From Candidatus Zipacnadia bacterium (GTDB taxonomy: Bacteria; Armatimonadota; Zipacnadia; Zipacnadales; UBA5352): 64,000 nt of DNA. Shown here piece by piece: positions 1-64,000 of the stretch. Each line of letters opens with the position of its first letter. Positions within the stretch are counted from its first letter, which is position 1. Below the pieces are notes generated by a model. It did not search any database, had not been told where the DNA came from, and saw only the letters and a program-made list of their open reading frames with translations. The stretch spans positions 1 to 64,000 of the forward strand of contig JALGUJ010000002.1 of NCBI GenBank assembly GCA_029820945.1, read 5' to 3'. The position numbers were made by a program, and so were the translations under genes.

Positions 1-3000
1 GGGCTGTGCGGCACGGCGCGGCTCGGCGGGGCCATCGACGCGGTGGCGCGATCGCTGCCGGCTCAGGCCGCCGGTCGGGTGGTGGACGAGGCGGCGCGTG
101 AGTGGCTGATGCAGGCCGACCGCCCGGCGGCGGCGATGGCCGCGTGCGCGCGGACGCTCGCGGGCTGGGCGGGCCGGTGGGCGGAGGACGCGGAGGAGAC
201 GGCCGGCAGGCTCGCGCTCACGGCCCTGGAGGCGGCCTCGGCCCTTGAGGATCGGCCTGCCGAGCTGGTGGAGGCCCTGCGGCAGGCGCTGGTGGCGCTG
301 CATCGTGAGGGCCTGAGGGCGGGCGAGCTGGACCGGCTGGCCGAGCATCGCCGCCTCGCGGGGCGACTTCCGGAGCTGCACGAACTGGCCCTGGCGCTGT
401 CGGCGCCGGCTCAGGCTCAGGGGTCGGACGCGGGCGGCGAGGCCTTCGAGTGTTACACGGCGTACCTGCGCGTGCCGAGGGAGCAGCGCTGGGACGGGGG
501 AGACGCGCAGACGCTGGTCATGGATGCGGCGGAGCGGGCCTGTCGCGTGGCGGCGCCGGCGGCGTCGGAGATCGGGCGCCGGCCATGGAACGATCCGGAG
601 CGGCTGCGGTGGAACGAGGCCATGGCGAAGCTGCTGCCCGGGGCCGATTGGCCGCGCCGCAACCTGGCGCGCATCGCGCTGGCGGAGGGCGACTTCGAGA
701 CGGCGGTCACCGGTCTCAGCCCGGCGGAGGCCCCCGGGGCCCTGAGCGTGGCGATGTTCCACCTCGGGCGATGGGACGAGGCCCTGGAGCTGGCCGAGGA
801 GGCGGCCGAGGACGACCCCACGGTGCACGCGGTGCGTGGCATCTGCGGGACATTCGCGCGGCTGCCGCTGGAGCTGGGGGCGCGGTGGCAGGCGGGCGCG
901 GAAGAGCGGGCGGCGGTGGAGGCGGAGCTGTCCGCGGCGGGCGCCGCCGGCTGGCCGGAGGTGGAGGCATGCTCCCTATGGCTGGAGCTGCTGCAGCGCT
1001 CGGCGGCGCCCGGGCCGGAGGACCTGCCAGTGGTTGCGGAGCTGGCCGATGCCGCGTCGGACAGCCGCTGGTCGTCGATCAGGGCACTTGCGGGCCGGGC
1101 GCTGGTCTTCTACGACATGCGGCGGCAGGCGGCCGGCCGCCTGGAGGAGTCGGCCGGGGCGGGCGCGGATGCGGACATGCCGACGCTCGAGGCGCGACTG
1201 GAGGCGGGCCGGCTCGGGGCCCTCGACGCGGACGGCGCCCCGGGGGCGAAGCCGCCGACGCCGGCCGCGCTCGCCTACCAGTGGCGCCTGCTGCTGCGCG
1301 CCGAGGTGCTGATGCAGGGCGAGCGAACACCGGAGGCGGCCGGGCACACGCTGCGGGCGCTCGTGGAGCGATGGCGCGGGGCGCCGGAGCGGGACGGCTA
1401 TGCGGCGTCCGAGAGGCGTCGACTGCTCGGCCGCGGGCTGGCCGCGCTGGCCCGGCTGGGGCTGGCGCAGAATCGCCCGACTGCGGCGGCCGAGCATCTG
1501 GCGGCCGAGGGCATAGAGTGTCTGCCGCAGTGGGAGCTGCACTACCTGCAGTCGTTGTGCGCATGGCAGAGAGGCGATCTCGGGACGGCGCGGCAGGGCC
1601 TGGAGGCGGCGCTGCGGGCGAACCCGGTGCAGCGATGGGTGCGGCAGGAGCTGGGCGTGCTGATAGCGGAAGAGAGCGCGAAGCAGGCGCTGCGGCATCT
1701 CGACTCGGGGCGCGACCGGCCGGCTCTGGCGGGCGCGCGGGCGGCCGCGCTGCTGGCTCTGGGGCGGGAAGGCGAGGCGCTGGAGGCCCTCGAAGCGCTG
1801 GAAGGGCCGTCTCCCGCGGCCTGTCCGCGGCTGAGCTGGCCGGGCGGAGATGCCGCGCGCGTGCGAGAGGGCTGGCGGCTGCGCTCGGAGCTGGCGGAGC
1901 GCCGCCGCGATTGGGCGTTGATGGAGCGCTGCCTCGACGAGGTGCTCGCCGCGGCGCCGGACGACCTCGTGGCCAGGGCGCGGCGCGCGTGGGCGAGGCG
2001 GCAGCGCCTGTGCGAGGGCGAGCCGGGCGACGGCGAGCGACGGCGGCTGGAGGAACTCGTCGCCGGGGACGTGGCCGACCTGTGCGGGCAGACGATGATC
2101 GGTGAGGCGATGTTCTACCGCAGTCGCCTGGTCGCGAACCGCGAGCCGGAGCGGGCGCTGCGCGACCGGCGCGCGCTCATCCGGCAGCGCGACTGGCTCG
2201 CGGCGTGCGGCGATGCGGGAGTGGCCCGTCTGCTCTGGCTGGGCGACCGGCTGCTTGAGCGAGGTGCCTGGGATGACGCGGAGGTCGCGTACCGGCGCGC
2301 GGCCGACCTTGGCGCGGAGGCGCAGGAGCTGGTGGACATCACGCGACTTGGCCGGCTGATGGACGAGCCGGGCGCAATGCAGGTGCAGGCGTGCCGCGAG
2401 GCGGCGGAGCGCAACCCCCGCGGCGGCCTCTGGCCTTTGCTGGGCGCGCTGGCCGCGCTGCAGGAGCGCCCTCCGGGCGTGGAGGCGGCGCGGGAGCTGG
2501 CGGCGGAGGCGCGAGAGCGGGGGGCGGACGCGGCGGTGGTGGAGGCGATAGGTGCCCTCTGCGACGTACTCGCGGGCGACGCCGGGGCGCGAGACGTCCT
2601 CTCGGGTTTGCTGGGCGGGAGCGCTGGCCCAGAGATGCCGGCCGTGGTGAAGGCCGGGCTGAGGCTGCTGGCCTGTGAGGGCGACTGCCTGGCGTGGCTG
2701 TGGGAGTTCCGCGAGCGGGCGGGCGAGGACTGGCCGTCGCTGTCGCCGGTCGATGCGGAGTCGGTGGTGGGCAGGGCGCTGGCGCAGGGCGGTGAAGAGG
2801 AGCTGGGGCGCGCCCTGGAGCTGGCGGAGGACCTCTGCGAGCGGGGCGTGGCGTTGGGGTGGGAGGAGGTCGTGCGGCTCCGGTGCCTGCGGGCCATCGA
2901 GCTGGCGGCCGAGGGGCGCTTTGACGAGGCCGAGGCGATCGCGCGCAGGGCGGGGAGGCTGACCGATGACCGATCAGGCCGGAGGGAGAGCGATGAGGCT

Positions 3001-3006
3001 GTTTGA
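1..3006 (+). CDS. TPR-repeat protein, 5' end outside window
   Basis: The frame is open from the first base, so the gene very probably begins upstream; 1001 residues are visible and the GTG at 43 is only the first start codon inside the window. The protein is almost entirely alpha-helical, rich in Ala, Leu, Glu and Arg, with repeated helix pairs of tetratricopeptide character, for example around residues 245-275 (a GRWDEALELAEEAAEDDP-type repeat), 515-600 and 640-665. No signal peptide or catalytic motif is seen. TPR arrays are protein-binding scaffolds, so it is probably an assembly or substrate-recruiting subunit of the chaperone/GTPase cluster that follows. Its 3' end overlaps the next gene by 14 bases, which implies translational coupling. 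The specific function is unknown. Confidence 0.75.
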   Translation, partial: GLCGTARLGGAIDAVARSLPAQAAGRVVDEAAREWLMQADRPAAAMAACARTLAGWAGRWAEDAEETAGRLALTALEAASALEDRPAELVEALRQALVALHREGLRAGELDRLAEHRRLAGRLPELHELALALSAPAQAQGSDAGGEAFECYTAYLRVPREQRWDGGDAQTLVMDAAERACRVAAPAASEIGRRPWNDPERLRWNEAMAKLLPGADWPRRNLARIALAEGDFETAVTGLSPAEAPGALSVAMFHLGRWDEALELAEEAAEDDPTVHAVRGICGTFARLPLELGARWQAGAEERAAVEAELSAAGAAGWPEVEACSLWLELLQRSAAPGPEDLPVVAELADAASDSRWSSIRALAGRALVFYDMRRQAAGRLEESAGAGADADMPTLEARLEAGRLGALDADGAPGAKPPTPAALAYQWRLLLRAEVLMQGERTPEAAGHTLRALVERWRGAPERDGYAASERRRLLGRGLAALARLGLAQNRPTAAAEHLAAEGIECLPQWELHYLQSLCAWQRGDLGTARQGLEAALRANPVQRWVRQELGVLIAEESAKQALRHLDSGRDRPALAGARAAALLALGREGEALEALEALEGPSPAACPRLSWPGGDAARVREGWRLRSELAERRRDWALMERCLDEVLAAAPDDLVARARRAWARRQRLCEGEPGDGERRRLEELVAGDVADLCGQTMIGEAMFYRSRLVANREPERALRDRRALIRQRDWLAACGDAGVARLLWLGDRLLERGAWDDAEVAYRRAADLGAEAQELVDITRLGRLMDEPGAMQVQACREAAERNPRGGLWPLLGALAALQERPPGVEAARELAAEARERGADAAVVEAIGALCDVLAGDAGARDVLSGLLGGSAGPEMPAVVKAGLRLLACEGDCLAWLWEFRERAGEDWPSLSPVDAESVVGRALAQGGEEELGRALELAEDLCERGVALGWEEVVRLRCLRAIELAAEGRFDEAEAIARRAGRLTDDRSGRRESDEAV

Positions 3007-5011
3007 CGGCAATGAGCTGGACCTGGACCGCTTCGATCCGGAGCTGCTGACGGCGACCGAGGCCATGGGGACGGTGGTAGTGGCCGCCACGGCCACGGGA
3101 AGCCCTGAGCTTGAGAGCACCCACTTCCTGATGGCGCTGGCCGAGATCGACGGGGGGCTGACGCAGCGGGTGTTCGCGGAGCGCGGCTTTGCGGCCGGGC
3201 AGTTCAGGAGCGGCCTGGCCGCCTGCGCCGCCAGCGAGCGAGGCGCGGTGCCTCCGGCCTTCATCACCCGCGACTGCCTGCACCCGAGCGCGGAAAAGGC
3301 CTTCGAGGAGGCGGGCGAGCTGGCGGCCGAGTGGGGCCTGACGCGGGTGACGGAGGAGGCGCTGCTGGTGGCGATGCTGCGCAACCTGACCGACGTCGCC
3401 CGCGGTCGGCTGAGCGCGCTGGTGGATCTCCCACAGCTCATCGACGGGGTCGTACGGGAGTACGGTCCGACGCCGGAGCATGCGGCCGTGTTCGCGCCGG
3501 AGGGGGCTGCGCCTGAGGAGCAGGAGGTGCAGCTTGACGCCTTCACGCCGAGCGGGCGGCGAGTGCTGAACATGATGGCGCGGGAGGCGGAGGGACTGGG
3601 GTTCGAGCAGGCGGACGCGCGCCACCTGCTGCTGGCCTGCCTGGCGGGGCCGGGCGGCACGCTGAAGCTGGCGCTGCATCAGCAGGACATCTCGCCCACG
3701 CGCCTGCAGGAGGGGGTGATGGTGGGCCTGCGGGGTCGGGGCGAGCGAGCCGGCACCTCGGTCTCGCTGAGGGCCGCGGACATGCAGACGGCGGTGCGCC
3801 ACATCGTCGAGGAGGCCGCGGACATCGCCGCCAGAGAGCGGGCCGAGCAGATCTCGGAGAAGCACATCGTCATGGCCTTCCTGACCGTCGAGACGCTCGC
3901 GCGCAGGCTGCTGCTCGATTATGGGCTGGACCCGAACGCGGCCCTGGGCATCATCGGCCGGCACGAGATCGACGAGGAGATCGAGCCGGAGCCCGGTGAG
4001 CGGCGGGCCGACCTCGAGAGCGTTCGAGAGCAGCTCCAGAGCGCCGTGCTGGGCCAGCAGGAGGCGGTGGACCAGGTCTTCCGCTACGTCAAGCGGATGA
4101 TGATGGGCTACAGCGCGTCCGGCAGGCCGGCCGGGGTCTTCCTGTTCTGCGGGGAATCGGGGACCGGCAAGACGGAGCTGGCGAAGGCGCTCGCGCGGGC
4201 CATCTACGGGTCGGAGGAGGCGCTGGTCTTCCTGGAGATGGGGCAGTATCAGACGCGGGAGAGCATGAACATGCTGGTGGGCGCGCCGCATGGATACGTG
4301 GGGTTCGGGGAGGGGAAGCTGACCAACGCGCTGCGGGACGATCCCCGCCGCGTGGTGCTCTTCGACGAGTTCGAGAAGGCGCACCGCGAGGTCTACAACG
4401 CAGTGCTGCGCTTCCTCGACGAGGGCCGCATCGAGGACCCGGCCGGCCCGGTGCGCAACGGCCAGGAGTCCACGGTCGTGCTGACCAGCAACGTGGGCGC
4501 GGGCGAGCTGGCGCAGTTGTGGGAGGGCGTCCCCGCGGGCCCTGACGGCTACTGGGAGATTCGCCAGCGCCTGCGCAACAAGCTCCTGGAGCTGGACTTC
4601 CGCCCGGAGCTGCTCAATCGCGTGGACGAGTGCATCCTCTTCCGGGACCTGGGGGATCGGGTGCTGACGGCGATCGCGGAGCGTGAGCTCGGCAAGTGCA
4701 CCGCGTGGATCGCTGAGGAGATGGGCGTCGAGACGCAGGTGGAGGAGGACGTGGCGGAGCAGATCGGGGCCTTCTGCTCGCAGTCGAGGGAGGGCGCGCG
4801 ACTGGCGCATCGGGTGGCTCGGGCGGTGGTGCTCGACCCGGTAATCGACTTCCTGCTGGAGGCGGGCGAGCCGGCTCCCGAGCGGGTGAGGGTTCGCGCG
4901 CGCGCGGGCAGGGACGGTCGGCCTCACGGGCTGGTCTCGGTCGCCTCCGAGGGCGCGGAAGAGGCCGGTGGGGAGGGAGGGGAGAGCAGCGGTGGGCGGC
5001 ACCGGCGATGA
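2993..5011 (+). CDS. Single-ring Clp/Hsp100-type AAA+ unfoldase with Clp-N-like domains
   Basis: This 672-residue ATPase is shorter than ClpB or ClpA (about 760-860), because only one AAA+ module is present. Residues about 1-145 and again about 175-315 are helical Clp-N-like repeats, the substrate or adaptor-binding part of Hsp100 proteins. The ATPase domain resembles the second ring of ClpB: Walker A GESGTGKT at about 387-394, Walker B LFDEFEKAH with D458 and E459, a sensor-1 LTSNVGAG, an arginine-finger segment FRPELLNRVDE and a C-terminal small domain. No ClpP-docking IGF/L loop was recognised, so disaggregation or remodelling is likelier than proteolysis (inference). ATG 2993 has GGAGGG six bases upstream; an in-frame ATG at 2966, with its own GGGGAGG, is an alternative. 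Neighbouring Hsp70 and GrpE genes fit an Hsp100-Hsp70 partnership. Confidence 0.88.
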   Translation: MRLFDGNELDLDRFDPELLTATEAMGTVVVAATATGSPELESTHFLMALAEIDGGLTQRVFAERGFAAGQFRSGLAACAASERGAVPPAFITRDCLHPSAEKAFEEAGELAAEWGLTRVTEEALLVAMLRNLTDVARGRLSALVDLPQLIDGVVREYGPTPEHAAVFAPEGAAPEEQEVQLDAFTPSGRRVLNMMAREAEGLGFEQADARHLLLACLAGPGGTLKLALHQQDISPTRLQEGVMVGLRGRGERAGTSVSLRAADMQTAVRHIVEEAADIAARERAEQISEKHIVMAFLTVETLARRLLLDYGLDPNAALGIIGRHEIDEEIEPEPGERRADLESVREQLQSAVLGQQEAVDQVFRYVKRMMMGYSASGRPAGVFLFCGESGTGKTELAKALARAIYGSEEALVFLEMGQYQTRESMNMLVGAPHGYVGFGEGKLTNALRDDPRRVVLFDEFEKAHREVYNAVLRFLDEGRIEDPAGPVRNGQESTVVLTSNVGAGELAQLWEGVPAGPDGYWEIRQRLRNKLLELDFRPELLNRVDECILFRDLGDRVLTAIAERELGKCTAWIAEEMGVETQVEEDVAEQIGAFCSQSREGARLAHRVARAVVLDPVIDFLLEAGEPAPERVRVRARAGRDGRPHGLVSVASEGAEEAGGEGGESSGGRHRR

Positions 5012-6320
5012 GCTGCTGATGGGACGCTACCGTCTCTACGAGAGGCTGGGCCAGGGGGGCTTCGGGACGGTCTACCGCGCCGACCAGATGGCCTTCGGGC
5101 AGCCGCTGCGCGAGGTGGCGGTCAAGGTCTCGAACCGGCCGCTGACGGCATCGGAGGCGCGAGCCACCTTTGCCGACGCGCTGCTGCTGGCCCGCCTCAG
5201 CGACGACTGCGGCGATCCGACGATCAGGTCGCGCCTGGTCGCGATCCACGACGCGGGGCACTGCGAGGAGGGGCGGTTCGAGGGCCGCGCCTACTGCGTG
5301 ATGGAGCTTGCGCGTGGGGGAAGCCTCAGACGCCGCCTGACCGGCAGGCCCCTGCCGCTGAAGCAGACGCTGCACTACATGTCACAGATCGTGGGGACCG
5401 TGGCCTATATGCACCAGGGCGTCACCGATGGGGATGGGGAGCGGCGACCGATCGTGCATCGGGACGTGAAGCCGTCGAACGTCCTGATCGCCAGGGCCGA
5501 CGCCGAGGCCGGTGCGGGCGAGCAGCTCAAGCTCACCGACTTCGGGCTGGCGGTCGAGGTGGGGCCGATGCTGGGCTGGGCTGAGGCGGGCGGGACGTTG
5601 TGCTACATGGCGCCGGAGTGCTTCACGGAGAAGCGCTGCTCGCCGGCGACGGACGTCTACTCGCTGGGGCTGCTGTTCTACGAGATGCTGACAGGCGTGC
5701 ACCCGTTCGAGGCGGTCGCGGCGCACGTGCATAGCAGCATGGACGAGCGCGCGCCGGAGGTGGAGGAGGCGCACACGCGCGCCCGGCAGCGCGAGACCTT
5801 CGGGCTGCTCGATCGGGCCGCGGAGCTGCGGGAGGAGCCGGAGCTACGCGCGGTCATCCGGCGCTGCCTTGAGCCCGAGGAGGCCGCGCGCTACCGGGAC
5901 GCGCGGGACCTGCTTGCGGACCTGGAGCGCGCGACCGGAGAAGACGAGACGGGGCCGCTGCTGCCGCGGAGCGTCTCCGCGCGCGAGAGGATACTGGCCC
6001 TGGTGGAGCGGGGCTGGCGGCTGCGGGAGCTGGGCGAGCGGGAGGCCGCCCGGGAGGTGGCCGACCGGGCCATGGCGATGAACCGGGACCGCGCGTCGGT
6101 CTCCGAGGAGCAGGCTGTGGGGGAGGCGTATGAGCTGCAGGTGCGGCTGATGCTCGACGAGGGCCAGGTCGAGGAGGCGCGGCTGGTGGCCAACGAGGGC
6201 TACCGGCGCCGCCGCTGCCGGGGGACGTGCCTGGCCGTGGCGATGTGCCTGGAAGAGATTAACTCGCCGGCCGCGAGGGCCTTCCGAGCGGAGGCGCGGA
6301 CGCACCCGCCGGAGCGCTGA
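4992..6320 (+). CDS. Ser/Thr protein kinase with helical C-terminal tail
   Basis: This is a Hanks-type eukaryote-like kinase of 442 residues. All key motifs are present: glycine loop GQGGFGTVY from about residue 20, lysine K45 in VAVKV, catalytic HRDVKPSNVL with D158, metal-binding DFG at D183, and the CYMAPE activation-loop end. The kinase domain ends near residue 310. The rest is helical with a TPR-like pair (about residues 330-430) and no transmembrane segment, so this is a soluble cytoplasmic kinase rather than a PknB-type receptor. GTG 4992 follows a long GGGAGGGAGGGGAGA tract and overlaps the preceding stop by 20 bases; the in-frame GTG at 4968 would lie before this tract. Its likely job is to phosphorylate other cluster members, a frequent arrangement in kinase/chaperone/GTPase loci; the substrate is not shown. 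Confidence 0.9.
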   Translation: MGGTGDELLMGRYRLYERLGQGGFGTVYRADQMAFGQPLREVAVKVSNRPLTASEARATFADALLLARLSDDCGDPTIRSRLVAIHDAGHCEEGRFEGRAYCVMELARGGSLRRRLTGRPLPLKQTLHYMSQIVGTVAYMHQGVTDGDGERRPIVHRDVKPSNVLIARADAEAGAGEQLKLTDFGLAVEVGPMLGWAEAGGTLCYMAPECFTEKRCSPATDVYSLGLLFYEMLTGVHPFEAVAAHVHSSMDERAPEVEEAHTRARQRETFGLLDRAAELREEPELRAVIRRCLEPEEAARYRDARDLLADLERATGEDETGPLLPRSVSARERILALVERGWRLRELGEREAAREVADRAMAMNRDRASVSEEQAVGEAYELQVRLMLDEGQVEEARLVANEGYRRRRCRGTCLAVAMCLEEINSPAARAFRAEARTHPPER

Positions 6321-6338
6321 GGGGGGAGAGAGGGACCG

Positions 6339-7472
6339 ATGAGCGAGGATCTGCGCGAGATCGTGACCGATCTGCAGAGCGCCCTGACCCAGGCCCGCGA
6401 GCTGTCCTGGGCGGCGCGGGGCTGGGAGCGGCTCAACGGCGGCGAGTCGAGTTCGATCTACGGGCCGGCGCCGCACGGCGACGAGGCGCGTGAGGCGTTC
6501 GCGTCGGGGCTGGAGATGCTGGGTGACGAGCCGGCGCTCCTGCATCACCTCGCCGTGGCCGAGCACGCGCTGGCGTGGGATCTGGAGCTGGCGGGCTCGC
6601 CCCAGGCGGCGGATGCGTGGCGGCGGGCGCTGGGCACCTGGCGCCGCCTGCACGGCTGCCCGGAGTTCTGGCAGGCGATGCGGGAGAGGGCCGCCGAGCT
6701 ACAGCCACCGGTCGATCCGGCCGTCGTGGACGAGATCCGGGGGGAACTCTACGACGAGCTGCTCGCGATCCACGTGGCTCTGGTGCGGCATTACTGCGAC
6801 CTGGGCGAGACCGAGCGGGCGCGCACGCACGTCGAGTTCATCCGGTACACGCGCCTGCCACCGGCGGTCTTCAACCAGATGCCGGATCTGCTCTACGAAG
6901 CGATGACCGGGTCCCTGAGCGACCTGGTGGCGAGCCAGGAGTACGACCAGGCGGCGGCGGCGATCGAGCGCTACCTGGAGTTCTACCCGGACAACCTGGG
7001 GGCGCTGCAGACGGTCGCGGAGGTCTTCCGCGATTGGGCACGGCTGACGTCGGTGGCGGACGACTGGCCGACCATCGTGGAGATTGCGCGCCGCGCGGAT
7101 GGTTGGGCCCGCAGGCTGGAGGAGCACGAGGCGCTGGACGAGGCGCCTCTGGCCAGCCTGGCGCTGACGCAGCTTGGGGCGACGCTGGGCCGCAGGTTCT
7201 ACAGGAAGCTCGACCAGGTGTTCGGCGGCGATCCGGAGGCGACGGGCTCGGTCGTGCCCGAGCACCTGTCCTGGTGCAACCAGGCGGTGCGATGGGCCGA
7301 GCTGGCGCACGGCCGCGATCCGGCGCGCGAGTACCTGCTCATGCTGTGCGCGAGTCTGTACATGCGCGCCCGGTGCGCGACGGCGCTGGGCGACACGGCC
7401 CAGGGCCTGAGCGACTTCCGGCGGCACATGCAGCTCCGCCGGCTGATCGAGGGTGAGGAGCAGTCCGAATGA
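6339..7472 (+). CDS. Helical (TPR-like) protein of unknown function
   Basis: A 377-residue soluble protein, almost all alpha-helical, with no signal peptide, membrane segment or catalytic motif that I recognise. Helix pairs around residues 55-110 (YxxLAxAExALAWxxE type), 140-215 and 300-375 resemble degenerate TPRs. It starts at an ATG preceded by GGGGGGAGAGAGGG and lies 18 bases after the kinase gene, so it is probably co-translated. Position between the kinase and the J-like/GrpE/Hsp70 genes suggests a scaffold or cochaperone, but that is inference from context only. Confidence 0.75.
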   Translation: MSEDLREIVTDLQSALTQARELSWAARGWERLNGGESSSIYGPAPHGDEAREAFASGLEMLGDEPALLHHLAVAEHALAWDLELAGSPQAADAWRRALGTWRRLHGCPEFWQAMRERAAELQPPVDPAVVDEIRGELYDELLAIHVALVRHYCDLGETERARTHVEFIRYTRLPPAVFNQMPDLLYEAMTGSLSDLVASQEYDQAAAAIERYLEFYPDNLGALQTVAEVFRDWARLTSVADDWPTIVEIARRADGWARRLEEHEALDEAPLASLALTQLGATLGRRFYRKLDQVFGGDPEATGSVVPEHLSWCNQAVRWAELAHGRDPAREYLLMLCASLYMRARCATALGDTAQGLSDFRRHMQLRRLIEGEEQSE

Positions 7473-7536
7473 CGGGCGGGAGCGTCGGGGCAGAGCCGTC
7501 CGGCCCGTCGAAGGCAGGAGGGTGAGGGCAGTCGCG

Positions 7537-8028
7537 ATGAGGAAGGGCAGCCCGTGGCATCGAGGCCCGCTGACGCGCAATCCGTACTACCACACGGCAT
7601 TCCACGTGCTGCGGATGTCGCCCGCGGTCACTCGCCGCCACGCCGTTCGGCAGCACGTGCTGCAGGCGCGGAACCTGGCCGCCGCCATGCCGGAGGCCCA
7701 CCAGATACGCGGCTGCCCGGTCAGCGAGTCGGAGATCAACGAGGCGGGGGAGGTACTCAGCGACGGCCGCAGGCGGCTCTGGGAGGAGTTGCTGGCGCAT
7801 CGCCCGGAGGATTACCTCACCCCCAGGCTGCGCCGTCTGCGCGAGCGCCTGCGATCATGCGCGCCGCAGGGGGCGGCACCGGAGGGCCCGGCCCCGGTGC
7901 GGCGCCTGACGCTGCTGGCGCACTGGATGAAGCACCTGCTGTCGGAGCGGGCCGGGGAGACCGCTGAGGAGGACCTGATGCGACAGGAGGCATACCGGCC
8001 GATCCCGCCGTGCGGAGGAGGCGGCTGA
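7537..8028 (+). CDS. Degenerate J-domain-like small protein
   Basis: A 163-residue basic, helical protein. Its start is set at ATG 7537 behind AGGAGGGTGAGGG; the frame is open back to 7453 but the extra 28 residues are Arg-rich and look like noncoding sequence. The N-terminus (about residues 13-90) has the layout seen in many divergent J-like domains: an NPYYHTAFHVLRMSP segment in place of the usual N-P-(Y/F)-x-x-L-G-(L/V)-x-x start, then a long helix, then an EAGEVLSDGRRRLWEELL helix like the post-loop region. The HPD tripeptide needed to stimulate Hsp70 ATPase is absent. It sits directly before a GrpE-like gene and a large Hsp70, with a one-base gap to the former. A cochaperone or adaptor role is plausible, but the family call rests on weak pattern similarity. 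Confidence 0.55.
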   Translation: MRKGSPWHRGPLTRNPYYHTAFHVLRMSPAVTRRHAVRQHVLQARNLAAAMPEAHQIRGCPVSESEINEAGEVLSDGRRRLWEELLAHRPEDYLTPRLRRLRERLRSCAPQGAAPEGPAPVRRLTLLAHWMKHLLSERAGETAEEDLMRQEAYRPIPPCGGGG

Positions 8029-8029
8029 C

Positions 8030-8545
8030 GTGGATCCCGCTCTGGAGATTCGGGCCGAGAGACGGTCGGCGGGTGATGGTGTTGACGCCGATGCCACGCC
8101 GATCGCGCTGGCCTGGCACGCGCTGCGTCGGTGGGAGAAGCAACGCGCCAGCCAGCGCGGGGCGCTGGAGGCGGCGTGGAGCAGCGCGCGGCCCGCCTGG
8201 ATCGCGCTTGCCGACGAGTGCCACCGTCTCGACGGTCTTGCCCACCGGCTCCGGCCGGTGCTGGAGGAGGCGGGCGAGGTCGAGGCGCTGAAGGCGCTCG
8301 ACGTGATGGTCTCGCGGCTGCGCAAACGGCTGGAGGACGGTGGCGTGCAGTGCCTGTGCCCTGAGGGCGAGCCATTCACGCCCGAGGTGGGAGAGATCTT
8401 CGAGAGCGTGGCTCAGAAACCGTGCCCCGAAACGAATATACCGGTAGTGCTGGACGTGATCGAGCCCGCCGTCCTGATGCACGGCGCCCTGATCAGGGAG
8501 GGCAAGGCCGTCATCGGGGTTCCGGCGGAAGAGGAGCGCTCGTGA
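8030..8545 (+). CDS. GrpE-like nucleotide exchange factor
   Basis: This 171-residue protein has the GrpE plan: a long helical N-terminal part (about residues 25-100) and a small C-terminal beta domain. The segment LCPEGEPFTPEVGEIF matches the GrpE signature region, where canonical proteins have a P-x-G-x-x-F-D-P-x-x-H-E-A pattern, and is followed by PVVLDVIEPAVLMHGALIRE, equivalent to the strand-rich end that enters the Hsp70 nucleotide cleft. GrpE proteins eject ADP from Hsp70. The usual HEA is changed to GEI, so it is divergent and probably dedicated to the Hsp70 encoded 27 bases downstream. The GTG start has GGAGGAGG upstream. Confidence 0.75.
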   Translation: MDPALEIRAERRSAGDGVDADATPIALAWHALRRWEKQRASQRGALEAAWSSARPAWIALADECHRLDGLAHRLRPVLEEAGEVEALKALDVMVSRLRKRLEDGGVQCLCPEGEPFTPEVGEIFESVAQKPCPETNIPVVLDVIEPAVLMHGALIREGKAVIGVPAEEERS

Positions 8546-8572
8546 GCACGATGTCTACAGGGGCGTGAGGTC

Positions 8573-11101
8573 ATGCCTATCGTCGGGATCGATCTTGGCA
8601 CGACGTTCAGCGCGGTGGCACTGCCGGGAGCCCGCGAGGGCGACCAGTTCGACGCGCACGGCAACATCTCCGTGATCCGCGACCGGCACCGGCGCCACAC
8701 GGTACCCTCCGTGGTGGGCCTGGACCGCGAGGGAGCGGTCATCGTGGGGCACCGCGCCAAGGCACAGGCGGGGATGACGCCGGGGCCGGTCATGTTCGTG
8801 AAACGCTACATGGGGGGCGACCGGACCTTCCGCCTGGGGGACCAGGAGCTGGAGCCGCAGGAGGTGTCCGCGCACGTGCTCCGCCACATGAAGGAGATGG
8901 CCGCGGAGGCGCTGGGCGAGCCGGTGGAGCAGGCGGTCATCACGGTCCCGGCCTGGTTCAATCTGCTGGCGAAGGACCGCACGGAGCAGGCGGGGGAACT
9001 GGCCGGGCTTGAGGTGGTGCGGGTCGCCCAGGAGCCGGTGGCGGCGGCGCTCGCCTACTTCCGCGAGTGGATGGACGACGAGGCCGAGGAGGGCCCGGAG
9101 ACGATCCTGACCTACGACCTCGGCGGGGGCACCTTCGACGCGGCCGTGGTCAGCCGGGCCAGCGGGGTGCCGGAGGTGCTCTCCTCCAGCGGCGACCCCT
9201 ACCTGGGCGGCTACGGCTTCGACCGCCGCCTGGCCCTGCTGATGGCGAGGCGACTGTGCGAGCAGGGCTACGCCATGGAGCTCGACCCGGAGGCCGAGGA
9301 GGATGCCCTCCCGTGGGCCAAGCTCCTGGTGCTGGCCGAGCGAGCGAAGATCGAGCTGTCGCGGGAGACCGTGTGCTTCATGCAGGAGCCCAGCACCGGT
9401 ATCGTGGACCACGAGGGCGTGCCGGTGACCATCGATCTGGAGATCTCGCGGGAGGAGTTCGAGGAGCTGATCACGCCGCTGATCGACCGCTCGATCCAGC
9501 TCTGCCGGGCGGCGCTGAGGACCGATGACGGCGAGGAGATTCCGCTGGAGAGCATCGACGAGATCATCATGGTGGGCGGCTCCTCGCGCATCCCGCTGGT
9601 GTCGCGGCGGCTCGAGGAGGAGTTCGGGATCGGGCCGAAGCTCCTCGATCCGGACCTGTGCGTGGCGATCGGCGCGGCGGTGCTGGCCGCAGGCGCGCCC
9701 GTGTTCAGGGGACGGGTTCGCATGGACCGGACGCCGGAGGAGACCGACCAGTCGTTCGTCCAGGTCACGGGACGGGTGCTGCCGGAGGCAGAGGGCGCTG
9801 TGGTGGCCGGCTGGCGCGCGGAACTGTCGCGGGCCGACGGGGGCTACAGCGAGGAGCAGGTCACCGGAGAGACCGGCGGGTTCGCATTCCTGCAGGCCTC
9901 GGTGATGGAGGGACGGGACAACGACTTCCGGCTGCGGGTGCTCGACCCCGAAGGGGAGGAGCAGTTCGCGCAAGAGTTCACGGTGAGGCAGACCACGGAG
10001 CCGAATGCCGGCGAGGTGATCGGGGTGCCCGACACCAACCGCCTGGCCAAGCCGATCATCATCCTGACCGTGGACGGTCGCTACACGGCCGCGAGGGCGG
10101 GCACGAACCTGCCCTTCAGTCACACGATCAACGCCGAGACCACGACCGTCGGCCTGCTGCGGGTGCCGGTGCAGGAGGGGGCGACGAAGCTGGGCGAGTG
10201 CGTGGTGGAGAACATCCCCCCGGAGGTGCCGGTCGGCACCGGCGTCGAGATCCACCTGGAGATCAGCGCCAACTACGAGGTCGTGACGCGAGCGTACATC
10301 CCGGCGATCGCGATGGAGGACGAGCTGCGCGCCGAGCTGAGCCCCCCTCCCCGGAAGAGCATCGAGGAGCTGAGGGCGGAGTTCGGGGCGCTGGAGGTGC
10401 GTGCCGGCGACGCGCTGCGCACGGCCACGCCGGGGGAGCTGTTCGAGGACGGACGCGGGGAGCAGATCGAGGAGCTGATGGAGCACATCCGGGAGGAGTT
10501 CGAGGGCGGCCACCCCGATCCCGACCGCACGCAGGAGCTGGTGAGCGAACTGAGCTTCCTGGTGGATGATCTGGCCGCGGTCTGGGAGCCGGAGCCGCCG
10601 CGCTCGGCGTACGACCGCCTGGTGGCGGAGGTCGAGCGTCTCCTGGATGAGGCGGAGCAGGCCGACGCGACGGTGCGCGACTACGGCTACCGCGAGCGCT
10701 TCGAGGCGCTGTGCGACGCGGGCGAACAGGCCTTCGCGGACAAGGACGACATCGGATGGCGCCGGAGCGTGGAGGACCTGCGGGAGCTGAAGGACCAACT
10801 GCGCGAGATCGTCGCCGGAGACGGCGGCGGCGTGGGCGAGCCGGACCCGGCGAGCATGATCCTCTCGCTGGGCCAGTACCTGGAGGGCCTGCGCACCGAC
10901 GCGCGTGCGCAGGGCCTCGAGGCCGAGCTGGACGAGTGCGTCGAGCGGCTGCGGGAGATCAAGGCCACAGAGCCCAGCGCGATGGCCGACCTGTCGGCGC
11001 TGTACCTCGACAGAGTCCAGCCGCTTGAGCGGAAGCTGAAGGGCCGGGGACCGAGCGGAACCGGATGGATCCGCATCACCGGGGGCGACCGGCCGAGTTG
11101 A
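8573..11101 (+). CDS. Large Hsp70 (DnaK-like) with Ig-like insert and extended tail
   Basis: An 842-residue Hsp70, about 200 longer than DnaK. The ATPase domain (about 1-385) carries phosphate-1 IDLGTTFSAVAL, the catalytic-lysine segment FVKRYMGG, phosphate-2 YDLGGGTFDAAVV and adenosine motif MVGGSSRIPLV. Residues about 390-485 form a carboxypeptidase-regulatory or Ig-like beta domain (VTGRVLPE ... VTGETGGFAFL) not found in DnaK. A substrate-binding beta subdomain follows (about 490-595; LPFSHTINAETT, then GECVVENIPPEVP). The last 250 residues are charged helices that replace and extend the lid. The ATG has a weak site, GTGAGG. It is cytoplasmic, with a GrpE-like gene directly upstream. It probably remodels or holds specific client proteins of this cluster using ATP; the clients are unknown. 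Confidence 0.92.
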   Translation: MPIVGIDLGTTFSAVALPGAREGDQFDAHGNISVIRDRHRRHTVPSVVGLDREGAVIVGHRAKAQAGMTPGPVMFVKRYMGGDRTFRLGDQELEPQEVSAHVLRHMKEMAAEALGEPVEQAVITVPAWFNLLAKDRTEQAGELAGLEVVRVAQEPVAAALAYFREWMDDEAEEGPETILTYDLGGGTFDAAVVSRASGVPEVLSSSGDPYLGGYGFDRRLALLMARRLCEQGYAMELDPEAEEDALPWAKLLVLAERAKIELSRETVCFMQEPSTGIVDHEGVPVTIDLEISREEFEELITPLIDRSIQLCRAALRTDDGEEIPLESIDEIIMVGGSSRIPLVSRRLEEEFGIGPKLLDPDLCVAIGAAVLAAGAPVFRGRVRMDRTPEETDQSFVQVTGRVLPEAEGAVVAGWRAELSRADGGYSEEQVTGETGGFAFLQASVMEGRDNDFRLRVLDPEGEEQFAQEFTVRQTTEPNAGEVIGVPDTNRLAKPIIILTVDGRYTAARAGTNLPFSHTINAETTTVGLLRVPVQEGATKLGECVVENIPPEVPVGTGVEIHLEISANYEVVTRAYIPAIAMEDELRAELSPPPRKSIEELRAEFGALEVRAGDALRTATPGELFEDGRGEQIEELMEHIREEFEGGHPDPDRTQELVSELSFLVDDLAAVWEPEPPRSAYDRLVAEVERLLDEAEQADATVRDYGYRERFEALCDAGEQAFADKDDIGWRRSVEDLRELKDQLREIVAGDGGGVGEPDPASMILSLGQYLEGLRTDARAQGLEAELDECVERLREIKATEPSAMADLSALYLDRVQPLERKLKGRGPSGTGWIRITGGDRPS

Positions 11102-11127
11102 GGGCGACCGGAGGGGAGACCAGCGGC

Positions 11128-11550
11128 GTGGCGATGTACTCATGTCCGGCCTGCGGGAAAGAGGTTGACGCCGGCGCGGCCCGCTGCCCATGCGGCGCGG
11201 ACCTCACGTTGCTGCGCGACCTTCACGCGCTCGCGGACTCGTGGTTCAACCGGGCACTCGCGGCCGCGGAGGGGAGCGAGTTGGGGCAGGCGCTGGAGCT
11301 GATGGGCGCCTGCTGCGCCGTGCGCCCGCACGACGCGGAGGCGCGATACGTTCTGGCCCAGCTCTACGGGCAACTGGGGCTGGCCGATGAGGCGCAGGCG
11401 GCGCTGGCGCGCCGCCGGGAGCTGGATCCGGCTCAGCCGGGACTGGCGGAGCTGGAGAGGTCGATCGCGCGGCTGCGGGGGCCTGCGGCGCCGCCCAGGC
11501 GCAGCCGCGCATGGCGCGGAATGGGGCACGGCCGGAACGGGAGGGACTGA
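11128..11550 (+). CDS. Zinc-ribbon plus TPR protein
   Basis: A 140-residue protein that begins with a rubredoxin-like zinc ribbon, CPACGKEV then CPCGADL, within the first 30 residues, followed by two TPR-like helix pairs (about 35-115) and a basic Pro/Arg-rich tail. GTG 11128 lies nine bases after GAGGGGAG and is preferred to ATG 11134. The gene ends one base before the next start, so the two are almost certainly co-translated. Ribbon-TPR proteins typically act as adaptors; the Cys ribbon echoes the one in the cluster GTPase. No enzymatic role is suggested. Confidence 0.72.
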   Translation: MAMYSCPACGKEVDAGAARCPCGADLTLLRDLHALADSWFNRALAAAEGSELGQALELMGACCAVRPHDAEARYVLAQLYGQLGLADEAQAALARRRELDPAQPGLAELERSIARLRGPAAPPRRSRAWRGMGHGRNGRD

Positions 11551-11551
11551 C

Positions 11552-13576
11552 ATGGCGCAGGCTGTGGGCATCGATCTGGGCACCACCTTCTCGGTCATCG
11601 CCCATGTGGACGACGACGGGTGGCCGAGAGTCATCAGGAACCTGGAGGGCAGGAAGTCCACGCCCTCGGTGGTGCTGATCCGCGACGGTCAGATAGAGGT
11701 CGGCGAGGTGGCGCTCAACCAGTTCCTGATCGACAGCGACCACGTCGTGCGCTGGATCAAGCGCGCGATGGGCGACCGGAGCTACCGTTTCGAGGGCCTG
11801 TCGGCGGCGGAGATCTCCGCCGAGATCCTCAAGAAGCTCAAGCGCGACGCGGAGGCCGGCCTCGGCGAGGAGCTGGGCGAGGCCTTCGTGACCTGCCCGG
11901 CATACTTCGGTGGCATTGAGGTCGAGGAGACCTTCCGGGCCGGCGAGTTGGCGGGGCTGGACGTCAAGGAGGTGGTACGCGAGCCGGTGGCGGCGGCGGT
12001 CTACTGGGGGGCCGAGAACCTGCGGCCCGGCGAGCGGGTCCTGGTGTGCGACCTGGGCGGGGGGACCTTCGACGCCACAATCCTGGAGCTGCGCGACACG
12101 CGCTTCCACCCGCTGGCCACGGCGGGCGACCGCATGCTGGGCGGGCACGACTGGACCGAGGTGCTCCTCGACGAGGTCAGGCTGCGCTTCACGGACATCT
12201 TCGGCCGAGACCCCACGGACGATCTGCCGACCTACCAGCGCCTCTACGAGGCCTGCGAGCAGGGCAAGCGTGATCTCTCCCGCGGTCGGCAGACCACGAT
12301 CGCCTGCAACTACAATGGGCGGGCGGAGCAGGTGACGGTCACGCGCGAGGAGTTCGAGGACCTGACCGCGTACAAGCTCGATAGCGTGATCACCGGCGCC
12401 GAGCAGGCGCTGGGCAAGGCGGGACTGGCGTGGGCGGAGCTGGACCACATCCTGATGGTCGGTGGCGCCACACGCATGCCGCAGGTGCCGCGCGCGCTGC
12501 GCGAGGCGTCGGGCAAGGAGCCCATCGAGACGGGGGAGGCCGACACCATGGTGGCGCTGGGCGCCGCGGTCATGGTCAGCGGCCGTCTCCGCACGCGCTC
12601 AGGGCTGATGATGACGGACTTCGACCGAACCGCCGCGCGCAACCTGGGCACCCGGGTCATCGTGTGGCATGACGGGAGCCCGGCGATCGAGAACTCGCGG
12701 ATCATCGCCGCCGGCGCGACGCTTCCGGCGGAGGAAAGCCGCGGCGACTACGAGATCTCGGTGCCCGACCAGGAGCACTTCGACGTGCCTGTGGTCGAGT
12801 TCGACGATGTGGGGCAGGATGTCATCATCGACACCTGGCGCTTCACCTGCCCGCCGAACGCCGAGAAGGGCGCGCCCGTCGAGGTGACCTTCAAGTACAT
12901 CGACAGAAGCGGGCGGCCGGACGTGGACGCCGTGTACGCCAACACCGGACAGACGCTGGCGAAGGAGCGCATCGAGTACCGCGAGCCTGACCTCAGCGAG
13001 CTGGCCGTCAGTGCCCGGCCGCGCGACGTGGTCTTCGCGCTTGATGTATCCGGCAGCATGTCGGGAGCGAAGATCGAAGCGGCGAAGAGCGCGCTGATCA
13101 CGCACGCGCGGGAGTTCCTGAACGCCACCGGAGGGCACTGCCGCGTCGGCGTGGTCACCTTCTCGGACTACGCGGAGCCCGTCTGCGAGCTCACGACGGA
13201 CCCCGAGGCCATCGGTGCGGCCGTCGGCAAGATCACGACCGGGGGGGGCACCGCCATGGATGCGGGGATCAACGAGGCGGCCGGGCTGCTGCAGGGCACG
13301 GCCGAGGGGGTGGACGCCGAGATCGCGCTGGTGACCGACGGTAAGCCGAACAATGCGGACGCGGCGCTGAAGGCGGCGGAGGACGCCCGGTCGCAGAACA
13401 TCTCGCTGAGTGTCCTGGGGATCGGGGAGACGGGCGTCGATATGGACTTCCTGCGCAAGCTGACTCCGAACATCTTCAGCATTGAGGGGGCGGAGGGCCT
13501 GGACGAGTGGATCAGCGGCTTCCTGACCGCCGCAGGCGGCGGAGAACGCGACACTTCAGGGATCACCTGGGGGTGA
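11552..13576 (+). CDS. Hsp70-vWA fusion protein
   Basis: This 674-residue protein begins as a clear Hsp70: GIDLGTTFSVIAHV, WIKRAMGD, CDLGGGTFDATIL and VGGATRMPQV in the ATPase domain (about 1-375), followed by a substrate-binding beta-type region (about 385-480). Where DnaK has its helical lid, it carries instead a von Willebrand factor A domain (about 490-665) with an intact metal-ion adhesion site: DVSGSMSG starting at D498, the threonine loop TTGGGTAMDAGI and the aspartate in LVTDGKPN. vWA domains bind protein ligands through Mg2+. ATG 11552 follows CGGGAGGGA. The adjacent GrpE gene at 13583 is its probable exchange factor. I infer that vWA supplies client or partner recognition, coupling metal-dependent binding to the Hsp70 ATP cycle. 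Confidence 0.93.
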   Translation: MAQAVGIDLGTTFSVIAHVDDDGWPRVIRNLEGRKSTPSVVLIRDGQIEVGEVALNQFLIDSDHVVRWIKRAMGDRSYRFEGLSAAEISAEILKKLKRDAEAGLGEELGEAFVTCPAYFGGIEVEETFRAGELAGLDVKEVVREPVAAAVYWGAENLRPGERVLVCDLGGGTFDATILELRDTRFHPLATAGDRMLGGHDWTEVLLDEVRLRFTDIFGRDPTDDLPTYQRLYEACEQGKRDLSRGRQTTIACNYNGRAEQVTVTREEFEDLTAYKLDSVITGAEQALGKAGLAWAELDHILMVGGATRMPQVPRALREASGKEPIETGEADTMVALGAAVMVSGRLRTRSGLMMTDFDRTAARNLGTRVIVWHDGSPAIENSRIIAAGATLPAEESRGDYEISVPDQEHFDVPVVEFDDVGQDVIIDTWRFTCPPNAEKGAPVEVTFKYIDRSGRPDVDAVYANTGQTLAKERIEYREPDLSELAVSARPRDVVFALDVSGSMSGAKIEAAKSALITHAREFLNATGGHCRVGVVTFSDYAEPVCELTTDPEAIGAAVGKITTGGGTAMDAGINEAAGLLQGTAEGVDAEIALVTDGKPNNADAALKAAEDARSQNISLSVLGIGETGVDMDFLRKLTPNIFSIEGAEGLDEWISGFLTAAGGGERDTSGITWG

Positions 13577-13582
13577 GGCGCG

Positions 13583-14281
13583 ATGGTAGGACCCACGGAC
13601 GATGCGCGGCACGAGGAAGGCTCCGCCGTGGAGGAGACGCCTGGCGAGATCGTGGCCGAGGAATCGCTCGGCGAGCAGGAGGGCGTCCCCGGCGCCGGTG
13701 GCGGGGAGGAGGCCGTGGAGCCGGCTGAATGGGGGCCGGCCGAGGACATGTTGCGGTCGCTCGATGAGCAGCTCAGCGGCATCTCGGCCCGGTTGGAGGA
13801 GATGGAGAGCGCCCTCTCCGACATCGCCCGGCAGCAGGGGCTCATGCCGCAGAAGCTGAGGCAGATCGGGCAGCAGGTTGACGACGTGTCGTCCTCGCTG
13901 GGCGCGCCGCGCGTGCGGGACATGCTGCAGAGTCTGCTGCTGCTGCACGATCTGATCGAGAGCATGCACGCGCAAACGCCATGCGAAGACGAGACGAATC
14001 GCAAGAACTACGAGGTGCTGCTGGGCCAGGTGCTGCAGATGCTGGAGGTCAACGGGCTGAAGATGATCGACACGGAGGGCGAGTTCGACCCGAACCTTCA
14101 CCGTCCGGTGGCGGCGGTGCCGTGCGTGAGTGAGGAGGAGGCGGGGCGCATCGTCGAGGTGGTGCGCAGGGGCTTCCGCAGCGACCGGGGCGTACTCCGC
14201 TACGCGGAGGTCGCGGTGACCGAGCACGATCCGGCGGCGGAGGCGAGCGGCGAAGGGGCGGAGACAGGCGACGAGGAGTGA
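13583..14281 (+). CDS. grpE-like: GrpE-family nucleotide exchange factor
   Basis: A 232-residue GrpE homologue, slightly longer than E. coli GrpE (197). An acidic, probably disordered N-terminus (about 1-50) leads into a long coiled-coil helix (about 55-130), then the beta domain with TEGEFDPNLHRPV and RRGFRSDRGVLRYAEVAV, close to the canonical GrpE end. It releases ADP from Hsp70 and has no signal peptide. It lies six bases after the Hsp70-vWA gene and 54 before the third Hsp70, so it could serve either. It is closer to canonical GrpE than the gene at 8030, and the two look like separately specialised exchange factors. Confidence 0.92.
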   Translation: MVGPTDDARHEEGSAVEETPGEIVAEESLGEQEGVPGAGGGEEAVEPAEWGPAEDMLRSLDEQLSGISARLEEMESALSDIARQQGLMPQKLRQIGQQVDDVSSSLGAPRVRDMLQSLLLLHDLIESMHAQTPCEDETNRKNYEVLLGQVLQMLEVNGLKMIDTEGEFDPNLHRPVAAVPCVSEEEAGRIVEVVRRGFRSDRGVLRYAEVAVTEHDPAAEASGEGAETGDEE

Positions 14282-14335
14282 CGGACGGCCGGCGGCGCGG
14301 AGCGGGCCGGCGCACAGACAAAGGGAGGTCCGACC

Positions 14336-15940
14336 ATGGCGACACGATGCGGGATAGACCTGGGCACGACCTACTCAGCGATCTCGTGGTACGACCCACA
14401 CCGTCACATGGTGGAGGCGATCGACCTCGACAGCCAGGATGGGAACGAGCTGCTCAGGTCCGCCGTGTTCTTCGAGCCGGGGGGCAATGTGGTGGTCGGC
14501 GAGGCGGCGGCGCACCAGGCGCGGCAGTACCCGGACCGCGTCATCTTCGAGGTCAAGCGGGCCATGGGGAGCGACTGGACGAGGAACATCGACGGCACGG
14601 AGTACACTGCTCCCCAGATCTCGGCGGAGATACTCAAGGCGCTCGCCGACGACGCCGAAAAGTTCCTGGGCGAGCCGGTGGACGAGGTCGTCGTCACCGT
14701 GCCCGCCTACTTCGGCGACGCCGAGCGCGCGGCCACGAGGGAGGCGGTGGAGCTGGCGGGCCTGGGACGGATCGCCTTGCTTCCCGAGCCCGTGGCGGCC
14801 GCGCTGGCCTTCGCAGTGGACCGGCTGGACGATCTCCTCGACAAGGGGCTGATCGTCTACGACCTGGGAGGCGGCACATTTGACGTGAGCCTGATGCTCG
14901 CGGACTGGGAGGAGGTCGAGGGGCTGATCACCCTCAAGGCCCGGATTGTGACCAAGGATGGCGACCGCAAGCTGGGCGGGGTTGACTGGGACGAGATGCT
15001 CGCGGACATGGTCGCCGACGCCGTGGTCTCCGAGCACGGCTACGACCCGCGCGACGATGCCGCCGACTACGCCACGCTCAAGGAGAACGTGGAGGCCGGG
15101 AAGCGGAAGCTGAGCCAGCTCTCGTCCTTCGACTTTGTCGCGGACCTGCAGGGGCACGTCGTCACGGTGAGCCGGGACGACTTCGAGACGCTGACGGCCT
15201 CCCTGCTGGAGCAGACCGCCACGCCGCTCGACAACGTGCTGGCCAGGGCGGAGCAGCTTGCCGCCGAGACCGGCGATGCGCGGCTGCAGCGCGAGAACAT
15301 CGAGGTGCTGCTCTGCGGCGGCTCCACCCGCATGCCGGCCGTGCATGAGATGGTCGAGGAGAAGATGGGTCGGCCGCCGCTCTCGCACGGCAATCCCGAG
15401 CTTCTCGTCACCATGGGAGCGGCCTACCTGGCGTACCTCTCCGTGGAGGACCTTGAGGAGCCGGTCATGGTCGTCACCGAGGACGAGGAGGGCGGCAGGT
15501 CGCCCAAGGGGCTGGTGCTGGAGCTGGAGGAGCCGCTGGACGTTGGGCTGGCCGTTGGCGTGGAGGTAGTGGAGAACCCGGCCGACGTGGAGCGTGGCGT
15601 CGAGCCCCTGCTGGCCAACGAGGTCGTCATCCCGCAGGACAGCCCCTTCGGCGAGTACTTCGACAGGACCTTCCAGGTGGCCTACGACGGGATGACCGAG
15701 ATCCCGATCATCCTCTACGAGGGCGAGGACCGCGACGTCACCGACCGCAAGCCGCTCGCGGAGCTGTCCATTACCGGCTTCCCGCAGGGGGTGGCGAAGG
15801 GGACTCCGGTCTACGTCAGGCTCGAGTACGACCATGACGGGATCATCCGCGGCGAGGCGGAGGCCGCGGGCCAGAGGCTCGAGATCGAGATCAGGCGCGA
15901 GGGCTCCAGGCTACAGATGGAGGGCATCGCCGAGGCCTGA
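14336..15940 (+). CDS. Short Hsp70 (DnaK-like) without lid
   Basis: A 534-residue Hsp70, about 100 shorter than DnaK. Motifs GIDLGTTYSAISWY, EVKRAMGS, VYDLGGGTFDVSLM and LCGGSTRMPAV define the ATPase domain (about 1-390). The substrate-binding beta domain spans about 405-525, and the protein then stops, so the helical lid is missing. Lid-less Hsp70s bind and release clients faster; here a partner may act as the lid. ATG 14336 has a strong GGGAGG site. The protein closes the Hsp70 block and precedes the FnIII gene by 115 bases, the largest gap since the window start. Confidence 0.92.
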   Translation: MATRCGIDLGTTYSAISWYDPHRHMVEAIDLDSQDGNELLRSAVFFEPGGNVVVGEAAAHQARQYPDRVIFEVKRAMGSDWTRNIDGTEYTAPQISAEILKALADDAEKFLGEPVDEVVVTVPAYFGDAERAATREAVELAGLGRIALLPEPVAAALAFAVDRLDDLLDKGLIVYDLGGGTFDVSLMLADWEEVEGLITLKARIVTKDGDRKLGGVDWDEMLADMVADAVVSEHGYDPRDDAADYATLKENVEAGKRKLSQLSSFDFVADLQGHVVTVSRDDFETLTASLLEQTATPLDNVLARAEQLAAETGDARLQRENIEVLLCGGSTRMPAVHEMVEEKMGRPPLSHGNPELLVTMGAAYLAYLSVEDLEEPVMVVTEDEEGGRSPKGLVLELEEPLDVGLAVGVEVVENPADVERGVEPLLANEVVIPQDSPFGEYFDRTFQVAYDGMTEIPIILYEGEDRDVTDRKPLAELSITGFPQGVAKGTPVYVRLEYDHDGIIRGEAEAAGQRLEIEIRREGSRLQMEGIAEA

Positions 15941-16055
15941 GGGCGTCGTGCGGAGGGGTCGCCCGAGGGCCCGGCGTCGCTTGCTGGAGCCGAAGTCGGC
16001 CCGGGCGTTGGCCGTTCCGGTGCCGGCCGTGAGGTGCGAGCGAGGAGATCAGTCG

Positions 16056-18632
16056 ATGGCACCGCCTGCAGCAGCCGGATCGCGGCTTGATGGCAGGTAC
16101 TCCTGGCAGCAGGTCGTCTCGATCTTCGTCGAGGACCTGGGACTGCCGGGCGTGACCGACGACGCGTCCGCGGTGGCGCAGGCCATCGCCGGCAAGAAGG
16201 ACCGCTACGACAAGATGAAGCAGCACCCCTCCGGCGCGAAGCAGGCGAAGGCCGACGAGTGGTTCGATCGCACCACATGGCTCAAGAACCACCTGGACAG
16301 CATGGTGGCCACGGTCCGCGAGGAGTTCGTGCTGGGCGTGGACGCCATGCTGGACAGCGGCACGACGCAGGTCACGCCGGCCTTCCTCCAGCGACTGCGC
16401 CAGATGGCCGCACGGACCTACAGCGCGGTGGACGAGCTGGCGGACAGATGGGTGAACGGGCTGGTGGCGGAGCGTGGCTGGACGATCGGCGGCGCGGCCC
16501 GCGAGCCGGCGCTGGTGACCGATCTGACCGCCGAGCCGGGTGTCGGGACCATCCGCCTGATGTGGCAGAGGCCCGCGGCGGACTGCGATCGCGTCGTCGT
16601 GCGGCGCAGGACCGGGAAGGCGCAGGCCGGCTCGGCGGTCTCCGCTTGCGAGGTCTTCAGCGGCAATGCCTCCGACTTCATCGACGGGGACGTGGAGCCC
16701 GGCCATTGGTACACCTACGACGTGATCTCCGTGGTGGGCGCGTCCGAGAGCGAGCGGTCGCAGACGGTCTCGTGCCTCGCGCTGGGCGAGGTAAGCGACC
16801 TGCAGGCGGAGTGGACGGAGCAGGGCGTTGTCCTTCGCTGGAGCCCGGCCGAGGGATGCGAGGAGTCCGTGGTGCTGCGCGATGAGGCGCAGGCGCCGCC
16901 GGCGCCGGCGCGGGGAGCGCGCGGGTCGGGCGGCTTCGGTGCACCGATCGGCTGGCGAGGTCGTGGGGGCCGATGGTGTGACGATGACGTGGAGGAGGGG
17001 AAGACGTACTACTACCGCGTCATCGCCCGCTACGACGACGCGTGGTGCTCGGACGGAGTGGTCGCCAGCGTGGGGGTTCCGCGGCGGCCGCCACCGCCGG
17101 GTCCGGTAAGCGCGCAATTCCGCGGCCGCTCGGTGCTGCTCGAGTGGGAGCCCGCCCCAATTGGGGGCAATGCGGAGTACGTGGTCGTGCGCAAGGAGGG
17201 GGCGCGCGCGCCGCTCTCGCCCTCGGATGGCGACGTGATCAGCACGACGCGCCAGCCGGCACATGAGGACGGGACGGTGCGCTTCGGCCGCCGCTACGCC
17301 TACACGGTGTTCACCCGTGATGACGGCCTCACCTCGACGAGCGGCTCGCGCTCGGAGCCGGTGGTGACGGCGGCGGAGGTCACCGATCTCAGCGTCACCA
17401 CCGGAGACCAGTCGGTCGCTCTGGAGTGGGACGTGCCCCCGGGCGTGGCGGAGGTGGTGGTGCGCCGGAGCCGGACGAAGCTGAACGGCCGCGAAGACGG
17501 AGTTCCGGTGCCGGTGCTGGGCAGGAGCCGGGCCTGTGATGAGGGGCTGCAGAACGGGCGCACCTACCACTACCTCATCTGCTGCCGGTATGTGCTGCCC
17601 GGCGGCGAGACGGAGTTCTCGGCGGGCATCACGACGCCCGCCACGCCGGAGCATCCGCCCGACCCTCTCACGGACTTCGCCATCGGGGTTGAGCGCGGGC
17701 GCATTGTGCTCACCTATGAGCCGGTCGAGCACGGGGTGGTGAGCGCCGTTCGCTGTTCGGAGCCGCCGGGCATAGGCTTCGGGCGCCACATCTCAGCCGA
17801 CCGCCTGGCGGACCTGGGAACGGTGCTTGTGCGCGCGAGGCCGGGGCGGATCGTCGATGAGTCGCCGGACGCCGCGGAGCCGCACTACGCGGTCTTCGTG
17901 GTGGCCGGGAAGAGTGCATTGGCCGGGCCGGTCAAGCAGTGCATCGCCGCGCGGCCGGTGACGAACCTGCGTGGCGTGCCCTGCGCGGGCGGCGTTCGCC
18001 TGTTCTGGGACTGGCCCGAGCACTGCAGGAGCGTGAAGCTGGCGCGACGGCGCGGCGCCTGGCCCTCGGGACCCGATGACCCCAGGGCCGAGGTCTCTCC
18101 CGTCTCGCTGCGGCAGTATCAGAACGCGGGCGGCTACTTCTTCGATGAGGTCTCGCCCAGCCCCGAGCCGTACTACTACGTCGCGTACGCACGGGTGTCG
18201 CGGGCGCAGGACGTCGTCTTCGCCTCGGGCGAGACGGCGGGGGAGCGATGCCGTCTGCTGCTGGTGGAGCGGGGCAGGATCACGTACTCGTTCGAGCTTG
18301 TGCGCAGCTTGTTAGGGCTGGGCGCGAGGCGCCTGCGCATCGAATGGGAGTGCGAGCGGCTGCCGGAGGATTTCGGCGGCCTGGTGCTGGTGGGCAACGC
18401 TCACAACGTGCCGAGCGCGATCGAGGACGGCTTTGAGCTGTTGCGGTGGGCGCCACGGCCGGGCGGTGGGCGCGCCGCAGGGCGGCATCGCAGGGAGATG
18501 CCGCTGGACCCAGGCCGAGTTCCAGGCGACCCGCGGCGGCTGTACTGCAAGGCATTCCTGCTCTCGGAGGAGGATCGCGAACGCGTGGTGTTGATGGACC
18601 CCGACGTGTCGCGACCGGTGCACCTGAGATAG
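16056..18632 (+). CDS. Cytoplasmic multi-FnIII protein with helical N-terminus
   Basis: An 858-residue protein starting at ATG 16056 behind GAGGAGA; the frame is open to 15834 but that stretch overlaps the Hsp70 gene and looks noncoding. Residues about 10-140 form a charged helical domain, possibly J-like, with no match I can name. Six tandem fibronectin-type-III-like beta units follow (about 150-750), each with a VTDLxAxxxxxxVxLxW opening and a YxYxVxxxY closing strand. The final 110 residues are a distinct beta domain ending in a basic loop. There is no signal peptide or anchor, so this is an intracellular FnIII protein, probably a rigid scaffold. The GTPase gene begins 24 bases downstream. 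Confidence 0.8.
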   Translation: MAPPAAAGSRLDGRYSWQQVVSIFVEDLGLPGVTDDASAVAQAIAGKKDRYDKMKQHPSGAKQAKADEWFDRTTWLKNHLDSMVATVREEFVLGVDAMLDSGTTQVTPAFLQRLRQMAARTYSAVDELADRWVNGLVAERGWTIGGAAREPALVTDLTAEPGVGTIRLMWQRPAADCDRVVVRRRTGKAQAGSAVSACEVFSGNASDFIDGDVEPGHWYTYDVISVVGASESERSQTVSCLALGEVSDLQAEWTEQGVVLRWSPAEGCEESVVLRDEAQAPPAPARGARGSGGFGAPIGWRGRGGRWCDDDVEEGKTYYYRVIARYDDAWCSDGVVASVGVPRRPPPPGPVSAQFRGRSVLLEWEPAPIGGNAEYVVVRKEGARAPLSPSDGDVISTTRQPAHEDGTVRFGRRYAYTVFTRDDGLTSTSGSRSEPVVTAAEVTDLSVTTGDQSVALEWDVPPGVAEVVVRRSRTKLNGREDGVPVPVLGRSRACDEGLQNGRTYHYLICCRYVLPGGETEFSAGITTPATPEHPPDPLTDFAIGVERGRIVLTYEPVEHGVVSAVRCSEPPGIGFGRHISADRLADLGTVLVRARPGRIVDESPDAAEPHYAVFVVAGKSALAGPVKQCIAARPVTNLRGVPCAGGVRLFWDWPEHCRSVKLARRRGAWPSGPDDPRAEVSPVSLRQYQNAGGYFFDEVSPSPEPYYYVAYARVSRAQDVVFASGETAGERCRLLLVERGRITYSFELVRSLLGLGARRLRIEWECERLPEDFGGLVLVGNAHNVPSAIEDGFELLRWAPRPGGGRAAGRHRREMPLDPGRVPGDPRRLYCKAFLLSEEDRERVVLMDPDVSRPVHLR

Positions 18633-18656
18633 ACGCGCGCGCATCTGGAGGCCGAG

Positions 18657-19766
18657 ATGGGGCTTTTCGGCATCGGACCGCCGACGGAGGTCATCTGTCC
18701 GCACCCCGGCTGCTTCGAGGTGTTCCACCCCCGCGAGGTTCTCTACCGCGATCCCGAGGCGCAGGGCGAGCCGGAGCTCGGCCGGTGGAGCCGGCTGAGG
18801 GGGCTGCGCCCACCGCCGACGCTGCGGGCGGGCGCGGAGAAGATATGCCCATCCTGCAGGCGGCGACTGCCGCGCACGGCGGGGAGCCAGCCCAGCCTGC
18901 TGATCGGCCTGGTGGGTGGGATGGAGTCGGGCAAGAGCCATTACGTGGCGACGCTCGTGCATCAGCTTCGCCACGAGGTGGCTCTCCGCTTCAACTTCGC
19001 GCTCGTGGCGCTGGACCAGAGCACGATGGACCGCTATCGAAGCGAGTTCTACGAGCCGCTCTTCGAGCATCGGAGCCAGATCGACAAGACCCAGGCGACG
19101 GCGGCGCCCCTGCTCTACGAGCTGTCAATCGCCCCGCGCGACGGCCGGGAGCGGCGGCTGAGGTCCGTGACGCTGGCCCTCTATGACACGGCGGGCGACT
19201 TCTTCGAGTCGATGCAGGACGTCGCTACCAACACCCCGTATCTGCGCCGCGTGGCGGGTCTGGTGCTGCTGGTGGACCCACTGCAGATAGCGGAGGTGCG
19301 CGATCATGTCGGCAGCGCGGCGGCACTGCCCCAGGAGCACCCGCGCGGCCGGCCAATGCACGTGATCCAGACCGTGATGAACGAGCTGACGAAGAGCCCG
19401 ACGGCGCAGCCGGGCGCCAGGTTCGAGACTCCGCTGGCGGTCACGGCCACCAAGTGCGACGTGCTGCGGGATGTCGGTCTCATCCCGGGCAACTGCGCCT
19501 GGTCGGATGAGACGGCAGTGCACGATGGGACCTATGACCGGAGGTTGCACGACGCCATCAACGGACTGTTCGCGGAGCGGATTCGGCGATGGGTGCCGGA
19601 CGCCCATCAGACCGTTGCCGTTAGGTTCGCCGACTACGCGTTCTTCGGCATCTCCGCCACCGGCTGCTCGCCCGGTGAGGACAGGCGCTACGACTACGTC
19701 GCTCCGTGGCGGGTGGAGGAGCCGTTGCTGTGGCTTTTGTGGCGGCTCGGGGTACTGCGGGACTGA
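18657..19766 (+). CDS. Zinc-ribbon TRAFAC-type P-loop GTPase (double-GTPase family-like)
   Basis: A 369-residue protein with a split zinc ribbon at the N-terminus (C14 and C19, then C64 and C67) followed by a GTPase domain: P-loop GGMESGKS at 87-94, switch-II/Walker B motif LYDTAGDF with D177 and G180, a hydrophobic VLLVDPLQ strand and guanine-specificity motif TKCD at 265-268. These are the G1, G3 and G4 elements of small TRAFAC GTPases. The ribbon plus P-loop plan and the GAP1-like gene 42 bases downstream match the GTPase called DO-GTPase2 in comparative-genomic work (recalled, not checked). It is cytoplasmic. It probably acts as the nucleotide-dependent switch of the cluster, with the downstream protein as regulator or partner. 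Confidence 0.87.
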   Translation: MGLFGIGPPTEVICPHPGCFEVFHPREVLYRDPEAQGEPELGRWSRLRGLRPPPTLRAGAEKICPSCRRRLPRTAGSQPSLLIGLVGGMESGKSHYVATLVHQLRHEVALRFNFALVALDQSTMDRYRSEFYEPLFEHRSQIDKTQATAAPLLYELSIAPRDGRERRLRSVTLALYDTAGDFFESMQDVATNTPYLRRVAGLVLLVDPLQIAEVRDHVGSAAALPQEHPRGRPMHVIQTVMNELTKSPTAQPGARFETPLAVTATKCDVLRDVGLIPGNCAWSDETAVHDGTYDRRLHDAINGLFAERIRRWVPDAHQTVAVRFADYAFFGISATGCSPGEDRRYDYVAPWRVEEPLLWLLWRLGVLRD

Positions 19767-19808
19767 GGAGCGCGTGGCGCTTGCGAGGGCGCCAAGAGGA
19801 GAGATGGC

Positions 19809-22715
19809 ATGAGGATCCAGCAGATGACCTACACGTCATGCCCGCGGGGCAAGGGGGTGGATGACAGGGACGGCTTCCAGGTGCGCGCCATCTCGCCCGG
19901 CATGACCGATGAGACGCGCGAGCAGCTCCTCGTGCACTGCAAGAGCTATAAGGTGCCGCAGTCCGCCCGGCGGGCGCTGGCCGACCCCACCTGGGACGAG
20001 CTCCCCCCCGAGGTGGCGGCGCAGTTGCCGGTCGTCGTCTCATACTACCCGATCGGTGATGACCTCTTCGCGCTCACGCGCGTGTGCTACGTCGGCCGCG
20101 ACCACTCCGGGCGAGCGGGCAACCTCTTCTCCCACAACCTGGTGTTCCAGCCGGAGGCGCTGGTGCCGGTGGGAGCAAACGCCGTGGCGCTGGCGCGCTC
20201 AGACCTGCTCAAGTCGCGCGACGACGACAGCGGGAGCGAGCTGCCCGAGCTGGAGGACTTCAGGGGGGTGCAGGCGCCCACGAGCCGCGGCTGGCGCGGG
20301 GCGCTGACCCGCAGTCCGTACCAGGAGCACTTCCCCGCCATGGTCTCGGCGGCGGTGAGGGCGCCCGAGGAGGGCCGTCCGGTCATCATCGTGCTCGACG
20401 AGCTGGACATGGCCCTGCCGCTGATCGAGGCCATGCTCATGTCGTTGCCGCCGGAGGCGCGCTGCCGGCTGAGCTTCTGCTCCTACGAGCCCGATCCCCT
20501 GGCCGTGCTCCCGCGACGGGACGCCAGTGCGGACGCGCCCTCGCCGTTCCAGGTGCTGGTGACATCCTCGAGGGCGGAGGGCGGCGGCTTCGAGGGGCTG
20601 CAGGACCATTACGATTCGCAGTTCGCGGTCTTCAACTTCTCCGAGCAGCGGTTCAGCGATCTGCCGGAGGGCACCGCCCGGTGGGCGGAGAGTGCAGCCA
20701 GGGCGCTGGTGAGGTCCGGCGGCGCCGGCCTGAAGGGCTTGCACGATGAGCTGGCCGACTTCCGCGTCGCACGGCGCCCGGAGGTGTGGGACACCATGCT
20801 GCAGTGGGCGTCGCTGGCCCCGGCGCCTGAGGCGGTGAAGGCGCCGAAACAACTTCGCGCGGGCGTGGCCGCGCTGGCCTCGGTCGCCACGGCCCCGGCC
20901 CAGGCGAGACTCGCTGCGGAGCGCGTGTGGCCCTACCTCCAGGCGGCCGCGGGGATCGGCGGGGACTGCTTCGTCGCGGTCGCGCGGGACCACGCGAAGC
21001 TGGTGGACGCCATGGGCGATAGGCTGGCGCGCGAGTGGTGCGGGCAGGAGCAGGTGGTGGACCTGGCCGCCGACGTGCTGCGCGCGGGCAGGGGCGTGGC
21101 CGCCCAGGCGCTGATGCCCGAGAGCGGCGAGGTGAGTGGCGAGCTGGCGTCGCGGGCGCTGGGCAAGCTGGTGGCCGAAGGGTGGCCTACCGCGGATGTC
21201 GCGGGCGCCACGGACACGGACAAGGTCGGGCTCGCCCAGGTGCTTCCCATGGCCATCGACGGCATGCGCGCGCGTGAGGACGAGGGGACGAGCACGTTGG
21301 CGACCGAGGTCCTGGCCCGAGCCGTGGCGGCCGTCTGTGACGCCGGGGCACAGCTCGGCATCATGGAGCGGATGTGGCCGCGGCTGCGGCCGGCGCTGTT
21401 CGACGACCTGCTGCAGCGCGAGCCCGCGGCCGATGCGCTCAAGGCGGCGGAGCTGATCCGGTCCACCCTTACCGCGGGCGCCTGCCCTCAGGCCGAGGTG
21501 GAGCTCGACATGTGGCGACTGCGGGTGCAGGAGCCGAGCACGCCCGGCGAGCAGAGGCGCGCGCTCGCCGATCTGGCGCGCAAGGCGGACCGGACGGACG
21601 ACGAGGAGACCATGAAGTCGTGTCTGGATCTGGCCCGAGAGATCACGCGCCCCGGTGACCGGGAGCGGGTGCGGTGCGAGATGGTGGAGGCGATCGGCCC
21701 GCGCGCCTCCGCCCGGCATCCCTACTACCGCGCGCTGGCCCAGGGCGGGCTGGGCGGTGATGGTGATGCGTGGTCGCGGGCCGAGAGCGCGGCCAATGAG
21801 GGGCACGGGACCTGTCTGGGGATCGCGCTCGTCGAGGTGCTGCCGCAACATGTGGAGAGCGAGGCGATCGTGGACTGGGTCAGGTCGCACCTCCCTCGAT
21901 GCCCCGGCTACAGGGAGGCGCTCGACGGGCTGGCGGTCTTCGTCGCCGATCGGGCACGCCGCGGCAGGCGGCGAATGGGTGACGAGCTGTTCCCGCTTGT
22001 GCTCGACCTGCTGGACGTGATCGCCCCGATGCTCCTCGACCAGGAGCGCGAGGGCAGGGAGCAGGTCTTCGGCCAGGTCGCCCGTGGCCTGGTAGCGGTG
22101 CCGCTCTACCGGCTGCGGCGACGGTGGCGCGAGCTGCTGCAGGAGGCGGACGGCTCCGGCTGGCCGCAGGCGGATCGGGATCGGCTGCTCATTGCGCGCA
22201 CGCTCACAGGCGACATGCGGCCGGCGCTGGGGCGCGGTCGGGCCCGGCAGAACTGGCTGGACGCGACGAGCCGCCTGGACCCGGGCTACTGCGGCGCCGT
22301 CGCCGACTGGCTCACCGAGCACGCCATGGCCTCGCAGGTTCAGAGCCGCTGGCTGGGGGAGGCGCGGGAGGTCTGCCGGCTCTACGGCCGGATGGGCGAT
22401 GAGGCGGGGGCCGAGCGACTTGCCGCGACGCTGACGCTGCAGGTGCAGGGAACCGATGTGGTCAGGCAGGTGCTGGTCATTGCGCCGTTCGCGTTCCTCG
22501 GGGCGATGAGCCGCGATCACGAGGGCTTCCTCGTCCGGGCCCTCGGCCAGCCGCTGGGGGAGCTGAACAGGCAGGCGCGCGCCATGCTCGTGGAGTTCCT
22601 GGCGGGCGCCGCGCGAGTTCCGGAGGACTGGCGGGAGAGGCTGCAGCACTTCTGGCACGAGGTCCAGGCGTACGCACCCCGGCCGCGCGGCGGCGGGTTG
22701 TTCGGCTTCCGCTGA
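19809..22715 (+). CDS. GAP1-like GTPase-associated protein
   Basis: This 968-residue soluble protein has an N-terminal domain (about 1-150) matching the GAP1-N1 pattern as I remember it: a QMTYTSCPRGKG opening, GFQVRAISPGM, and GRDHSGRAGNLFSHNLVF near residues 96-113. Residues about 180-330 are a mixed alpha/beta domain, and the remaining 600 are helical repeats with no recognised catalytic motif. GAP1 proteins are named for their constant association with TRAFAC GTPase genes; whether they activate GTP hydrolysis is not established. The ATG follows GAGGAGA. It is the last gene of the + strand block and faces a convergent gene only 14 bases away. It probably detects a signal and sets the state of the GTPase. 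Confidence 0.83.
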   Translation: MRIQQMTYTSCPRGKGVDDRDGFQVRAISPGMTDETREQLLVHCKSYKVPQSARRALADPTWDELPPEVAAQLPVVVSYYPIGDDLFALTRVCYVGRDHSGRAGNLFSHNLVFQPEALVPVGANAVALARSDLLKSRDDDSGSELPELEDFRGVQAPTSRGWRGALTRSPYQEHFPAMVSAAVRAPEEGRPVIIVLDELDMALPLIEAMLMSLPPEARCRLSFCSYEPDPLAVLPRRDASADAPSPFQVLVTSSRAEGGGFEGLQDHYDSQFAVFNFSEQRFSDLPEGTARWAESAARALVRSGGAGLKGLHDELADFRVARRPEVWDTMLQWASLAPAPEAVKAPKQLRAGVAALASVATAPAQARLAAERVWPYLQAAAGIGGDCFVAVARDHAKLVDAMGDRLAREWCGQEQVVDLAADVLRAGRGVAAQALMPESGEVSGELASRALGKLVAEGWPTADVAGATDTDKVGLAQVLPMAIDGMRAREDEGTSTLATEVLARAVAAVCDAGAQLGIMERMWPRLRPALFDDLLQREPAADALKAAELIRSTLTAGACPQAEVELDMWRLRVQEPSTPGEQRRALADLARKADRTDDEETMKSCLDLAREITRPGDRERVRCEMVEAIGPRASARHPYYRALAQGGLGGDGDAWSRAESAANEGHGTCLGIALVEVLPQHVESEAIVDWVRSHLPRCPGYREALDGLAVFVADRARRGRRRMGDELFPLVLDLLDVIAPMLLDQEREGREQVFGQVARGLVAVPLYRLRRRWRELLQEADGSGWPQADRDRLLIARTLTGDMRPALGRGRARQNWLDATSRLDPGYCGAVADWLTEHAMASQVQSRWLGEAREVCRLYGRMGDEAGAERLAATLTLQVQGTDVVRQVLVIAPFAFLGAMSRDHEGFLVRALGQPLGELNRQARAMLVEFLAGAARVPEDWRERLQHFWHEVQAYAPRPRGGGLFGFR

Positions 22716-22729
22716 GCGCCTCCGGTGGC

Positions 22730-23779
22730 TCAGATGCCCGACAGCAGCGCGGCCAGGCGGGCCTCCCAGAGGATGCGGTGGAGCTCGCCGCGGAGCTGGC
22801 CGATGCGCATGGTCATCTCATGCCATCGCTCCGGGGGAAGCGCCGCCTCGGCGGCGGCCGCGGAGCCGAAGCCCGCCAGCTCGCCCCGGTACTCGGCGAT
22901 GCGCCGGTCCAGCTCCTGCTTCGTCGCGGGGTCGGCCTCGCGTTCGCCGGCGGCCTCGAGGTCGTCGAGCAACCTCTCGGCGCGGGCGACAGCGGACGCG
23001 ACCAGGCCGCGGTAGCTGGCCTGCACGAAGCGGTCGGGGCCGTACACGGCGATGAGCCCGCGGCGCTCTCCCTTGCGCAGCTCGGCCTCGAGCCCGCCGA
23101 TGATGGCGGGCGTCGGCGAGAGCACGACGTGGCCGAAGCGCTGGGGATCGTGGAAGTTCGCCGCGGTCTGCGACCAGTTCATCCACTGCTTGTTGCCGCC
23201 CGCGTAGCGGTCGCGGCAGACGTTGACGCCGACGACCATCCCCGGCTCGGCGCTGACCCCCATGTCCGCCCACGGGATGGCGACCTCCAGCGTCCAGGCG
23301 TCATCGCTCAGCTCGGTCGCCGCCCGCACGTCCGCGCTCCAGCTCGGGTCGCTGCGGGCCGAGTCATAGACGCTGGCGGCGATGTTGATGCCGAACTGGT
23401 GGTAGGTGCTCTGATCGTGGTTGGGGTCGACGAAGATCTCGATGGTTTCGCCGTGGAAGATCGCTCCGGAGTCCCGCGGCTGGTGCACGGGGGTCACCTT
23501 GTCCATGTTCGGCTCGTGACAGAGCACGCCGAAGTAGAGGAACGTGTCGTCGTAGACCAGCATCAGCTCGGTCTGCGGCTCGACCAGCTCGGGCTTGTTG
23601 TAGCGGGTGAAGCCGCTGACGACGGGCGCGGCATCCCAGGCGGCGTCGGAGAGCGCGCCGTCGATGGTGACGGCCTGCGGGGCGCGCGCGCAGGGGTAGA
23701 CCTTGATGGCGTACTCGTCCATGGCGAGCGCGGCGGATGCCAGCGCGATGCACAGTGCTGCGGCTGCGATCGTGCGCAT
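22730..23779 (-). CDS. Secreted CBM9/DOMON-like protein
   Basis: A 349-residue exported protein. Signal peptide residues 1-19 end in ALA. Residues about 25-215 form a beta-sandwich like carbohydrate-binding module family 9: VTIDGALSDAAWDAA, LMLVYDDTFLYFGVLCHEPN, ETIEIFVDPNHD and a GVNVCRDRYA segment. The last 100 residues form a helical hairpin tail. The start at 23779 has GGTGAGG upstream; the frame is open further but the upstream part is basic and has no export signal. It lies 20 bases after the GH42-like gene in the same transcript, so the two probably act together on an external glycan. It binds sugar rather than cleaving it. A paralogue lies at 38839. Confidence 0.85.
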   Translation of the reverse strand: MRTIAAAALCIALASAALAMDEYAIKVYPCARAPQAVTIDGALSDAAWDAAPVVSGFTRYNKPELVEPQTELMLVYDDTFLYFGVLCHEPNMDKVTPVHQPRDSGAIFHGETIEIFVDPNHDQSTYHQFGINIAASVYDSARSDPSWSADVRAATELSDDAWTLEVAIPWADMGVSAEPGMVVGVNVCRDRYAGGNKQWMNWSQTAANFHDPQRFGHVVLSPTPAIIGGLEAELRKGERRGLIAVYGPDRFVQASYRGLVASAVARAERLLDDLEAAGEREADPATKQELDRRIAEYRGELAGFGSAAAAEAALPPERWHEMTMRIGQLRGELHRILWEARLAALLSGI

Positions 23780-23799
23780 GATAGCCTCACCCTCGGGCG

Positions 23800-26700
23800 T
23801 CAGTTCACTTGGACGGTGGCCACGGCGTCCCGCTGCGAGAAGAGCTCGCGTGCCACGATCCGGTAGTCGCCGGCCGGGTCGTTGTAGGCGAGCGGGATGG
23901 GAAGCTCCACGGCTTCGTCGCCGGCGACGACCACACGGCTGAGCCACGGGAGGTCGGTCTCGCCGGCCTTCGCGGTAATCCAGAACGCGTGGAGGCCCTC
24001 GGCGCCGGGCACGGAGATCGACGCGGTGGCGACCGTGCCGCGGGCGGCGGCGCGCGGCTCGATGCTCAGGATGGGCGTCGGGACGGGCGCGTGAGTGAGC
24101 GCGAAGAAGCTCGCGCGGGAGGGGATGACCTCAGTCTCGAAGCGCCGCACCTCGCCGAGGTCCTCGGAGTTGCGCATGTCGTAGACGTGCCGGGCCTCGG
24201 GCAGCTCCACGCTGGCGACCTCCGCGTTGCCGGACTGGCGGAACAGCGCCATGATCTCGATCTCGCCGTCGCGCCAGCGAATGATCTCGATGTTGCGCAG
24301 CCGCTGCCCGGCCGCATCCTCGAGGAAGAGCGGCGGCTCGTGCTCCCCGTCGCGGCTGATGAGTTCGTACATGATCTGCGCGGCAACCTCGGGGGTGTCC
24401 TCGACTGAGAGCTTCGGGTAGCTGCCCGCGGACATGTTGAGCAGCACCGCGGCGCCCTGCCCGTAGCGGTTGGCGATGAAGATGGGCACCTCGTCGGCGT
24501 AACCAGCCGGCTCGCCCCCGGTCGCGGTGACGGTCGGGTCGATCTGCGCGCCGTCGAAGCTGAACTCGCGTTCGCCGGCGATGGTGGCCGTGGCCGATGC
24601 CGCCGGAGCCCTCCCGCCGGTCTCGATGCCGAAGACGTCGTCGAGCAGGCCCTCGGCGAGCGGCTTGCAGTGGCCGTCGTAGATGGCGGGCCGCACGTCG
24701 GCGATGACCAGACCGCCGCCGGCCACGAAGTCGCGGATGACCCGGGCCTCCTCGCGGCCGAGGGCCTCGATGCGTGGCAGGACCAGCACGCGGTAGCGAT
24801 CGGCGTCGAACTCGCCCTGGCGCAGCATGCGGTCCGTGACGTAGCGGAACTGGTAGCCGAGGTCGCGGAGGATCTCGTGGAAGGCCACGTGGCTGGACTC
24901 GTAGCTGCCGTAGGTCGTGCCGTCCTCGATCTGGCAGGCGAACTGCGACGGGTAGGAGTAGAGCATCGCGATGTCGGTGTCGAGCATCTCCGAGCGCATG
25001 AGCAGGTCGCCGAGGCCCTCGCGCACGATGCGGGTGTCGCGCTGCAGCTCCTTCACGGCCGGGAATGGCCTCAGGTCGGGCGCGATCCAGCCGTGGAAGC
25101 GGCCGATGTTGTCCCAGCGCCACCACCACACTGAGGTCATCCCGCGCGTGATCATGCGCCAGAACTTGCGGATCAGCGGATCGGGGTCCTTGTTGTAGCC
25201 CATCCAGTTCGAGCGCGGGAAGTCGGGCGGGGCGATGGAGCGGATGACCTCATCCGCCACCCCGGGATAGGGCGACCAGAACTCGTTCTCGCGCACGATC
25301 AGGTCGAGGTCGTCGCCGCCCGAGAAGCGTCCGGCGCCCTCGAAGCCGGTGCGGGCGAGCGGGTCGATGGCGGTGTACGCCTCGTCATACGCACGGCAGA
25401 ACTGGACGAAGTTGTAGGACTTGAAGGCCTGGCGGTCGAACCAGCGCGGGTAGTTGCGCTCGGCCAGCGCGTTGGCCTCCTCGTCGTCGCCCTCCTTCGA
25501 CAGGCCCACCTGCTCCCAGTCGGTGAACTCGGTGCCCCATGACGCGTTCAGCGCATCGAGGCTCTGGTATACCTCCCGGAGGTACTCCCGGTAGGCCGCC
25601 GCGCAGTGCGGGGACAGGCATGAGCCGCGGGTGGTGACCTCGTCGCCGAGCGACCAGACGTAGACGCCGTGGCGGCGGGCGGGGAGGTAGGCCTCGGCCT
25701 TCTCCTGCACATGCGCGCGCACGGCCTCCTCATCGTTCCAGCAGAACGGCTGCATGATGCCGTCCTCGGTCTTCGCGGTCATAATTCGCGTGGTGTAGGG
25801 GACCCACGAGATGTCGTTGGCCGCCACGTAGAGCGGAGGGTCCGGGGCCTGCCCGAGCTGGAGCGAGACGCCGTTCTCGGCCAGGCTCTGCTCGGCGTAG
25901 GGGGCCAGCGTGCCCTTCGGCGTGTCCCAGATCAGGAAGTGGAAGCGATCCTGCTGGCGCTTGGTGATGTGGACGTACTCGTAGGCCGAGTCGATGGTGC
26001 ACGCCGGCGCGTCACCGGGTGGGTTGCGGTAGAGCGCCGCCTCCACGCGGACGAGCATGGGCATCCACGGCTCGATCTTGAACGAGAACTCGGCCTCTCC
26101 CTGTCCGGGATTGAGGATGACGTGGCTGATGTCGCGGCCACGCGCGTCGAAGAGACCCACGCGCAGGCGGTCGTGCTCGGCGGGGCTGCCCTCGATGCTC
26201 ACGGTCCCGGAGATGTCGTCGCCGACTTCGCCCCAGTACCGGTCGAGGGCCACCTGGGCCACGATGGGGTCGGCCGTGACGGTGAAGGGCGTGCTCGTCC
26301 AGGCCTCCACCCCCGCGTCGCTAACTACCCACGCGTCGAAGTGGTACTCGCCACCGGGCAGGGAATCCACCCTCACGCTGAAGGCCCTGGCCGGCAGTGG
26401 GCGCTCCTCCAGCTCCACGCTCGGTCCGCCCGCTTTGCGCGCGCGCATCCGCACGACGGGATCGGCGCCCACGGACGCGCCGTGAGCTTCCAGCGTGAAC
26501 GTCTTCGGCGCATCCCAGCCGAACTGGCCCTCGCCGGCATCTACGCTGAGCGCCATCGTCGGCTCGTGGCCGGCCGCCCAGAGGATTGCGCGGCCCACGC
26601 GCTCGGCCCAGTAGTCGTACTCGACCTCCCAGCCGAGAGCGTAGGGGATGTCGGGTTGGGCCGGCAGGCGGATGCCGCGGCCCCGGCCGACGGCGTAGGC

Positions 26701-27228
26701 GTCGCCGACGGGCCCGCGGGCGAGAACGGGCGGCAGGTCCTCGATCCGGTTCTCGTCCTTCAACACGCGCTCGTCGTTGGAGCCGACGAAGACCAGCCCC
26801 GCGCCCTCGGTCACGGGCTTGAGCACCTTGTACTGCTGCTCGGGCGACATCTTGTCGAGCCCCAGGCTCAGGAAGACGTAGGCGTCCCACTGCTGATCGA
26901 GGAGCCGAAGCATGCGCTGCTCGCCGACCTCGCCGCCATGCCAGTGTGTGCGGGTGGTGTCCACGATGCGGGCCCAGAAGACGGCCTCGGCCTCGATCTC
27001 GAAACGCTGCATCAGCTCCACGCACTCGCGCGCCGCGACTCCGCGCCCGTTGGTGAAGAACAACACGCGGGTGCTGCCGAGCGCGTAGGGCCGTGCCCAG
27101 TCGGTGTGCGGGGTCTCGAACTCGAAGGTCAGCGCGTGATCGACCTCAAGCTCGGCGATGTCCTGCGCGGCGGCCGGTCCCAGCGACAGGGCCAGCACCG
27201 CCGAGATGCCGATGATGATGCGTGTCAT
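23800..27228 (-). CDS. Secreted GH42-like (beta-galactosidase-type) multidomain glycosidase
   Basis: A 1142-residue exported protein with signal peptide about 1-21 (AAA cleavage). Residues about 45-225 form a Rossmann-like domain resembling glutamine-amidotransferase folds; about 235-425 are Ig-like beta domains; about 430-740 form a clan GH-A TIM barrel with VYVWSLGDE (probable acid/base E530), a short Cys-x-Cys-like loop and ALNASWGTEF, all typical of GH42. Residues about 760-900 form a beta-galactosidase trimerisation-like domain, and the C-terminus is beta-rich. GH42 enzymes cleave beta-galactosides, but the substrate here may differ. The usual Asn before the acid/base Glu is Asp. It starts behind GGGAGG and is followed by its CBM9 partner. 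Confidence 0.8.
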   Translation of the reverse strand: MTRIIIGISAVLALSLGPAAAQDIAELEVDHALTFEFETPHTDWARPYALGSTRVLFFTNGRGVAARECVELMQRFEIEAEAVFWARIVDTTRTHWHGGEVGEQRMLRLLDQQWDAYVFLSLGLDKMSPEQQYKVLKPVTEGAGLVFVGSNDERVLKDENRIEDLPPVLARGPVGDAYAVGRGRGIRLPAQPDIPYALGWEVEYDYWAERVGRAILWAAGHEPTMALSVDAGEGQFGWDAPKTFTLEAHGASVGADPVVRMRARKAGGPSVELEERPLPARAFSVRVDSLPGGEYHFDAWVVSDAGVEAWTSTPFTVTADPIVAQVALDRYWGEVGDDISGTVSIEGSPAEHDRLRVGLFDARGRDISHVILNPGQGEAEFSFKIEPWMPMLVRVEAALYRNPPGDAPACTIDSAYEYVHITKRQQDRFHFLIWDTPKGTLAPYAEQSLAENGVSLQLGQAPDPPLYVAANDISWVPYTTRIMTAKTEDGIMQPFCWNDEEAVRAHVQEKAEAYLPARRHGVYVWSLGDEVTTRGSCLSPHCAAAYREYLREVYQSLDALNASWGTEFTDWEQVGLSKEGDDEEANALAERNYPRWFDRQAFKSYNFVQFCRAYDEAYTAIDPLARTGFEGAGRFSGGDDLDLIVRENEFWSPYPGVADEVIRSIAPPDFPRSNWMGYNKDPDPLIRKFWRMITRGMTSVWWWRWDNIGRFHGWIAPDLRPFPAVKELQRDTRIVREGLGDLLMRSEMLDTDIAMLYSYPSQFACQIEDGTTYGSYESSHVAFHEILRDLGYQFRYVTDRMLRQGEFDADRYRVLVLPRIEALGREEARVIRDFVAGGGLVIADVRPAIYDGHCKPLAEGLLDDVFGIETGGRAPAASATATIAGEREFSFDGAQIDPTVTATGGEPAGYADEVPIFIANRYGQGAAVLLNMSAGSYPKLSVEDTPEVAAQIMYELISRDGEHEPPLFLEDAAGQRLRNIEIIRWRDGEIEIMALFRQSGNAEVASVELPEARHVYDMRNSEDLGEVRRFETEVIPSRASFFALTHAPVPTPILSIEPRAAARGTVATASISVPGAEGLHAFWITAKAGETDLPWLSRVVVAGDEAVELPIPLAYNDPAGDYRIVARELFSQRDAVATVQVN

Positions 27229-27294
27229 GGCGCTTGCCTCCCGTTCTCGCTGCGCGCGGATGAGCGAACGAAGCGGTGGCCGCGTGACGCGCGG

Positions 27295-28476
27295 TCAGAG
27301 ATCGTAGATCAGCTCCATCAGCTTGACTTCCCACTTGAAGCTGTTGTAGACGTCGATGGACTGCAGAAGCTGCTCCTCGGCGGCGATGCCGGGCGCGCCC
27401 TGCCGGCCCTCAAGCTGCGGCGCGTACTCGTCGAGCCACTGCTGGATGAGCTCGATCTTGTCGGCCAGGGCCTCACGGGCGTGCTCGTTTGCCAGCGCGG
27501 TCTCCAGGTCCTCGCGCGCGGCCGCGACGTCGAACTCGGCCACCACGCGCGGGGTCAGGTCGATGCCGGCAAGCTCCTCGCGCACGGCGCCGGCCCGCGC
27601 CTGGATGTCGGCCAGCACCTCTTCATTCGTGCGGCCCTTCAGGTCCCAGAAGGCCATGCGCACTCTGCGGGTGTCGGACGGGAAGCTGATATCGGTCTCC
27701 ACCGCGTAGCTTCCAGGGGCGAACCGCATCTGTGCCCCTTCGACTGGAACCGCCAGCATGGCGCATGGGCCCTCACCCTCGCCCTTGGCCACGTCGAAGA
27801 TCTCGTCGTAGTAGACCGCCCACCAGTTCTCGGGCAGGGGGGCATCGACCGAAGCGCCCTGCTCGACGAGCTGCGAGGGCGTCTGGATGCGGCGCGCGCC
27901 GTCGCGCTTGTGCCACGAGGTGAAGAAGCTGGGGTAGCAGCGAAGCTTGAGGACGAGCGATTCGACCGTCTGCACGGGATCGACGGCGACCTCGACCCCG
28001 AGCCAGTCGCGGCCCGGCAGGCCGAAGAACCGCACGCGCACGTCCGCGGCCTCATCGTGCCAGACCATGTCCATGATGGCGCGCTCGCCGCTCTCGACCG
28101 CCATCATGCTGCTGATGGGGGTGGTGCCGATGTCCCGGCCGTTGATCTGGATGAAGATGAAGCCGCTGTGGTACCAGTTGCATGACGAGGGCCGGGGCAT
28201 GCCGATGTAGCCCTCCAGGGGCACCACCTTGCCGCCGTGGGCGGGGTCCACGCAGACCTTGTGCGCGATGGCGTAGGCCGCGGGGCCGAAGCCGAAGACC
28301 GAGTGGAGTTCGCGGATGAGGTGGCCCTCATGCTCGCCGCCCGTGCCTCGCCGCTCCTTCGGCGGGTTCACGGTGACGGTCGCGCCGGTGCCTTCCTCCT
28401 GGGCCCATGCAGCCGGAGCCATGAGAGCGACGAACACGCCGAGGACCATCCACTGCGGACCGCGCCGGAGGCACAT
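27295..28476 (-). CDS. Secreted beta-rich protein of unknown function
   Basis: A 393-residue exported protein; a signal peptide with an Arg-rich n-region ends at AWA near residue 25. Residues about 45-290 are beta-rich with conserved-looking Trp/Gly segments (NWYHSGFIFIQING, MVWHDEAADVRVRF). The same layout occurs in the first 330 residues of the large protein at 52663-57201 (NWYWQGFIKW, VEYVWDTPKVRARLRF), so this appears to be a stand-alone version of that domain. The last 90 residues are helical and end in FKWEVKLMELIYDL. It is co-directional with the GH42-like gene 66 bases downstream. It may be a glycan-binding partner of that enzyme; no named family was recognised. Confidence 0.7.
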   Translation of the reverse strand: MCLRRGPQWMVLGVFVALMAPAAWAQEEGTGATVTVNPPKERRGTGGEHEGHLIRELHSVFGFGPAAYAIAHKVCVDPAHGGKVVPLEGYIGMPRPSSCNWYHSGFIFIQINGRDIGTTPISSMMAVESGERAIMDMVWHDEAADVRVRFFGLPGRDWLGVEVAVDPVQTVESLVLKLRCYPSFFTSWHKRDGARRIQTPSQLVEQGASVDAPLPENWWAVYYDEIFDVAKGEGEGPCAMLAVPVEGAQMRFAPGSYAVETDISFPSDTRRVRMAFWDLKGRTNEEVLADIQARAGAVREELAGIDLTPRVVAEFDVAAAREDLETALANEHAREALADKIELIQQWLDEYAPQLEGRQGAPGIAAEEQLLQSIDVYNSFKWEVKLMELIYDL

Positions 28477-28737
28477 TGCTGACCACTCCCCTGGTTATGC
28501 CGCACCAGAAGGTAGTTCGCTGTGGAAGCGGGCGAATCCTTTGCCTGCATGGTCCGCGCGCAAGGCAGGGACCGCCCGCCCACTCGCCGAAGCTGTCGCG
28601 AGATGGCGGGATGGCAGGGAGCGCTGTTCGGGAGGCGCGGACGATGGTGCGGAGCGGGACGGTCGGGCTGCTGGCAGGGCCGGCATGTGCCGTGGGATGC
28701 AGGTCGCCACAGTGCCCCCAGATGGCCGGCAGGCCTT

Positions 28738-30072
28738 TCAGAGGACCACGCCTTGGCGCAGCAGGTGGTCTCGCAGCAGGCCGACGGGCAACTCCCGCGG
28801 GTGCAGTCCCTCCCGGACGCTAAGGGCGGCCGCAGTGCCGGCGGCCTGGCCCATGGCCATGCACGCCGGGATCATGCGTGCCGAAGCGCGGGCTTCATGC
28901 GTTCCGGAGAAGCAACGCCCGGCTACGAGCAGGTTCTCGACCTGCTTCGGCACCAGACTGCGAAACGGGATGGAGTAGGAAACGCCCGGTTCCAGCGCAC
29001 GCCCCTCGTGCTCGGGCTTCTCTCCGGGCACAACACCATGGGTATCGATCCAGCAGGCGTAGCGGCAGATGCCGTCTTCGAAGTCGCGGCCTTCCATTAC
29101 GTCGTCCGGCGTCAGCGTGTACTCACCTCGGATGCAGCGCGTCTCTCGCACACCCAGCAGGGAGGCCGTGGCGGCGAGGCTGGCGCGTTCCCAGCCGGGG
29201 ACACGCCCCTTCATGAAGTGCAGGTTGCGCCAGATCTCGCGCCTTGCCCCAATCGCTGCCTGCGTGATGTCGCGAGCGTTCGTGCCGTCCATGCCGTGAG
29301 CGTGCGACGCATTGAAGTACGTCTCGTCCTCTCGCAAGAGGTTGTCCGTACCGGAGTGGACGCGGTTGGGGGCGATCCCGTTCGCCGATCTGAGGCGCCG
29401 GGCTTCGTCCGTTAGCTCGGCATAGTGGGCGGCGGTGTATGCTCCGGCCCGGGCGAAGTCGAGGTTATGGACCTTGCTCAGCAACCCGATTGGTTGCATC
29501 AGTCCATCGCTCTCCCGCCCCTTCCCGCACGGAGCACCGGCGCGTGCTGCGATGTCGGCGTCGCCCGTGCCGTCCACGATACAGCGAGCAAGCACGGCCT
29601 GCCTCCCGCTCTTGTTCTCAACGACGATGCCGCGCAACTCATTGCCCTGCATGACGACATCGGTGACGAGTGTCTGGAGAAGCACGTCAACGCCGGCCTG
29701 CTCGATCATGTCGTCGAGGAGCACCTTCAGCGCCTCAGGGTCGAAAGGCACCCAGTAGCGGTCGGGGTCATCGTGTGGACACGGGACGGGCAGGTGCGCA
29801 GCGCCCCACCGGACGAGAGTCTCGACCACCTCCCACGGGATGCCGCGGAGGATGATCTTCTCCTGGTCGTGATACGGCCCCAAACGGTTCATCATGCCGC
29901 TTGTGGCCTGGCCGCCGAGACAAAGCTGGTTCTCGAGGAGAATGACGCCGGCCCCCGCCCTTGCGGCGGCCAACGCCGCTCCAACCCCGGCCGGGCCGCC
30001 GCCGCATACGGCCACGTCTACATCAGCGCACACGGGGATCTGCCGGGACTCCTCTGTCAGCGTTCGGGTCAT
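28738..30072 (-). CDS. FAD-dependent oxidoreductase (FAD_oxidored type)
   Basis: A 444-residue flavoprotein without a signal peptide. The N-terminal Rossmann fold shows the FAD-binding pattern VAVCGGGPAGVGAALAAARAG with E47 for ribose binding and LCLGGQATSGM directly after. A second FAD-contact motif, CIVDGTGDADIAARAG, lies in the middle, and the C-terminal SARMIPACMAMGQAAGTAAAL closes the FAD site. Proteins of this type are common beside bacterial sugar-degradation genes, but the oxidised substrate is rarely known. The start follows AAGGAGC with eight bases spacing. About 255 bases separate it from the upstream beta-helix gene. Wobble positions are less GC-rich than in region 1. Confidence 0.85.
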   Translation of the reverse strand: MTRTLTEESRQIPVCADVDVAVCGGGPAGVGAALAAARAGAGVILLENQLCLGGQATSGMMNRLGPYHDQEKIILRGIPWEVVETLVRWGAAHLPVPCPHDDPDRYWVPFDPEALKVLLDDMIEQAGVDVLLQTLVTDVVMQGNELRGIVVENKSGRQAVLARCIVDGTGDADIAARAGAPCGKGRESDGLMQPIGLLSKVHNLDFARAGAYTAAHYAELTDEARRLRSANGIAPNRVHSGTDNLLREDETYFNASHAHGMDGTNARDITQAAIGARREIWRNLHFMKGRVPGWERASLAATASLLGVRETRCIRGEYTLTPDDVMEGRDFEDGICRYACWIDTHGVVPGEKPEHEGRALEPGVSYSIPFRSLVPKQVENLLVAGRCFSGTHEARASARMIPACMAMGQAAGTAAALSVREGLHPRELPVGLLRDHLLRQGVVL

Positions 30073-30241
30073 CTGCTTGCTCCTTGCCGTGGTGGCTTGG
30101 GCTCTGCTCGTGGGAGTACCTGGTGGCCGGGATCCAGCCAGCCGGGCTCTCGGGGATTCTCAAGTAGTCGATGGCGCCTCATGCTGCTCGCCGGATGTGG
30201 TCCACGCTAGAAGCGCAGCCGGAAACCCGGAATATCGGCCT

Positions 30242-30259
30242 GATGCGTTGGGACGCATC
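30242..30259. terminator. Hairpin downstream of the beta-helix gene
   Basis: A perfect 7-base stem, GATGCGT and ACGCATC, encloses a TGGG loop about 70 bases beyond the stop of the minus-strand beta-helix gene. There is no T-run, so intrinsic termination is uncertain. The rest of 30073-30328 shows nothing I can identify apart from the ribosome binding site of the FAD gene. Confidence 0.3.
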
Positions 30260-30328
30260 CACGCAGAGGCGTCTCAGAGCCGCGTAGCGCGTTCCGCTTT
30301 CTGGGCGAAAGACTTTCCGGCCAAGCTT

Positions 30329-33079
30329 CTAATCAAAGATACGCGGGTCGGTCGTTACCGCGATCAGATCCAGGTACAGTGACTCCCGCGGGGTGAGCTT
30401 GAGGACATGCTCCCCGGCCTGCAGGCTGAAGGGCTGCAGGCAGGTCAGGCTCTGCCTTCGGTTGTGTGCCACCATGGACCAGGTCCATGAGGTGTCGCTG
30501 CGGAGGCTGGCCTGCTCCAGTGGCTGGTCATCCAGGCAGAAGAACAGGGAGTCGTGAGACCCGACCGGTTCCTCCGACCGCACGCGCATGAGCACGACGT
30601 AGCTCCCGTCGGCAGGCACGGTGAAGCGATACTCCGTGGGTTCGCCGTCCCTTGGGCCGGCAACGAGGACGCACTTCGCGCCCGAGGCCAAGTCGTCCGG
30701 AACTACCTCATGCGCGGTTCCGCCGGAGGGCTCTTCGGCCTCCATGTATGCCACGAAGGCTCCATCGCTGGCGGGCTTCACCGGAGGCACATAGTCTGTC
30801 GTGGCGTACACCGTGACAGGGCGCGAGTAGCCGTTGGCCAGCCTGACGAGGAAGGCCCCCCGGTAGACCTTGCGGTCCCTCATCCGGTCGGGGACGACGC
30901 TCACGGTGAACTGCACCGTCTGCCCCGACTGAAGGACGCCCTGGTCCGGGGTGACGGTGAACCAGTCAAATGCCTCGTTTTGAGCGATCCGGTAGGCGCT
31001 GGAGAACCCGGGGCCCGACACCTCGGCCGTCACTGATTCCTGGACGCCCGCCCGCACCTCATCCGCGGAGAACTCAAGCTGATACCGATCCAGATAGACG
31101 GGTATCGGCCGCTCCGGCAGCACCATTGCGGAGCCGGCGGCGATGGCTCCGATGTCAATTCCGCTGCCCGTTGCGGGCGCGAAGTTGTCAATCGCCGTCC
31201 CGTGCCCAACGGCCTCCGACGTTGCCGAGGGCTCAAAGAGGCCTGCTGAGGCATCCACGAACTCCGGTGCGCCCAGGATGCCGTGGGGTTCGGCGATACT
31301 GTCCTCCGTGGACAGCAGGTTGTAGTCACACTCGGAGTGGACCGACTGCGCAATTCCGCGGATCGCCCTCCTGCCGGCGAAGATGTTGTTCCTGGCTACA
31401 ACGCGCAGGTTCTGCCGCAGGCTGAGATCACTTCCGCCCCCGTAGCAGGTGTTGTTGAAGATGAACGACACGGCGCTGGGGCCGTTGGCGTAGGAGGAGG
31501 TCTTGATGGTCTGCCCCGCGATGCCGCGCTCGTCTCCCATATTGACCAGCAGGTTCTGGAAGACGTAGGAGGGGCTGGACATGCAGCCCTGGATGCTTAC
31601 ACCACACAGGCACCCCTCGAACTTGTTGCGGAAGACACGGACGTTCGTCTGCCCGCCGTCAATCTCCAATGCGTCATCGTTGGCGAAGCAAATGAAGTTG
31701 CCGTAGATGTCCGCATCCCGGTTGAACCCGCCGTCGAGATCAAAGTTGCCTGCCCCCTCGACGGCATCGTTCCAGCGATGCAGGTCGCTGCCCACGAAGT
31801 CGTTGTAGCGCAGCACGGTGGACTGAGGCTTGTCAATACCCACCGCCTGCGGGCCGGCGGGGTGGGAGTAGTACCATGAGTTAGCTGTAGAGACCGGGTC
31901 GTGGATGTAGCAGCGCTCCACCACCGTGCCGATGCTCTTGCTGATGCGGATGGCGCTGTCCCAGTTGATGGCGGCGCCGTCCTCGGTGTAGAACTTCCCG
32001 TCGAGGTCGAACCTCTGGGTACCGATCCGGCCCCAGTCGGCGATGTCGCAATTGACGATCCTGACGTACTCACACCTCTCGATCGCAATAGCGTCCTTGT
32101 GCCCTCCGCGCAGCATCAGTCCGTCGAGAATGATGTACTTCGCTTTCCTCAACTCGATGAGAGGGCTCTGGCGGTCGTTTTGCAGCACGAAGCCCTCTCG
32201 GGCAGTGTATCGGATCCAGCCGTCCGGCGAACCGGCCTCGCTGATCACCAAGTTGCCATCGAAGTTGCCCTCATCGAGCACAACCGTCCTGGCGATCGGG
32301 ACGTGGCTGCTCCATGTCGTGAAGTCGGTCCGGCCCAGGACCTGTCCGTCGCCCCCCACCAGCTCCAGCTCGTACGAGGTGTCCTCTTCGAGGTTGACGA
32401 TGCTGCCACGGTACATGCTGTCTTCCGGGAAGTACGCGGGCCGGAACGCGCTCTGCCAGTCGCCACCCGTGCGGCGGTAGCGCATGTGCAGGGCCTCCAG
32501 CTCCGGGCTGGTGAAGTACACTGAGCAGGCATTGAACAGAGGAACTGCGCAGAAGGGCGGCACGTCCAGCTTCACGTTCCCCCCGGAGTTCCGCTCCTCA
32601 ATGAGCGCCTGCTCTTGCTCGGTGGGCTTCTCAGCGAACTTGACATACGTGTAGGTGATGCTCTCGCCATCGCCACTGGCGTACAGGCAAGTCTCGATGT
32701 CCATCACGCCGCTCCAGCCGAACTCGCCGCGCATGTCAACGGCGTACAGACCGGGCCGGTCAATCCTGATCGCGACACGCTTGTCGTACGGATCCCGCCG
32801 AATCAGCTTGACCTCTCCTCGATCCGAGACGGCCGCGACCTCGACCAGGAAAAAGGGGGTTCGGTCAACATCAACAGTGAAGACCCGGCCGGCAGTGACC
32901 CAGTTCGGCTCGCCCTCGGCATCCTCGAGGTGCAGGCTTCCCGTTTCGGTGGTGATCCGTCCCGGCGTCGAGTCAAAGAGCCTCCATCCGCCCTGGGAGA
33001 AATCGTCCACGAGTTGCGCGTGGAGCGGGGATGCTGACAGGACCAGCGCAATGAGCGGCCAGCAACGAGCAGCTCGCAT
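30329..33079 (-). CDS. Secreted right-handed beta-helix protein with C-terminal CBM-like domain
   Basis: A 916-residue exported protein. Its start is placed at 33079 because a GGAGG lies eight bases upstream and the next 22 residues form a good signal peptide ending LHA. Residues about 25-180 are beta-rich; about 265-620 form parallel beta-helix repeats (YIILDGLMLRGG, YVRIVNCDIADWG, VRVFRNKFEGCL, VSFIFNNTCYGGG). About 640-770 are Ig-like, and about 775-916 resemble a CBM6/35 sandwich (YMEAEEPSGG ... GEHVLKLTP). Beta-helix proteins include polysaccharide lyases, pectinases and epimerases; no diagnostic catalytic set was recognised. The frame stays open upstream into the truncated gene at 33080-33763. 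Codon choice is less GC-biased than in neighbours. Confidence 0.8.
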   Translation of the reverse strand: MRAARCWPLIALVLSASPLHAQLVDDFSQGGWRLFDSTPGRITTETGSLHLEDAEGEPNWVTAGRVFTVDVDRTPFFLVEVAAVSDRGEVKLIRRDPYDKRVAIRIDRPGLYAVDMRGEFGWSGVMDIETCLYASGDGESITYTYVKFAEKPTEQEQALIEERNSGGNVKLDVPPFCAVPLFNACSVYFTSPELEALHMRYRRTGGDWQSAFRPAYFPEDSMYRGSIVNLEEDTSYELELVGGDGQVLGRTDFTTWSSHVPIARTVVLDEGNFDGNLVISEAGSPDGWIRYTAREGFVLQNDRQSPLIELRKAKYIILDGLMLRGGHKDAIAIERCEYVRIVNCDIADWGRIGTQRFDLDGKFYTEDGAAINWDSAIRISKSIGTVVERCYIHDPVSTANSWYYSHPAGPQAVGIDKPQSTVLRYNDFVGSDLHRWNDAVEGAGNFDLDGGFNRDADIYGNFICFANDDALEIDGGQTNVRVFRNKFEGCLCGVSIQGCMSSPSYVFQNLLVNMGDERGIAGQTIKTSSYANGPSAVSFIFNNTCYGGGSDLSLRQNLRVVARNNIFAGRRAIRGIAQSVHSECDYNLLSTEDSIAEPHGILGAPEFVDASAGLFEPSATSEAVGHGTAIDNFAPATGSGIDIGAIAAGSAMVLPERPIPVYLDRYQLEFSADEVRAGVQESVTAEVSGPGFSSAYRIAQNEAFDWFTVTPDQGVLQSGQTVQFTVSVVPDRMRDRKVYRGAFLVRLANGYSRPVTVYATTDYVPPVKPASDGAFVAYMEAEEPSGGTAHEVVPDDLASGAKCVLVAGPRDGEPTEYRFTVPADGSYVVLMRVRSEEPVGSHDSLFFCLDDQPLEQASLRSDTSWTWSMVAHNRRQSLTCLQPFSLQAGEHVLKLTPRESLYLDLIAVTTDPRIFD

Positions 33080-33763
33080 GGCATGTGCCTCCATAATGCA
33101 TACAGGAGTGGGACCGGGGTCTGGGCGCGTGCGCGCGCCCGGTGCATCCGCTTCTGTCGAGAGAACCGACCGTACTCCTGTTTCGCCAGCAGGAGGCCCC
33201 GACCTGCCCTGCTCGGTGCGGATGCCCACCACGTGCGCGCCCTCGATGGGCCGGCCATCCGGCCCGGTGACCGTTCCGGCGAAGAAACCCTCCTGCCTGA
33301 CCTCGGGCGGGTCGATGTCCGAGTCAGGCGGGCCCTCGACGACCTCGAAGCCGAAGCGGTCCCGGTTCCTGGCGGGCTCGATCGTCCGGCAGTTGATCTT
33401 GATGCGGTAGCGAGTGCGGCCGTCGGCCTCGGCCAGCCCGATGTTGCCGCAGTAGTAGATGGTGCAGATGGCGTTCTCGGGGTCGTGCGGCTCGACGAAG
33501 CTGATCGACCACAGCCAGCGGTGCCTGGCGGCGTTGGCGCAGCGCACCTCGGCCACGTCGAAGCCGCCACCGGTCTCGGCGTCCGCGTCACCGAGGTCAT
33601 CGGAGCTGATCAGCTCCGGCGACCCGGCGACGTCGGGTCGGGTGTCCAGCCGGCGCTCGACGTCATCAGGCAGGCCGTCACCGTCGGCCTCGTGGGCGAA
33701 GCTCGGCGCGACAGGACATGCGAGGAGAGCCAGCGACAGAGCAAGAAAGAGATTAGAGCGCAT
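33080..33763 (-). pseudogene. 5' remnant of a secreted calcium-motif/CarboxypepD-reg protein
   Basis: From ATG 33763 there is a signal peptide (LFLALSLALLACPVAPSFA), a thrombospondin-type-3-like calcium loop (EADGDGLPDDVE), a beta-rich segment with SISFVEPHDPENA and the start of a carboxypeptidase-regulatory domain (GTVTGPDGRPIEGAHVVG). About 195 residues in, recognisable protein sequence ends and becomes Pro/Arg-rich. The frame then runs without a stop into the next gene, past that gene's own ribosome binding site and signal peptide. A second internal signal peptide argues against a real 1180-residue fusion. I read this as a gene whose 3' part was lost when the beta-helix gene, or a larger segment, was inserted or when the region was deleted. 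Confidence 0.6.
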
Positions 33764-33873
33764 CAGAACCGCAGAGATGATCTGACCCCCCTGGTGCACC
33801 GTCTGTTCGCGCACCTCATGCTGCTGATACGGACGTTCCCCCTCCCGGGCGGGTGGTTCCACCGGCCGCACAT

Positions 33874-33893
33874 TGTATTGCTATCACAATACA
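33874..33893. promoter_or_regulatory. Inverted repeat, possible operator/promoter
   Basis: TGTATTG and CAATACA flank a 6-base spacer in an AT-rich island of otherwise very GC-rich DNA. It lies about 110 bases upstream of ATG 33763. Reading leftward, a TTGACG at 33905-33910 could be a -35 element, but no convincing -10 is seen at the right distance. The shape fits a dimeric repressor site; the regulator is unknown. Confidence 0.4.
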
Positions 33894-34031
33894 GTTCCGC
33901 CGCCCGTCAATGGTCGAGCGCGTTAAGGTCTCGTGTCCGAGTCGGCTGGCGCGTGCTCGCCCGATCGGGCCCCGTCCTGCTCCACGCGCACGGCCCGCGG
34001 CGAACCGCACTCGCGGGCGCGGGTCAGGACG

Positions 34032-34850
34032 TCACACCTGCGGGATCTCGACCTCGCGGAAGTCGCGGAGGTACGGTGCGACCTCGTCGCTCCAGGGCCC
34101 GATGCGCGAGAAGTCGCAGTCCGCGACGGCCACGCCCTCGCCCTCCGGCACCTCCGCGAGGACCTCGCCCCAGGGCGCGATGACGGCCGAGCGCCCGACG
34201 CCCTCGAGGTAGCCGCCCGCGTCGTAGGTGCCCACGATGTTGGCGGAGGCGAGGAAGACGCCGTTCTCGAGTGCGCGGACCATGCACTGGGCGCGGTAGG
34301 CCTCCGGGGCGGGGTAGTGCCAGTCGCGGCAGGCCTGGGTGTCCAGCCAGGCGGTGGAGTGCAGGATCAGCCGCGCGCCGGCCAGCACCAGCCGCCGGAT
34401 GTACTCCGGGAAGATGTAGTCGTAGCAGATGGTCAGGCCGGCGGTGCAGAACCCCAGGTCGAGCAGGCACGCCTCGCTGCCGCGGGCGAAGCCCTCCGCC
34501 TCCTGCAGATACAGGAAGACCTTGCGGTAGACCGCCGCGATCTCGCCGTCGGGGGAGACCGCGACCGCGGCGTTCCAGGGCCGGCCGCCCGGGCTCCGCT
34601 CGGGCATGCCCGCGACCAGCCACGCGCCGCACTCGGCCGCGGCCCGCGCGAGCCGGTCGGTCACCTCGCCGGGGATCGGCAGCGCGACCTCGGCGGCATC
34701 CTCGGGCAGTCCCGACAGGGCCATCTCGGGCAGCACGATGAGGTCGGCGTCGCGCGAGCCCGCCTCGGCGATGAGGTCGAGCGCCTTCGCGAGGTTCGCT
34801 TCGAGGTCCCCCGGTGTCACCTGCATCTGCGCGACTGCAATCCTGGCCAC
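34032..34850 (-). CDS. Nitrilase-superfamily carbon-nitrogen hydrolase
   Basis: A 272-residue cytoplasmic amidohydrolase. The catalytic triad is visible: Glu in VLPEMALSG, Lys in YRKVFLYLQEAEGF and Cys in LTICYDYIFPEYIR. These enzymes hydrolyse amide or nitrile bonds by attack of the Cys thiol; this one resembles omega-amidase, N-carbamoyl-amine and aliphatic-amidase-like branches, and I cannot fix the substrate. GTG 34850 is chosen because AAGGGAG lies eight bases upstream and family similarity starts there (ARIAVAQMQV); the frame stays open to 34997. It diverges from the GH42-like gene at 35064 across 213 bases in which I see no clear promoter. Confidence 0.9.
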   Translation of the reverse strand: MARIAVAQMQVTPGDLEANLAKALDLIAEAGSRDADLIVLPEMALSGLPEDAAEVALPIPGEVTDRLARAAAECGAWLVAGMPERSPGGRPWNAAVAVSPDGEIAAVYRKVFLYLQEAEGFARGSEACLLDLGFCTAGLTICYDYIFPEYIRRLVLAGARLILHSTAWLDTQACRDWHYPAPEAYRAQCMVRALENGVFLASANIVGTYDAGGYLEGVGRSAVIAPWGEVLAEVPEGEGVAVADCDFSRIGPWSDEVAPYLRDFREVEIPQV

Positions 34851-35063
34851 GGCGATCGCTCCCTTCCGATGATCGTGACCCGTCTCTTCTCCGCCTACCG
34901 GCGACCGTCCTCGCTCTGGCGCGGTCAGATCGCGACCGCGCGGCGCCGGGAGGCACCGCCTGAGATGGAAGGAGGTCCGAGCGCCGCGGACGCACAAACT
35001 CTACCGTGGTGCGACACTCAGGACACATGCTCCGATGATACCGCCTTAGGGGGTCTTGCGGCC

Positions 35064-38000
35064 ATGGCTCGGATTGCCCTCAGGTCCGTCCGCGGCACGT
35101 TCCCGTTCGTAGCTGCGCTCGTCTGGATTGTGGCGAGCAGCATGCCCGCGCAAGCCTACGAGATGAGCGAGCCGTTCTACACGCTGACGGAGGAGTACGT
35201 CTCCCCGCACATCCCGTGGGCGAAGCCCTACGCGGGTGGGGAGATCAGGGCGCTCTTCATCGTGCCCAGGGGCACGGCGCGCGAGGTGATCGAGGTCGCC
35301 CAGCGCCTGAGCATGGAGTACGAGGTGGTGATGACGCTCTCGGACACCGAGCTTGGCTGGACCGCCGCCTCCAGCCATTACGCGCTCGCTGAGGGCATCT
35401 CGCAGGAGGAGATGATCTCCGAGCTGCGTGAGAAGCTGCAGGGCGACTACGACGTCATCATCACCGGGCACCTCGACTGGGACATGTTCCCCATGGAGCT
35501 GCTCTACATGATGATGGAGAAGGTCCACGACGGGACGGGGCTGGTGCACTCCTACAGCACATTCGGGCGGAACGACATCGTCGACCGCATCTTCGCCAAG
35601 CCACCGGTCGAGGCCCCCTCCGTGACCGCCGGGGTGCCCTGGCAGGCGCTGCCGGTCTGGCGCGACCTCGGGATCGACACGGTCGTCGAGACGCGGCAGT
35701 TCCACGACGGCCGCATGGTGCTGCTCAACCACGGGCCGAACAAGCCCCGCTTCCTGTTCCTGACCCCCACGCCCGAGGAGACGGATTGGTCCTACCGCGA
35801 GCTGCACTACGAGTACTACCAGTCGCTCGCGCTCAAGGCGATTATCTGGGCCGCCCGCAAGGACCTCGACGTGCAGATCACCCAGATCGGTGTCGGCGCC
35901 GACACCATCCGCCGCGCCGATCTCGGGGCCACCCAGCTCAGCGCCACGCTCACGGGGCCGGCGCCGGGACTGGCGGCGAGGCTGGTCGTGCGCGATGAGG
36001 ACGGGCGGCAGCACATGGTCGCCCGTCGGACGGTCAATGGCGACACGCTCAGCTTCGACATGGCCCCCATGCCCGCCGGCAACTACTTCGCCGACCTCTG
36101 GCTGGCCTCGGGCGGCCAGACCGTCACCTGGGGCTCGGCCGCCTTCACCGTCACCTCGGACCCCTCCATCGCGTCGCTGACGCTGGAGCCCACGCACGCG
36201 CAGCCGGGGGAGACCGTGACGGCGCAGGTGGACTTCGGCGGAGGGCGGATGCCGGCCGGCCATGAGCTGGTCGTGGAGGTGACGGACAACCTCGGCCGCG
36301 TCATCGCACGCAAGTACAGGTCGCTCCCGGCCCGCATGGCCGGGGTGCGGGTGGCCTTCCGCGTCTCCAACCCCCTTGCGCTGAGCGCCGACGTGACCGC
36401 CCGCCTGGAGAGCGACGGCCAGGTCATCGACCGCGAGACGGCGTGGCTGTACGTGCCGCTGCAGCGCACGCGCGGCACCTTCGCGCACGCGGTGTGGAGC
36501 GCCGACCGCAACTGCAATGAGTTCACGCGGCGGCTCATGCTGCGCCAGCTCCATGCCATGGGCGTGGACATGATGACCAACTCGTCCAGGGATGTGGAGA
36601 TCCAGGCCTGGAGCGCGCGGAACAACTTCGACACCATCCCCTACGCTACGCGCTACCACTACTCGGAGAGCGACCTGGTGCGCAAGCCCTGCCTGACCGA
36701 TCCGGAGTTCCTCTCCGACGAACTGGGGCGGCTGGAGGAGCTGGGCGAGAGCCTGGGCCCATACGGGCCGCGGGCCTACACGCTCGGCGACGAGTGCTTC
36801 CTGGCGCGGGGGCAGACGGACGTGTGCTTCTCGGAGACCTGCATCGCCGACCTGCGCGAGTGGCTGCGGGGCGAGTACGACTCGGTCGCGGCACTCAACG
36901 AGTCGTGGGGCACCAACTACGCCAGCTTTGATGAGGCGGAGCCGATCACGCTGGCCGACGCGCGGGAGGCCGATCAGCCCGCGCGCTGGGTCGATCACCG
37001 CCGGCACATGGAGTTCGTCTATGCGCGGATGATGGCGCGGGCGCGGGAGGCGATCCGCCGCGGCGACGACGGTGCGGAGGTCGGCTTCGACGGGCCCTTC
37101 GACACCTCCAGCTTCTCGGGCAACGACTGGTGGCGGCTGATGCAGGCGTTCGACATCTGCAACCTCTACGAGCGCCACGAGGAGTGGGAGGCCGTCCGGT
37201 CCTTCGCCGATGACGACGACCTGCTCGGCGTCTGGTACGGCGGGTACTTCCAGTACCGCACCGAGGACTCCGAGCGCCTGTGGCCGTGGCGCGCGCTCCT
37301 TAACGGCTTCAACAGCATGTGGTGGTACGCGGTCTACCACGGCCTGAGCACCTGCCCGATGGACGCGGTGACCCCGAGCATGACGGTCTACGGCCCGTTC
37401 CGGTGGGCCAGCGAGGAGATCGCGGAGCTGAAGGCCGGCCCGGCCAAGGCGCTGATGGAGGCCGAGCGCCTGCACGACGGCATTGCGGTCCACTACTCGC
37501 AGCCGTCGCTGCACGTCTCCACCTGGGACCCGACCTGGGGGCGCCTGGACAAGATCTGGCTCTCGACCTACCGCGTGCTGGAGGACATGGGCCTGCAGTA
37601 CGACTGCTACGCCTATGCCCAGCTCGAGGACCAGGGCCTCGACCCGGAGGAGTACCCGGTCTTCGTCATGCCCTGCTCGCGGGCGCTCTCGCCCGCCGAG
37701 GCGCAGGCGATCCGGGAGTACGTCAACGCCGGTGGCACCGTCATCGCCGACCTGCTTCCCGGTGTGTTCGACCACCACGGGAAGCCGCTGGCGACGGGCC
37801 TGCTGGACGACCTGTTCGGGGTCAAGCGCGCCGAGGGCGGCCGGCAGACCGGCCAGGTGGGCGTGATTGAGCTCGCGGGCGAGCAGGTGGAGCTGCCGGA
37901 GATCGACGTGGACGGCGGCGTGGCTGCGAGCGGCGCGGAGCCGATGGGCCGGGCGGGCGAGGTGCCGCTGCTGCTGGTGAAGGAGGCCGGTGCGGGGCGG

Positions 38001-38693
38001 ACCGTGCTGCTCAACTACGGCCTGCCGGCTGCGGACCGGGCGCGGATGGAGCCCGAGGCGCTCGATCACTGGCGGGTCCTCCGTGGGGTGTTGGCGATGG
38101 CCGGGGTCGCGCCCCGGGTGAGCGTAACGGCCGATGGCGGGCCCCTGCGTATGCTTGAGACGGTGCGCTACGCCGACGGTCCGGCGCAGTATCTCGGCTT
38201 CGTCAAGTACCGCACCGACCCCGAGGAGCCGGCGGTTTCCGCGCGCGTGGCGACCGGGGAGCGCATGTACACCTGGGACATGCGGACCGGGCAGTACCTG
38301 GGCAACGTGGCCGAGTGGGAGGCCGAGTTCGTGCCCTCGCGCGGGAAGCTCTTCGGCCGCCTGCCCTACCGCGTCGATGGCCTGAGTCTGAGCCTCACCG
38401 ACGGGACCGTCGAGGCGAACGAGCGCGAGTCGCTGCATGTGATCGGCGCGGCGATGCGGCTGCACGCCGACGTGGCGCCGGGCCGGCACTGGGTGCACGT
38501 GCGGGTGATCGGGCCCGATGGCGAGGAGCGGAGGCACTACGCCCGCAACGCCGAGCTGACGCACGGGACGGGAGTGACGTACATCCCGATGGCGCTCAAC
38601 GACCCCGCCGGCACCTGGACCGTCGAGGCGCGGGACGTGATCAGCGGGGAGAGCGCGCGGGCGACCTTTGAGCTATCCGGGCGGGAAGAGTGA
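35064..38693 (+). CDS. Secreted GH42-like multidomain glycosidase, paralogue 2
   Basis: A 1209-residue exported protein; the signal peptide (about 1-32) ends AQA. ATG 35064 follows TTAGGGGG. Although the frame is open back to 33933, that part overlaps the nitrilase gene on the other strand and is not coding. The order matches the 23800 paralogue: N-terminal Rossmann/amidotransferase-like domain (about 50-260), Ig-like domains (about 270-465), GH-A barrel (about 470-800) with AYTLGDE, a Cys pair (CFSETC) and ALNESWGTNY, then a trimerisation-like domain (about 805-945) and beta-rich C-terminus. It probably hydrolyses an extracellular beta-glycoside. The CBM9-like gene follows after 145 bases, as in the other cassette. 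Confidence 0.82.
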   Translation: MARIALRSVRGTFPFVAALVWIVASSMPAQAYEMSEPFYTLTEEYVSPHIPWAKPYAGGEIRALFIVPRGTAREVIEVAQRLSMEYEVVMTLSDTELGWTAASSHYALAEGISQEEMISELREKLQGDYDVIITGHLDWDMFPMELLYMMMEKVHDGTGLVHSYSTFGRNDIVDRIFAKPPVEAPSVTAGVPWQALPVWRDLGIDTVVETRQFHDGRMVLLNHGPNKPRFLFLTPTPEETDWSYRELHYEYYQSLALKAIIWAARKDLDVQITQIGVGADTIRRADLGATQLSATLTGPAPGLAARLVVRDEDGRQHMVARRTVNGDTLSFDMAPMPAGNYFADLWLASGGQTVTWGSAAFTVTSDPSIASLTLEPTHAQPGETVTAQVDFGGGRMPAGHELVVEVTDNLGRVIARKYRSLPARMAGVRVAFRVSNPLALSADVTARLESDGQVIDRETAWLYVPLQRTRGTFAHAVWSADRNCNEFTRRLMLRQLHAMGVDMMTNSSRDVEIQAWSARNNFDTIPYATRYHYSESDLVRKPCLTDPEFLSDELGRLEELGESLGPYGPRAYTLGDECFLARGQTDVCFSETCIADLREWLRGEYDSVAALNESWGTNYASFDEAEPITLADAREADQPARWVDHRRHMEFVYARMMARAREAIRRGDDGAEVGFDGPFDTSSFSGNDWWRLMQAFDICNLYERHEEWEAVRSFADDDDLLGVWYGGYFQYRTEDSERLWPWRALLNGFNSMWWYAVYHGLSTCPMDAVTPSMTVYGPFRWASEEIAELKAGPAKALMEAERLHDGIAVHYSQPSLHVSTWDPTWGRLDKIWLSTYRVLEDMGLQYDCYAYAQLEDQGLDPEEYPVFVMPCSRALSPAEAQAIREYVNAGGTVIADLLPGVFDHHGKPLATGLLDDLFGVKRAEGGRQTGQVGVIELAGEQVELPEIDVDGGVAASGAEPMGRAGEVPLLLVKEAGAGRTVLLNYGLPAADRARMEPEALDHWRVLRGVLAMAGVAPRVSVTADGGPLRMLETVRYADGPAQYLGFVKYRTDPEEPAVSARVATGERMYTWDMRTGQYLGNVAEWEAEFVPSRGKLFGRLPYRVDGLSLSLTDGTVEANERESLHVIGAAMRLHADVAPGRHWVHVRVIGPDGEERRHYARNAELTHGTGVTYIPMALNDPAGTWTVEARDVISGESARATFELSGREE

Positions 38694-38838
38694 GAAGTCG
38701 AGACGGGGGAGGCGACGGTGTCTTCAGTCGTTTGGGGGGGCCTCACGAGCCGCGGCTGCGCCGGCGGTCGGGGCGAGGTCGGGCCATGCGCTCTGCGAGT
38801 ATCGGTCTGAGACAAATGGCACCCTTCGAGGGGGACGG

Positions 38839-39840
38839 ATGATGAGCCGCTCACTGAGGATCATGGCATGCCTGATCGCCGCCCTGGCGGCGGTCGGCGC
38901 GGCGGCGCAGGAGCTGGGCGAGACGCGCGTCTACGAGTGCAAGCGCGCCGCCGATCGCCCGGTCATCGACGGCGAGCTGAGCGAGGCGTGCTGGCAGCAG
39001 GCCGCCAAGACCGACCAGTTCGTGCGCGTCATGAAGGGCCCGGCTGAGATCCAGCAGACCCTCGTGCAGGCGGCCTACGATGACGCGAACCTCTACATCG
39101 GCGTCACCTGCCTGGAGCCCAACCCCGGCGCCATCAGCGCGCGGGTGACGACGCGCGACATGAGCGCGGTGATGGGCGACGACGCGGTCGAGATCTTCCT
39201 TCGGCCGAGCCTCGATGGGCCCGACTACTACCAGCTCTCGGCCAACTCACTGGGGACGCGCTACGACGGCAAGGCCTTCGAGGCAGGCTGGAACGCGGAC
39301 TGGAAGGCCGCCGGCTCGGTGGGCGAGGACGCCTGGCGTCTCGAGTGTGCGATCTCCTTCGAGTCGCTGGGCGGCGTCGGCGCGCCGGGAGTGGTCTGGG
39401 GCTTCAATGTCTGCCGCGACAGACAGGCGGGCGGGGAGACCGAGTGGTCGGCGTGGTCGGACACCATGGGCGGCTTCCACACCCCCGAGCGCTTCGGCCA
39501 CCTGGTGTTCGCCGGCACCACGACGGGCGTCAACCGGAGCCTGGTCATCGAGTGCGCCAACTCAGCGCGCGAGAGCATCTCGCTTGAGGAGACCATCGTT
39601 GAGGCGCTGCGTGAGATCCGGAGCGGGATGGACCTGATTCCCGAGCAGGAGAGAGAGCAGGTCGAGCCCGCCGCCGGGCGCGCGCAACAGGCGCTTGACG
39701 CCCTGCACGAGTTCCTCGAGGCAGACAGGCCCTTCGACCTGGAGGGCTGGATGGCGGTGAACGAGCAGCTCGAGGCATCCGCCGAGGAGATGGACCGGAT
39801 GTCGTGGATCATCAAGTTCGGGAGGCTGCTGGCGGATTGA
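38839..39840 (+). CDS. Secreted CBM9/DOMON-like protein, paralogue 2
   Basis: A 333-residue exported protein with a signal peptide ending AAA/AQ near residue 23. The CBM9-like beta-sandwich (about 30-225) has RPVIDGELSEACWQQA, LVQAAYDDANLYIGVTC, DAVEIFLRPSLDG and WGFNVCRDRQAGG, closely parallel to the 22730 protein. A helical tail of about 85 residues ends SWIIKFGRLLAD. GAGGGGG lies just before the ATG pair at 38839/38842; either could be the start. It follows the GH42-like gene, as its paralogue does, and probably binds the same class of glycan. Confidence 0.85.
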   Translation: MMSRSLRIMACLIAALAAVGAAAQELGETRVYECKRAADRPVIDGELSEACWQQAAKTDQFVRVMKGPAEIQQTLVQAAYDDANLYIGVTCLEPNPGAISARVTTRDMSAVMGDDAVEIFLRPSLDGPDYYQLSANSLGTRYDGKAFEAGWNADWKAAGSVGEDAWRLECAISFESLGGVGAPGVVWGFNVCRDRQAGGETEWSAWSDTMGGFHTPERFGHLVFAGTTTGVNRSLVIECANSARESISLEETIVEALREIRSGMDLIPEQEREQVEPAAGRAQQALDALHEFLEADRPFDLEGWMAVNEQLEASAEEMDRMSWIIKFGRLLAD

Positions 39841-40004
39841 CGGCAGGACGATGGCAGGCGGGTGTGCCGCCGGGGAGGGATGGGCAGGCCTGCCTATCCT
39901 CCCGCGAAGCCCGATTGCTGTTGCGCCCTCCCACGCCAGAGACCGGAGAGGCCTCGGGCCAGGGCGAACCGCCGAAATCCTGACGAATGCGGAGGCGATG
40001 GTCT

Positions 40005-41306
40005 ATGCCAAGATGGACAACTCTCGTCGCGACTGCGCTGCTGGCGGCGGTGGTTGCGGGCGCCCAGGATGAGGCGGCTGAGGACGCCCGGGCAGCCCCC
40101 GCGCACGGGGACCGATTCGCCTTCGGGATGACGGTGAGCTTCCCCGGCTCCCAGAGCCTGCGGTTCCGGCTGCTCTCAGAGCCGCTGCCGGACCTGGGCC
40201 AGGGCGGGCCGGTGACGGAGCTGAAGCTCGGCCCGCCGCTGGACCTGTGGATCCTGGGGATGGATGGCAACCGTCTCGACGTGCCGGAAGCGCGGCTGGT
40301 CGATCCCAACGGGGAGGTCGTCGAGGCCGATCCACCGGGGCACTGGCGTGTGGATCGGCCGGCGCCGGGCTACTACGAGCTGACCGTCCCCGAGACCGGC
40401 GCGGCCTGGCGCCTGTGGTCGGCCTTCCACCCGTTCATGGTGCGCCTGGACGGGCCGGTCGCGGTGACCGTCGGCGCGGAGCCGGGAGCGGTCTTCCTCT
40501 ACCCGTCGGGCGAGCAACGTGAGCTGACCGAGGCGGGCGAGGCGACGATCGGCCCCGGCGACGACGTGCAGTGGGCGGCGTTCCTGCCCTGGGACCTCTT
40601 CGAGCCGTCCGCGCCGCAGGTGGCGATTGAGGGCGAGGCGGCTCTCGCGCCCGGGCAGCAGCTTGACATTCGGGCGGTGGTCTCGGATCCCGACGATGAC
40701 GTTCGGCGCGTCACATGGTACCTGCCGGGCGGTCGGACAGTCGCGGGCGAGCGCCTGCGGCTGGAGCCGAGCTGGGTCGAGTCATGGACGGCGCGGGTGG
40801 AGGTCGAGGACGCGCTGGGGGCGACGGCCTCCGCTGAGATCGAGGTCGTGCCGCCGCCGCTGCACGAGGCCGGGCTCGAGCACGTGATCATGGTGCAGGC
40901 GGAGGACTTCACCGGGGAGGGCGGCGGCACGGTGGAGGTTACCGACCGCGGCCACAACGTCGGGGGAATGATCACGAAGTGGCACCAGGACCTGGGCCAC
41001 TGGCTGGAGTGGACGGCCAACATCGACGAGCCGGCCGAGTATCTGCTCTACGCCCGCTACGCGACCGGCAGCAACAACACCCGGCGCGAGCTGACCATCG
41101 ACGGGTCTTCGCCCGGCGACGAGTTCACCGAGATCGCGTTCCCGAGGACCGGAGGATACGGTCGCGCCGGGGACGAGTGGCGCATGAAGAGGCTGGGGCC
41201 TCCGGTCAGGCTGTGTGCCGGTGAGCACACGCTACGGATGACGAACCTCGGCGACGGACTCGCACTCGACTACATCGCGCTGGTGCCGGCGGAAGAGGGT
41301 GAGTGA
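40005..41306 (+). CDS. Secreted Ig-like/CBM35-like protein
   Basis: A 433-residue exported protein. ATG 40005 is chosen for GGAGG ten bases upstream and a signal peptide ending AGA; ATG 39987 has no ribosome site. The middle (about 40-280) is beta-rich with a PKD/Ig-like segment (IRAVVSDPDDDVRRVTWYLPGG), and residues about 290-430 form a CBM6/35-like sandwich (IMVQAEDFTGEGGG, AEYLLYARYATG, GEHTLRMTNLGDG, DYIALVP). No catalytic domain is present. It may bind glycans or present an enzyme at the surface. The next gene begins two bases after its stop, so the two are coupled. Confidence 0.75.
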   Translation: MPRWTTLVATALLAAVVAGAQDEAAEDARAAPAHGDRFAFGMTVSFPGSQSLRFRLLSEPLPDLGQGGPVTELKLGPPLDLWILGMDGNRLDVPEARLVDPNGEVVEADPPGHWRVDRPAPGYYELTVPETGAAWRLWSAFHPFMVRLDGPVAVTVGAEPGAVFLYPSGEQRELTEAGEATIGPGDDVQWAAFLPWDLFEPSAPQVAIEGEAALAPGQQLDIRAVVSDPDDDVRRVTWYLPGGRTVAGERLRLEPSWVESWTARVEVEDALGATASAEIEVVPPPLHEAGLEHVIMVQAEDFTGEGGGTVEVTDRGHNVGGMITKWHQDLGHWLEWTANIDEPAEYLLYARYATGSNNTRRELTIDGSSPGDEFTEIAFPRTGGYGRAGDEWRMKRLGPPVRLCAGEHTLRMTNLGDGLALDYIALVPAEEGE

Positions 41307-41307
41307 G

Positions 41308-43509
41308 ATGGTTCGCTCCGTGAGCCTGATGCTGGCGTTGCTGGTGGTGGGGGCGACGAGCGCGCGGGGGGAGCGCGAGGAGTTCACGCTGCCGCAGGAG
41401 ACCGCGACGAGGATGTGGCGGCTGACCAACGACCCGTCGTGGCGCGACTGGGCGAACTACCACATCCGCAACTGCTGGAGCCCGGACGGGCGGTACGTGT
41501 GCACGGTGCGCTACCGCGCGTACGACTTGGACGCCGACGGCGGCCCCTTCGTCCGCGTGATCGAGGTGGCGACCGGGGAGGTCGTGCGCAGCTTCGACAT
41601 CGCCAACACACCGCGGTGGGCGCACAACCACAACTGGCTCTTCTTCGTGCAGCAGCCGGAGGACGGCGGGCTCTGGAACGTCATGTGGTGGGACGTGGAG
41701 CGTGACCGGGTGGCGCAGCTTGAGGGGCACGCCGGCTACCTGGGCTGCACCGACTACCGGGACGAGTACATCTACGCCAGCCGCGTGACCTTCCCCGACG
41801 GCGGCTCGGCGGCAGGGGCGCGCATCCCGATCCACGGCGGCGCCCCGGACCCCCTGCCCCTGGGCGGCCAGCTTGAGGCCAACCCCCGACACCCGAAGGT
41901 CTACACGCGCATCAGCAACTACTTCGAGCCCTTCAAGCCCACCCGGCTGTTCTTCGACCCCGATGGCGGCAACATCGGCGTCGCCAGCACCTGCCTGCAG
42001 CAGTGCCACCAGTCGTGGTCGGGCGGGGGCGAGTGGTACCTGTTCGGCAATCAGCCCATGAAGGGCCGGCGCTGGGACGAGCCCTTCCCCAGCAACCAGC
42101 ACTACCTCTCGGTGATGAGCTGTGGGGACATCTGCCGCGGCGCGAGGACCGACCGCTACCTCGTCGGCAGCGGCGCGACAGGTCAGATCGTCTCCGCCGA
42201 CCTGCGCTCCGGCGGGGGTCACGTGGTGGTGCCCGAGGCGCTGTCCTACATCCACGACTCCTCGACCTACAAGTACTCGGGGGACAGCGCCTATTACGAC
42301 AACGACGCGAAGGGCAGCCCCGACGGGACGAAGATCTGCTTCGTGAGCTGCTACGACCTCAAGGACGGGCCGATCACACACATCAGCGAGCAGTCGTCGC
42401 AGGAGACCGGTCCCGGCCTGCATGTGGCCTCGACCGAGGGCTTCCCGGAGCAGGGGCGGCTGAGCGTGAGGTCTGAGGTCATCGGCTACGAGCACAAGAC
42501 CGAGACGACCTTCGAGGGCCTGACGCGCGGCATGTACGACACCGGACCGGCATACCTGCGCGAGTGGGACGCCGAGAGGCTGGCGCAGGTCAGCGAGTAC
42601 CCCGACGACCTGCGACCGGGCTGGACGGTGACCTCGTTCGATGCCCGCCTGATCCCCGAGAGCCAGATCGAGCAGATGGAGCTGCCGGCGCGGTTCGCGC
42701 GCGAGGACTGGCCGGACCGCGACACCCCGCTGATGTGGCAACGGCGGACGGATGTCTACGTCGCGGTGGCGCGCAGGCCCGACCGGCCGTGGCTGCGCGG
42801 GACCGCGGAGGGCGTGGAGCTGATCCCCGGAGAGCTGCACTTCGAGACGAAGGGCTACCGGATCCTCCGGGACGGAGAGCCGCTGGGCGGCGAGTTGGTA
42901 GCGGCCGGGCAGAGCATCGAGCTGCCCGGTGCAGGGGAGTACCAGGCCGTGGCGGTGGAGCACTCGGGGCTGGAGAGCGAGCCGTCGAGGGTCCTGCGCG
43001 TCGCGAACGCCACCGGGCTCAGCGTGCTTGCCGAGCCGCCGGACGACTTCTCCTGGACGCGCGAGCGGTGGCTGATCGAGGGTGAGCCCGCCGAGGCGGA
43101 GGCGGCGAAGGCCGCGCCGCGGGCGGTGCGTGAGATCCTGCACCGCTATGACGACGTGATCCACCGGGAGTGGTACGAGAACGGGGCGCCGGTGCGGCGG
43201 CATGACCTCGATGCGGAGGGCAACGCCATCCGGCGGCTGCACTACGAGGACGGGCGGCTCGCGCGCAGGGAGTACTACACCGCCGATGGCGAGCTGAATA
43301 CCGAGGAGCTGTTCGACGCCGACGGCTTCATCACCGAGGCGGTCCGCTACCGCTACGGCGAGGAGTACGAGCACTGGTGGTACGTGAAGGGCGCGCCGGT
43401 GAAGCTCTGGACGGAGCGCGGCGGCCACCACACGGCCTCGCCCGAGCGCGGCGGCACCTACGTCAAGCAGGGCATCGATTGGGTGAAGGTCGCGGAGAAC
43501 GAGGCCTGA
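41308..43509 (+). CDS. Secreted beta-propeller-like protein with YwqK/MORN-type repeats
   Basis: A 733-residue exported protein; the signal peptide ends ARG near residue 22. Residues about 25-370 have TolB/WD40-like propeller blades (NCWSPDGRYVCTVRY, KGSPDGTKICFVSCYD). About 520-600 are Ig-like, and about 610-700 contain repeats of the YwqK or MORN-variant type (REWYENGAPVRR, LHYEDGRLARREYY, EYYTADGELNTEELF). The combination is unusual. Propellers of this kind occur in oligogalacturonide and other polysaccharide lyases, so an enzymatic role is possible, but catalytic residues were not identified. ATG 41308 is favoured over GTG 41299 by spacing from GAGGGTGAG and by lack of overlap with the preceding stop. 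Confidence 0.72.
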   Translation: MVRSVSLMLALLVVGATSARGEREEFTLPQETATRMWRLTNDPSWRDWANYHIRNCWSPDGRYVCTVRYRAYDLDADGGPFVRVIEVATGEVVRSFDIANTPRWAHNHNWLFFVQQPEDGGLWNVMWWDVERDRVAQLEGHAGYLGCTDYRDEYIYASRVTFPDGGSAAGARIPIHGGAPDPLPLGGQLEANPRHPKVYTRISNYFEPFKPTRLFFDPDGGNIGVASTCLQQCHQSWSGGGEWYLFGNQPMKGRRWDEPFPSNQHYLSVMSCGDICRGARTDRYLVGSGATGQIVSADLRSGGGHVVVPEALSYIHDSSTYKYSGDSAYYDNDAKGSPDGTKICFVSCYDLKDGPITHISEQSSQETGPGLHVASTEGFPEQGRLSVRSEVIGYEHKTETTFEGLTRGMYDTGPAYLREWDAERLAQVSEYPDDLRPGWTVTSFDARLIPESQIEQMELPARFAREDWPDRDTPLMWQRRTDVYVAVARRPDRPWLRGTAEGVELIPGELHFETKGYRILRDGEPLGGELVAAGQSIELPGAGEYQAVAVEHSGLESEPSRVLRVANATGLSVLAEPPDDFSWTRERWLIEGEPAEAEAAKAAPRAVREILHRYDDVIHREWYENGAPVRRHDLDAEGNAIRRLHYEDGRLARREYYTADGELNTEELFDADGFITEAVRYRYGEEYEHWWYVKGAPVKLWTERGGHHTASPERGGTYVKQGIDWVKVAENEA

Positions 43510-43532
43510 CGGGCGTCCTTGTGGCAACGGCT

Positions 43533-45806
43533 TCACTGCTTGAGCAGCCAGTAGCGATCGACCCAGACCGCCTGCACGTCGTCGGGCCTCTGCGGCGGCG
43601 CCGCCCAGATGTACATGCGGCCGTGCAGCCTTCCGGTGGCGATCTCGTAGACATGGTAGCCATCGTCCGCGATCTCGTCGCACTCAACGCGGATGCCGCC
43701 GATCCCCCTGCGGTTCTCGAGGTCGTAGACCCCGGCGGTGAAGGCCGGGCCCTCCTCGGCGGTGCTCTCGCAACGGATCGCGGCGTAGACGGTGTAGGTC
43801 GCCTCGGGGTCCAGGCCGGCGACTCCAAGGTCCTGCTGGACCGCCCACTCCCGGTGGCTGCCGGGCATGCGCGCGGCCACATGGTCGGAGGCGAGATCGT
43901 CGTGCTCCAGGGCCGCCCACTGCCCCTCGCGGGCCAGTCGGAAGGTGCGGTCCTGCAGGTCGATGCAGGCGTCGGGCCCAAGCTCCTCGCAGCCGGGCGG
44001 CGGCGGTGACGCAATGCGGCCCAGGCCGATGGTCCGGTGCTCGAAGACCTCGATCTGGTTCCGCTCGGAGAGCTTCGTGACGTCGTTCGCGTGAGCGACC
44101 TCCATGAAGGTCCGCGCGTTCGAGTCGTAGTCCTGGGGGCCGGGCCACCGCATGCCATCGCGCCGCGCCTGGGCCTCGAACTCGTGCCAGCGCATCGCCC
44201 AGACGTAGCGGATCGGCAGGCGCGAGAGCTGCACGCGGTTGAGCAGCTCCGGGTCATCGGCGACCGCGGCCTCGGCCTGGTCGAAGAGCTCCTCGGCCCG
44301 CGCCATCAGCTCCAGCGTGAGGAAGGGCGCGCCCGTGCCGCTGCCGATGCGCAGATAGTGGTCGGTGGCCTCGGCGCTGTCGTGCAGCAGGTCGATGTAC
44401 TCGCGGATGAAGGGCGCGGCCGCGCCGTAGTAGCCCCGGCAGAACTCGTCGATCAGCTCATCGGTCTCGCGGCTCGGGTCCCACAGCAGCTTGGCGAGCA
44501 TCCAGGCCTTCAGCTCCGCGAACTCGCCGCCCGGGGACTGGTACGCGCCCTGCTCGAAGACGCCCTTCACCCCGTGCTCGACGAAGAAGCGCACGTTAGG
44601 GGCGAGGACGCGCAGGTTCGGGTGCGGCTGGATGTAGTGGCCGAAGTTGGTGGTGTAGTCCCACACGTAGAGCCGGTCGCAGATCTGGTCCCAGCCGCGG
44701 ATGTCGTCACCGAAGGAGGCGTTCGTCTCGCCTTCGAGTGGGTGCAGGAAGCTGCACTCAATGCTGCACAGGCGCACGATGACGTTGGGCAGCGGGACGA
44801 CGTTGGCCGGCGGCCTGCGAGTGTAGTGGTAGGCGAGCGTGTCCACCGCCACCTCCGGGTGGTCGGGGCCGATCTGCTGCGCGACGGCGTTGACGAAGCG
44901 CAGCAGCGGACCCGCCGGGGAGCCGTCCTGCTCCTCCAGCGCCAGGCACTGCTCGCACAGGCAGTGGTTGTCCCAGTCATTCTGCGAGACCGAGACGATC
45001 ATGGCCTCGGGGTGCTCGCGCAGGCGCCGCCGCACACGCTCGACGGTCAGGGCCAGCACCTCGTCGTTGGTCAGGCAGAGCTGCGTGCGCGCGCCCTCTC
45101 CGCCGATCCGCCTGCCGTTGCGCTCGCTGAACCACTCGGGGTGCTCGGCGAAGTGGGCGTCGGGCACCAGGCCGCGGAAGGTGTGCACGAAGAAGTCGGC
45201 GTAGGTGACCCTGCCGCCGCGCGCCTCGTCGAGCTGCGCTCGATGGCCGTTGCTCTTGTTGCGCACCGCCCAGTCGCCGTCGAAGGCGTCCCACCAGAAG
45301 ACCTCGCGGTACTCCAGCGGCGGGACGTAGCGCACGTGCTGGTCGGGGACCGTCAGGTCTGGATCGCCGGGGATCGTGCTGGCGGTCGATGACCACCAGC
45401 GGCAGCCGACCGCGTCCTCGAGGAAGGTGTACACCGCATAGAGCGTGCCGCGGGGCCGGTCGCCGGCGAGGATGAGGTTGTTGTCGCGCGTCTCTATGAC
45501 GATGCCGTCGGGGGCCAGGTCATCGTAGCGCAGGTCGGGGGCGATCTCGCGCGCGGGGCCGCCCGGCCCGACGTAGAGGCAGGGCTGGCGGATCGGCGCA
45601 GCGCTCTCGACGACCCCGAACTCCGCCCCGGTCACCTGCCCGAGGAAGCTCGACAGCTCATCGGCGGCATGCTTCTCCGCAACGGTGGCCTCCGGATCGA
45701 CCACGACGGCGTAGGGGCTCTCGCCGCCGGCGGCGAGCTGCATGTCGGCGCCGGACCGGGCCGCGAGAAGCAGGCAGATGGCCAACGCGAGGGCGATTCG
45801 GATCAC
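43533..45806 (-). CDS. Secreted DUF4838 glycosidase-like protein
   Basis: A 757-residue exported protein; the signal peptide ends SGA. The N-terminal part (about 25-150) has the alpha-glucuronidase/hexosaminidase N-domain layout: EKHAADELSSFLGQVTGAEF, LYVGPGG, GTLYAVYTFLEDAVGCRWW. Residues about 200-470 match the DUF4838 signature, especially SVSQNDWDNHCLCEQCLALEEQDGSPAGPLLRFVNAV-type sequence (about 270-310). The C-terminus is a beta-sandwich (about 600-757). DUF4838 proteins are predicted glycosidases related to GH20/GH67/GH84 barrels, with unproven substrate. GGAGGGAGAGAG precedes the start. It converges with the propeller gene (23-base gap) and diverges from the 45991 gene over 184 bases. 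Confidence 0.85.
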   Translation of the reverse strand: MIRIALALAICLLLAARSGADMQLAAGGESPYAVVVDPEATVAEKHAADELSSFLGQVTGAEFGVVESAAPIRQPCLYVGPGGPAREIAPDLRYDDLAPDGIVIETRDNNLILAGDRPRGTLYAVYTFLEDAVGCRWWSSTASTIPGDPDLTVPDQHVRYVPPLEYREVFWWDAFDGDWAVRNKSNGHRAQLDEARGGRVTYADFFVHTFRGLVPDAHFAEHPEWFSERNGRRIGGEGARTQLCLTNDEVLALTVERVRRRLREHPEAMIVSVSQNDWDNHCLCEQCLALEEQDGSPAGPLLRFVNAVAQQIGPDHPEVAVDTLAYHYTRRPPANVVPLPNVIVRLCSIECSFLHPLEGETNASFGDDIRGWDQICDRLYVWDYTTNFGHYIQPHPNLRVLAPNVRFFVEHGVKGVFEQGAYQSPGGEFAELKAWMLAKLLWDPSRETDELIDEFCRGYYGAAAPFIREYIDLLHDSAEATDHYLRIGSGTGAPFLTLELMARAEELFDQAEAAVADDPELLNRVQLSRLPIRYVWAMRWHEFEAQARRDGMRWPGPQDYDSNARTFMEVAHANDVTKLSERNQIEVFEHRTIGLGRIASPPPPGCEELGPDACIDLQDRTFRLAREGQWAALEHDDLASDHVAARMPGSHREWAVQQDLGVAGLDPEATYTVYAAIRCESTAEEGPAFTAGVYDLENRRGIGGIRVECDEIADDGYHVYEIATGRLHGRMYIWAAPPQRPDDVQAVWVDRYWLLKQ

Positions 45807-45990
45807 GGGATGCTCTCTCCCTCCATGCAGTCTAAGTTGCTACGGGCCCCTTCGCCGCCGGGCCGGCGCCTCCTGCGGGGCCCTGTGGCGCACGAGGTCC
45901 GCCACGCTCCGGAGGCCAAGCCACCTCCACCGGCGAATCGACCCGCGAGGGGAGTTCACGTCCCGTCGCTTCAGGGAAGGTGATCGGGCG

Positions 45991-48900
45991 ATGATGCGGA
46001 CAGCGGCTCTCGTGCTTGGCGGTCTCATGCTCTGCATAGCGACGGCGTCCGCGGGCGAGCCCGCGCCCGCGCACGAGCTGGAGCTGCCGGCCATCGAGCC
46101 TCTGGTGCCGCCGCCGGGCGAGTGGGAGTTCAATGAGTACTGGGCGCTGGGGCAGGTCGGGCCGCGCGACTTCTACATGGCCGCCCAGGGCCCCTACCTG
46201 TGGTTCAAAGAGGAATCGGTCAACGCGCTCAAGCAGGTCGGGCTGTGGGGAAGGATCATCCCCGGGCACACGAACTTCAGCTACATCAAGAACTACCTTC
46301 CCGAAGAGCGCGAGAAGCTGCCCGAAGACTCGGGCATGCGCATGATGATCGAGGAGATGCTCGACAACGAGTATCCCATCCACACCATCTTCTACCACCG
46401 CTTTCACGGCAATCCGCCGCCGTCGGAGGAGCTGCTGGAGATCATCGGCGACCGGTGGATCGGCGACGGGCAGCCGGAGACGGTGTATCGGCTGGAGCCG
46501 GTCTTCCACTACCTCAAGACCGGCGAACGCTGGGTCGGCTCATCGATGGGCCACTGGGACCCGGAGGCGGCGAAGGAGTTCTTCGCCAACGACCTGGTGC
46601 CGCGGCTGGAGGCCGAGTTCCCGTTCCTGCACGACCTCGACCACGAGTGGACGCGGCCGGAGCTGCGGCGGCTGTCGGACATCTACTGCGAGGAGTTCTA
46701 CCGGCCGGTCGGGCGCACGCTGGTGTGGGGGATGTACGTCGGGAACTACCACCTGGCGTCGCTGGACAGCACGGTGGCGGTGGGGGAGAAGGGAGCGGAC
46801 GCTTTCGCGGCCGCACGCATGCGCGGGATGAACCGGCAGTTCGGCGGCGGGAAGCTCCAGGTCTGCTGGCGGGGCCACGAGCCGACGGAGATGTGGTCGT
46901 ACCATGAGCGCGCATGGTACGAGCAGAGCCGCGAGGTGCCGTGGGGCCTGCCGCTGCCGCACGTGTGGTACTACCTCTACCGGCCGTACCTGATCGGCGC
47001 GAGCTACTACGTGAACGAGGGCATCCCCGGAAGCTGCATGCAGGATATCGAGGACGATGGACAGACCGAACTCTCCACCCTCGGCTACATCCTCAAGGAC
47101 ATGCTGGACTTCGTGGACCGGCACCCCGAGCGCGGGACGATCGTGTCGCCGGTGGCGCTGATGCTCGACTACGACCGCTCGGTGCCGAGGCGGGGCGTCA
47201 GCTACTTCGGCTACAACCTGCCCAACGACGCGGCGGACTTCTACAACCAGGGGGTGCTGGAGACGCTCTTCCCCGAGCACCGGCACGCCGAGGGCGTCGG
47301 GGACTACTCGCGCATCGGGCCCTACGGGGAGGTCTTCGACCTGCTGCAGCCCAACAAGCCTGAGACCGGCGTCGATCCGAAGGCGCTCGAGAACTACGAC
47401 GTGCTCGTCGCGCTGGGCGGCACGCAGTTCGACGAGGACTACTCCGATGCGGTCTTCGACCACGTCAGCGCGGGCGGGACGCTGATCGTGTGCGAGCCCG
47501 ACATCCCCGACGACTGGCCCGCCGACTTCTGCGGGTTCACGACGGGCGGTCGCGAGGTGGTGCAGTCCGGCGGCGAGCTGACCTGCGCGCTCTGCGGAAA
47601 CACTATGACCGAGGAGCCGTTCCTCCTGCAGCAGGTTGACCTGACGACGGCCGAGGCGATCATGACCGACGTGGAGGGGCGGCCGGTGGTGACGCGCAAC
47701 CGCGTGAACGAGGGCTATGTCATCACGCTGCTGCCCGCCGAGTATCCGGTGCAGGACGAGCAGTACGAGGAGCGCACCTGGCGAGGGGTCAGGCAGCAGG
47801 CGCGGCCGCTGCTGAAGCTGGTGCCGCACGTGCTGGAGCACCTGGCGGCGGGCGTCGCGCCGGTGGAGGTGCGCTGCCGGCCGGAGGACAGGCAGGACCT
47901 CTCCTGGCATGTGGCGCGCAAGGGCGACGGCTGGGTCGTCACCATGTACAACTTCTCCTGCGCGCGCGAGGAGATCGTTCCGAAGCGCCACGGGACGGCC
48001 TGCGTCCATGCCACCTACCCCTACAAGGAGGTTCCATTCCAGATCGTGTGCCGCACCCCGGTGGAGGACGTGCTCGAGTGGTATCGAGACCGGGACGTGA
48101 ACTGGGGCCTGGTTGACGGTCGCGCCGTGATCTCCGAGACCATGCACGGGGGCGAGATCCGGGTCTACGAGCTGCAGCCCGAGCCGATCGAGCTGCCGGA
48201 GCGCACGCGCCACGTCAACTACGCGCTCAATGCGGCGGTGACCGCCTCCTCGTCGCTGGAGAGCCACCCGCCGGAGAAGGCGGTGGACGGTGACCTGAGC
48301 CGGGCAAGCTGCTGGTGGTCGGACACCGATCCGGATCGCCACTACGTCTTCGACATGCCCCAGTGGCTGCAGGTGGACCTCGGCGAGGTGCGCACCATCG
48401 ATCACGTGTTCCTGCTGCTGCACTGGTGGGAGCAGGAGAGCCTGGAGACGCGGCTGCGCGTGAACAGGTACATTGTAGAGGCATCGGTCGATGGCGAGCA
48501 GTGGCAGACGGTCATCGACGAGAGCAGGAACGAGGACAACGCCCGGCGCGAGGGCACCGAGCGCTGGTTCGAGCCGACGGAGGCGCGGTACGTGCGGCTG
48601 ACGGTTCTGCGCAACTCGTCCTTCGGTGGGGCGCGCGTGGTTGAGATGAAGGTCATGGGGCCGGAGACCGAGCGCTACCAGCCGCAACGGCACAGCATCG
48701 TGCCCGACTGGGAGGTCCGGTACCCTGCCGCGATCCGGGCCACCCCCGAGCAGCGAATCACCTGGCTGATGGACCTTGAACCGGCGGAGGTCAAGCCCGG
48801 CTGGCTGCCGGCCGGCAAGACGTGGGAGGAGATGAATGGGCCGATCAAGCTCGTGACCGACGGCTCGGGTGAAGGCCGGGAGTACCCCAAGTCCCTCTAC

Positions 48901-49188
48901 GGGCAGTCGGTGTGCGAGGTCACCTATCGGCTCGATGGTAAGTACCAGACCTTCGTGGCCGCGGCCGGCATAGGGACGACGCGCGCAAACTGCTCGGTCG
49001 AGTTCATCGTGACCGTTGATGGCGAGGAGCGGTTCAACAGCGGGACCTATCGGCTGGGCCTTGCCGTCATCCCGGTTGTGGTCGATGTCACCGGCGCGGA
49101 CGAGCTGAAGCTGACCGTGACCGACGCGGGGGATGGGATCACGAACGACTACGCGTGGTGGGGTGAGGCGCGCCTGCTGTCCGAGTAG
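45991..49188 (+). CDS. Secreted glycosidase-like protein with discoidin and NPCBM domains
   Basis: A 1065-residue exported protein from ATG 45991 (or 45994) behind AGGGAAGG; the signal peptide ends ASA. Residues about 30-450 are likely a TIM barrel, with Trp/Tyr-rich segments such as TLVWGMYVGNYH and QVCWRGHEPTEMWSYHERAWYEQ, but I cannot assign a GH family. About 460-680 look like a flavodoxin-like amidotransferase domain. About 745-890 form an F5/8 type C (discoidin) domain (NYALNAAVTASSSL, VDGDLSRASCWWSD, WLQVDLGEVRTIDHV), and about 930-1065 resemble an NPCBM domain (YGQSVCEVTYRLDGKY, WWGEARLL). Both are sugar-binding modules, so the substrate is probably a terminal galactose-type glycan (inference). 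Confidence 0.78.
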   Translation: MMRTAALVLGGLMLCIATASAGEPAPAHELELPAIEPLVPPPGEWEFNEYWALGQVGPRDFYMAAQGPYLWFKEESVNALKQVGLWGRIIPGHTNFSYIKNYLPEEREKLPEDSGMRMMIEEMLDNEYPIHTIFYHRFHGNPPPSEELLEIIGDRWIGDGQPETVYRLEPVFHYLKTGERWVGSSMGHWDPEAAKEFFANDLVPRLEAEFPFLHDLDHEWTRPELRRLSDIYCEEFYRPVGRTLVWGMYVGNYHLASLDSTVAVGEKGADAFAAARMRGMNRQFGGGKLQVCWRGHEPTEMWSYHERAWYEQSREVPWGLPLPHVWYYLYRPYLIGASYYVNEGIPGSCMQDIEDDGQTELSTLGYILKDMLDFVDRHPERGTIVSPVALMLDYDRSVPRRGVSYFGYNLPNDAADFYNQGVLETLFPEHRHAEGVGDYSRIGPYGEVFDLLQPNKPETGVDPKALENYDVLVALGGTQFDEDYSDAVFDHVSAGGTLIVCEPDIPDDWPADFCGFTTGGREVVQSGGELTCALCGNTMTEEPFLLQQVDLTTAEAIMTDVEGRPVVTRNRVNEGYVITLLPAEYPVQDEQYEERTWRGVRQQARPLLKLVPHVLEHLAAGVAPVEVRCRPEDRQDLSWHVARKGDGWVVTMYNFSCAREEIVPKRHGTACVHATYPYKEVPFQIVCRTPVEDVLEWYRDRDVNWGLVDGRAVISETMHGGEIRVYELQPEPIELPERTRHVNYALNAAVTASSSLESHPPEKAVDGDLSRASCWWSDTDPDRHYVFDMPQWLQVDLGEVRTIDHVFLLLHWWEQESLETRLRVNRYIVEASVDGEQWQTVIDESRNEDNARREGTERWFEPTEARYVRLTVLRNSSFGGARVVEMKVMGPETERYQPQRHSIVPDWEVRYPAAIRATPEQRITWLMDLEPAEVKPGWLPAGKTWEEMNGPIKLVTDGSGEGREYPKSLYGQSVCEVTYRLDGKYQTFVAAAGIGTTRANCSVEFIVTVDGEERFNSGTYRLGLAVIPVVVDVTGADELKLTVTDAGDGITNDYAWWGEARLLSE

Positions 49189-49280
49189 GGTGATGGCGCG
49201 CCCGAGAGTTCAACCATAGATTACCCCAGCATAACAGAGGATTAAGGGCTACGCCGTAGTATCGGGGCTGGCACCTTGCG

Positions 49281-50037
49281 GTGTGCGCCGGGGATGTGGT
49301 GGCGTGGTGGGTGGACTGCATCGCGATCGTGCCCCGGCGGGAGGGGCCGGGGGAAGCGTCGCGCCCATGGTCGCGCTTCCTGGAGCCGGAGGCCCGCCCG
49401 GCTCGATGGGGTCACGGCGGTGCTGCGCCGCTTGCTGGGGCTGGCCCAGAGCGCCGTGCAGATCTACTACCTCCTCGGGAACCACGACAAGGCCCTGGAG
49501 AGCCTCGTGGGCGCGGATCTGGGCAACATCCACATTCGCAAGCACTGCGTGCACGAAACCGCGGACAGGCGGCGGGTGTTCGTACTCCATAGGGATGCCT
49601 ACGACCGCTTCGTTATGCGCTACGAGTGGGTGTCGAGGCTCGCGACACGGGCCTACCACCTCGTGAACGTCCTGAACCACCTGGTCAGTCGGTGCGGCAG
49701 GGGGCAGGGGCGGGCCGGGAACTTCGACATCTGTCGCTTCGTGCGCGTTCGAGCGAAGCAGTTCGCCGACTACCTGGGACGTTTCGGAGAGGGTGTGACG
49801 CAGGAGACGCTGAGGCGCGAATGCGAGGCGGTTGTGTGCGGCCACATGCACAAGCCTCGGGTCTCTCAATACGATGGGGTCGAGTACTACAATGCGGGCG
49901 ACCGGGTCGAGCACTGCACGGCCATGGTGGAGGACTTCACCGGGCGCGTCGAGTTGATACACTACCCGGCGCATGCGGGGCCTGAGGCCGCGGAGGCGCC
50001 AACGGTTCGCTTCGAGGCGCCTGGTCAGCCGTCGTGA
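49281..50037 (+). pseudogene. Broken LpxH-like metallophosphoesterase (UDP-2,3-diacylglucosamine diphosphatase family)
   Basis: The sequence encodes most of a calcineurin-type phosphoesterase in two frames. An N-terminal fragment with AGDVVAWWVD, corresponding to the family GD motif, starts in the frame of 49281. From about 49420 the frame of 49276 takes over with YYLLGNHDKALE (GNHD motif), then VVCGHMHKPRVSQYDGVEYYN (GHxH motif) and a normal C-terminus ending at 50037. The first metal-ligand motif (DxH) is not found upstream in 49189-49280. Missing DxH plus a frameshift make activity unlikely. Family members often sit next to GT4 glycosyltransferases in glycolipid loci, as here. Restart of an N-truncated protein at GTG near 49421 is possible. 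Confidence 0.65.
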
Positions 50038-50077
50038 ATGACAGGACGCTCACGCGCACCGCGGGAGGACCGGTACC

Positions 50078-51265
50078 TTGAGCATAGGCGCAGCAGCGCA
50101 GACGACGCAGGATTCGCAGCAACGACGACTGGCTTGGGACCAGGAGGTGCAGCCGCTGCGCGTTGCCTTGTTCACCGATACCTACGAACAGACCAACGGA
50201 GTTACCCGCACGCTCTCCAGGCTCCTGCACCACTGCACGGGTCTGGGCTTCACCGTCCACATCTACACCTACGGCCGCGAGGGCGCTGAAGATGTCGGTG
50301 ATCGCTCGAAGGTATTCAGGTATGCGCCACTGCTCCCTATCGAGTACTACCCGGACATGCACTTCGACGTGGCGATCGCGAACGCCCGGCTGGCGCGCCG
50401 TTTCCGCAGCTACGACTACGACGTCGTGCACCTCGCGACCCCCGGCTCGATGGGGCTGATCGGTTATGAGCTGGCACGGCAGCGCGCCCTGCCCCTGCTC
50501 GGCTCCTACCACACCCATGTTGCCGACTACGTGCGGGCGCGGGTGCGGGTGAAGTTCCTGGGCGACCAGTTCGCGGCACTGACGTGGTCGTACCTGCGCT
50601 GGTTCTACAACCAGTGCGAGATCGTCCTCGCGCCATCCCGGCCGGTCAAGGCCAAGCTCGAGGAGCACCTGCGCGTGCCGGTCGCCCTCTTCCCGCGAGG
50701 CGTGGACACCGACGTCTTCCACCCCCGCTACGCCGAGCCGCACGAGAAGACGCGGGTGCTCTACGTCGGTCGGCTGGCGGAGGAGAAGAACCTGGAGATG
50801 CTGGTGGCGGCCTTCAGGGCGCTGGACGAGGACGCGGTGCTGCAGATCGTGGGCGACGGGCCCCTGTACTCCGAGCTTCGTGCCCTGGCGGGGGGCAAGG
50901 TCCAGGTGCTGGGGCCGAGGTACGGGGAGGAGCTCAGCCGGGTGTACGCCTCAGCGGATGTGTTCGCCTTCCCCTCCCTGACCGACACCTTCGGCATCGT
51001 CGTGCTGGAGGCTATGAGCTCGGAGCTGCCCGCGGTGGTGATGAATGAGGGGGGCCCGAAGGACATCGTGACCGACGGACATGACGGCTTCGTGGTGTCG
51101 GACAGAGAGATGATGACGGACCGGCTGCGTCTGCTTATCCGCGATGCCGAGCTGCGGCGGGCCATTGGGAAGCGGGCGCGCCAGACCGCCGAGGCGCGAA
51201 GCTGGGACGCGGCATTCGAGGATCTGCTCGACTCCTACAGGCAGGTTGCCGCGCACGCGACATGA
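50078..51265 (+). CDS. GT4-family glycosyltransferase
   Basis: A 395-residue GT-B enzyme of the family 4 type. The N-domain has VALFTDTYEQTNGVTRTL (the loop of the SqdX/mannosyltransferase group) and the C-domain has VLYVGRLAEEKNLEMLV, LQIVGDGP and PSLTDTFGIVVLEAM. The first Glu of the usual E-x7-E is Asp; both donor-phosphate contacts otherwise look intact. Such enzymes add mannose, glucose or sulfoquinovose from a nucleotide sugar to a lipid. The start is TTG 50078, supported by GGGAGGA at eight bases; no ATG or GTG fits better. The stop overlaps the next start (ATGA). It is probably a membrane-associated cytoplasmic enzyme making a glycolipid. Confidence 0.9.
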   Translation: MSIGAAAQTTQDSQQRRLAWDQEVQPLRVALFTDTYEQTNGVTRTLSRLLHHCTGLGFTVHIYTYGREGAEDVGDRSKVFRYAPLLPIEYYPDMHFDVAIANARLARRFRSYDYDVVHLATPGSMGLIGYELARQRALPLLGSYHTHVADYVRARVRVKFLGDQFAALTWSYLRWFYNQCEIVLAPSRPVKAKLEEHLRVPVALFPRGVDTDVFHPRYAEPHEKTRVLYVGRLAEEKNLEMLVAAFRALDEDAVLQIVGDGPLYSELRALAGGKVQVLGPRYGEELSRVYASADVFAFPSLTDTFGIVVLEAMSSELPAVVMNEGGPKDIVTDGHDGFVVSDREMMTDRLRLLIRDAELRRAIGKRARQTAEARSWDAAFEDLLDSYRQVAAHAT

Positions 51266-51939
51266 TCATACGGCGGTACCGACCCGAGGACCGGCCGAGC
51301 ATCGAGCGCATCTGTCTGGACACGGGGCTGCGAGGACGCCTGTTCGAGATCTTCCGGGACACCGACATCTTCCTCGACATGTGGCTCTCGCCCTACCTCG
51401 ACTACGAGCCCGAGGGGGCGCTGGTGGCCGAGGATGACGGGCACGTCTTCGGGTACCTGGTCGGCTCCTTCAGCCCCCGGTTCGCCTGGAATGCCGGCCG
51501 GATCATGCTCAGGAACGCGGCCAGGATGGCGTCGCGCATGCTGGCGGGCCGCTACGCCGACCATCCGCCCAGCGAGCGCTTCGTCAGGTGGTTCCTCTAC
51601 GACGCAATCCACGACATCCCCGCGCGCCCTCCCCGCAGCTCCCATCTGCACTTCAACCTCGAGGCGCGCTACCGCGATCACCATTTCCGCACTGGCCCGG
51701 CCGGGCAGCTTCTCCGCCGCTACGAGCAGATGGTCTACGACCACGGCCTGCGATCGTACTATGGGACCGTGTTCACGACGCCGACCCGGCGCCGCCTGCG
51801 GCTCTATCGGCACGGCGGCTTCGAGATCTACGACAGCACCCGCTTCACGCTCTTCCATGACGACGAGGTCTATCTCACCGCCATCGTGAAGTACTACGAC
51901 GAGGAGCGGGGTGAATGGCCCCAGTACTCTCGGTCGTGA
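51262..51939 (+). CDS. GNAT-family acetyltransferase-like protein
   Basis: A 225-residue cytoplasmic protein. It begins IIRRYRPEDRPSIERIC, a typical GNAT first strand and helix, continues GALVAEDDGHVFGYLVGS (strands 2-4), and ends with LRLYRHGGFEIYDSTRF, the GNAT C-terminal strand pattern. The acetyl-CoA loop (R/Q-x-x-G-x-G/A) is modified to TGPAGQLLRRYE. About 80 residues are inserted between these parts. It probably acylates a sugar or amine in the pathway made by the flanking glycosyltransferases. The start is fused to the preceding stop as ATGA, and its 3' end overlaps the GT2 gene by 25 bases. Confidence 0.75.
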   Translation: MIIRRYRPEDRPSIERICLDTGLRGRLFEIFRDTDIFLDMWLSPYLDYEPEGALVAEDDGHVFGYLVGSFSPRFAWNAGRIMLRNAARMASRMLAGRYADHPPSERFVRWFLYDAIHDIPARPPRSSHLHFNLEARYRDHHFRTGPAGQLLRRYEQMVYDHGLRSYYGTVFTTPTRRRLRLYRHGGFEIYDSTRFTLFHDDEVYLTAIVKYYDEERGEWPQYSRS

Positions 51940-52604
51940 TACCGGCCCACAACGAGGAGGACTACCTCGCGGAGGGCCTGCGATGTCTGCGGGGGCAGAC
52001 GCGGCCACCCGACGAGATCGTGGTCGCCTGCGACGCCTGCACGGACGCCACCTCCGAGGTCGCGGTGGAGCACGGGGCCCGCGCGGTGTGCGTCAACGTG
52101 CGGAGTGCGCCGAATGCGCGCAACGCCGGCGCCGCGGCCGCGAGAGGGGATGTGCTCCTCATCCAGGACGCCGACACGATCGCCTCGCCCAACTACTGTG
52201 AGGAGGTCGAACGCGCCGTCGAGGAGGGCTACACCTTCGGTTCCGCGCGCCTCGTCTCGGAGACCGCACACCTCGTGATGCGAACGCGAGTGTGGGTCAT
52301 CAACCTGTGGAGCCGCATGGCCGGGCTGTACGTGGGCGCGGGCATCTGGGTGCGACGGGACGCCTTCCAGGCGGTCGGCGGCTACGACACCTCACTCACC
52401 TGGGGCGAGGACGTCGAGCTGACCGAGCGGCTCTCGAAGATCGGCCGCCAGAAGATGATCCCCAACGCGACGCTGAGCTACTGCGAGCGGCGCTTCCGGG
52501 ACAACGGCTACCTGCGCGAGACCATCGAGCGCAACGCGAAGATGCTCGACTACATCTGGAGCCGCCGCATCCGCAGGAGACACCTGGCGGACCGCAACTC
52601 ATAG
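51915..52604 (+). CDS. GT2-family glycosyltransferase
   Basis: A 229-residue GT-A enzyme with LSVVIPAHNEEDYLAEGLRCL at the N-terminus, VACDACTDATSEVA, the metal-binding QDADTI and the acceptor-side GEDVELTERLS motif. It lacks transmembrane helices except a possible short amphipathic segment near residue 135 (VINLWSRMAGLYVGAGIW). Family 2 members transfer sugars from nucleotide donors to lipids or polysaccharides. The length is that of the minimal domain. The start lies within the end of the GNAT gene behind GAGGAGCGGGG. With the GT4 and GNAT genes it forms a translationally coupled three-gene unit. Confidence 0.88.
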   Translation: MAPVLSVVIPAHNEEDYLAEGLRCLRGQTRPPDEIVVACDACTDATSEVAVEHGARAVCVNVRSAPNARNAGAAAARGDVLLIQDADTIASPNYCEEVERAVEEGYTFGSARLVSETAHLVMRTRVWVINLWSRMAGLYVGAGIWVRRDAFQAVGGYDTSLTWGEDVELTERLSKIGRQKMIPNATLSYCERRFRDNGYLRETIERNAKMLDYIWSRRIRRRHLADRNS

Positions 52605-52627
52605 CCCGCTGAGCGTGCCGCCCGGCC

Positions 52628-52645
52628 GGCCCGAGAGATCGGGCC
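52628..52645. terminator. Hairpin between convergent genes
   Basis: GGCCCGA and TCGGGCC pair perfectly around a GAGA loop, in the 58-base gap between the converging GT2 and GH42-like genes. One more C-G pair can extend it. No T-run follows in either direction, but position and stability fit a bidirectional transcript end. Confidence 0.55.
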
Positions 52646-52662
52646 GCCGTGCGCGTACCGCC

Positions 52663-55600
52663 TCACTCCAGCGTCAGCGCCGCCTCGGTGGTCGCTCCGC
52701 TGGCGACGTCGCGGAGGACGAGACGCCACGCCCCGGCCGGGTCATTGAGCGCGAAGGGGATGTCCGCCTCGCCACGACCCGCCTCGCACAGGATGTTCTG
52801 CGAGTACTGCCGGTGGGGCGCATCGCTGCCGGGCGCGTAGACGTCCAGACGGACTACGTGCGTGGATGGGCGCCCGGCGGACACCGCCACCGACGCGGTC
52901 ACTTCGACTGTCGAGCCTGCGTCAGCCTCTGCGGGCGCCTGCGCCTCGACGCCGGTGACCTCGTAGGGCAGGAGGGCGTAGACGCGCGGATCGCCGCGCG
53001 CAACCGTGGTATCCCACTCCGCGACGCGGGCCTCGCCGACGCGCTCGCCGGCGCGCAGGTCGTAGACGATGCTCGGCTCGGGCAACGTGACGTGGACCTG
53101 CTGCTCGGGCAGTGACGGGGCCAGGATGTCCTGCGACAGCGCCAGGTAGCGCGCGGGGCCCTCTCCGAAGACCACCTGCTGCATGCACAGCGGCCGGGAG
53201 CCATCCGCGCGCGTCACCTCGGCCGGAGGATGCACGCCGGCGGCCCGCAGCGCGGCGTCCAGCAGATCCAGCAGCGGCCTGTCGCCCTCCGCCATGCGAG
53301 CGCTGTTGTACTCGGCCAGCGATATGTTGAGGGTGATGGCGCGGCCCTCGCCCAGCGCATTGACGACCACGATGGGCGCGCCGCCGGCCTCCGCCAGCGC
53401 GGCGCCGGAGGTCACCGCCAGCCCCGGTTCGAGCGTCTGCACCGCCATCTCGGGCAGGTCGAGTGACTGCCCGCCGATCTCGCCGCTGATGGCTACCGTG
53501 CCGGAGCCCGCTTCGCGGGTAAGCGCCTCCAGGCCCGCCTCGCCCCGCACGCCGAGCACCTCGTCCAGGGCGCGTGCCTGGCGGATGCGGCCCTGGCCGG
53601 AGAGCAGGCCGCTGCGGCCGTCCACGAGCAGCGTGCCCCCCGCCGCGACGAACTCGCGGATGATCTCGGCCTGGGCGTCGGAGATGCAGCTCGCGAGCGG
53701 CAGGACGAGGACCCGGTAGTCATCCGGCGACAGGCCCTGCTCGAGCTGGTCGAAGGAGATGTGGCGGTACTGGTAGCCGAGGTCGCGCATGGCGCGCAGC
53801 CACGCGCGGTGCTCGTTCAGGAAGTTCCCGTCGGGGGCGAAGGGCTGGGTGCCCTCGATCATCTGGCCAACGATTGCGGCGGCGAAGAGGTCGCGCTGGG
53901 AGTAGAGCACCGCGATGGGTGAGTGCCGGCGACCCTCGTGCAGCAGCAGCTTCCCCGGGCCGGAGCCGCACTCGCGAACGGACTCGAACCACCACCGCGC
54001 GAAGTTGCTCTGCGACAGGTCGGGGTTGAAGGGGATGTAGTCGCAGCCCCAGGAGGTCCACCACCAGACCGAGTTGTCGCCGGCCAGCAGGCAGTGCCAG
54101 GGGTGGGCGTGCCAGCCCGACTCGACGTCGGCGATGCGGTTCCCCCATTTGCCGGAGAGCGCGCCGTCCTGCTTGAAGGAGCGGTACAGCTCGCCCTGCA
54201 GCCAGCGGCCGGTGTAGGTCTGGTTCAGGTCGAGATTACGGGTCAGGGCCTCGAAGTCGTAGCCCGCGCGCCAGGAGTAGCTCAGGAAGCCGTCCCAGCC
54301 GACCCTGGCGCCGGGGTCCTGCGCTCGCACGAACTCCGCGCAGCGCTCGTGGGCCATGGCGAAGGTAGCGTCCATGAAGAGCTTGTGGTCGATCCAGGGC
54401 GCGAAGCTCTCCGCCTGCGCCGCGGCCTCCTCCAGCAGCATGGGGCGCTCGAAGCCGTCGAAGTCCGCGTAGTCCGTGGCCCACTCGGCGTTGAGCGCGG
54501 CGATCGTCTCGTAGCGCTCCTGGAGCCACTCGCGATAGGCGGCGACGGACTCGGGGCGGTGGCAGCACTCGAACTCGCCGCGGAAGAGGTAGTTCTCGTC
54601 GCCGAGCGTGTACGCGGCGGGGCAGTAGGGCGCGGCCTGGCGGCAGGTGGTGGTGAGGGCCTCGCCGAGGCTCTCCCAGTGCTCGGGATCGTGCAGGCAC
54701 GGCTGGCGGTAGTGCTCCGGGGTGGACTCACCCGCAATGCGCGTGACGTAGGGAACCAGCCGCAGACCGGAGCGGGCGCTGACGCTGTATTCCCGCGCGG
54801 CGCCTCCGTCGCTGTAACCGCCCATGTGGCAGAGGTCGCAGATGTCGGCGCCCCACTCGTAGCACATCCGGTCGGTGCGCCGCAGCACGGGGTCGCCGCC
54901 CGCGTAGGTCCACATCAGGGCGGTGAAGTCATCGTAGGGGTAGGGCACGGTCATGGTAAAGCGCAGCCGCTCGAACGCGAGTTCCTCGCCGTCGCGCGTC
55001 AGCGCGACGTCCAGCACGTGGCAGGGCGTGAGCGGTCGTGGGAGGTCCAGAGTCGCCGAGGCGGCCTCGTCGCCAGCGCCCACAGTGGTCATCTCGCGCG
55101 CCACCACGCGGTCGAACGCGTCGCGTGCCTCCCACGTGAGGAACGAGTCTGCGCCAATGCCCCGCAGGACGGCCGTGCACTCGACCTCGCCGCCCTCGGG
55201 CATATCCACCCAGGGCGGTGCCGGCTCGTGCGTGACGGTCGAGGGGGAGATGGACAGATCGGTGATCGTCGCGACCTCTCCTCCCAACTGTCCCGCCACC
55301 CACGGGAGATGACCGCCCGTCATGGTGCCCATCGAGATGGTCTCGCCCTCGGCGTTGCGGCCGAGGATGTCCACGAAGCCCCCGCGCCCGCCCGGCCACT
55401 CGAGGTCGAGCGCGCCGCCCGGATCGGGTTGTTGCTCCTTGATGCGCAGCACGCGGCCCAGGTCATCCTGGTAGCGGATGAGCAGCGAGTCCGCGTCCGC
55501 TCTGCCCTGCATCTCCCGCCCCGCCGCCGCCAGCGCCACACGCGCCGCAATCGCGAGACACCGGTCGGTGGCGCCCGCGAGGCCCTCGGAGGCGTCGTTG

Positions 55601-57201
55601 CGCGGGACCAGCGAGGAGTAGGTGTTCAGGTTTACGTTGAGGTGCACTACTCGCCCCTCGCCGTAGCGATAGGCGCGGACCGGTGGCTCTCCGCCGCGGC
55701 GGCCGCGGTCAACGTCGCGGTAGCCGGGGATCTGATCCCACTCCGGGAAGGACTTGAGGATGATCTCAGCGATGCCGGGATCCTCGTTCGCGAACAGCTC
55801 CTCCGGCCAGCCGTCGAGCACGCTCCCGGCGCCGACGACCATCAGTCCCGCACCTTCCGCGACCCGCTCGGTGATGGCGGTGCGGGCCACGCCGGGGATG
55901 GCCACGCCGTGGATGCCGCCGCACAGGTAGAGCTCGACGCTCTCGTCGGTGGCCAGCTCGGATGCTCGGCGTGCGGCGATGCCCTGAGGTAGCGGGCCGA
56001 TCCCCGTGGTGGACCGATACGGCCAGGTGCGGGCGTTGATGAGCTCGGTGTTGGTATCGAAGTAGAGATGCCGGGCGTCGATCTCCAGGCGCCGGGCCAG
56101 CTCCATGGTCTCCCACGCGGTCCAGCGGCGGCAGAAGATGACGGTGTTGATGGGGTCGCCGGGGATGTCGGCAAGCCACGGGAACTCCAGCGGCTCGGGG
56201 TTGGGCCGCCACAGCTCTGCGGGGCGGTCGAACATGTCCCGCCCCTGGGCCAGGAAGGTCGCAAGGCGCTGCTCGTCCATGGGCATTGCTGGCAGCGGCT
56301 CGTCGAGGTCGCCGGCGGCCATTCGCCCGATCTGCTCCGCCTCCGCGTCGGCCGAGCGCGCGAAGTACTCGCGCGTGGCCTGGTAGTCGGGAAGCGTCGG
56401 GAAGTCGTAGAGGCCCAGGGCGAAGGAGCCGCCGTCGGCGGGCAGATCGATGGTCGTGTAGATGCCGTAATCGTCCACCGGGACGGTGATGGAGTTGACG
56501 GCATCGGGGGTGCCGACCAGCAGTCCGCAGGAACCGGCCGCAGGCCGGCCCTCCGTCACGTCCTCGTAGAGCACCCAGCGCTCCTGCTCCAGGTCGAGCT
56601 CGATGGTCTCGCCGGGCTCGCGCGTGCCGAGAGCAGTGGTCACCCGGCGCTCGCGTGGCTCCGCGAAGGTCGCGGGGTAGCAGACAAGCTGCATGCGGAC
56701 CGTCTCGACCGGCTCCGTGGGCTCGTAGTCGGCGAACATCAGCAGCTTGTCGGAGCCCGTCACCATGGCGAAGCGGAGGCGAGCGCGCACCTTGGGCGTG
56801 TCCCAGACGTACTCGACCATGCCGTCGGGGCCCGACTGGCGGACCACGCGGAACTCCGCCGGCCGTTCGTGCAGGCTCTCATCGTCGAACGTCCACTTGA
56901 TGAAGCCCTGCCAGTACCAGTTCGGGTTCGAGGGCCCGGTCATGCCGATGGTGATGTAGCCCTGCCGCCACTGCCACCAGTTCGAGGTGATCTCTTCGGG
57001 CGTCTCGGGGGCCACGATCCGATCGTAGTTGAGCGTGTAGTTGGCGTTCTCGCTGGCGAGCACCACGGGCTCGATGATGCGTCGGCCCTCCGGTGTTTCC
57101 TTGACCTCGCGATCGAGCGGCGTGACGAATACGGCCGCGTGCAGCGGTGCGGCAGCAATGGCGACGAGCGCGGCGATGATAACGGTTCGCGGTGCGCGCA
57201 T
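52663..57201 (-). CDS. Very large secreted GH42-like glycosidase with fused N-terminal domain
   Basis: A 1512-residue exported protein; start 57201 has GGAGGAGAT upstream and a signal peptide ending LHA. Residues about 30-340 match the stand-alone protein at 27295 (NWYWQGFIKW, FALGLYDFPTLPDY). About 360-640 are Rossmann/amidotransferase-like, about 660-830 beta-rich, and about 840-1140 a GH-A barrel with AYTLGDENYLF, a CC pair and ALNAEWATDY. About 1150-1290 are trimerisation-like (IAVLYSQRDLFAAAI, YRVLVLPLASCI), followed by a C-terminal Ig-like domain. It is the third GH42-like paralogue of the window and combines in one chain what is two genes at 23800-28476. It probably hydrolyses an extracellular glycan. 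Confidence 0.82.
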   Translation of the reverse strand: MRAPRTVIIAALVAIAAAPLHAAVFVTPLDREVKETPEGRRIIEPVVLASENANYTLNYDRIVAPETPEEITSNWWQWRQGYITIGMTGPSNPNWYWQGFIKWTFDDESLHERPAEFRVVRQSGPDGMVEYVWDTPKVRARLRFAMVTGSDKLLMFADYEPTEPVETVRMQLVCYPATFAEPRERRVTTALGTREPGETIELDLEQERWVLYEDVTEGRPAAGSCGLLVGTPDAVNSITVPVDDYGIYTTIDLPADGGSFALGLYDFPTLPDYQATREYFARSADAEAEQIGRMAAGDLDEPLPAMPMDEQRLATFLAQGRDMFDRPAELWRPNPEPLEFPWLADIPGDPINTVIFCRRWTAWETMELARRLEIDARHLYFDTNTELINARTWPYRSTTGIGPLPQGIAARRASELATDESVELYLCGGIHGVAIPGVARTAITERVAEGAGLMVVGAGSVLDGWPEELFANEDPGIAEIILKSFPEWDQIPGYRDVDRGRRGGEPPVRAYRYGEGRVVHLNVNLNTYSSLVPRNDASEGLAGATDRCLAIAARVALAAAGREMQGRADADSLLIRYQDDLGRVLRIKEQQPDPGGALDLEWPGGRGGFVDILGRNAEGETISMGTMTGGHLPWVAGQLGGEVATITDLSISPSTVTHEPAPPWVDMPEGGEVECTAVLRGIGADSFLTWEARDAFDRVVAREMTTVGAGDEAASATLDLPRPLTPCHVLDVALTRDGEELAFERLRFTMTVPYPYDDFTALMWTYAGGDPVLRRTDRMCYEWGADICDLCHMGGYSDGGAAREYSVSARSGLRLVPYVTRIAGESTPEHYRQPCLHDPEHWESLGEALTTTCRQAAPYCPAAYTLGDENYLFRGEFECCHRPESVAAYREWLQERYETIAALNAEWATDYADFDGFERPMLLEEAAAQAESFAPWIDHKLFMDATFAMAHERCAEFVRAQDPGARVGWDGFLSYSWRAGYDFEALTRNLDLNQTYTGRWLQGELYRSFKQDGALSGKWGNRIADVESGWHAHPWHCLLAGDNSVWWWTSWGCDYIPFNPDLSQSNFARWWFESVRECGSGPGKLLLHEGRRHSPIAVLYSQRDLFAAAIVGQMIEGTQPFAPDGNFLNEHRAWLRAMRDLGYQYRHISFDQLEQGLSPDDYRVLVLPLASCISDAQAEIIREFVAAGGTLLVDGRSGLLSGQGRIRQARALDEVLGVRGEAGLEALTREAGSGTVAISGEIGGQSLDLPEMAVQTLEPGLAVTSGAALAEAGGAPIVVVNALGEGRAITLNISLAEYNSARMAEGDRPLLDLLDAALRAAGVHPPAEVTRADGSRPLCMQQVVFGEGPARYLALSQDILAPSLPEQQVHVTLPEPSIVYDLRAGERVGEARVAEWDTTVARGDPRVYALLPYEVTGVEAQAPAEADAGSTVEVTASVAVSAGRPSTHVVRLDVYAPGSDAPHRQYSQNILCEAGRGEADIPFALNDPAGAWRLVLRDVASGATTEAALTLE

Positions 57202-57333
57202 CGCGTATCTCCTCCGGTAACGGGAATAACGCAGGCAACAGAGCCGACAACGGCCGCTGGAGTCGGCGCCGTGCAGAGGGGTCTCCTCAACGGCCACGGC
57301 GCCCCTCCCCGATCCGCGCTTCGCTCGGACCAC

Positions 57334-57372
57334 CCCTCCCCCTGTCGCGCTCCGCGCGAAGGCGGGAGAGGG
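57334..57372. repeat. Intergenic hairpin, possible dispersed repeat
   Basis: An imperfect long hairpin has a perfect inner stem TCGCGC/GCGCGA (loop TCC) and an outer CCCTC/GAGGG stem. It lies in the 191-base gap between the end of the DUF6259-like gene and the start of the GH42-like gene, next to a second small stem near 57312-57330 (TCCG...CGGA). Its style, CCCTCCCC...GGGAGAGGG, resembles dispersed intergenic repeats of other GC-rich genomes. It may also terminate the DUF6259-like transcript. Confidence 0.4.
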
Positions 57373-57392
57373 CAACGGCGGCGTATCCACGG

Positions 57393-60300
57393 CTACTCCT
57401 GCGGCCAGGCGACAGCGTCCACCAGCCGCCCGTCGCGCAGCAGCTTGAGCATCACGGGTGTGCCCTCGGCGATCTCCGGCAACGCATCTCCCGGTTTCAC
57501 CGTGGCAAGGCGCGCCCCCTTGCCATCGACCACCACGATCTCGCCCTCGCCGCCCGCGCGGCCGCCCTCGACGCTCAGCCGGCGGGGCAGGCGAGCGATT
57601 ACGGCGGCGGTGTTGCGGCGCATGCGCAAGGATAGACCGTGACCGCCGTCGGCCTCGACCGGCTCCAGCTCCTCGCCGGTTAGCAGGTTAATGTAGCGAT
57701 GGTCGGCATCGGGCTCAACCGGCAGCAGCGGCTCCTCAACCGTGTGGCCGGTGGCGTTGAAGAGCGTCCAGATGACCTTCCCGGCGCCCTGGAAGCGATT
57801 CGCGTAGACCAGCGGCACCAGCGTGGGCACCAGCGGCTCCATCGCCTCGCCCTCGAACACGTCCGTGTTCTCGCGCAGCGTGGCGTGGACCTCCGGCCGA
57901 TGCCGCGCGCTGCCGCTGAATGTGGCTGTCGCGTTGAAGAGAGCCCACTCCTGCTTGAGCTCGTGCTCGGGTCGGGCGATCTCGAACGGCTTGCAGTGGC
58001 GGAAGTAGAAGCGGAACAGGTTGCACGGTACGGGCCTCACCGGGGAGACATGTCCGGCCGATGATTCATGGAACAGCGCGCCCTCCAGCGTCGAGCACAG
58101 GTGGTCGTTGCCCGGGTACTCGGTCATCAGCACCAGGCCGTTGCGGACCTCATCCATCGCCTCATGCACCAGGCGGCAGGAGCGCTGAGTCGCCTGCAGC
58201 CACGCGTTGTGCCCGGGCTCGGCGAAGATGTGGCTGTGCCGGTCGTTGTAGCAGACCCAGCCGCCATGGCCGTACTCGTCGAGCCGCACGCCGTCAATGC
58301 CGGTGTCGCGGCAGACGCGCGCGACGGTCTCGGCCAGGTAGTCCGGCCAGAACTGCGCGTCCGAGCACATCTGGTAGCTGCCCCACTGGCCGGTATAGTC
58401 GCCGGGGACCTTCGGGCACCAGTGCTGGCTCTGCGGGTTCGCCCAGTCCGGGTCGATGACGGCCTGGTCGCGGGCATGCTGCTTCGCCACGTCCGTGGTC
58501 GCGCACGCGAGGACGCCTTCGATGTAGAACGTAGGCAGAACGCCCATGTCGCGGATGCGGTCGATGTAGTCGCGCAGCGCGTCCTTACCGCCCCAGGGCT
58601 CGTAGTATTTGTAGTCGCCGCGGTTCTTCGTGTACATGGTCCGGCCGGTCACCGGCTCGACCAGGAACGAGGACTTGCGGAAGTTGTAGAACCGCTCGCC
58701 GCACTGCTCCTTCACCTGATCCAGGGGCGTGTTCCAGGGGCCGAGCTCGCCCCACTTCCACCACGACATCAGCTCGGCGATGTCCACGTTCTCGCGGATG
58801 GCCTCCAGCGTGAAGCCGTTCTCATCCACGAGCTGCCCACTCCAGCCCGTCGGGTCGATGTACCAGCGATCGGTGAAGGCCGACGGGTACGGTCGCGTGC
58901 CCCACGCCTCGCGTGCCCAGCGAACGTAGCGCTCCAGCGCCGGCCGCCAGTCTCCGGCGTGGCTGCCGATGGCGACGGCCGGGACCTCGAAGTCCTCCCC
59001 GGACGCGCGGGTGCGGCGGGCGTAGTCGAGGCACAGGCCGATACCGGGGTCGGGCTCCAGGGCATCGAACCAGGTCATTTCCTCGCGCATCCGCGTGGTG
59101 GTGTTCTGCCAGGTGAACTCGACCGGCGGAGCGATCCCCTTACGGAGCGCCGGGAACTTGAGCAGCCCGGTCGGATCATGGCAGCGGAGGTACATGCCGC
59201 CACCGCGCTCGGGCGAGAACAGGTCGATCATCTGCCACCACGCGGTGTTGTTGCCGTAGCAGGAGCGCAGGAGGGTCTCGCTGTCGGCGATCACGCCGCC
59301 GTACATCGGGAAGAGGTAGTAGTCATCGCCCGGATCCTGGGACAGCTCGATGCCCGACAGGTGCGGGAAGGAGACGTAGAAGTCCACCGGCCCATCGCTC
59401 TGATTCTCGACCTGCAGCGACAGCGCCAGCTCATCTTCGTGCGTGGCCGCCGTGAGCCGCGCGGTCAGGCCGGTGTCGCCGACCGCAAGCGTGGTCGCAA
59501 ACCCGCCCTCCACGGGCTCGATCTCCCGCACCGTGCAGTCCCGGCAGCCGAAGACCTCCTCGCCGACCTTGATGCGGAATAGGTGCGTGGCCTCCGGTCG
59601 GGCGAGCACGTCGCGGTCAACCTCCGCCACATGCAGGCTCTCGAGCGCGAGGGTTGGCTCGGTGCTGAAGACCGCGCGCAGGCCCGCGGTCTCCAGGGTA
59701 GCGACGCCGTCGGCGATGGTGCACGATGGTTCGACCTCGCGGCGCCGGCCGGCCGGCGCCGCGACCTCCGGGCGCATGTTGATGCCGGGCTCTGGAGCGG
59801 AGACCGAGCGGGTGTATGCGATCTCGATCTCAGTAACGCCTTCGGCCGGGCGCACGGTCAGCGAGCCGGGCGTGGCGGTGGTGGCCGGCACCGTGGAAAC
59901 GAGCGCTCCGTCCTCCTGCCGGGCCTCGTCCTCCAGCGGCTGCTCCTGGCGATCGAGCCACGCGACCTCGGGTACCGGGCCCCGGTAGCGGACGGTCGCG
60001 GTCATCGGCTGTGAGCCGTCGAAGGCGTCGCGGTCGGGCTCGAGCACCCAGGCGTTGCCGTCGCGCCCTGCCCAGGCGATCAGTCCGCCCGGATCGTCGA
60101 GTTCATCGGGGGGGCGCCAGGTGGCCGTCCGGTCGGTCTCGCCCTCAATGAGCACCAGGCGGATCATGAACTCGCCGCGGGCGTCGTTGGTGTTCAGGCC
60201 CTGCTCCCAGGTCTCGCCGCCGTCGTAGCTGGTGCGGCTGTGTCCGAGCTGGACGGAGTTGTCGATGCCCGGGTAGATGTAGTCGTCGTCGTTGCCGGGC

Positions 60301-60779
60301 ACCTTACGGATAATGACCTCGTTCTCGCCCGGCTGCAGGTGCTGGACGGGCACGGGCACGTCCACCCACTCCCAGCGGAGCGGATCGCTCGCGCCGGCGC
60401 GGCCCGGGAAGCGCGGGTCGGCGGTCTCGAAGCGCAGCGGATGGCCGTTGACGACCACCTCGAAGGCGCCGTCGAGCCCGTTGTGCTCGCGGCCCTCCAT
60501 GTTCCAGCTCCAGTCCTGCAGCCCGAAGTACATGCGGACGCGCGCGTTGGAGGCGTGCTGCAGGGCGCCCTCGGGCAGCTCCGACAGGTCGAGGGTCTTG
60601 CGCGCCTGGTACTGAGAGGTGTTGATATGCGCCATGCGGAGCTTGGGGTTGTCGCTCCAGGTGCCGTCGTCATCGCGCAGCACGACGACCCCCCGGCGCG
60701 GGCGATCGACCATCCAGCCGTCCTGGGCGAGGGCGGCGGTCGCTATGAGCGCGACCGTGACGGCAGTCAGCGTGCGCAT
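57393..60779 (-). CDS. Secreted DUF6259-like TIM-barrel glycosidase candidate
   Basis: An 1128-residue exported protein from ATG 60779 (GGAGGT upstream); the signal peptide ends ALA. Residues about 20-215 form a beta-sandwich like a glycan-binding domain; about 330-560 a beta-rich domain of galactose-mutarotase type; about 600-920 a TIM barrel with WWKWGELGPWN, GVLPTFYIEG and TGIDGVRLDEYGHGG, whose Asp resembles the nucleophile position of the GH31/GH36/GH13-type barrels. About 990-1120 are C-terminal beta strands. The plan fits DUF6259 proteins, whose activity is uncharacterised as far as I recall. It diverges from the dehydrogenase pair over 175 bases without a visible promoter. Confidence 0.75.
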   Translation of the reverse strand: MRTLTAVTVALIATAALAQDGWMVDRPRRGVVVLRDDDGTWSDNPKLRMAHINTSQYQARKTLDLSELPEGALQHASNARVRMYFGLQDWSWNMEGREHNGLDGAFEVVVNGHPLRFETADPRFPGRAGASDPLRWEWVDVPVPVQHLQPGENEVIIRKVPGNDDDYIYPGIDNSVQLGHSRTSYDGGETWEQGLNTNDARGEFMIRLVLIEGETDRTATWRPPDELDDPGGLIAWAGRDGNAWVLEPDRDAFDGSQPMTATVRYRGPVPEVAWLDRQEQPLEDEARQEDGALVSTVPATTATPGSLTVRPAEGVTEIEIAYTRSVSAPEPGINMRPEVAAPAGRRREVEPSCTIADGVATLETAGLRAVFSTEPTLALESLHVAEVDRDVLARPEATHLFRIKVGEEVFGCRDCTVREIEPVEGGFATTLAVGDTGLTARLTAATHEDELALSLQVENQSDGPVDFYVSFPHLSGIELSQDPGDDYYLFPMYGGVIADSETLLRSCYGNNTAWWQMIDLFSPERGGGMYLRCHDPTGLLKFPALRKGIAPPVEFTWQNTTTRMREEMTWFDALEPDPGIGLCLDYARRTRASGEDFEVPAVAIGSHAGDWRPALERYVRWAREAWGTRPYPSAFTDRWYIDPTGWSGQLVDENGFTLEAIRENVDIAELMSWWKWGELGPWNTPLDQVKEQCGERFYNFRKSSFLVEPVTGRTMYTKNRGDYKYYEPWGGKDALRDYIDRIRDMGVLPTFYIEGVLACATTDVAKQHARDQAVIDPDWANPQSQHWCPKVPGDYTGQWGSYQMCSDAQFWPDYLAETVARVCRDTGIDGVRLDEYGHGGWVCYNDRHSHIFAEPGHNAWLQATQRSCRLVHEAMDEVRNGLVLMTEYPGNDHLCSTLEGALFHESSAGHVSPVRPVPCNLFRFYFRHCKPFEIARPEHELKQEWALFNATATFSGSARHRPEVHATLRENTDVFEGEAMEPLVPTLVPLVYANRFQGAGKVIWTLFNATGHTVEEPLLPVEPDADHRYINLLTGEELEPVEADGGHGLSLRMRRNTAAVIARLPRRLSVEGGRAGGEGEIVVVDGKGARLATVKPGDALPEIAEGTPVMLKLLRDGRLVDAVAWPQE

Positions 60780-60954
60780 AGGCACCTCCAGGCGGGTGAT
60801 GCCGGCGGTCAGCGAAGGCAGATTTCGCGCGGGAAAGGCGGGAGTCCTCTGCGGACGGCAGCATCCGGCAGTAACCGCCCGTGGAAGGTCGCACTTTCTC
60901 CCCCGACGAAGGCGCAGCGCCCAAACGCACGCTGACGTGGGGAGTGGTTCGCGC

Positions 60955-61989
60955 ATGACCGGGGATGGGAGGCCGCCCCTGCGGGCCGGGCTGATCGGCT
61001 GCGGGGGAATCTCGGGCAACCACCTGGCCGGATACAGGCTGGTGGATCAGGCCGAGCTGGTGGCCTGCTGCGACGTCATCGCGGAGAAGGCCGAGGACTT
61101 CGCGCGGCGGGCCGGGATCGAGGCCGCGTACACCGACTACCAGGAGATGCTCACCCGCGAGGACCTCGACATGGTGGACATCTGCGCGGTCGATGAGGTG
61201 CACGCGGAGATCGCGATCGCGGCGCTGCAGGCGGGCAAGCACGCGCTCATCGAGAAGCCGCTGGCGATGAGCGCGGAGGAGGGACAGGCGATCATCGCCG
61301 CCGCGCGCGAGAGCGGCTGCAAGGCGATGTGCGCGCAGAGCCTGCGCTGGCAGCCGAAGTGGCGGGCGATCAAGCAGCTCATCGACGATGGGCGCATCGG
61401 GCGGCCGGTCTACGTGCGCTTCAGTGGGCCCTCGACGCCCTTCTGGACGCCCGACCAGATCGACGCCTACCGCGACCGGCCCGCCGAGTGGCTGCTGATC
61501 CACAATGGGATGCACGCGTTCGACCTCATGGCGTGGCTGCTGGACAGCCTGCCGGTCAGGGTGCACGCGCGATCGCACCCCGGCCAGGAGTGGCTGCCGG
61601 TGCACGAGTACGTGAGCTGCGTGACGCGGTTCGAGAACGGCGCCATCGCGCACACCGAGCAGAACCGGATCATGCAGCCACCGCGCTACCCGCTCGGCAA
61701 CGAGATCTACGTCGTCGGCACGCAGGGGACGCTGGACAAGACCGACCGCCTGACCTATACGACGAGCCTCTACAACGATGACGGTTTCAGGCTGCTCGAT
61801 GCGGGCAGCACCTACGGGCTGGACGATCCGGACATGCCCTTCGCCTGCGAGATCCGCGAGTTCGCGCGGGCGGTGATCGATGACACCGAGGTGCCGATTC
61901 CGCTGGAGACCTCGCTACGCGTGCTCAAGGCCGTGCTGGCCGGCGCTGAGTCGATGAAGACCGGAGAGGCGGTGGCGATCGATGCATGA
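60955..61989 (+). CDS. Gfo/Idh/MocA-family oxidoreductase 1
   Basis: A 344-residue NAD(P)-dependent sugar dehydrogenase. The Rossmann motif GLIGCGGISGNH lies near residues 13-24, the family EKPLAMS segment near 98-104 and LIHNGMHAFDLMAWLL, carrying the catalytic His/Asp pair, near 180-195. The C-terminal domain is an open beta sheet. These enzymes oxidise, reduce or epimerise cyclic sugars such as inositols, 1,5-anhydrosugars or glycosides at C3. ATG 60955 has GGGGAG at ten bases; the longer open frame overlaps the DUF6259-like gene. The 3' end overlaps the next dehydrogenase by 8 bases, so the two are made together and may form a pair acting on the products of the secreted enzymes. Confidence 0.9.
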   Translation: MTGDGRPPLRAGLIGCGGISGNHLAGYRLVDQAELVACCDVIAEKAEDFARRAGIEAAYTDYQEMLTREDLDMVDICAVDEVHAEIAIAALQAGKHALIEKPLAMSAEEGQAIIAAARESGCKAMCAQSLRWQPKWRAIKQLIDDGRIGRPVYVRFSGPSTPFWTPDQIDAYRDRPAEWLLIHNGMHAFDLMAWLLDSLPVRVHARSHPGQEWLPVHEYVSCVTRFENGAIAHTEQNRIMQPPRYPLGNEIYVVGTQGTLDKTDRLTYTTSLYNDDGFRLLDAGSTYGLDDPDMPFACEIREFARAVIDDTEVPIPLETSLRVLKAVLAGAESMKTGEAVAIDA

Positions 61990-63058
61990 GCCGATCCGAT
62001 GCGGTATCGTCGGCTTCGAGTACGGTCACCAGAGCGCGTTCGGCACGGCGCTGGCCGATGAGCCGAAGGCGGAGATCGTCGGGGTCGCGGGTATGCCTGA
62101 CGCGTCGGAGGAGGCGCGGGTGAGGGGACGCGAGTTCGCCGAGCGCTGTGGCGTGGCGTACTTCGACGACCCGTGGGCGCTGATGGACGCGGAGGCCCCG
62201 GAGGCCGTCTCGCTCTGCCTGCCGCCGGAGCGCAACCCGGAGGTCGTGGTGGAGATGGCCTCGCGCGGGGTGCATGTGATGAGCGAGAAGCCGGTGGCGG
62301 CCGGCAGTGACGGGGCGTGCCGCATCGCCGAGGCGGTCGGGCGGTCGGGCATCAAGTTCACCTTCGGCTTCCACGCGGCGCGGTTCGCCAGGCCCGTCTC
62401 GCGCGCCATTGGCGCGGTGCGCGGCGGGCAGGTGGGCGAGGTGCGCATCCTCAACGGCACGCATCTGCAGGTGAAGGGCCCGCGCTACACCATCTCGGTG
62501 GAGGAGGCCAGGCGGCGCAGGGCCGCCGGCGAGCCGTCCGTGGGCGAGCTGGCCAACCACGGCGGCTATCTCTTCCTGGCGTTCACCGCGTATACCGATT
62601 CGCGCGTGGGCTCGGTCTTCTGCGAGCAGGACGCGTTCTTCTACGAGAGCTACCGCATCGCACAGATCGAGGACCTGTCTGTGGTGAGCCTGGAGTACGA
62701 GAGCGGAGTGGTGGGCACTGCCGTGGTCGGCCGCACGACTACGAAGTCGCTGCCGACCACGGACGTGCGCCACGAGATCATCGGCAGCGGTGGCGTGCTG
62801 CACGTCAACGCGATGCGCGACCGCGTCTTCGTCTACGGCGAGTTCGAGGATGGGGACGAGTTCAACCGCGGCGGCTTCGACACGCCCGCCTTCGGCCCTG
62901 AATCGTGGCGGCTCTACGTGGATGACTTCCTGCGCGCAATCATCGAGGGCCGCGACCCGGAGCTGACCGCCCGGGACGCGCTCGAGTTCCACCTAACGCT
63001 GGAGGCGGCGTACGAGTCGGCGGCCACGCAGAGGGTGATCGAGGTGGAGCGGTCGTGA
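61982..63058 (+). CDS. Gfo/Idh/MocA-family oxidoreductase 2
   Basis: A 358-residue dehydrogenase-like protein. Its Rossmann start IRCGIVGFEYGHQSAF is unusual: the glycine loop reads GFEYGH instead of G-x-G-x-x-G. The EKPVAAGS segment (residues about 100-107) is intact, and ELANHGGYLFLAF near 180-192 is in the place of the catalytic His region. The C-terminal beta sheet is normal. Variation in the first loop suggests altered cofactor binding or a partner role to the dehydrogenase encoded upstream, with which it shares 8 bases. The likely substrate class is a sugar or glycoside; the exact one cannot be read from sequence. Confidence 0.85.
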   Translation: MHEPIRCGIVGFEYGHQSAFGTALADEPKAEIVGVAGMPDASEEARVRGREFAERCGVAYFDDPWALMDAEAPEAVSLCLPPERNPEVVVEMASRGVHVMSEKPVAAGSDGACRIAEAVGRSGIKFTFGFHAARFARPVSRAIGAVRGGQVGEVRILNGTHLQVKGPRYTISVEEARRRRAAGEPSVGELANHGGYLFLAFTAYTDSRVGSVFCEQDAFFYESYRIAQIEDLSVVSLEYESGVVGTAVVGRTTTKSLPTTDVRHEIIGSGGVLHVNAMRDRVFVYGEFEDGDEFNRGGFDTPAFGPESWRLYVDDFLRAIIEGRDPELTARDALEFHLTLEAAYESAATQRVIEVERS

Positions 63059-63131
63059 CATATCGCCCGCCCCCTGGCGGCTGACGGCAGCGGACCTTCG
63101 GCCCGCGCGCCGGCGGGAGTGCCCGCAGCGG

Positions 63132-64000
63132 TCAGTCCTGAAGGTCCCGGAGCAGCTCCAGCACCGCGCGCTTGGCGGCACGAAAGTGCCGGGCGTCCTC
63201 CACCGCGACGTCCTGCCAGACGGGCTGGGCGACGTACTTCTCGTAGACCCGCTGCTGCAGGGGCAGGAGCGCATCCTCGCCACCGAGTATCGCATCCAGC
63301 CGGGCCTGAAGGACCGCGCGGGCATCGCCGTTCCCGGTGGCGGCGATGTGGTCGCGGGCCAACACGAACAGCGCGGCGTCGTCGTTACCATCGCGGATGC
63401 CCTCGACCGCCGGTGAGGAGATGACCCGGCCGTCGCGCCACTCGACGGAGCGGCTCTCCTCCCGCCACCAGTAGTATGTCCAGGTGCCGCAGCCGAGCAG
63501 GTCGCGCGCGAGCGCCGGCCACGCCAGGCGGCGCATGTCCTGGTAGGGAAGGTCGCGCTGCAGGCTCGTGTGGTAGAGGGCCTCGTCGGCCGGATCGATG
63601 GCCGCGAGAGCCTCCCCGTCGGGATCCGGCTTGCGGTAGGTGTAGCGCACCGTGAAGGCCCTGCCGTTCTCGCGCGGATCCGAGCCATCGGCTGGCTGGG
63701 CCCGACGAGGATGACCGGTCCATCCCCGGGCGGCTCGGCCTCGGCGAGGTCCAGCAGCTCCGGCTGGGAGCCCGTCACCCGCTCGACGGCCGCTGGCAGC
63801 GCCTCGACGGATATGTCGATCGAGCGCGCGAAGGTGCTCTTCGCCAACGGCAGCCACGCACCGGTCTCAGGATCGCGCTCGGCCATGCCGTCGTAGGCGA
63901 TCACGAACCGGGGCGTGCCGTCCGAGATGAGCGTCAGCGGGTCGTGATCGGGCGCGTCATGGAATGTCACCGGGTTGAGGGCGGGGTTGCGGCCGGCAAC
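63132..64000 (-). pseudogene. Frameshifted glycosidase-like gene (DUF4091-like end), cut by window edge
   Basis: Two frames each hold part of one protein. From the right edge, an N-proximal part reads NPVTFHDAPDHDPLTLISDG and ends DGPVILVGPSQP, the layout of the alpha-glucuronidase/hexosaminidase-type N-domain. Near 63700 the coding pattern passes to the other frame, reading DGSDPRENGRAFTVRY, then LGCGTWTYYWWREESRSVEW and GIRDGNDDAALFVLARD, which resembles the DUF4091 tail of glycosidase-like proteins, and stops at 63132. One base lost in a run near GGGCCCAGCCAGCCGATG would explain the shift. Because the first part is short of the expected barrel, an internal deletion is also possible. The real start lies beyond 64000. 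Confidence 0.55.

Follow-up and report, generated by a model that had tools for sequence, protein, structure and literature searches.

A probable GAP1-N2-type double-GTPase system of the HSP70/GrpE theme with a second chaperone module added upstream in Candidatus Zipacnadia

Fourteen consecutive genes of a Candidatus Zipacnadia bacterium probably encode an HSP70/GrpE-theme double-GTPase system of the GAP1-N2 type that has gained a second chaperone module on its upstream side. The core of this putative system comprises an Hsp70 joined to a vWA domain (Hsp70-vWA), a GrpE, a short Hsp70 (Hsp70c), an FnIII-type protein, a DO-GTPase and a GAP1 protein. The module presumed to be added comprises a TPR protein, a single-ring Clp-type AAA+ protein, a Ser/Thr kinase, a further TPR protein, a J-like protein, a weak GrpE-like protein, another Hsp70 (Hsp70a) and a zinc-ribbon/TPR (Zn-TPR) protein. 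As read from sequence, this assignment draws on gene content and order, on the usual catalytic motifs, on the presence of the core in other phyla and on a single further family that has the greater part of the upstream module. So understood, the operon would be a soluble version of GAP1-N2 systems in which many parts are candidates for handling clients, the signature protein being the Hsp70 with a vWA domain as its C-terminal part. It makes testable whether these systems remodel proteins and whether the GTPase serves as their switch.

The window, meaning the whole stretch of 64,000 nt that was analysed, begins at base 1 of its contig (C49 of genome G000; 111,920 nt), and the first gene is therefore truncated at its 5′ end. 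The host bin amounts to 5.35 Mb in 203 contigs, with a completeness of 90.7% and a contamination of 7.36%. The fourteen genes occupy positions 1-22715, all on the + strand (Table 1). Start codons were picked by best Shine-Dalgarno or homology support, as several mechanical ORF starts were probably too early, and with these corrected starts the intergenic spacing ranges from -14 to +64 nt, the sole exception being 115 nt located 5′ of the FnIII gene. The first-pass annotation, which had described fourteen co-directional genes with gaps mostly under 65 nt or overlaps, is borne out in this respect. Between 3000 and 22999 there is no sigma-70-like promoter (0.6 expected by chance), and the terminator-like sites number three (2.8 expected by chance), all of them on the - strand and none on the + strand. 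The gene order and spacing are compatible with a single predicted transcription unit. GH42 and CBM9 genes are found downstream of the operon.

Table 1. Genes of the operon, with coordinates in the window and principal domain matches
Feature	Coordinates	Strand	Evidence
TPR-repeat protein (≥1001 aa, truncated at 5′ end)	1..3006	+	TPR_2 38.7 bits
Clp-type AAA+ protein: Clp_N-like N-terminal region and single D2-type AAA domain	2993..5011	+	AAA_2 123 bits, Clp_N 34.6, ClpB_D2-small 22.3
Ser/Thr kinase	5019..6320	+	Pkinase 130 bits; VAVK, HRD, DFG, APE
Probable TPR protein	6339..7472	+	Sub-threshold TPR matches; L121 relative over residues 46-237
Small protein, perhaps a degenerate J-like domain lacking HPD	7537..8028	+	32% identity to L121 counterpart
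Weak GrpE-like protein	8030..8545	+	GrpE 20.2 bits, below cut-off 25.8
Hsp70a, unusual C-terminal half	8573..11101	+	HSP70 254 bits
Zinc-ribbon/TPR protein	11134..11550	+	TPR_19 27.2 bits (cut-off 25)
Hsp70-vWA	11552..13576	+	HSP70 274 bits, VWA 67.6 bits
GrpE	13583..14281	+	GrpE 55.1 bits (cut-off 25.8)
Hsp70c, short (534 aa), ATPase domain and part of beta domain	14336..15940	+	HSP70 266.6 bits
FnIII-type protein of GAP1-N2 systems	16056..18632	+	fn3 22.3 bits, below cut-off 25
Double-GTPase (DO-GTPase2)	18657..19766	+	PF19993 34.5 bits (cut-off 27)
GAP1	19809..22715	+	GAP1-N2 PF20013 92.0 bits, GAP1-M PF20014 37.4 bits (cut-offs 24)

No clear membrane or signal segment was detected in the fourteen proteins by simple hydropathy (highest 19-residue mean 1.76), in agreement with the earlier remark that none is secreted. 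Pfam scans of the same proteins recognised no nuclease, pore or peptidase domain and no toxic effector domain, and Rfam and tRNA scans returned no matches. The motifs sought in the Hsp70s, kinase, AAA+ protein, GTPase and vWA domain, with key residues chosen from general knowledge of these families, are all present. Nine of the fourteen proteins were scanned with PADLOC, and the matches are confined to the kinase and the AAA+ protein.

The GTPase/GAP1 pair named in the first-pass annotation stands. The GAP1 protein contains both GAP1-N2 and GAP1-M domains, and the DO-GTPase gene lies directly upstream of it across a gap of 42 nt, the arrangement characteristic of GAP1-N2 systems. The G1, DxxG and TKxD motifs of the DO-GTPase are present, and the protein shares 29% identity with that of a relative locus, L033 (E 9e-37). 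Two N-terminal zinc ribbons are usual, not universal, in the GTPases of these systems; the N-terminal region of the DO-GTPase in the window has the cysteines CPHPGC and CPSC and no zinc-ribbon match in Pfam. The GAP1 domains, the adjacent DO-GTPase gene and the HSP70 and GrpE genes, which place the operon in the HSP70 theme, match a family of systems defined by prediction (Kaur et al. 2020, eLife; PMC7159879), for which searches of the open-licence literature found no experimental test of any GAP1-N2 member.

GAP1-N2 systems were counted in 904 organisms, and approximately 14% of GAP1-N2 neighbourhoods carry HSP70 and GrpE (Kaur et al. 2020). The same article describes a subset of HSP70-theme systems with a second HSP70 lacking the peptide-binding domain, and an FnIII protein of the theme that is typically fused to DnaJ or TPR. 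A protein kinase is reported there for approximately 10% of GAP1-N2 neighbourhoods, the HSP70 and kinase themes being non-overlapping, and a membrane component for 67% of the published systems. HSP70, GrpE and FnIII are thus already described with DO-GTPase and GAP1-N2, and the earlier assertion that no system of this composition was known has to be withdrawn. The likeness lies in the joint occurrence of a DO-GTPase beside GAP1-N2, an FnIII-type protein, HSP70s and GrpE, whereas the window has in addition a kinase, a Clp-type AAA+ protein, one more Hsp70 (making three), a further GrpE-like protein with a weak match, and the TPR and Zn-TPR proteins. Neither Clp nor an Hsp70-vWA fusion is named in the text of section 29 of that article. 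A membrane component or variable effector, common although not universal in GAP1-N2 systems, was not recognised in the window.

All three Hsp70s listed by the first-pass annotation are confirmed by Pfam, and in Hsp70c the final HSP70 profile match covers positions 418-499 of 599. The two GrpE-like proteins fare differently, as the one in the core scores well above the cut-off and the small one upstream falls below it. The FnIII call is likewise not firmly supported by its fn3 score, although the protein (start at 16056 preferred over 15834) matches its counterparts at the relative loci L102 (1e-39) and L103 (1e-37). The relatives at L103, L034 and L033 have zinc ribbons and no fn3 in Pfam, and in the window's protein Pfam gave no match to a J or TPR domain, with HPS where HPD would be. 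When the N-termini of eight FnIII-type proteins were aligned, the sole invariant residue was the first, and BLASTP found nothing between the window's protein and the N-terminus from L069.

A DO-GTPase scan of named genomes returned at least five loci, those listed including two Clostridia MAGs, Candidatus Chloroploca mongolica, Nonomuraea candida and Spongiactinospora rosea. Genomes positive for PF20013 itself numbered 7 among the 291 searched in the host phylum, 20 among 391 in the class of G292 (Clostridia) and 10 among 301 in the phylum of G293 (that of Candidatus Chloroploca). The neighbourhoods examined were 19 of the 20 from Clostridia and all 10 from the phylum of G293, plus that of G291, which was found via DO-GTPase similarity and is not an independent draw; G385 was left out because its match lay below the cut-off. 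A strong Hsp70 is present in the GAP1 locus of seven other genomes, four of Clostridia (G291, G292, G527, G547) and three of the phylum of G293 (G705, G807, G955), a number that is a lower bound because several examined contigs are shorter than 10 kb. G293 itself, with only a divergent Hsp70-like gene on the opposite strand (2e-21), was excluded from the count.

Across these seven loci, profiles built partly from those same rows detect the FnIII-type protein in 7/7, GrpE in 6/7 and Hsp70-vWA in 5/7. With the window proteins as tblastn queries, the FnIII-type protein is found in five of the seven, L033 and L104 being the exceptions, and a match that extends into vWA is likewise obtained in five; GrpE is confirmed by Pfam in L103 and L085. 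The DO-GTPase gene is present in every one, some kilobases beyond GAP1 in G705 and G807. The order in the relatives is GrpE, Hsp70, Hsp70-vWA, FnIII-type, whereas in the window it is Hsp70-vWA, GrpE, Hsp70c, FnIII-type. The neighbourhood search proposed with the first-pass annotation thus finds the Hsp70/GrpE/FnIII/GTPase/GAP1 part recurring in unrelated genomes, and independent scattering of its genes, which would have spoken against a common system, does not hold for the core. In the stretches examined, no Hsp70 was found near GAP1 in the six other PF20013-positive genomes of the host phylum, three of whose contigs are just 8.8-15.3 kb, nor at the actinobacterial DO-GTPase loci L030, L036 and L037.

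The Hsp70-vWA fusion spans three phyla, that of the host included, with the same fusion in L033, L034/L085, L070, L102 and L103, and with HSP70 and VWA Pfam-confirmed in L103 and L034. An alignment of six such proteins and a structural model of the window's own indicate an ATPase domain and a beta domain, followed by vWA in place of the helical lid. The model (mean pLDDT 74.9) contains no helix longer than three residues from 347 to 505 and predicts a protein without a lid, with pLDDT below 50 at 348-391 and 476-488; its pTM of 0.55 makes the placement of vWA relative to the rest unreliable. The Hsp70 profile match in L034 extends to position 561 of 599, and the Clostridia Hsp70-vWA proteins may therefore keep a piece of the lid. 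A Foldseek search with the whole model returned mostly DnaK and BiP, lid-truncated forms included, among the best 50 of 1718 matches. Hsp70-vWA is matched in 260 plasmid records, one of which covers at least 80% of it (81%, Acaryochloris), and this match proved to be an Hsp70 in two pieces. The Acaryochloris plasmid clusters resemble the operon in having TPR, DnaJ-domain, GrpE and Hsp70 genes in a row, but no GTPase, GAP1, Clp or kinase is annotated in the stretches compared. Among viral contigs, 28 loci match Hsp70-vWA, none beyond residue 491, and none of them thus shows the vWA domain.

The upstream module opens a different set of comparisons. Both the Clp-type AAA+ protein and the Ser/Thr kinase identified at first pass are upheld by Pfam. 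In the AAA+ protein, whose gene might alternatively start at the ATG at 2966, the GYVG and Walker motifs are present and the IGF/IGL tripeptide is absent, a combination that, in light of Clp biology, suggests a ClpP-independent unfoldase. Its identification as ClpB is ruled out by the single AAA domain and by a score of 241.7 bits against a cut-off of 1232 (TIGR03346), and the term disaggregase used earlier goes beyond what this architecture indicates. The DnaK-DnaJ-GrpE system with ClpB unites an Hsp70 with a nucleotide exchange factor and a ring ATPase of the Hsp100 type. The operon likewise has all three, although its ring ATPase has one AAA domain instead of two and its J domain is putative only.

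The best PADLOC scores of the kinase include 182 bits for mad6 and 157 bits for PD-T4-6 (among the best 25 of 33 families). A Ser/Thr kinase and a vWA domain are shared with the TerY-P triad and PD-T4-6-type phage-defence kinases (PMC11090510); as against them, the kinase of the window has no zinc-ribbon or OB-fold match in Pfam, no PP2C phosphatase was recognised by Pfam among the fourteen proteins, and the vWA domain is fused to Hsp70. The smaller proteins of the module are assigned less securely. The J-like call made at first pass is not firmly supported, as the protein has no Pfam match, lacks the HPD that a canonical J domain holds within the J fold, gave a negative hhalign result against one annotated DnaJ-domain protein and has an AlphaFold model with a mean pLDDT of only 41. 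Similarly, the zinc-ribbon call falls short, at 18.9 bits for Zn_ribbon_3 (cut-off 27). In Hsp70a, the best HSP70 stretch stops at profile position 373 of 599.

Within the host phylum, where four candidates were scored per genome, a full-length relative of the Clp-type protein was found in one of the other 290 genomes (G094, of another family), and this Clp type thus occurs in 2 of 291 genomes, the window's included; the match in the next best genome spans the AAA part only. The G094 locus, L121, lies on the - strand and reads TPR-like, Clp, kinase, TPR, small J-like and Hsp70a up to the end of its contig (C776), which falls inside Hsp70a. The gene order and strand relations are those of the window's upstream module, with matches to Clp (E 8e-71, residues 12-662), kinase (3e-40), TPR (6e-17) and Hsp70a (2e-61). 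Its first gene, which takes the position of the window's first TPR gene, encodes 989 aa with a weak match to TPR and no detectable sequence similarity to the window's protein, and no gene stands between the J-like gene and Hsp70a, the position of the small GrpE-like gene in the window. Since the L121 block begins with a TPR gene, the first gene of the window may be the first of the operon. At a second G094 locus, L122, a paralogue of Hsp70a lies next to DUF1257 and an AAA+ protein. A profile of the Clp N-terminal region, run against 291 genomes from the phylum of G293, found nothing convincing, its sole match at E <= 1e-8 being partial (6.7e-9) and taken for an ordinary Clp N-domain. The recurring Clp/kinase/Hsp70 block is worth a survey of its own.

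Phylogeny bears on how the two modules came together. An ATPase-domain tree of 19 rows, 14 of them GAP1-linked and including the window's two core Hsp70s, splits those 14 from the host DnaK (support 97/96) and groups Hsp70a with the L121 and L122 Hsp70a proteins (97/99); a cyanobacterial Hsp70 was left out because no start motif was found in the piece used. The two core Hsp70s sit on long branches of unsure place, apart from their vWA or short counterparts, and the highest pairwise identity is in each case to the host DnaK (39% and 38% for the core Hsp70s, 41% for Hsp70a). The tree suggests that the two halves of the operon have different sources. In four of the seven core loci (G291, G527, G705, G807) the upstream DNA is readable for several kilobases, the contigs of the other three ending within ~1 kb, and in those four no match to the window's Clp or kinase was found. 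The joining of the modules is therefore seen once, which counts against a joint system.

These same observations, together with a G094 block that lies in a genome outside the seven PF20013 positives of its phylum, favour two independent chaperone systems side by side, in which a known GAP1-N2/HSP70 system and a Clp/kinase/Hsp70a operon unrelated to it would have no more than transcription in common. Such an arrangement is nevertheless rather unlikely, as a mere 1 nt separates the Zn-TPR gene from the Hsp70-vWA gene, no terminator-like site intervenes on the + strand, and the truncation of the G094 contig in a genome that is 72% complete keeps the continuation of its module out of view. The proposal made at first pass, that the operon is one machine, thus holds in part. 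It is favoured by a gene order and spacing that fit one transcription unit and by a core that recurs as a neighbourhood, whereas the differing history of the Clp/kinase/Hsp70a half, its occurrence in G094 without a proven GAP1 half and the lack of a match at the four readable loci weigh against it, and for the joining of the halves it relies on one genome.

If the operon is a GAP1-N2-type system with an added chaperone module, a route for its action may be proposed. The FnIII, TPR and zinc-ribbon proteins would bind a protein assembly that is foreign or abnormal as their target and pass it to the Hsp70s, which GrpE would reset. In Hsp70-vWA, a metal-binding vWA domain in place of the lid may hold the client or a partner. 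The GTPase and GAP1 would set a threshold and the kinase might provide a second input, upon which the AAA+ ring, having no IGF/IGL, would thread the client or pull it apart without feeding ClpP. The most likely predicted outcome is that the protein assembly of an intruder is contained or dismantled, with proteostasis as a possible one. Systems with sporadic distributions are more often accessory or defensive. A conflict role is favoured by the sporadic distribution and the published context, while the absence of a recognised effector counts against it. More tentatively, and with a low probability, the upstream block may be an undescribed chaperone machine, made up of a ClpB-like unfoldase with a single ring, the kinase, TPR scaffolds, a J-like factor lacking HPD and an Hsp70 of its own, and plugged here into the GTPase/GAP1 switch, with remodelling gated by GTPase and kinase and perhaps directed at dismantling the protein assemblies of intruders.

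That the recognised parts are all chaperones, scaffolds or regulators, with no nuclease, pore or peptidase domain among them in Pfam, would also suit a dedicated quality-control machine of the cell, one for heat or stress disaggregation with no conflict role. Such a machine is somewhat unlikely, since GAP1-N2 (7/291) and this Clp type (2/291) are sporadic in the host phylum and since contig C162 of the host genome carries another DnaK gene and another Clp-type gene (818-codon frame), making the chaperone set of the operon additional.

A further explanation, that the operon is real and contig C49 was misbinned, so that the host assignment is wrong, draws on the contamination of the bin and on a nearby gene at 28711-30115 that shows ~90% identity to DNA from another family within the order, its best match in its own family being ~37% (protein). 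It is improbable, as the two stretches compared match in that one gene only and not in its flanks, which fits the transfer of a single gene, and as five short loci from other contigs of the bin have a GC content (0.687-0.72) similar to the window's (0.698).

A single-sequence GAP1 search of 101 genomes (the host's own and 100 relatives) found the window only, and plasmids gave no match to GAP1, the TPR protein or the C-terminal half of Hsp70a, and one distant Nonomuraea match to the DO-GTPase. The Clp-type protein matched 2269 plasmid records, none with one place covering 80% of the query. The AAA+ protein near GAP1 in L111 was rejected as a Clp relative, being ClpX (zf-C4_ClpX); L112 has a similar match, which was not counted either. 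Clp-D2-like AAA+ genes at the GAP1 loci of G260 and G054 were also set aside, as they stand in a different arrangement without Hsp70. At L081, a Clp match of 796 aa lies ~11 kb from GAP1.

The GAP1-N2 loci of two genomes of the host phylum, G260 and G054 (L014/L015 and L017), contain a DO-GTPase gene and a Clp-D2-like AAA+ gene and lack Hsp70; as read from their sequences, they also appear to encode vWA-like, radical SAM-like and membrane proteins. In G094, a genome from another family of this phylum, an Hsp70-WD40 gene is flanked by two genes, one on each side, whose products look like dynamin-type GTPases, judging by the sequence. The paralogue of Hsp70a in the same genome is spread across two reading frames, and is adjoined by genes for a DUF1257 protein and for an AAA+ protein, which we take to resemble Ycf46. 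The two Acaryochloris plasmids belong to the same single strain, and the Hsp70 match is split into two reading frames in both.

Features in the window and in other loci
Feature	Location	Source
TPR, DnaJ-domain, GrpE and Hsp70 gene row	L031 4739-9867	Acaryochloris plasmid
TPR, DnaJ-domain, GrpE and Hsp70 gene row	L032 8535-13745	second Acaryochloris plasmid
Hsp70a paralogue, DUF1257 and AAA+ neighbourhood	L122 1085-5994	G094
Hsp70 and WD40 beta-propeller fusion	L164 7415-9508	G094
FAD-dependent oxidoreductase gene	28711-30115	window

The oxidoreductase gene of the window is matched at ~90% DNA identity by two contigs of G026, a genome from another family of the order, and its flanks show no similarity to G026 in the stretches compared. 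It looks as if the gene was transferred alone, without neighbours. The region 3' of the operon (22730-49188) encodes GH42-type glycosidases and several carbohydrate-binding modules.
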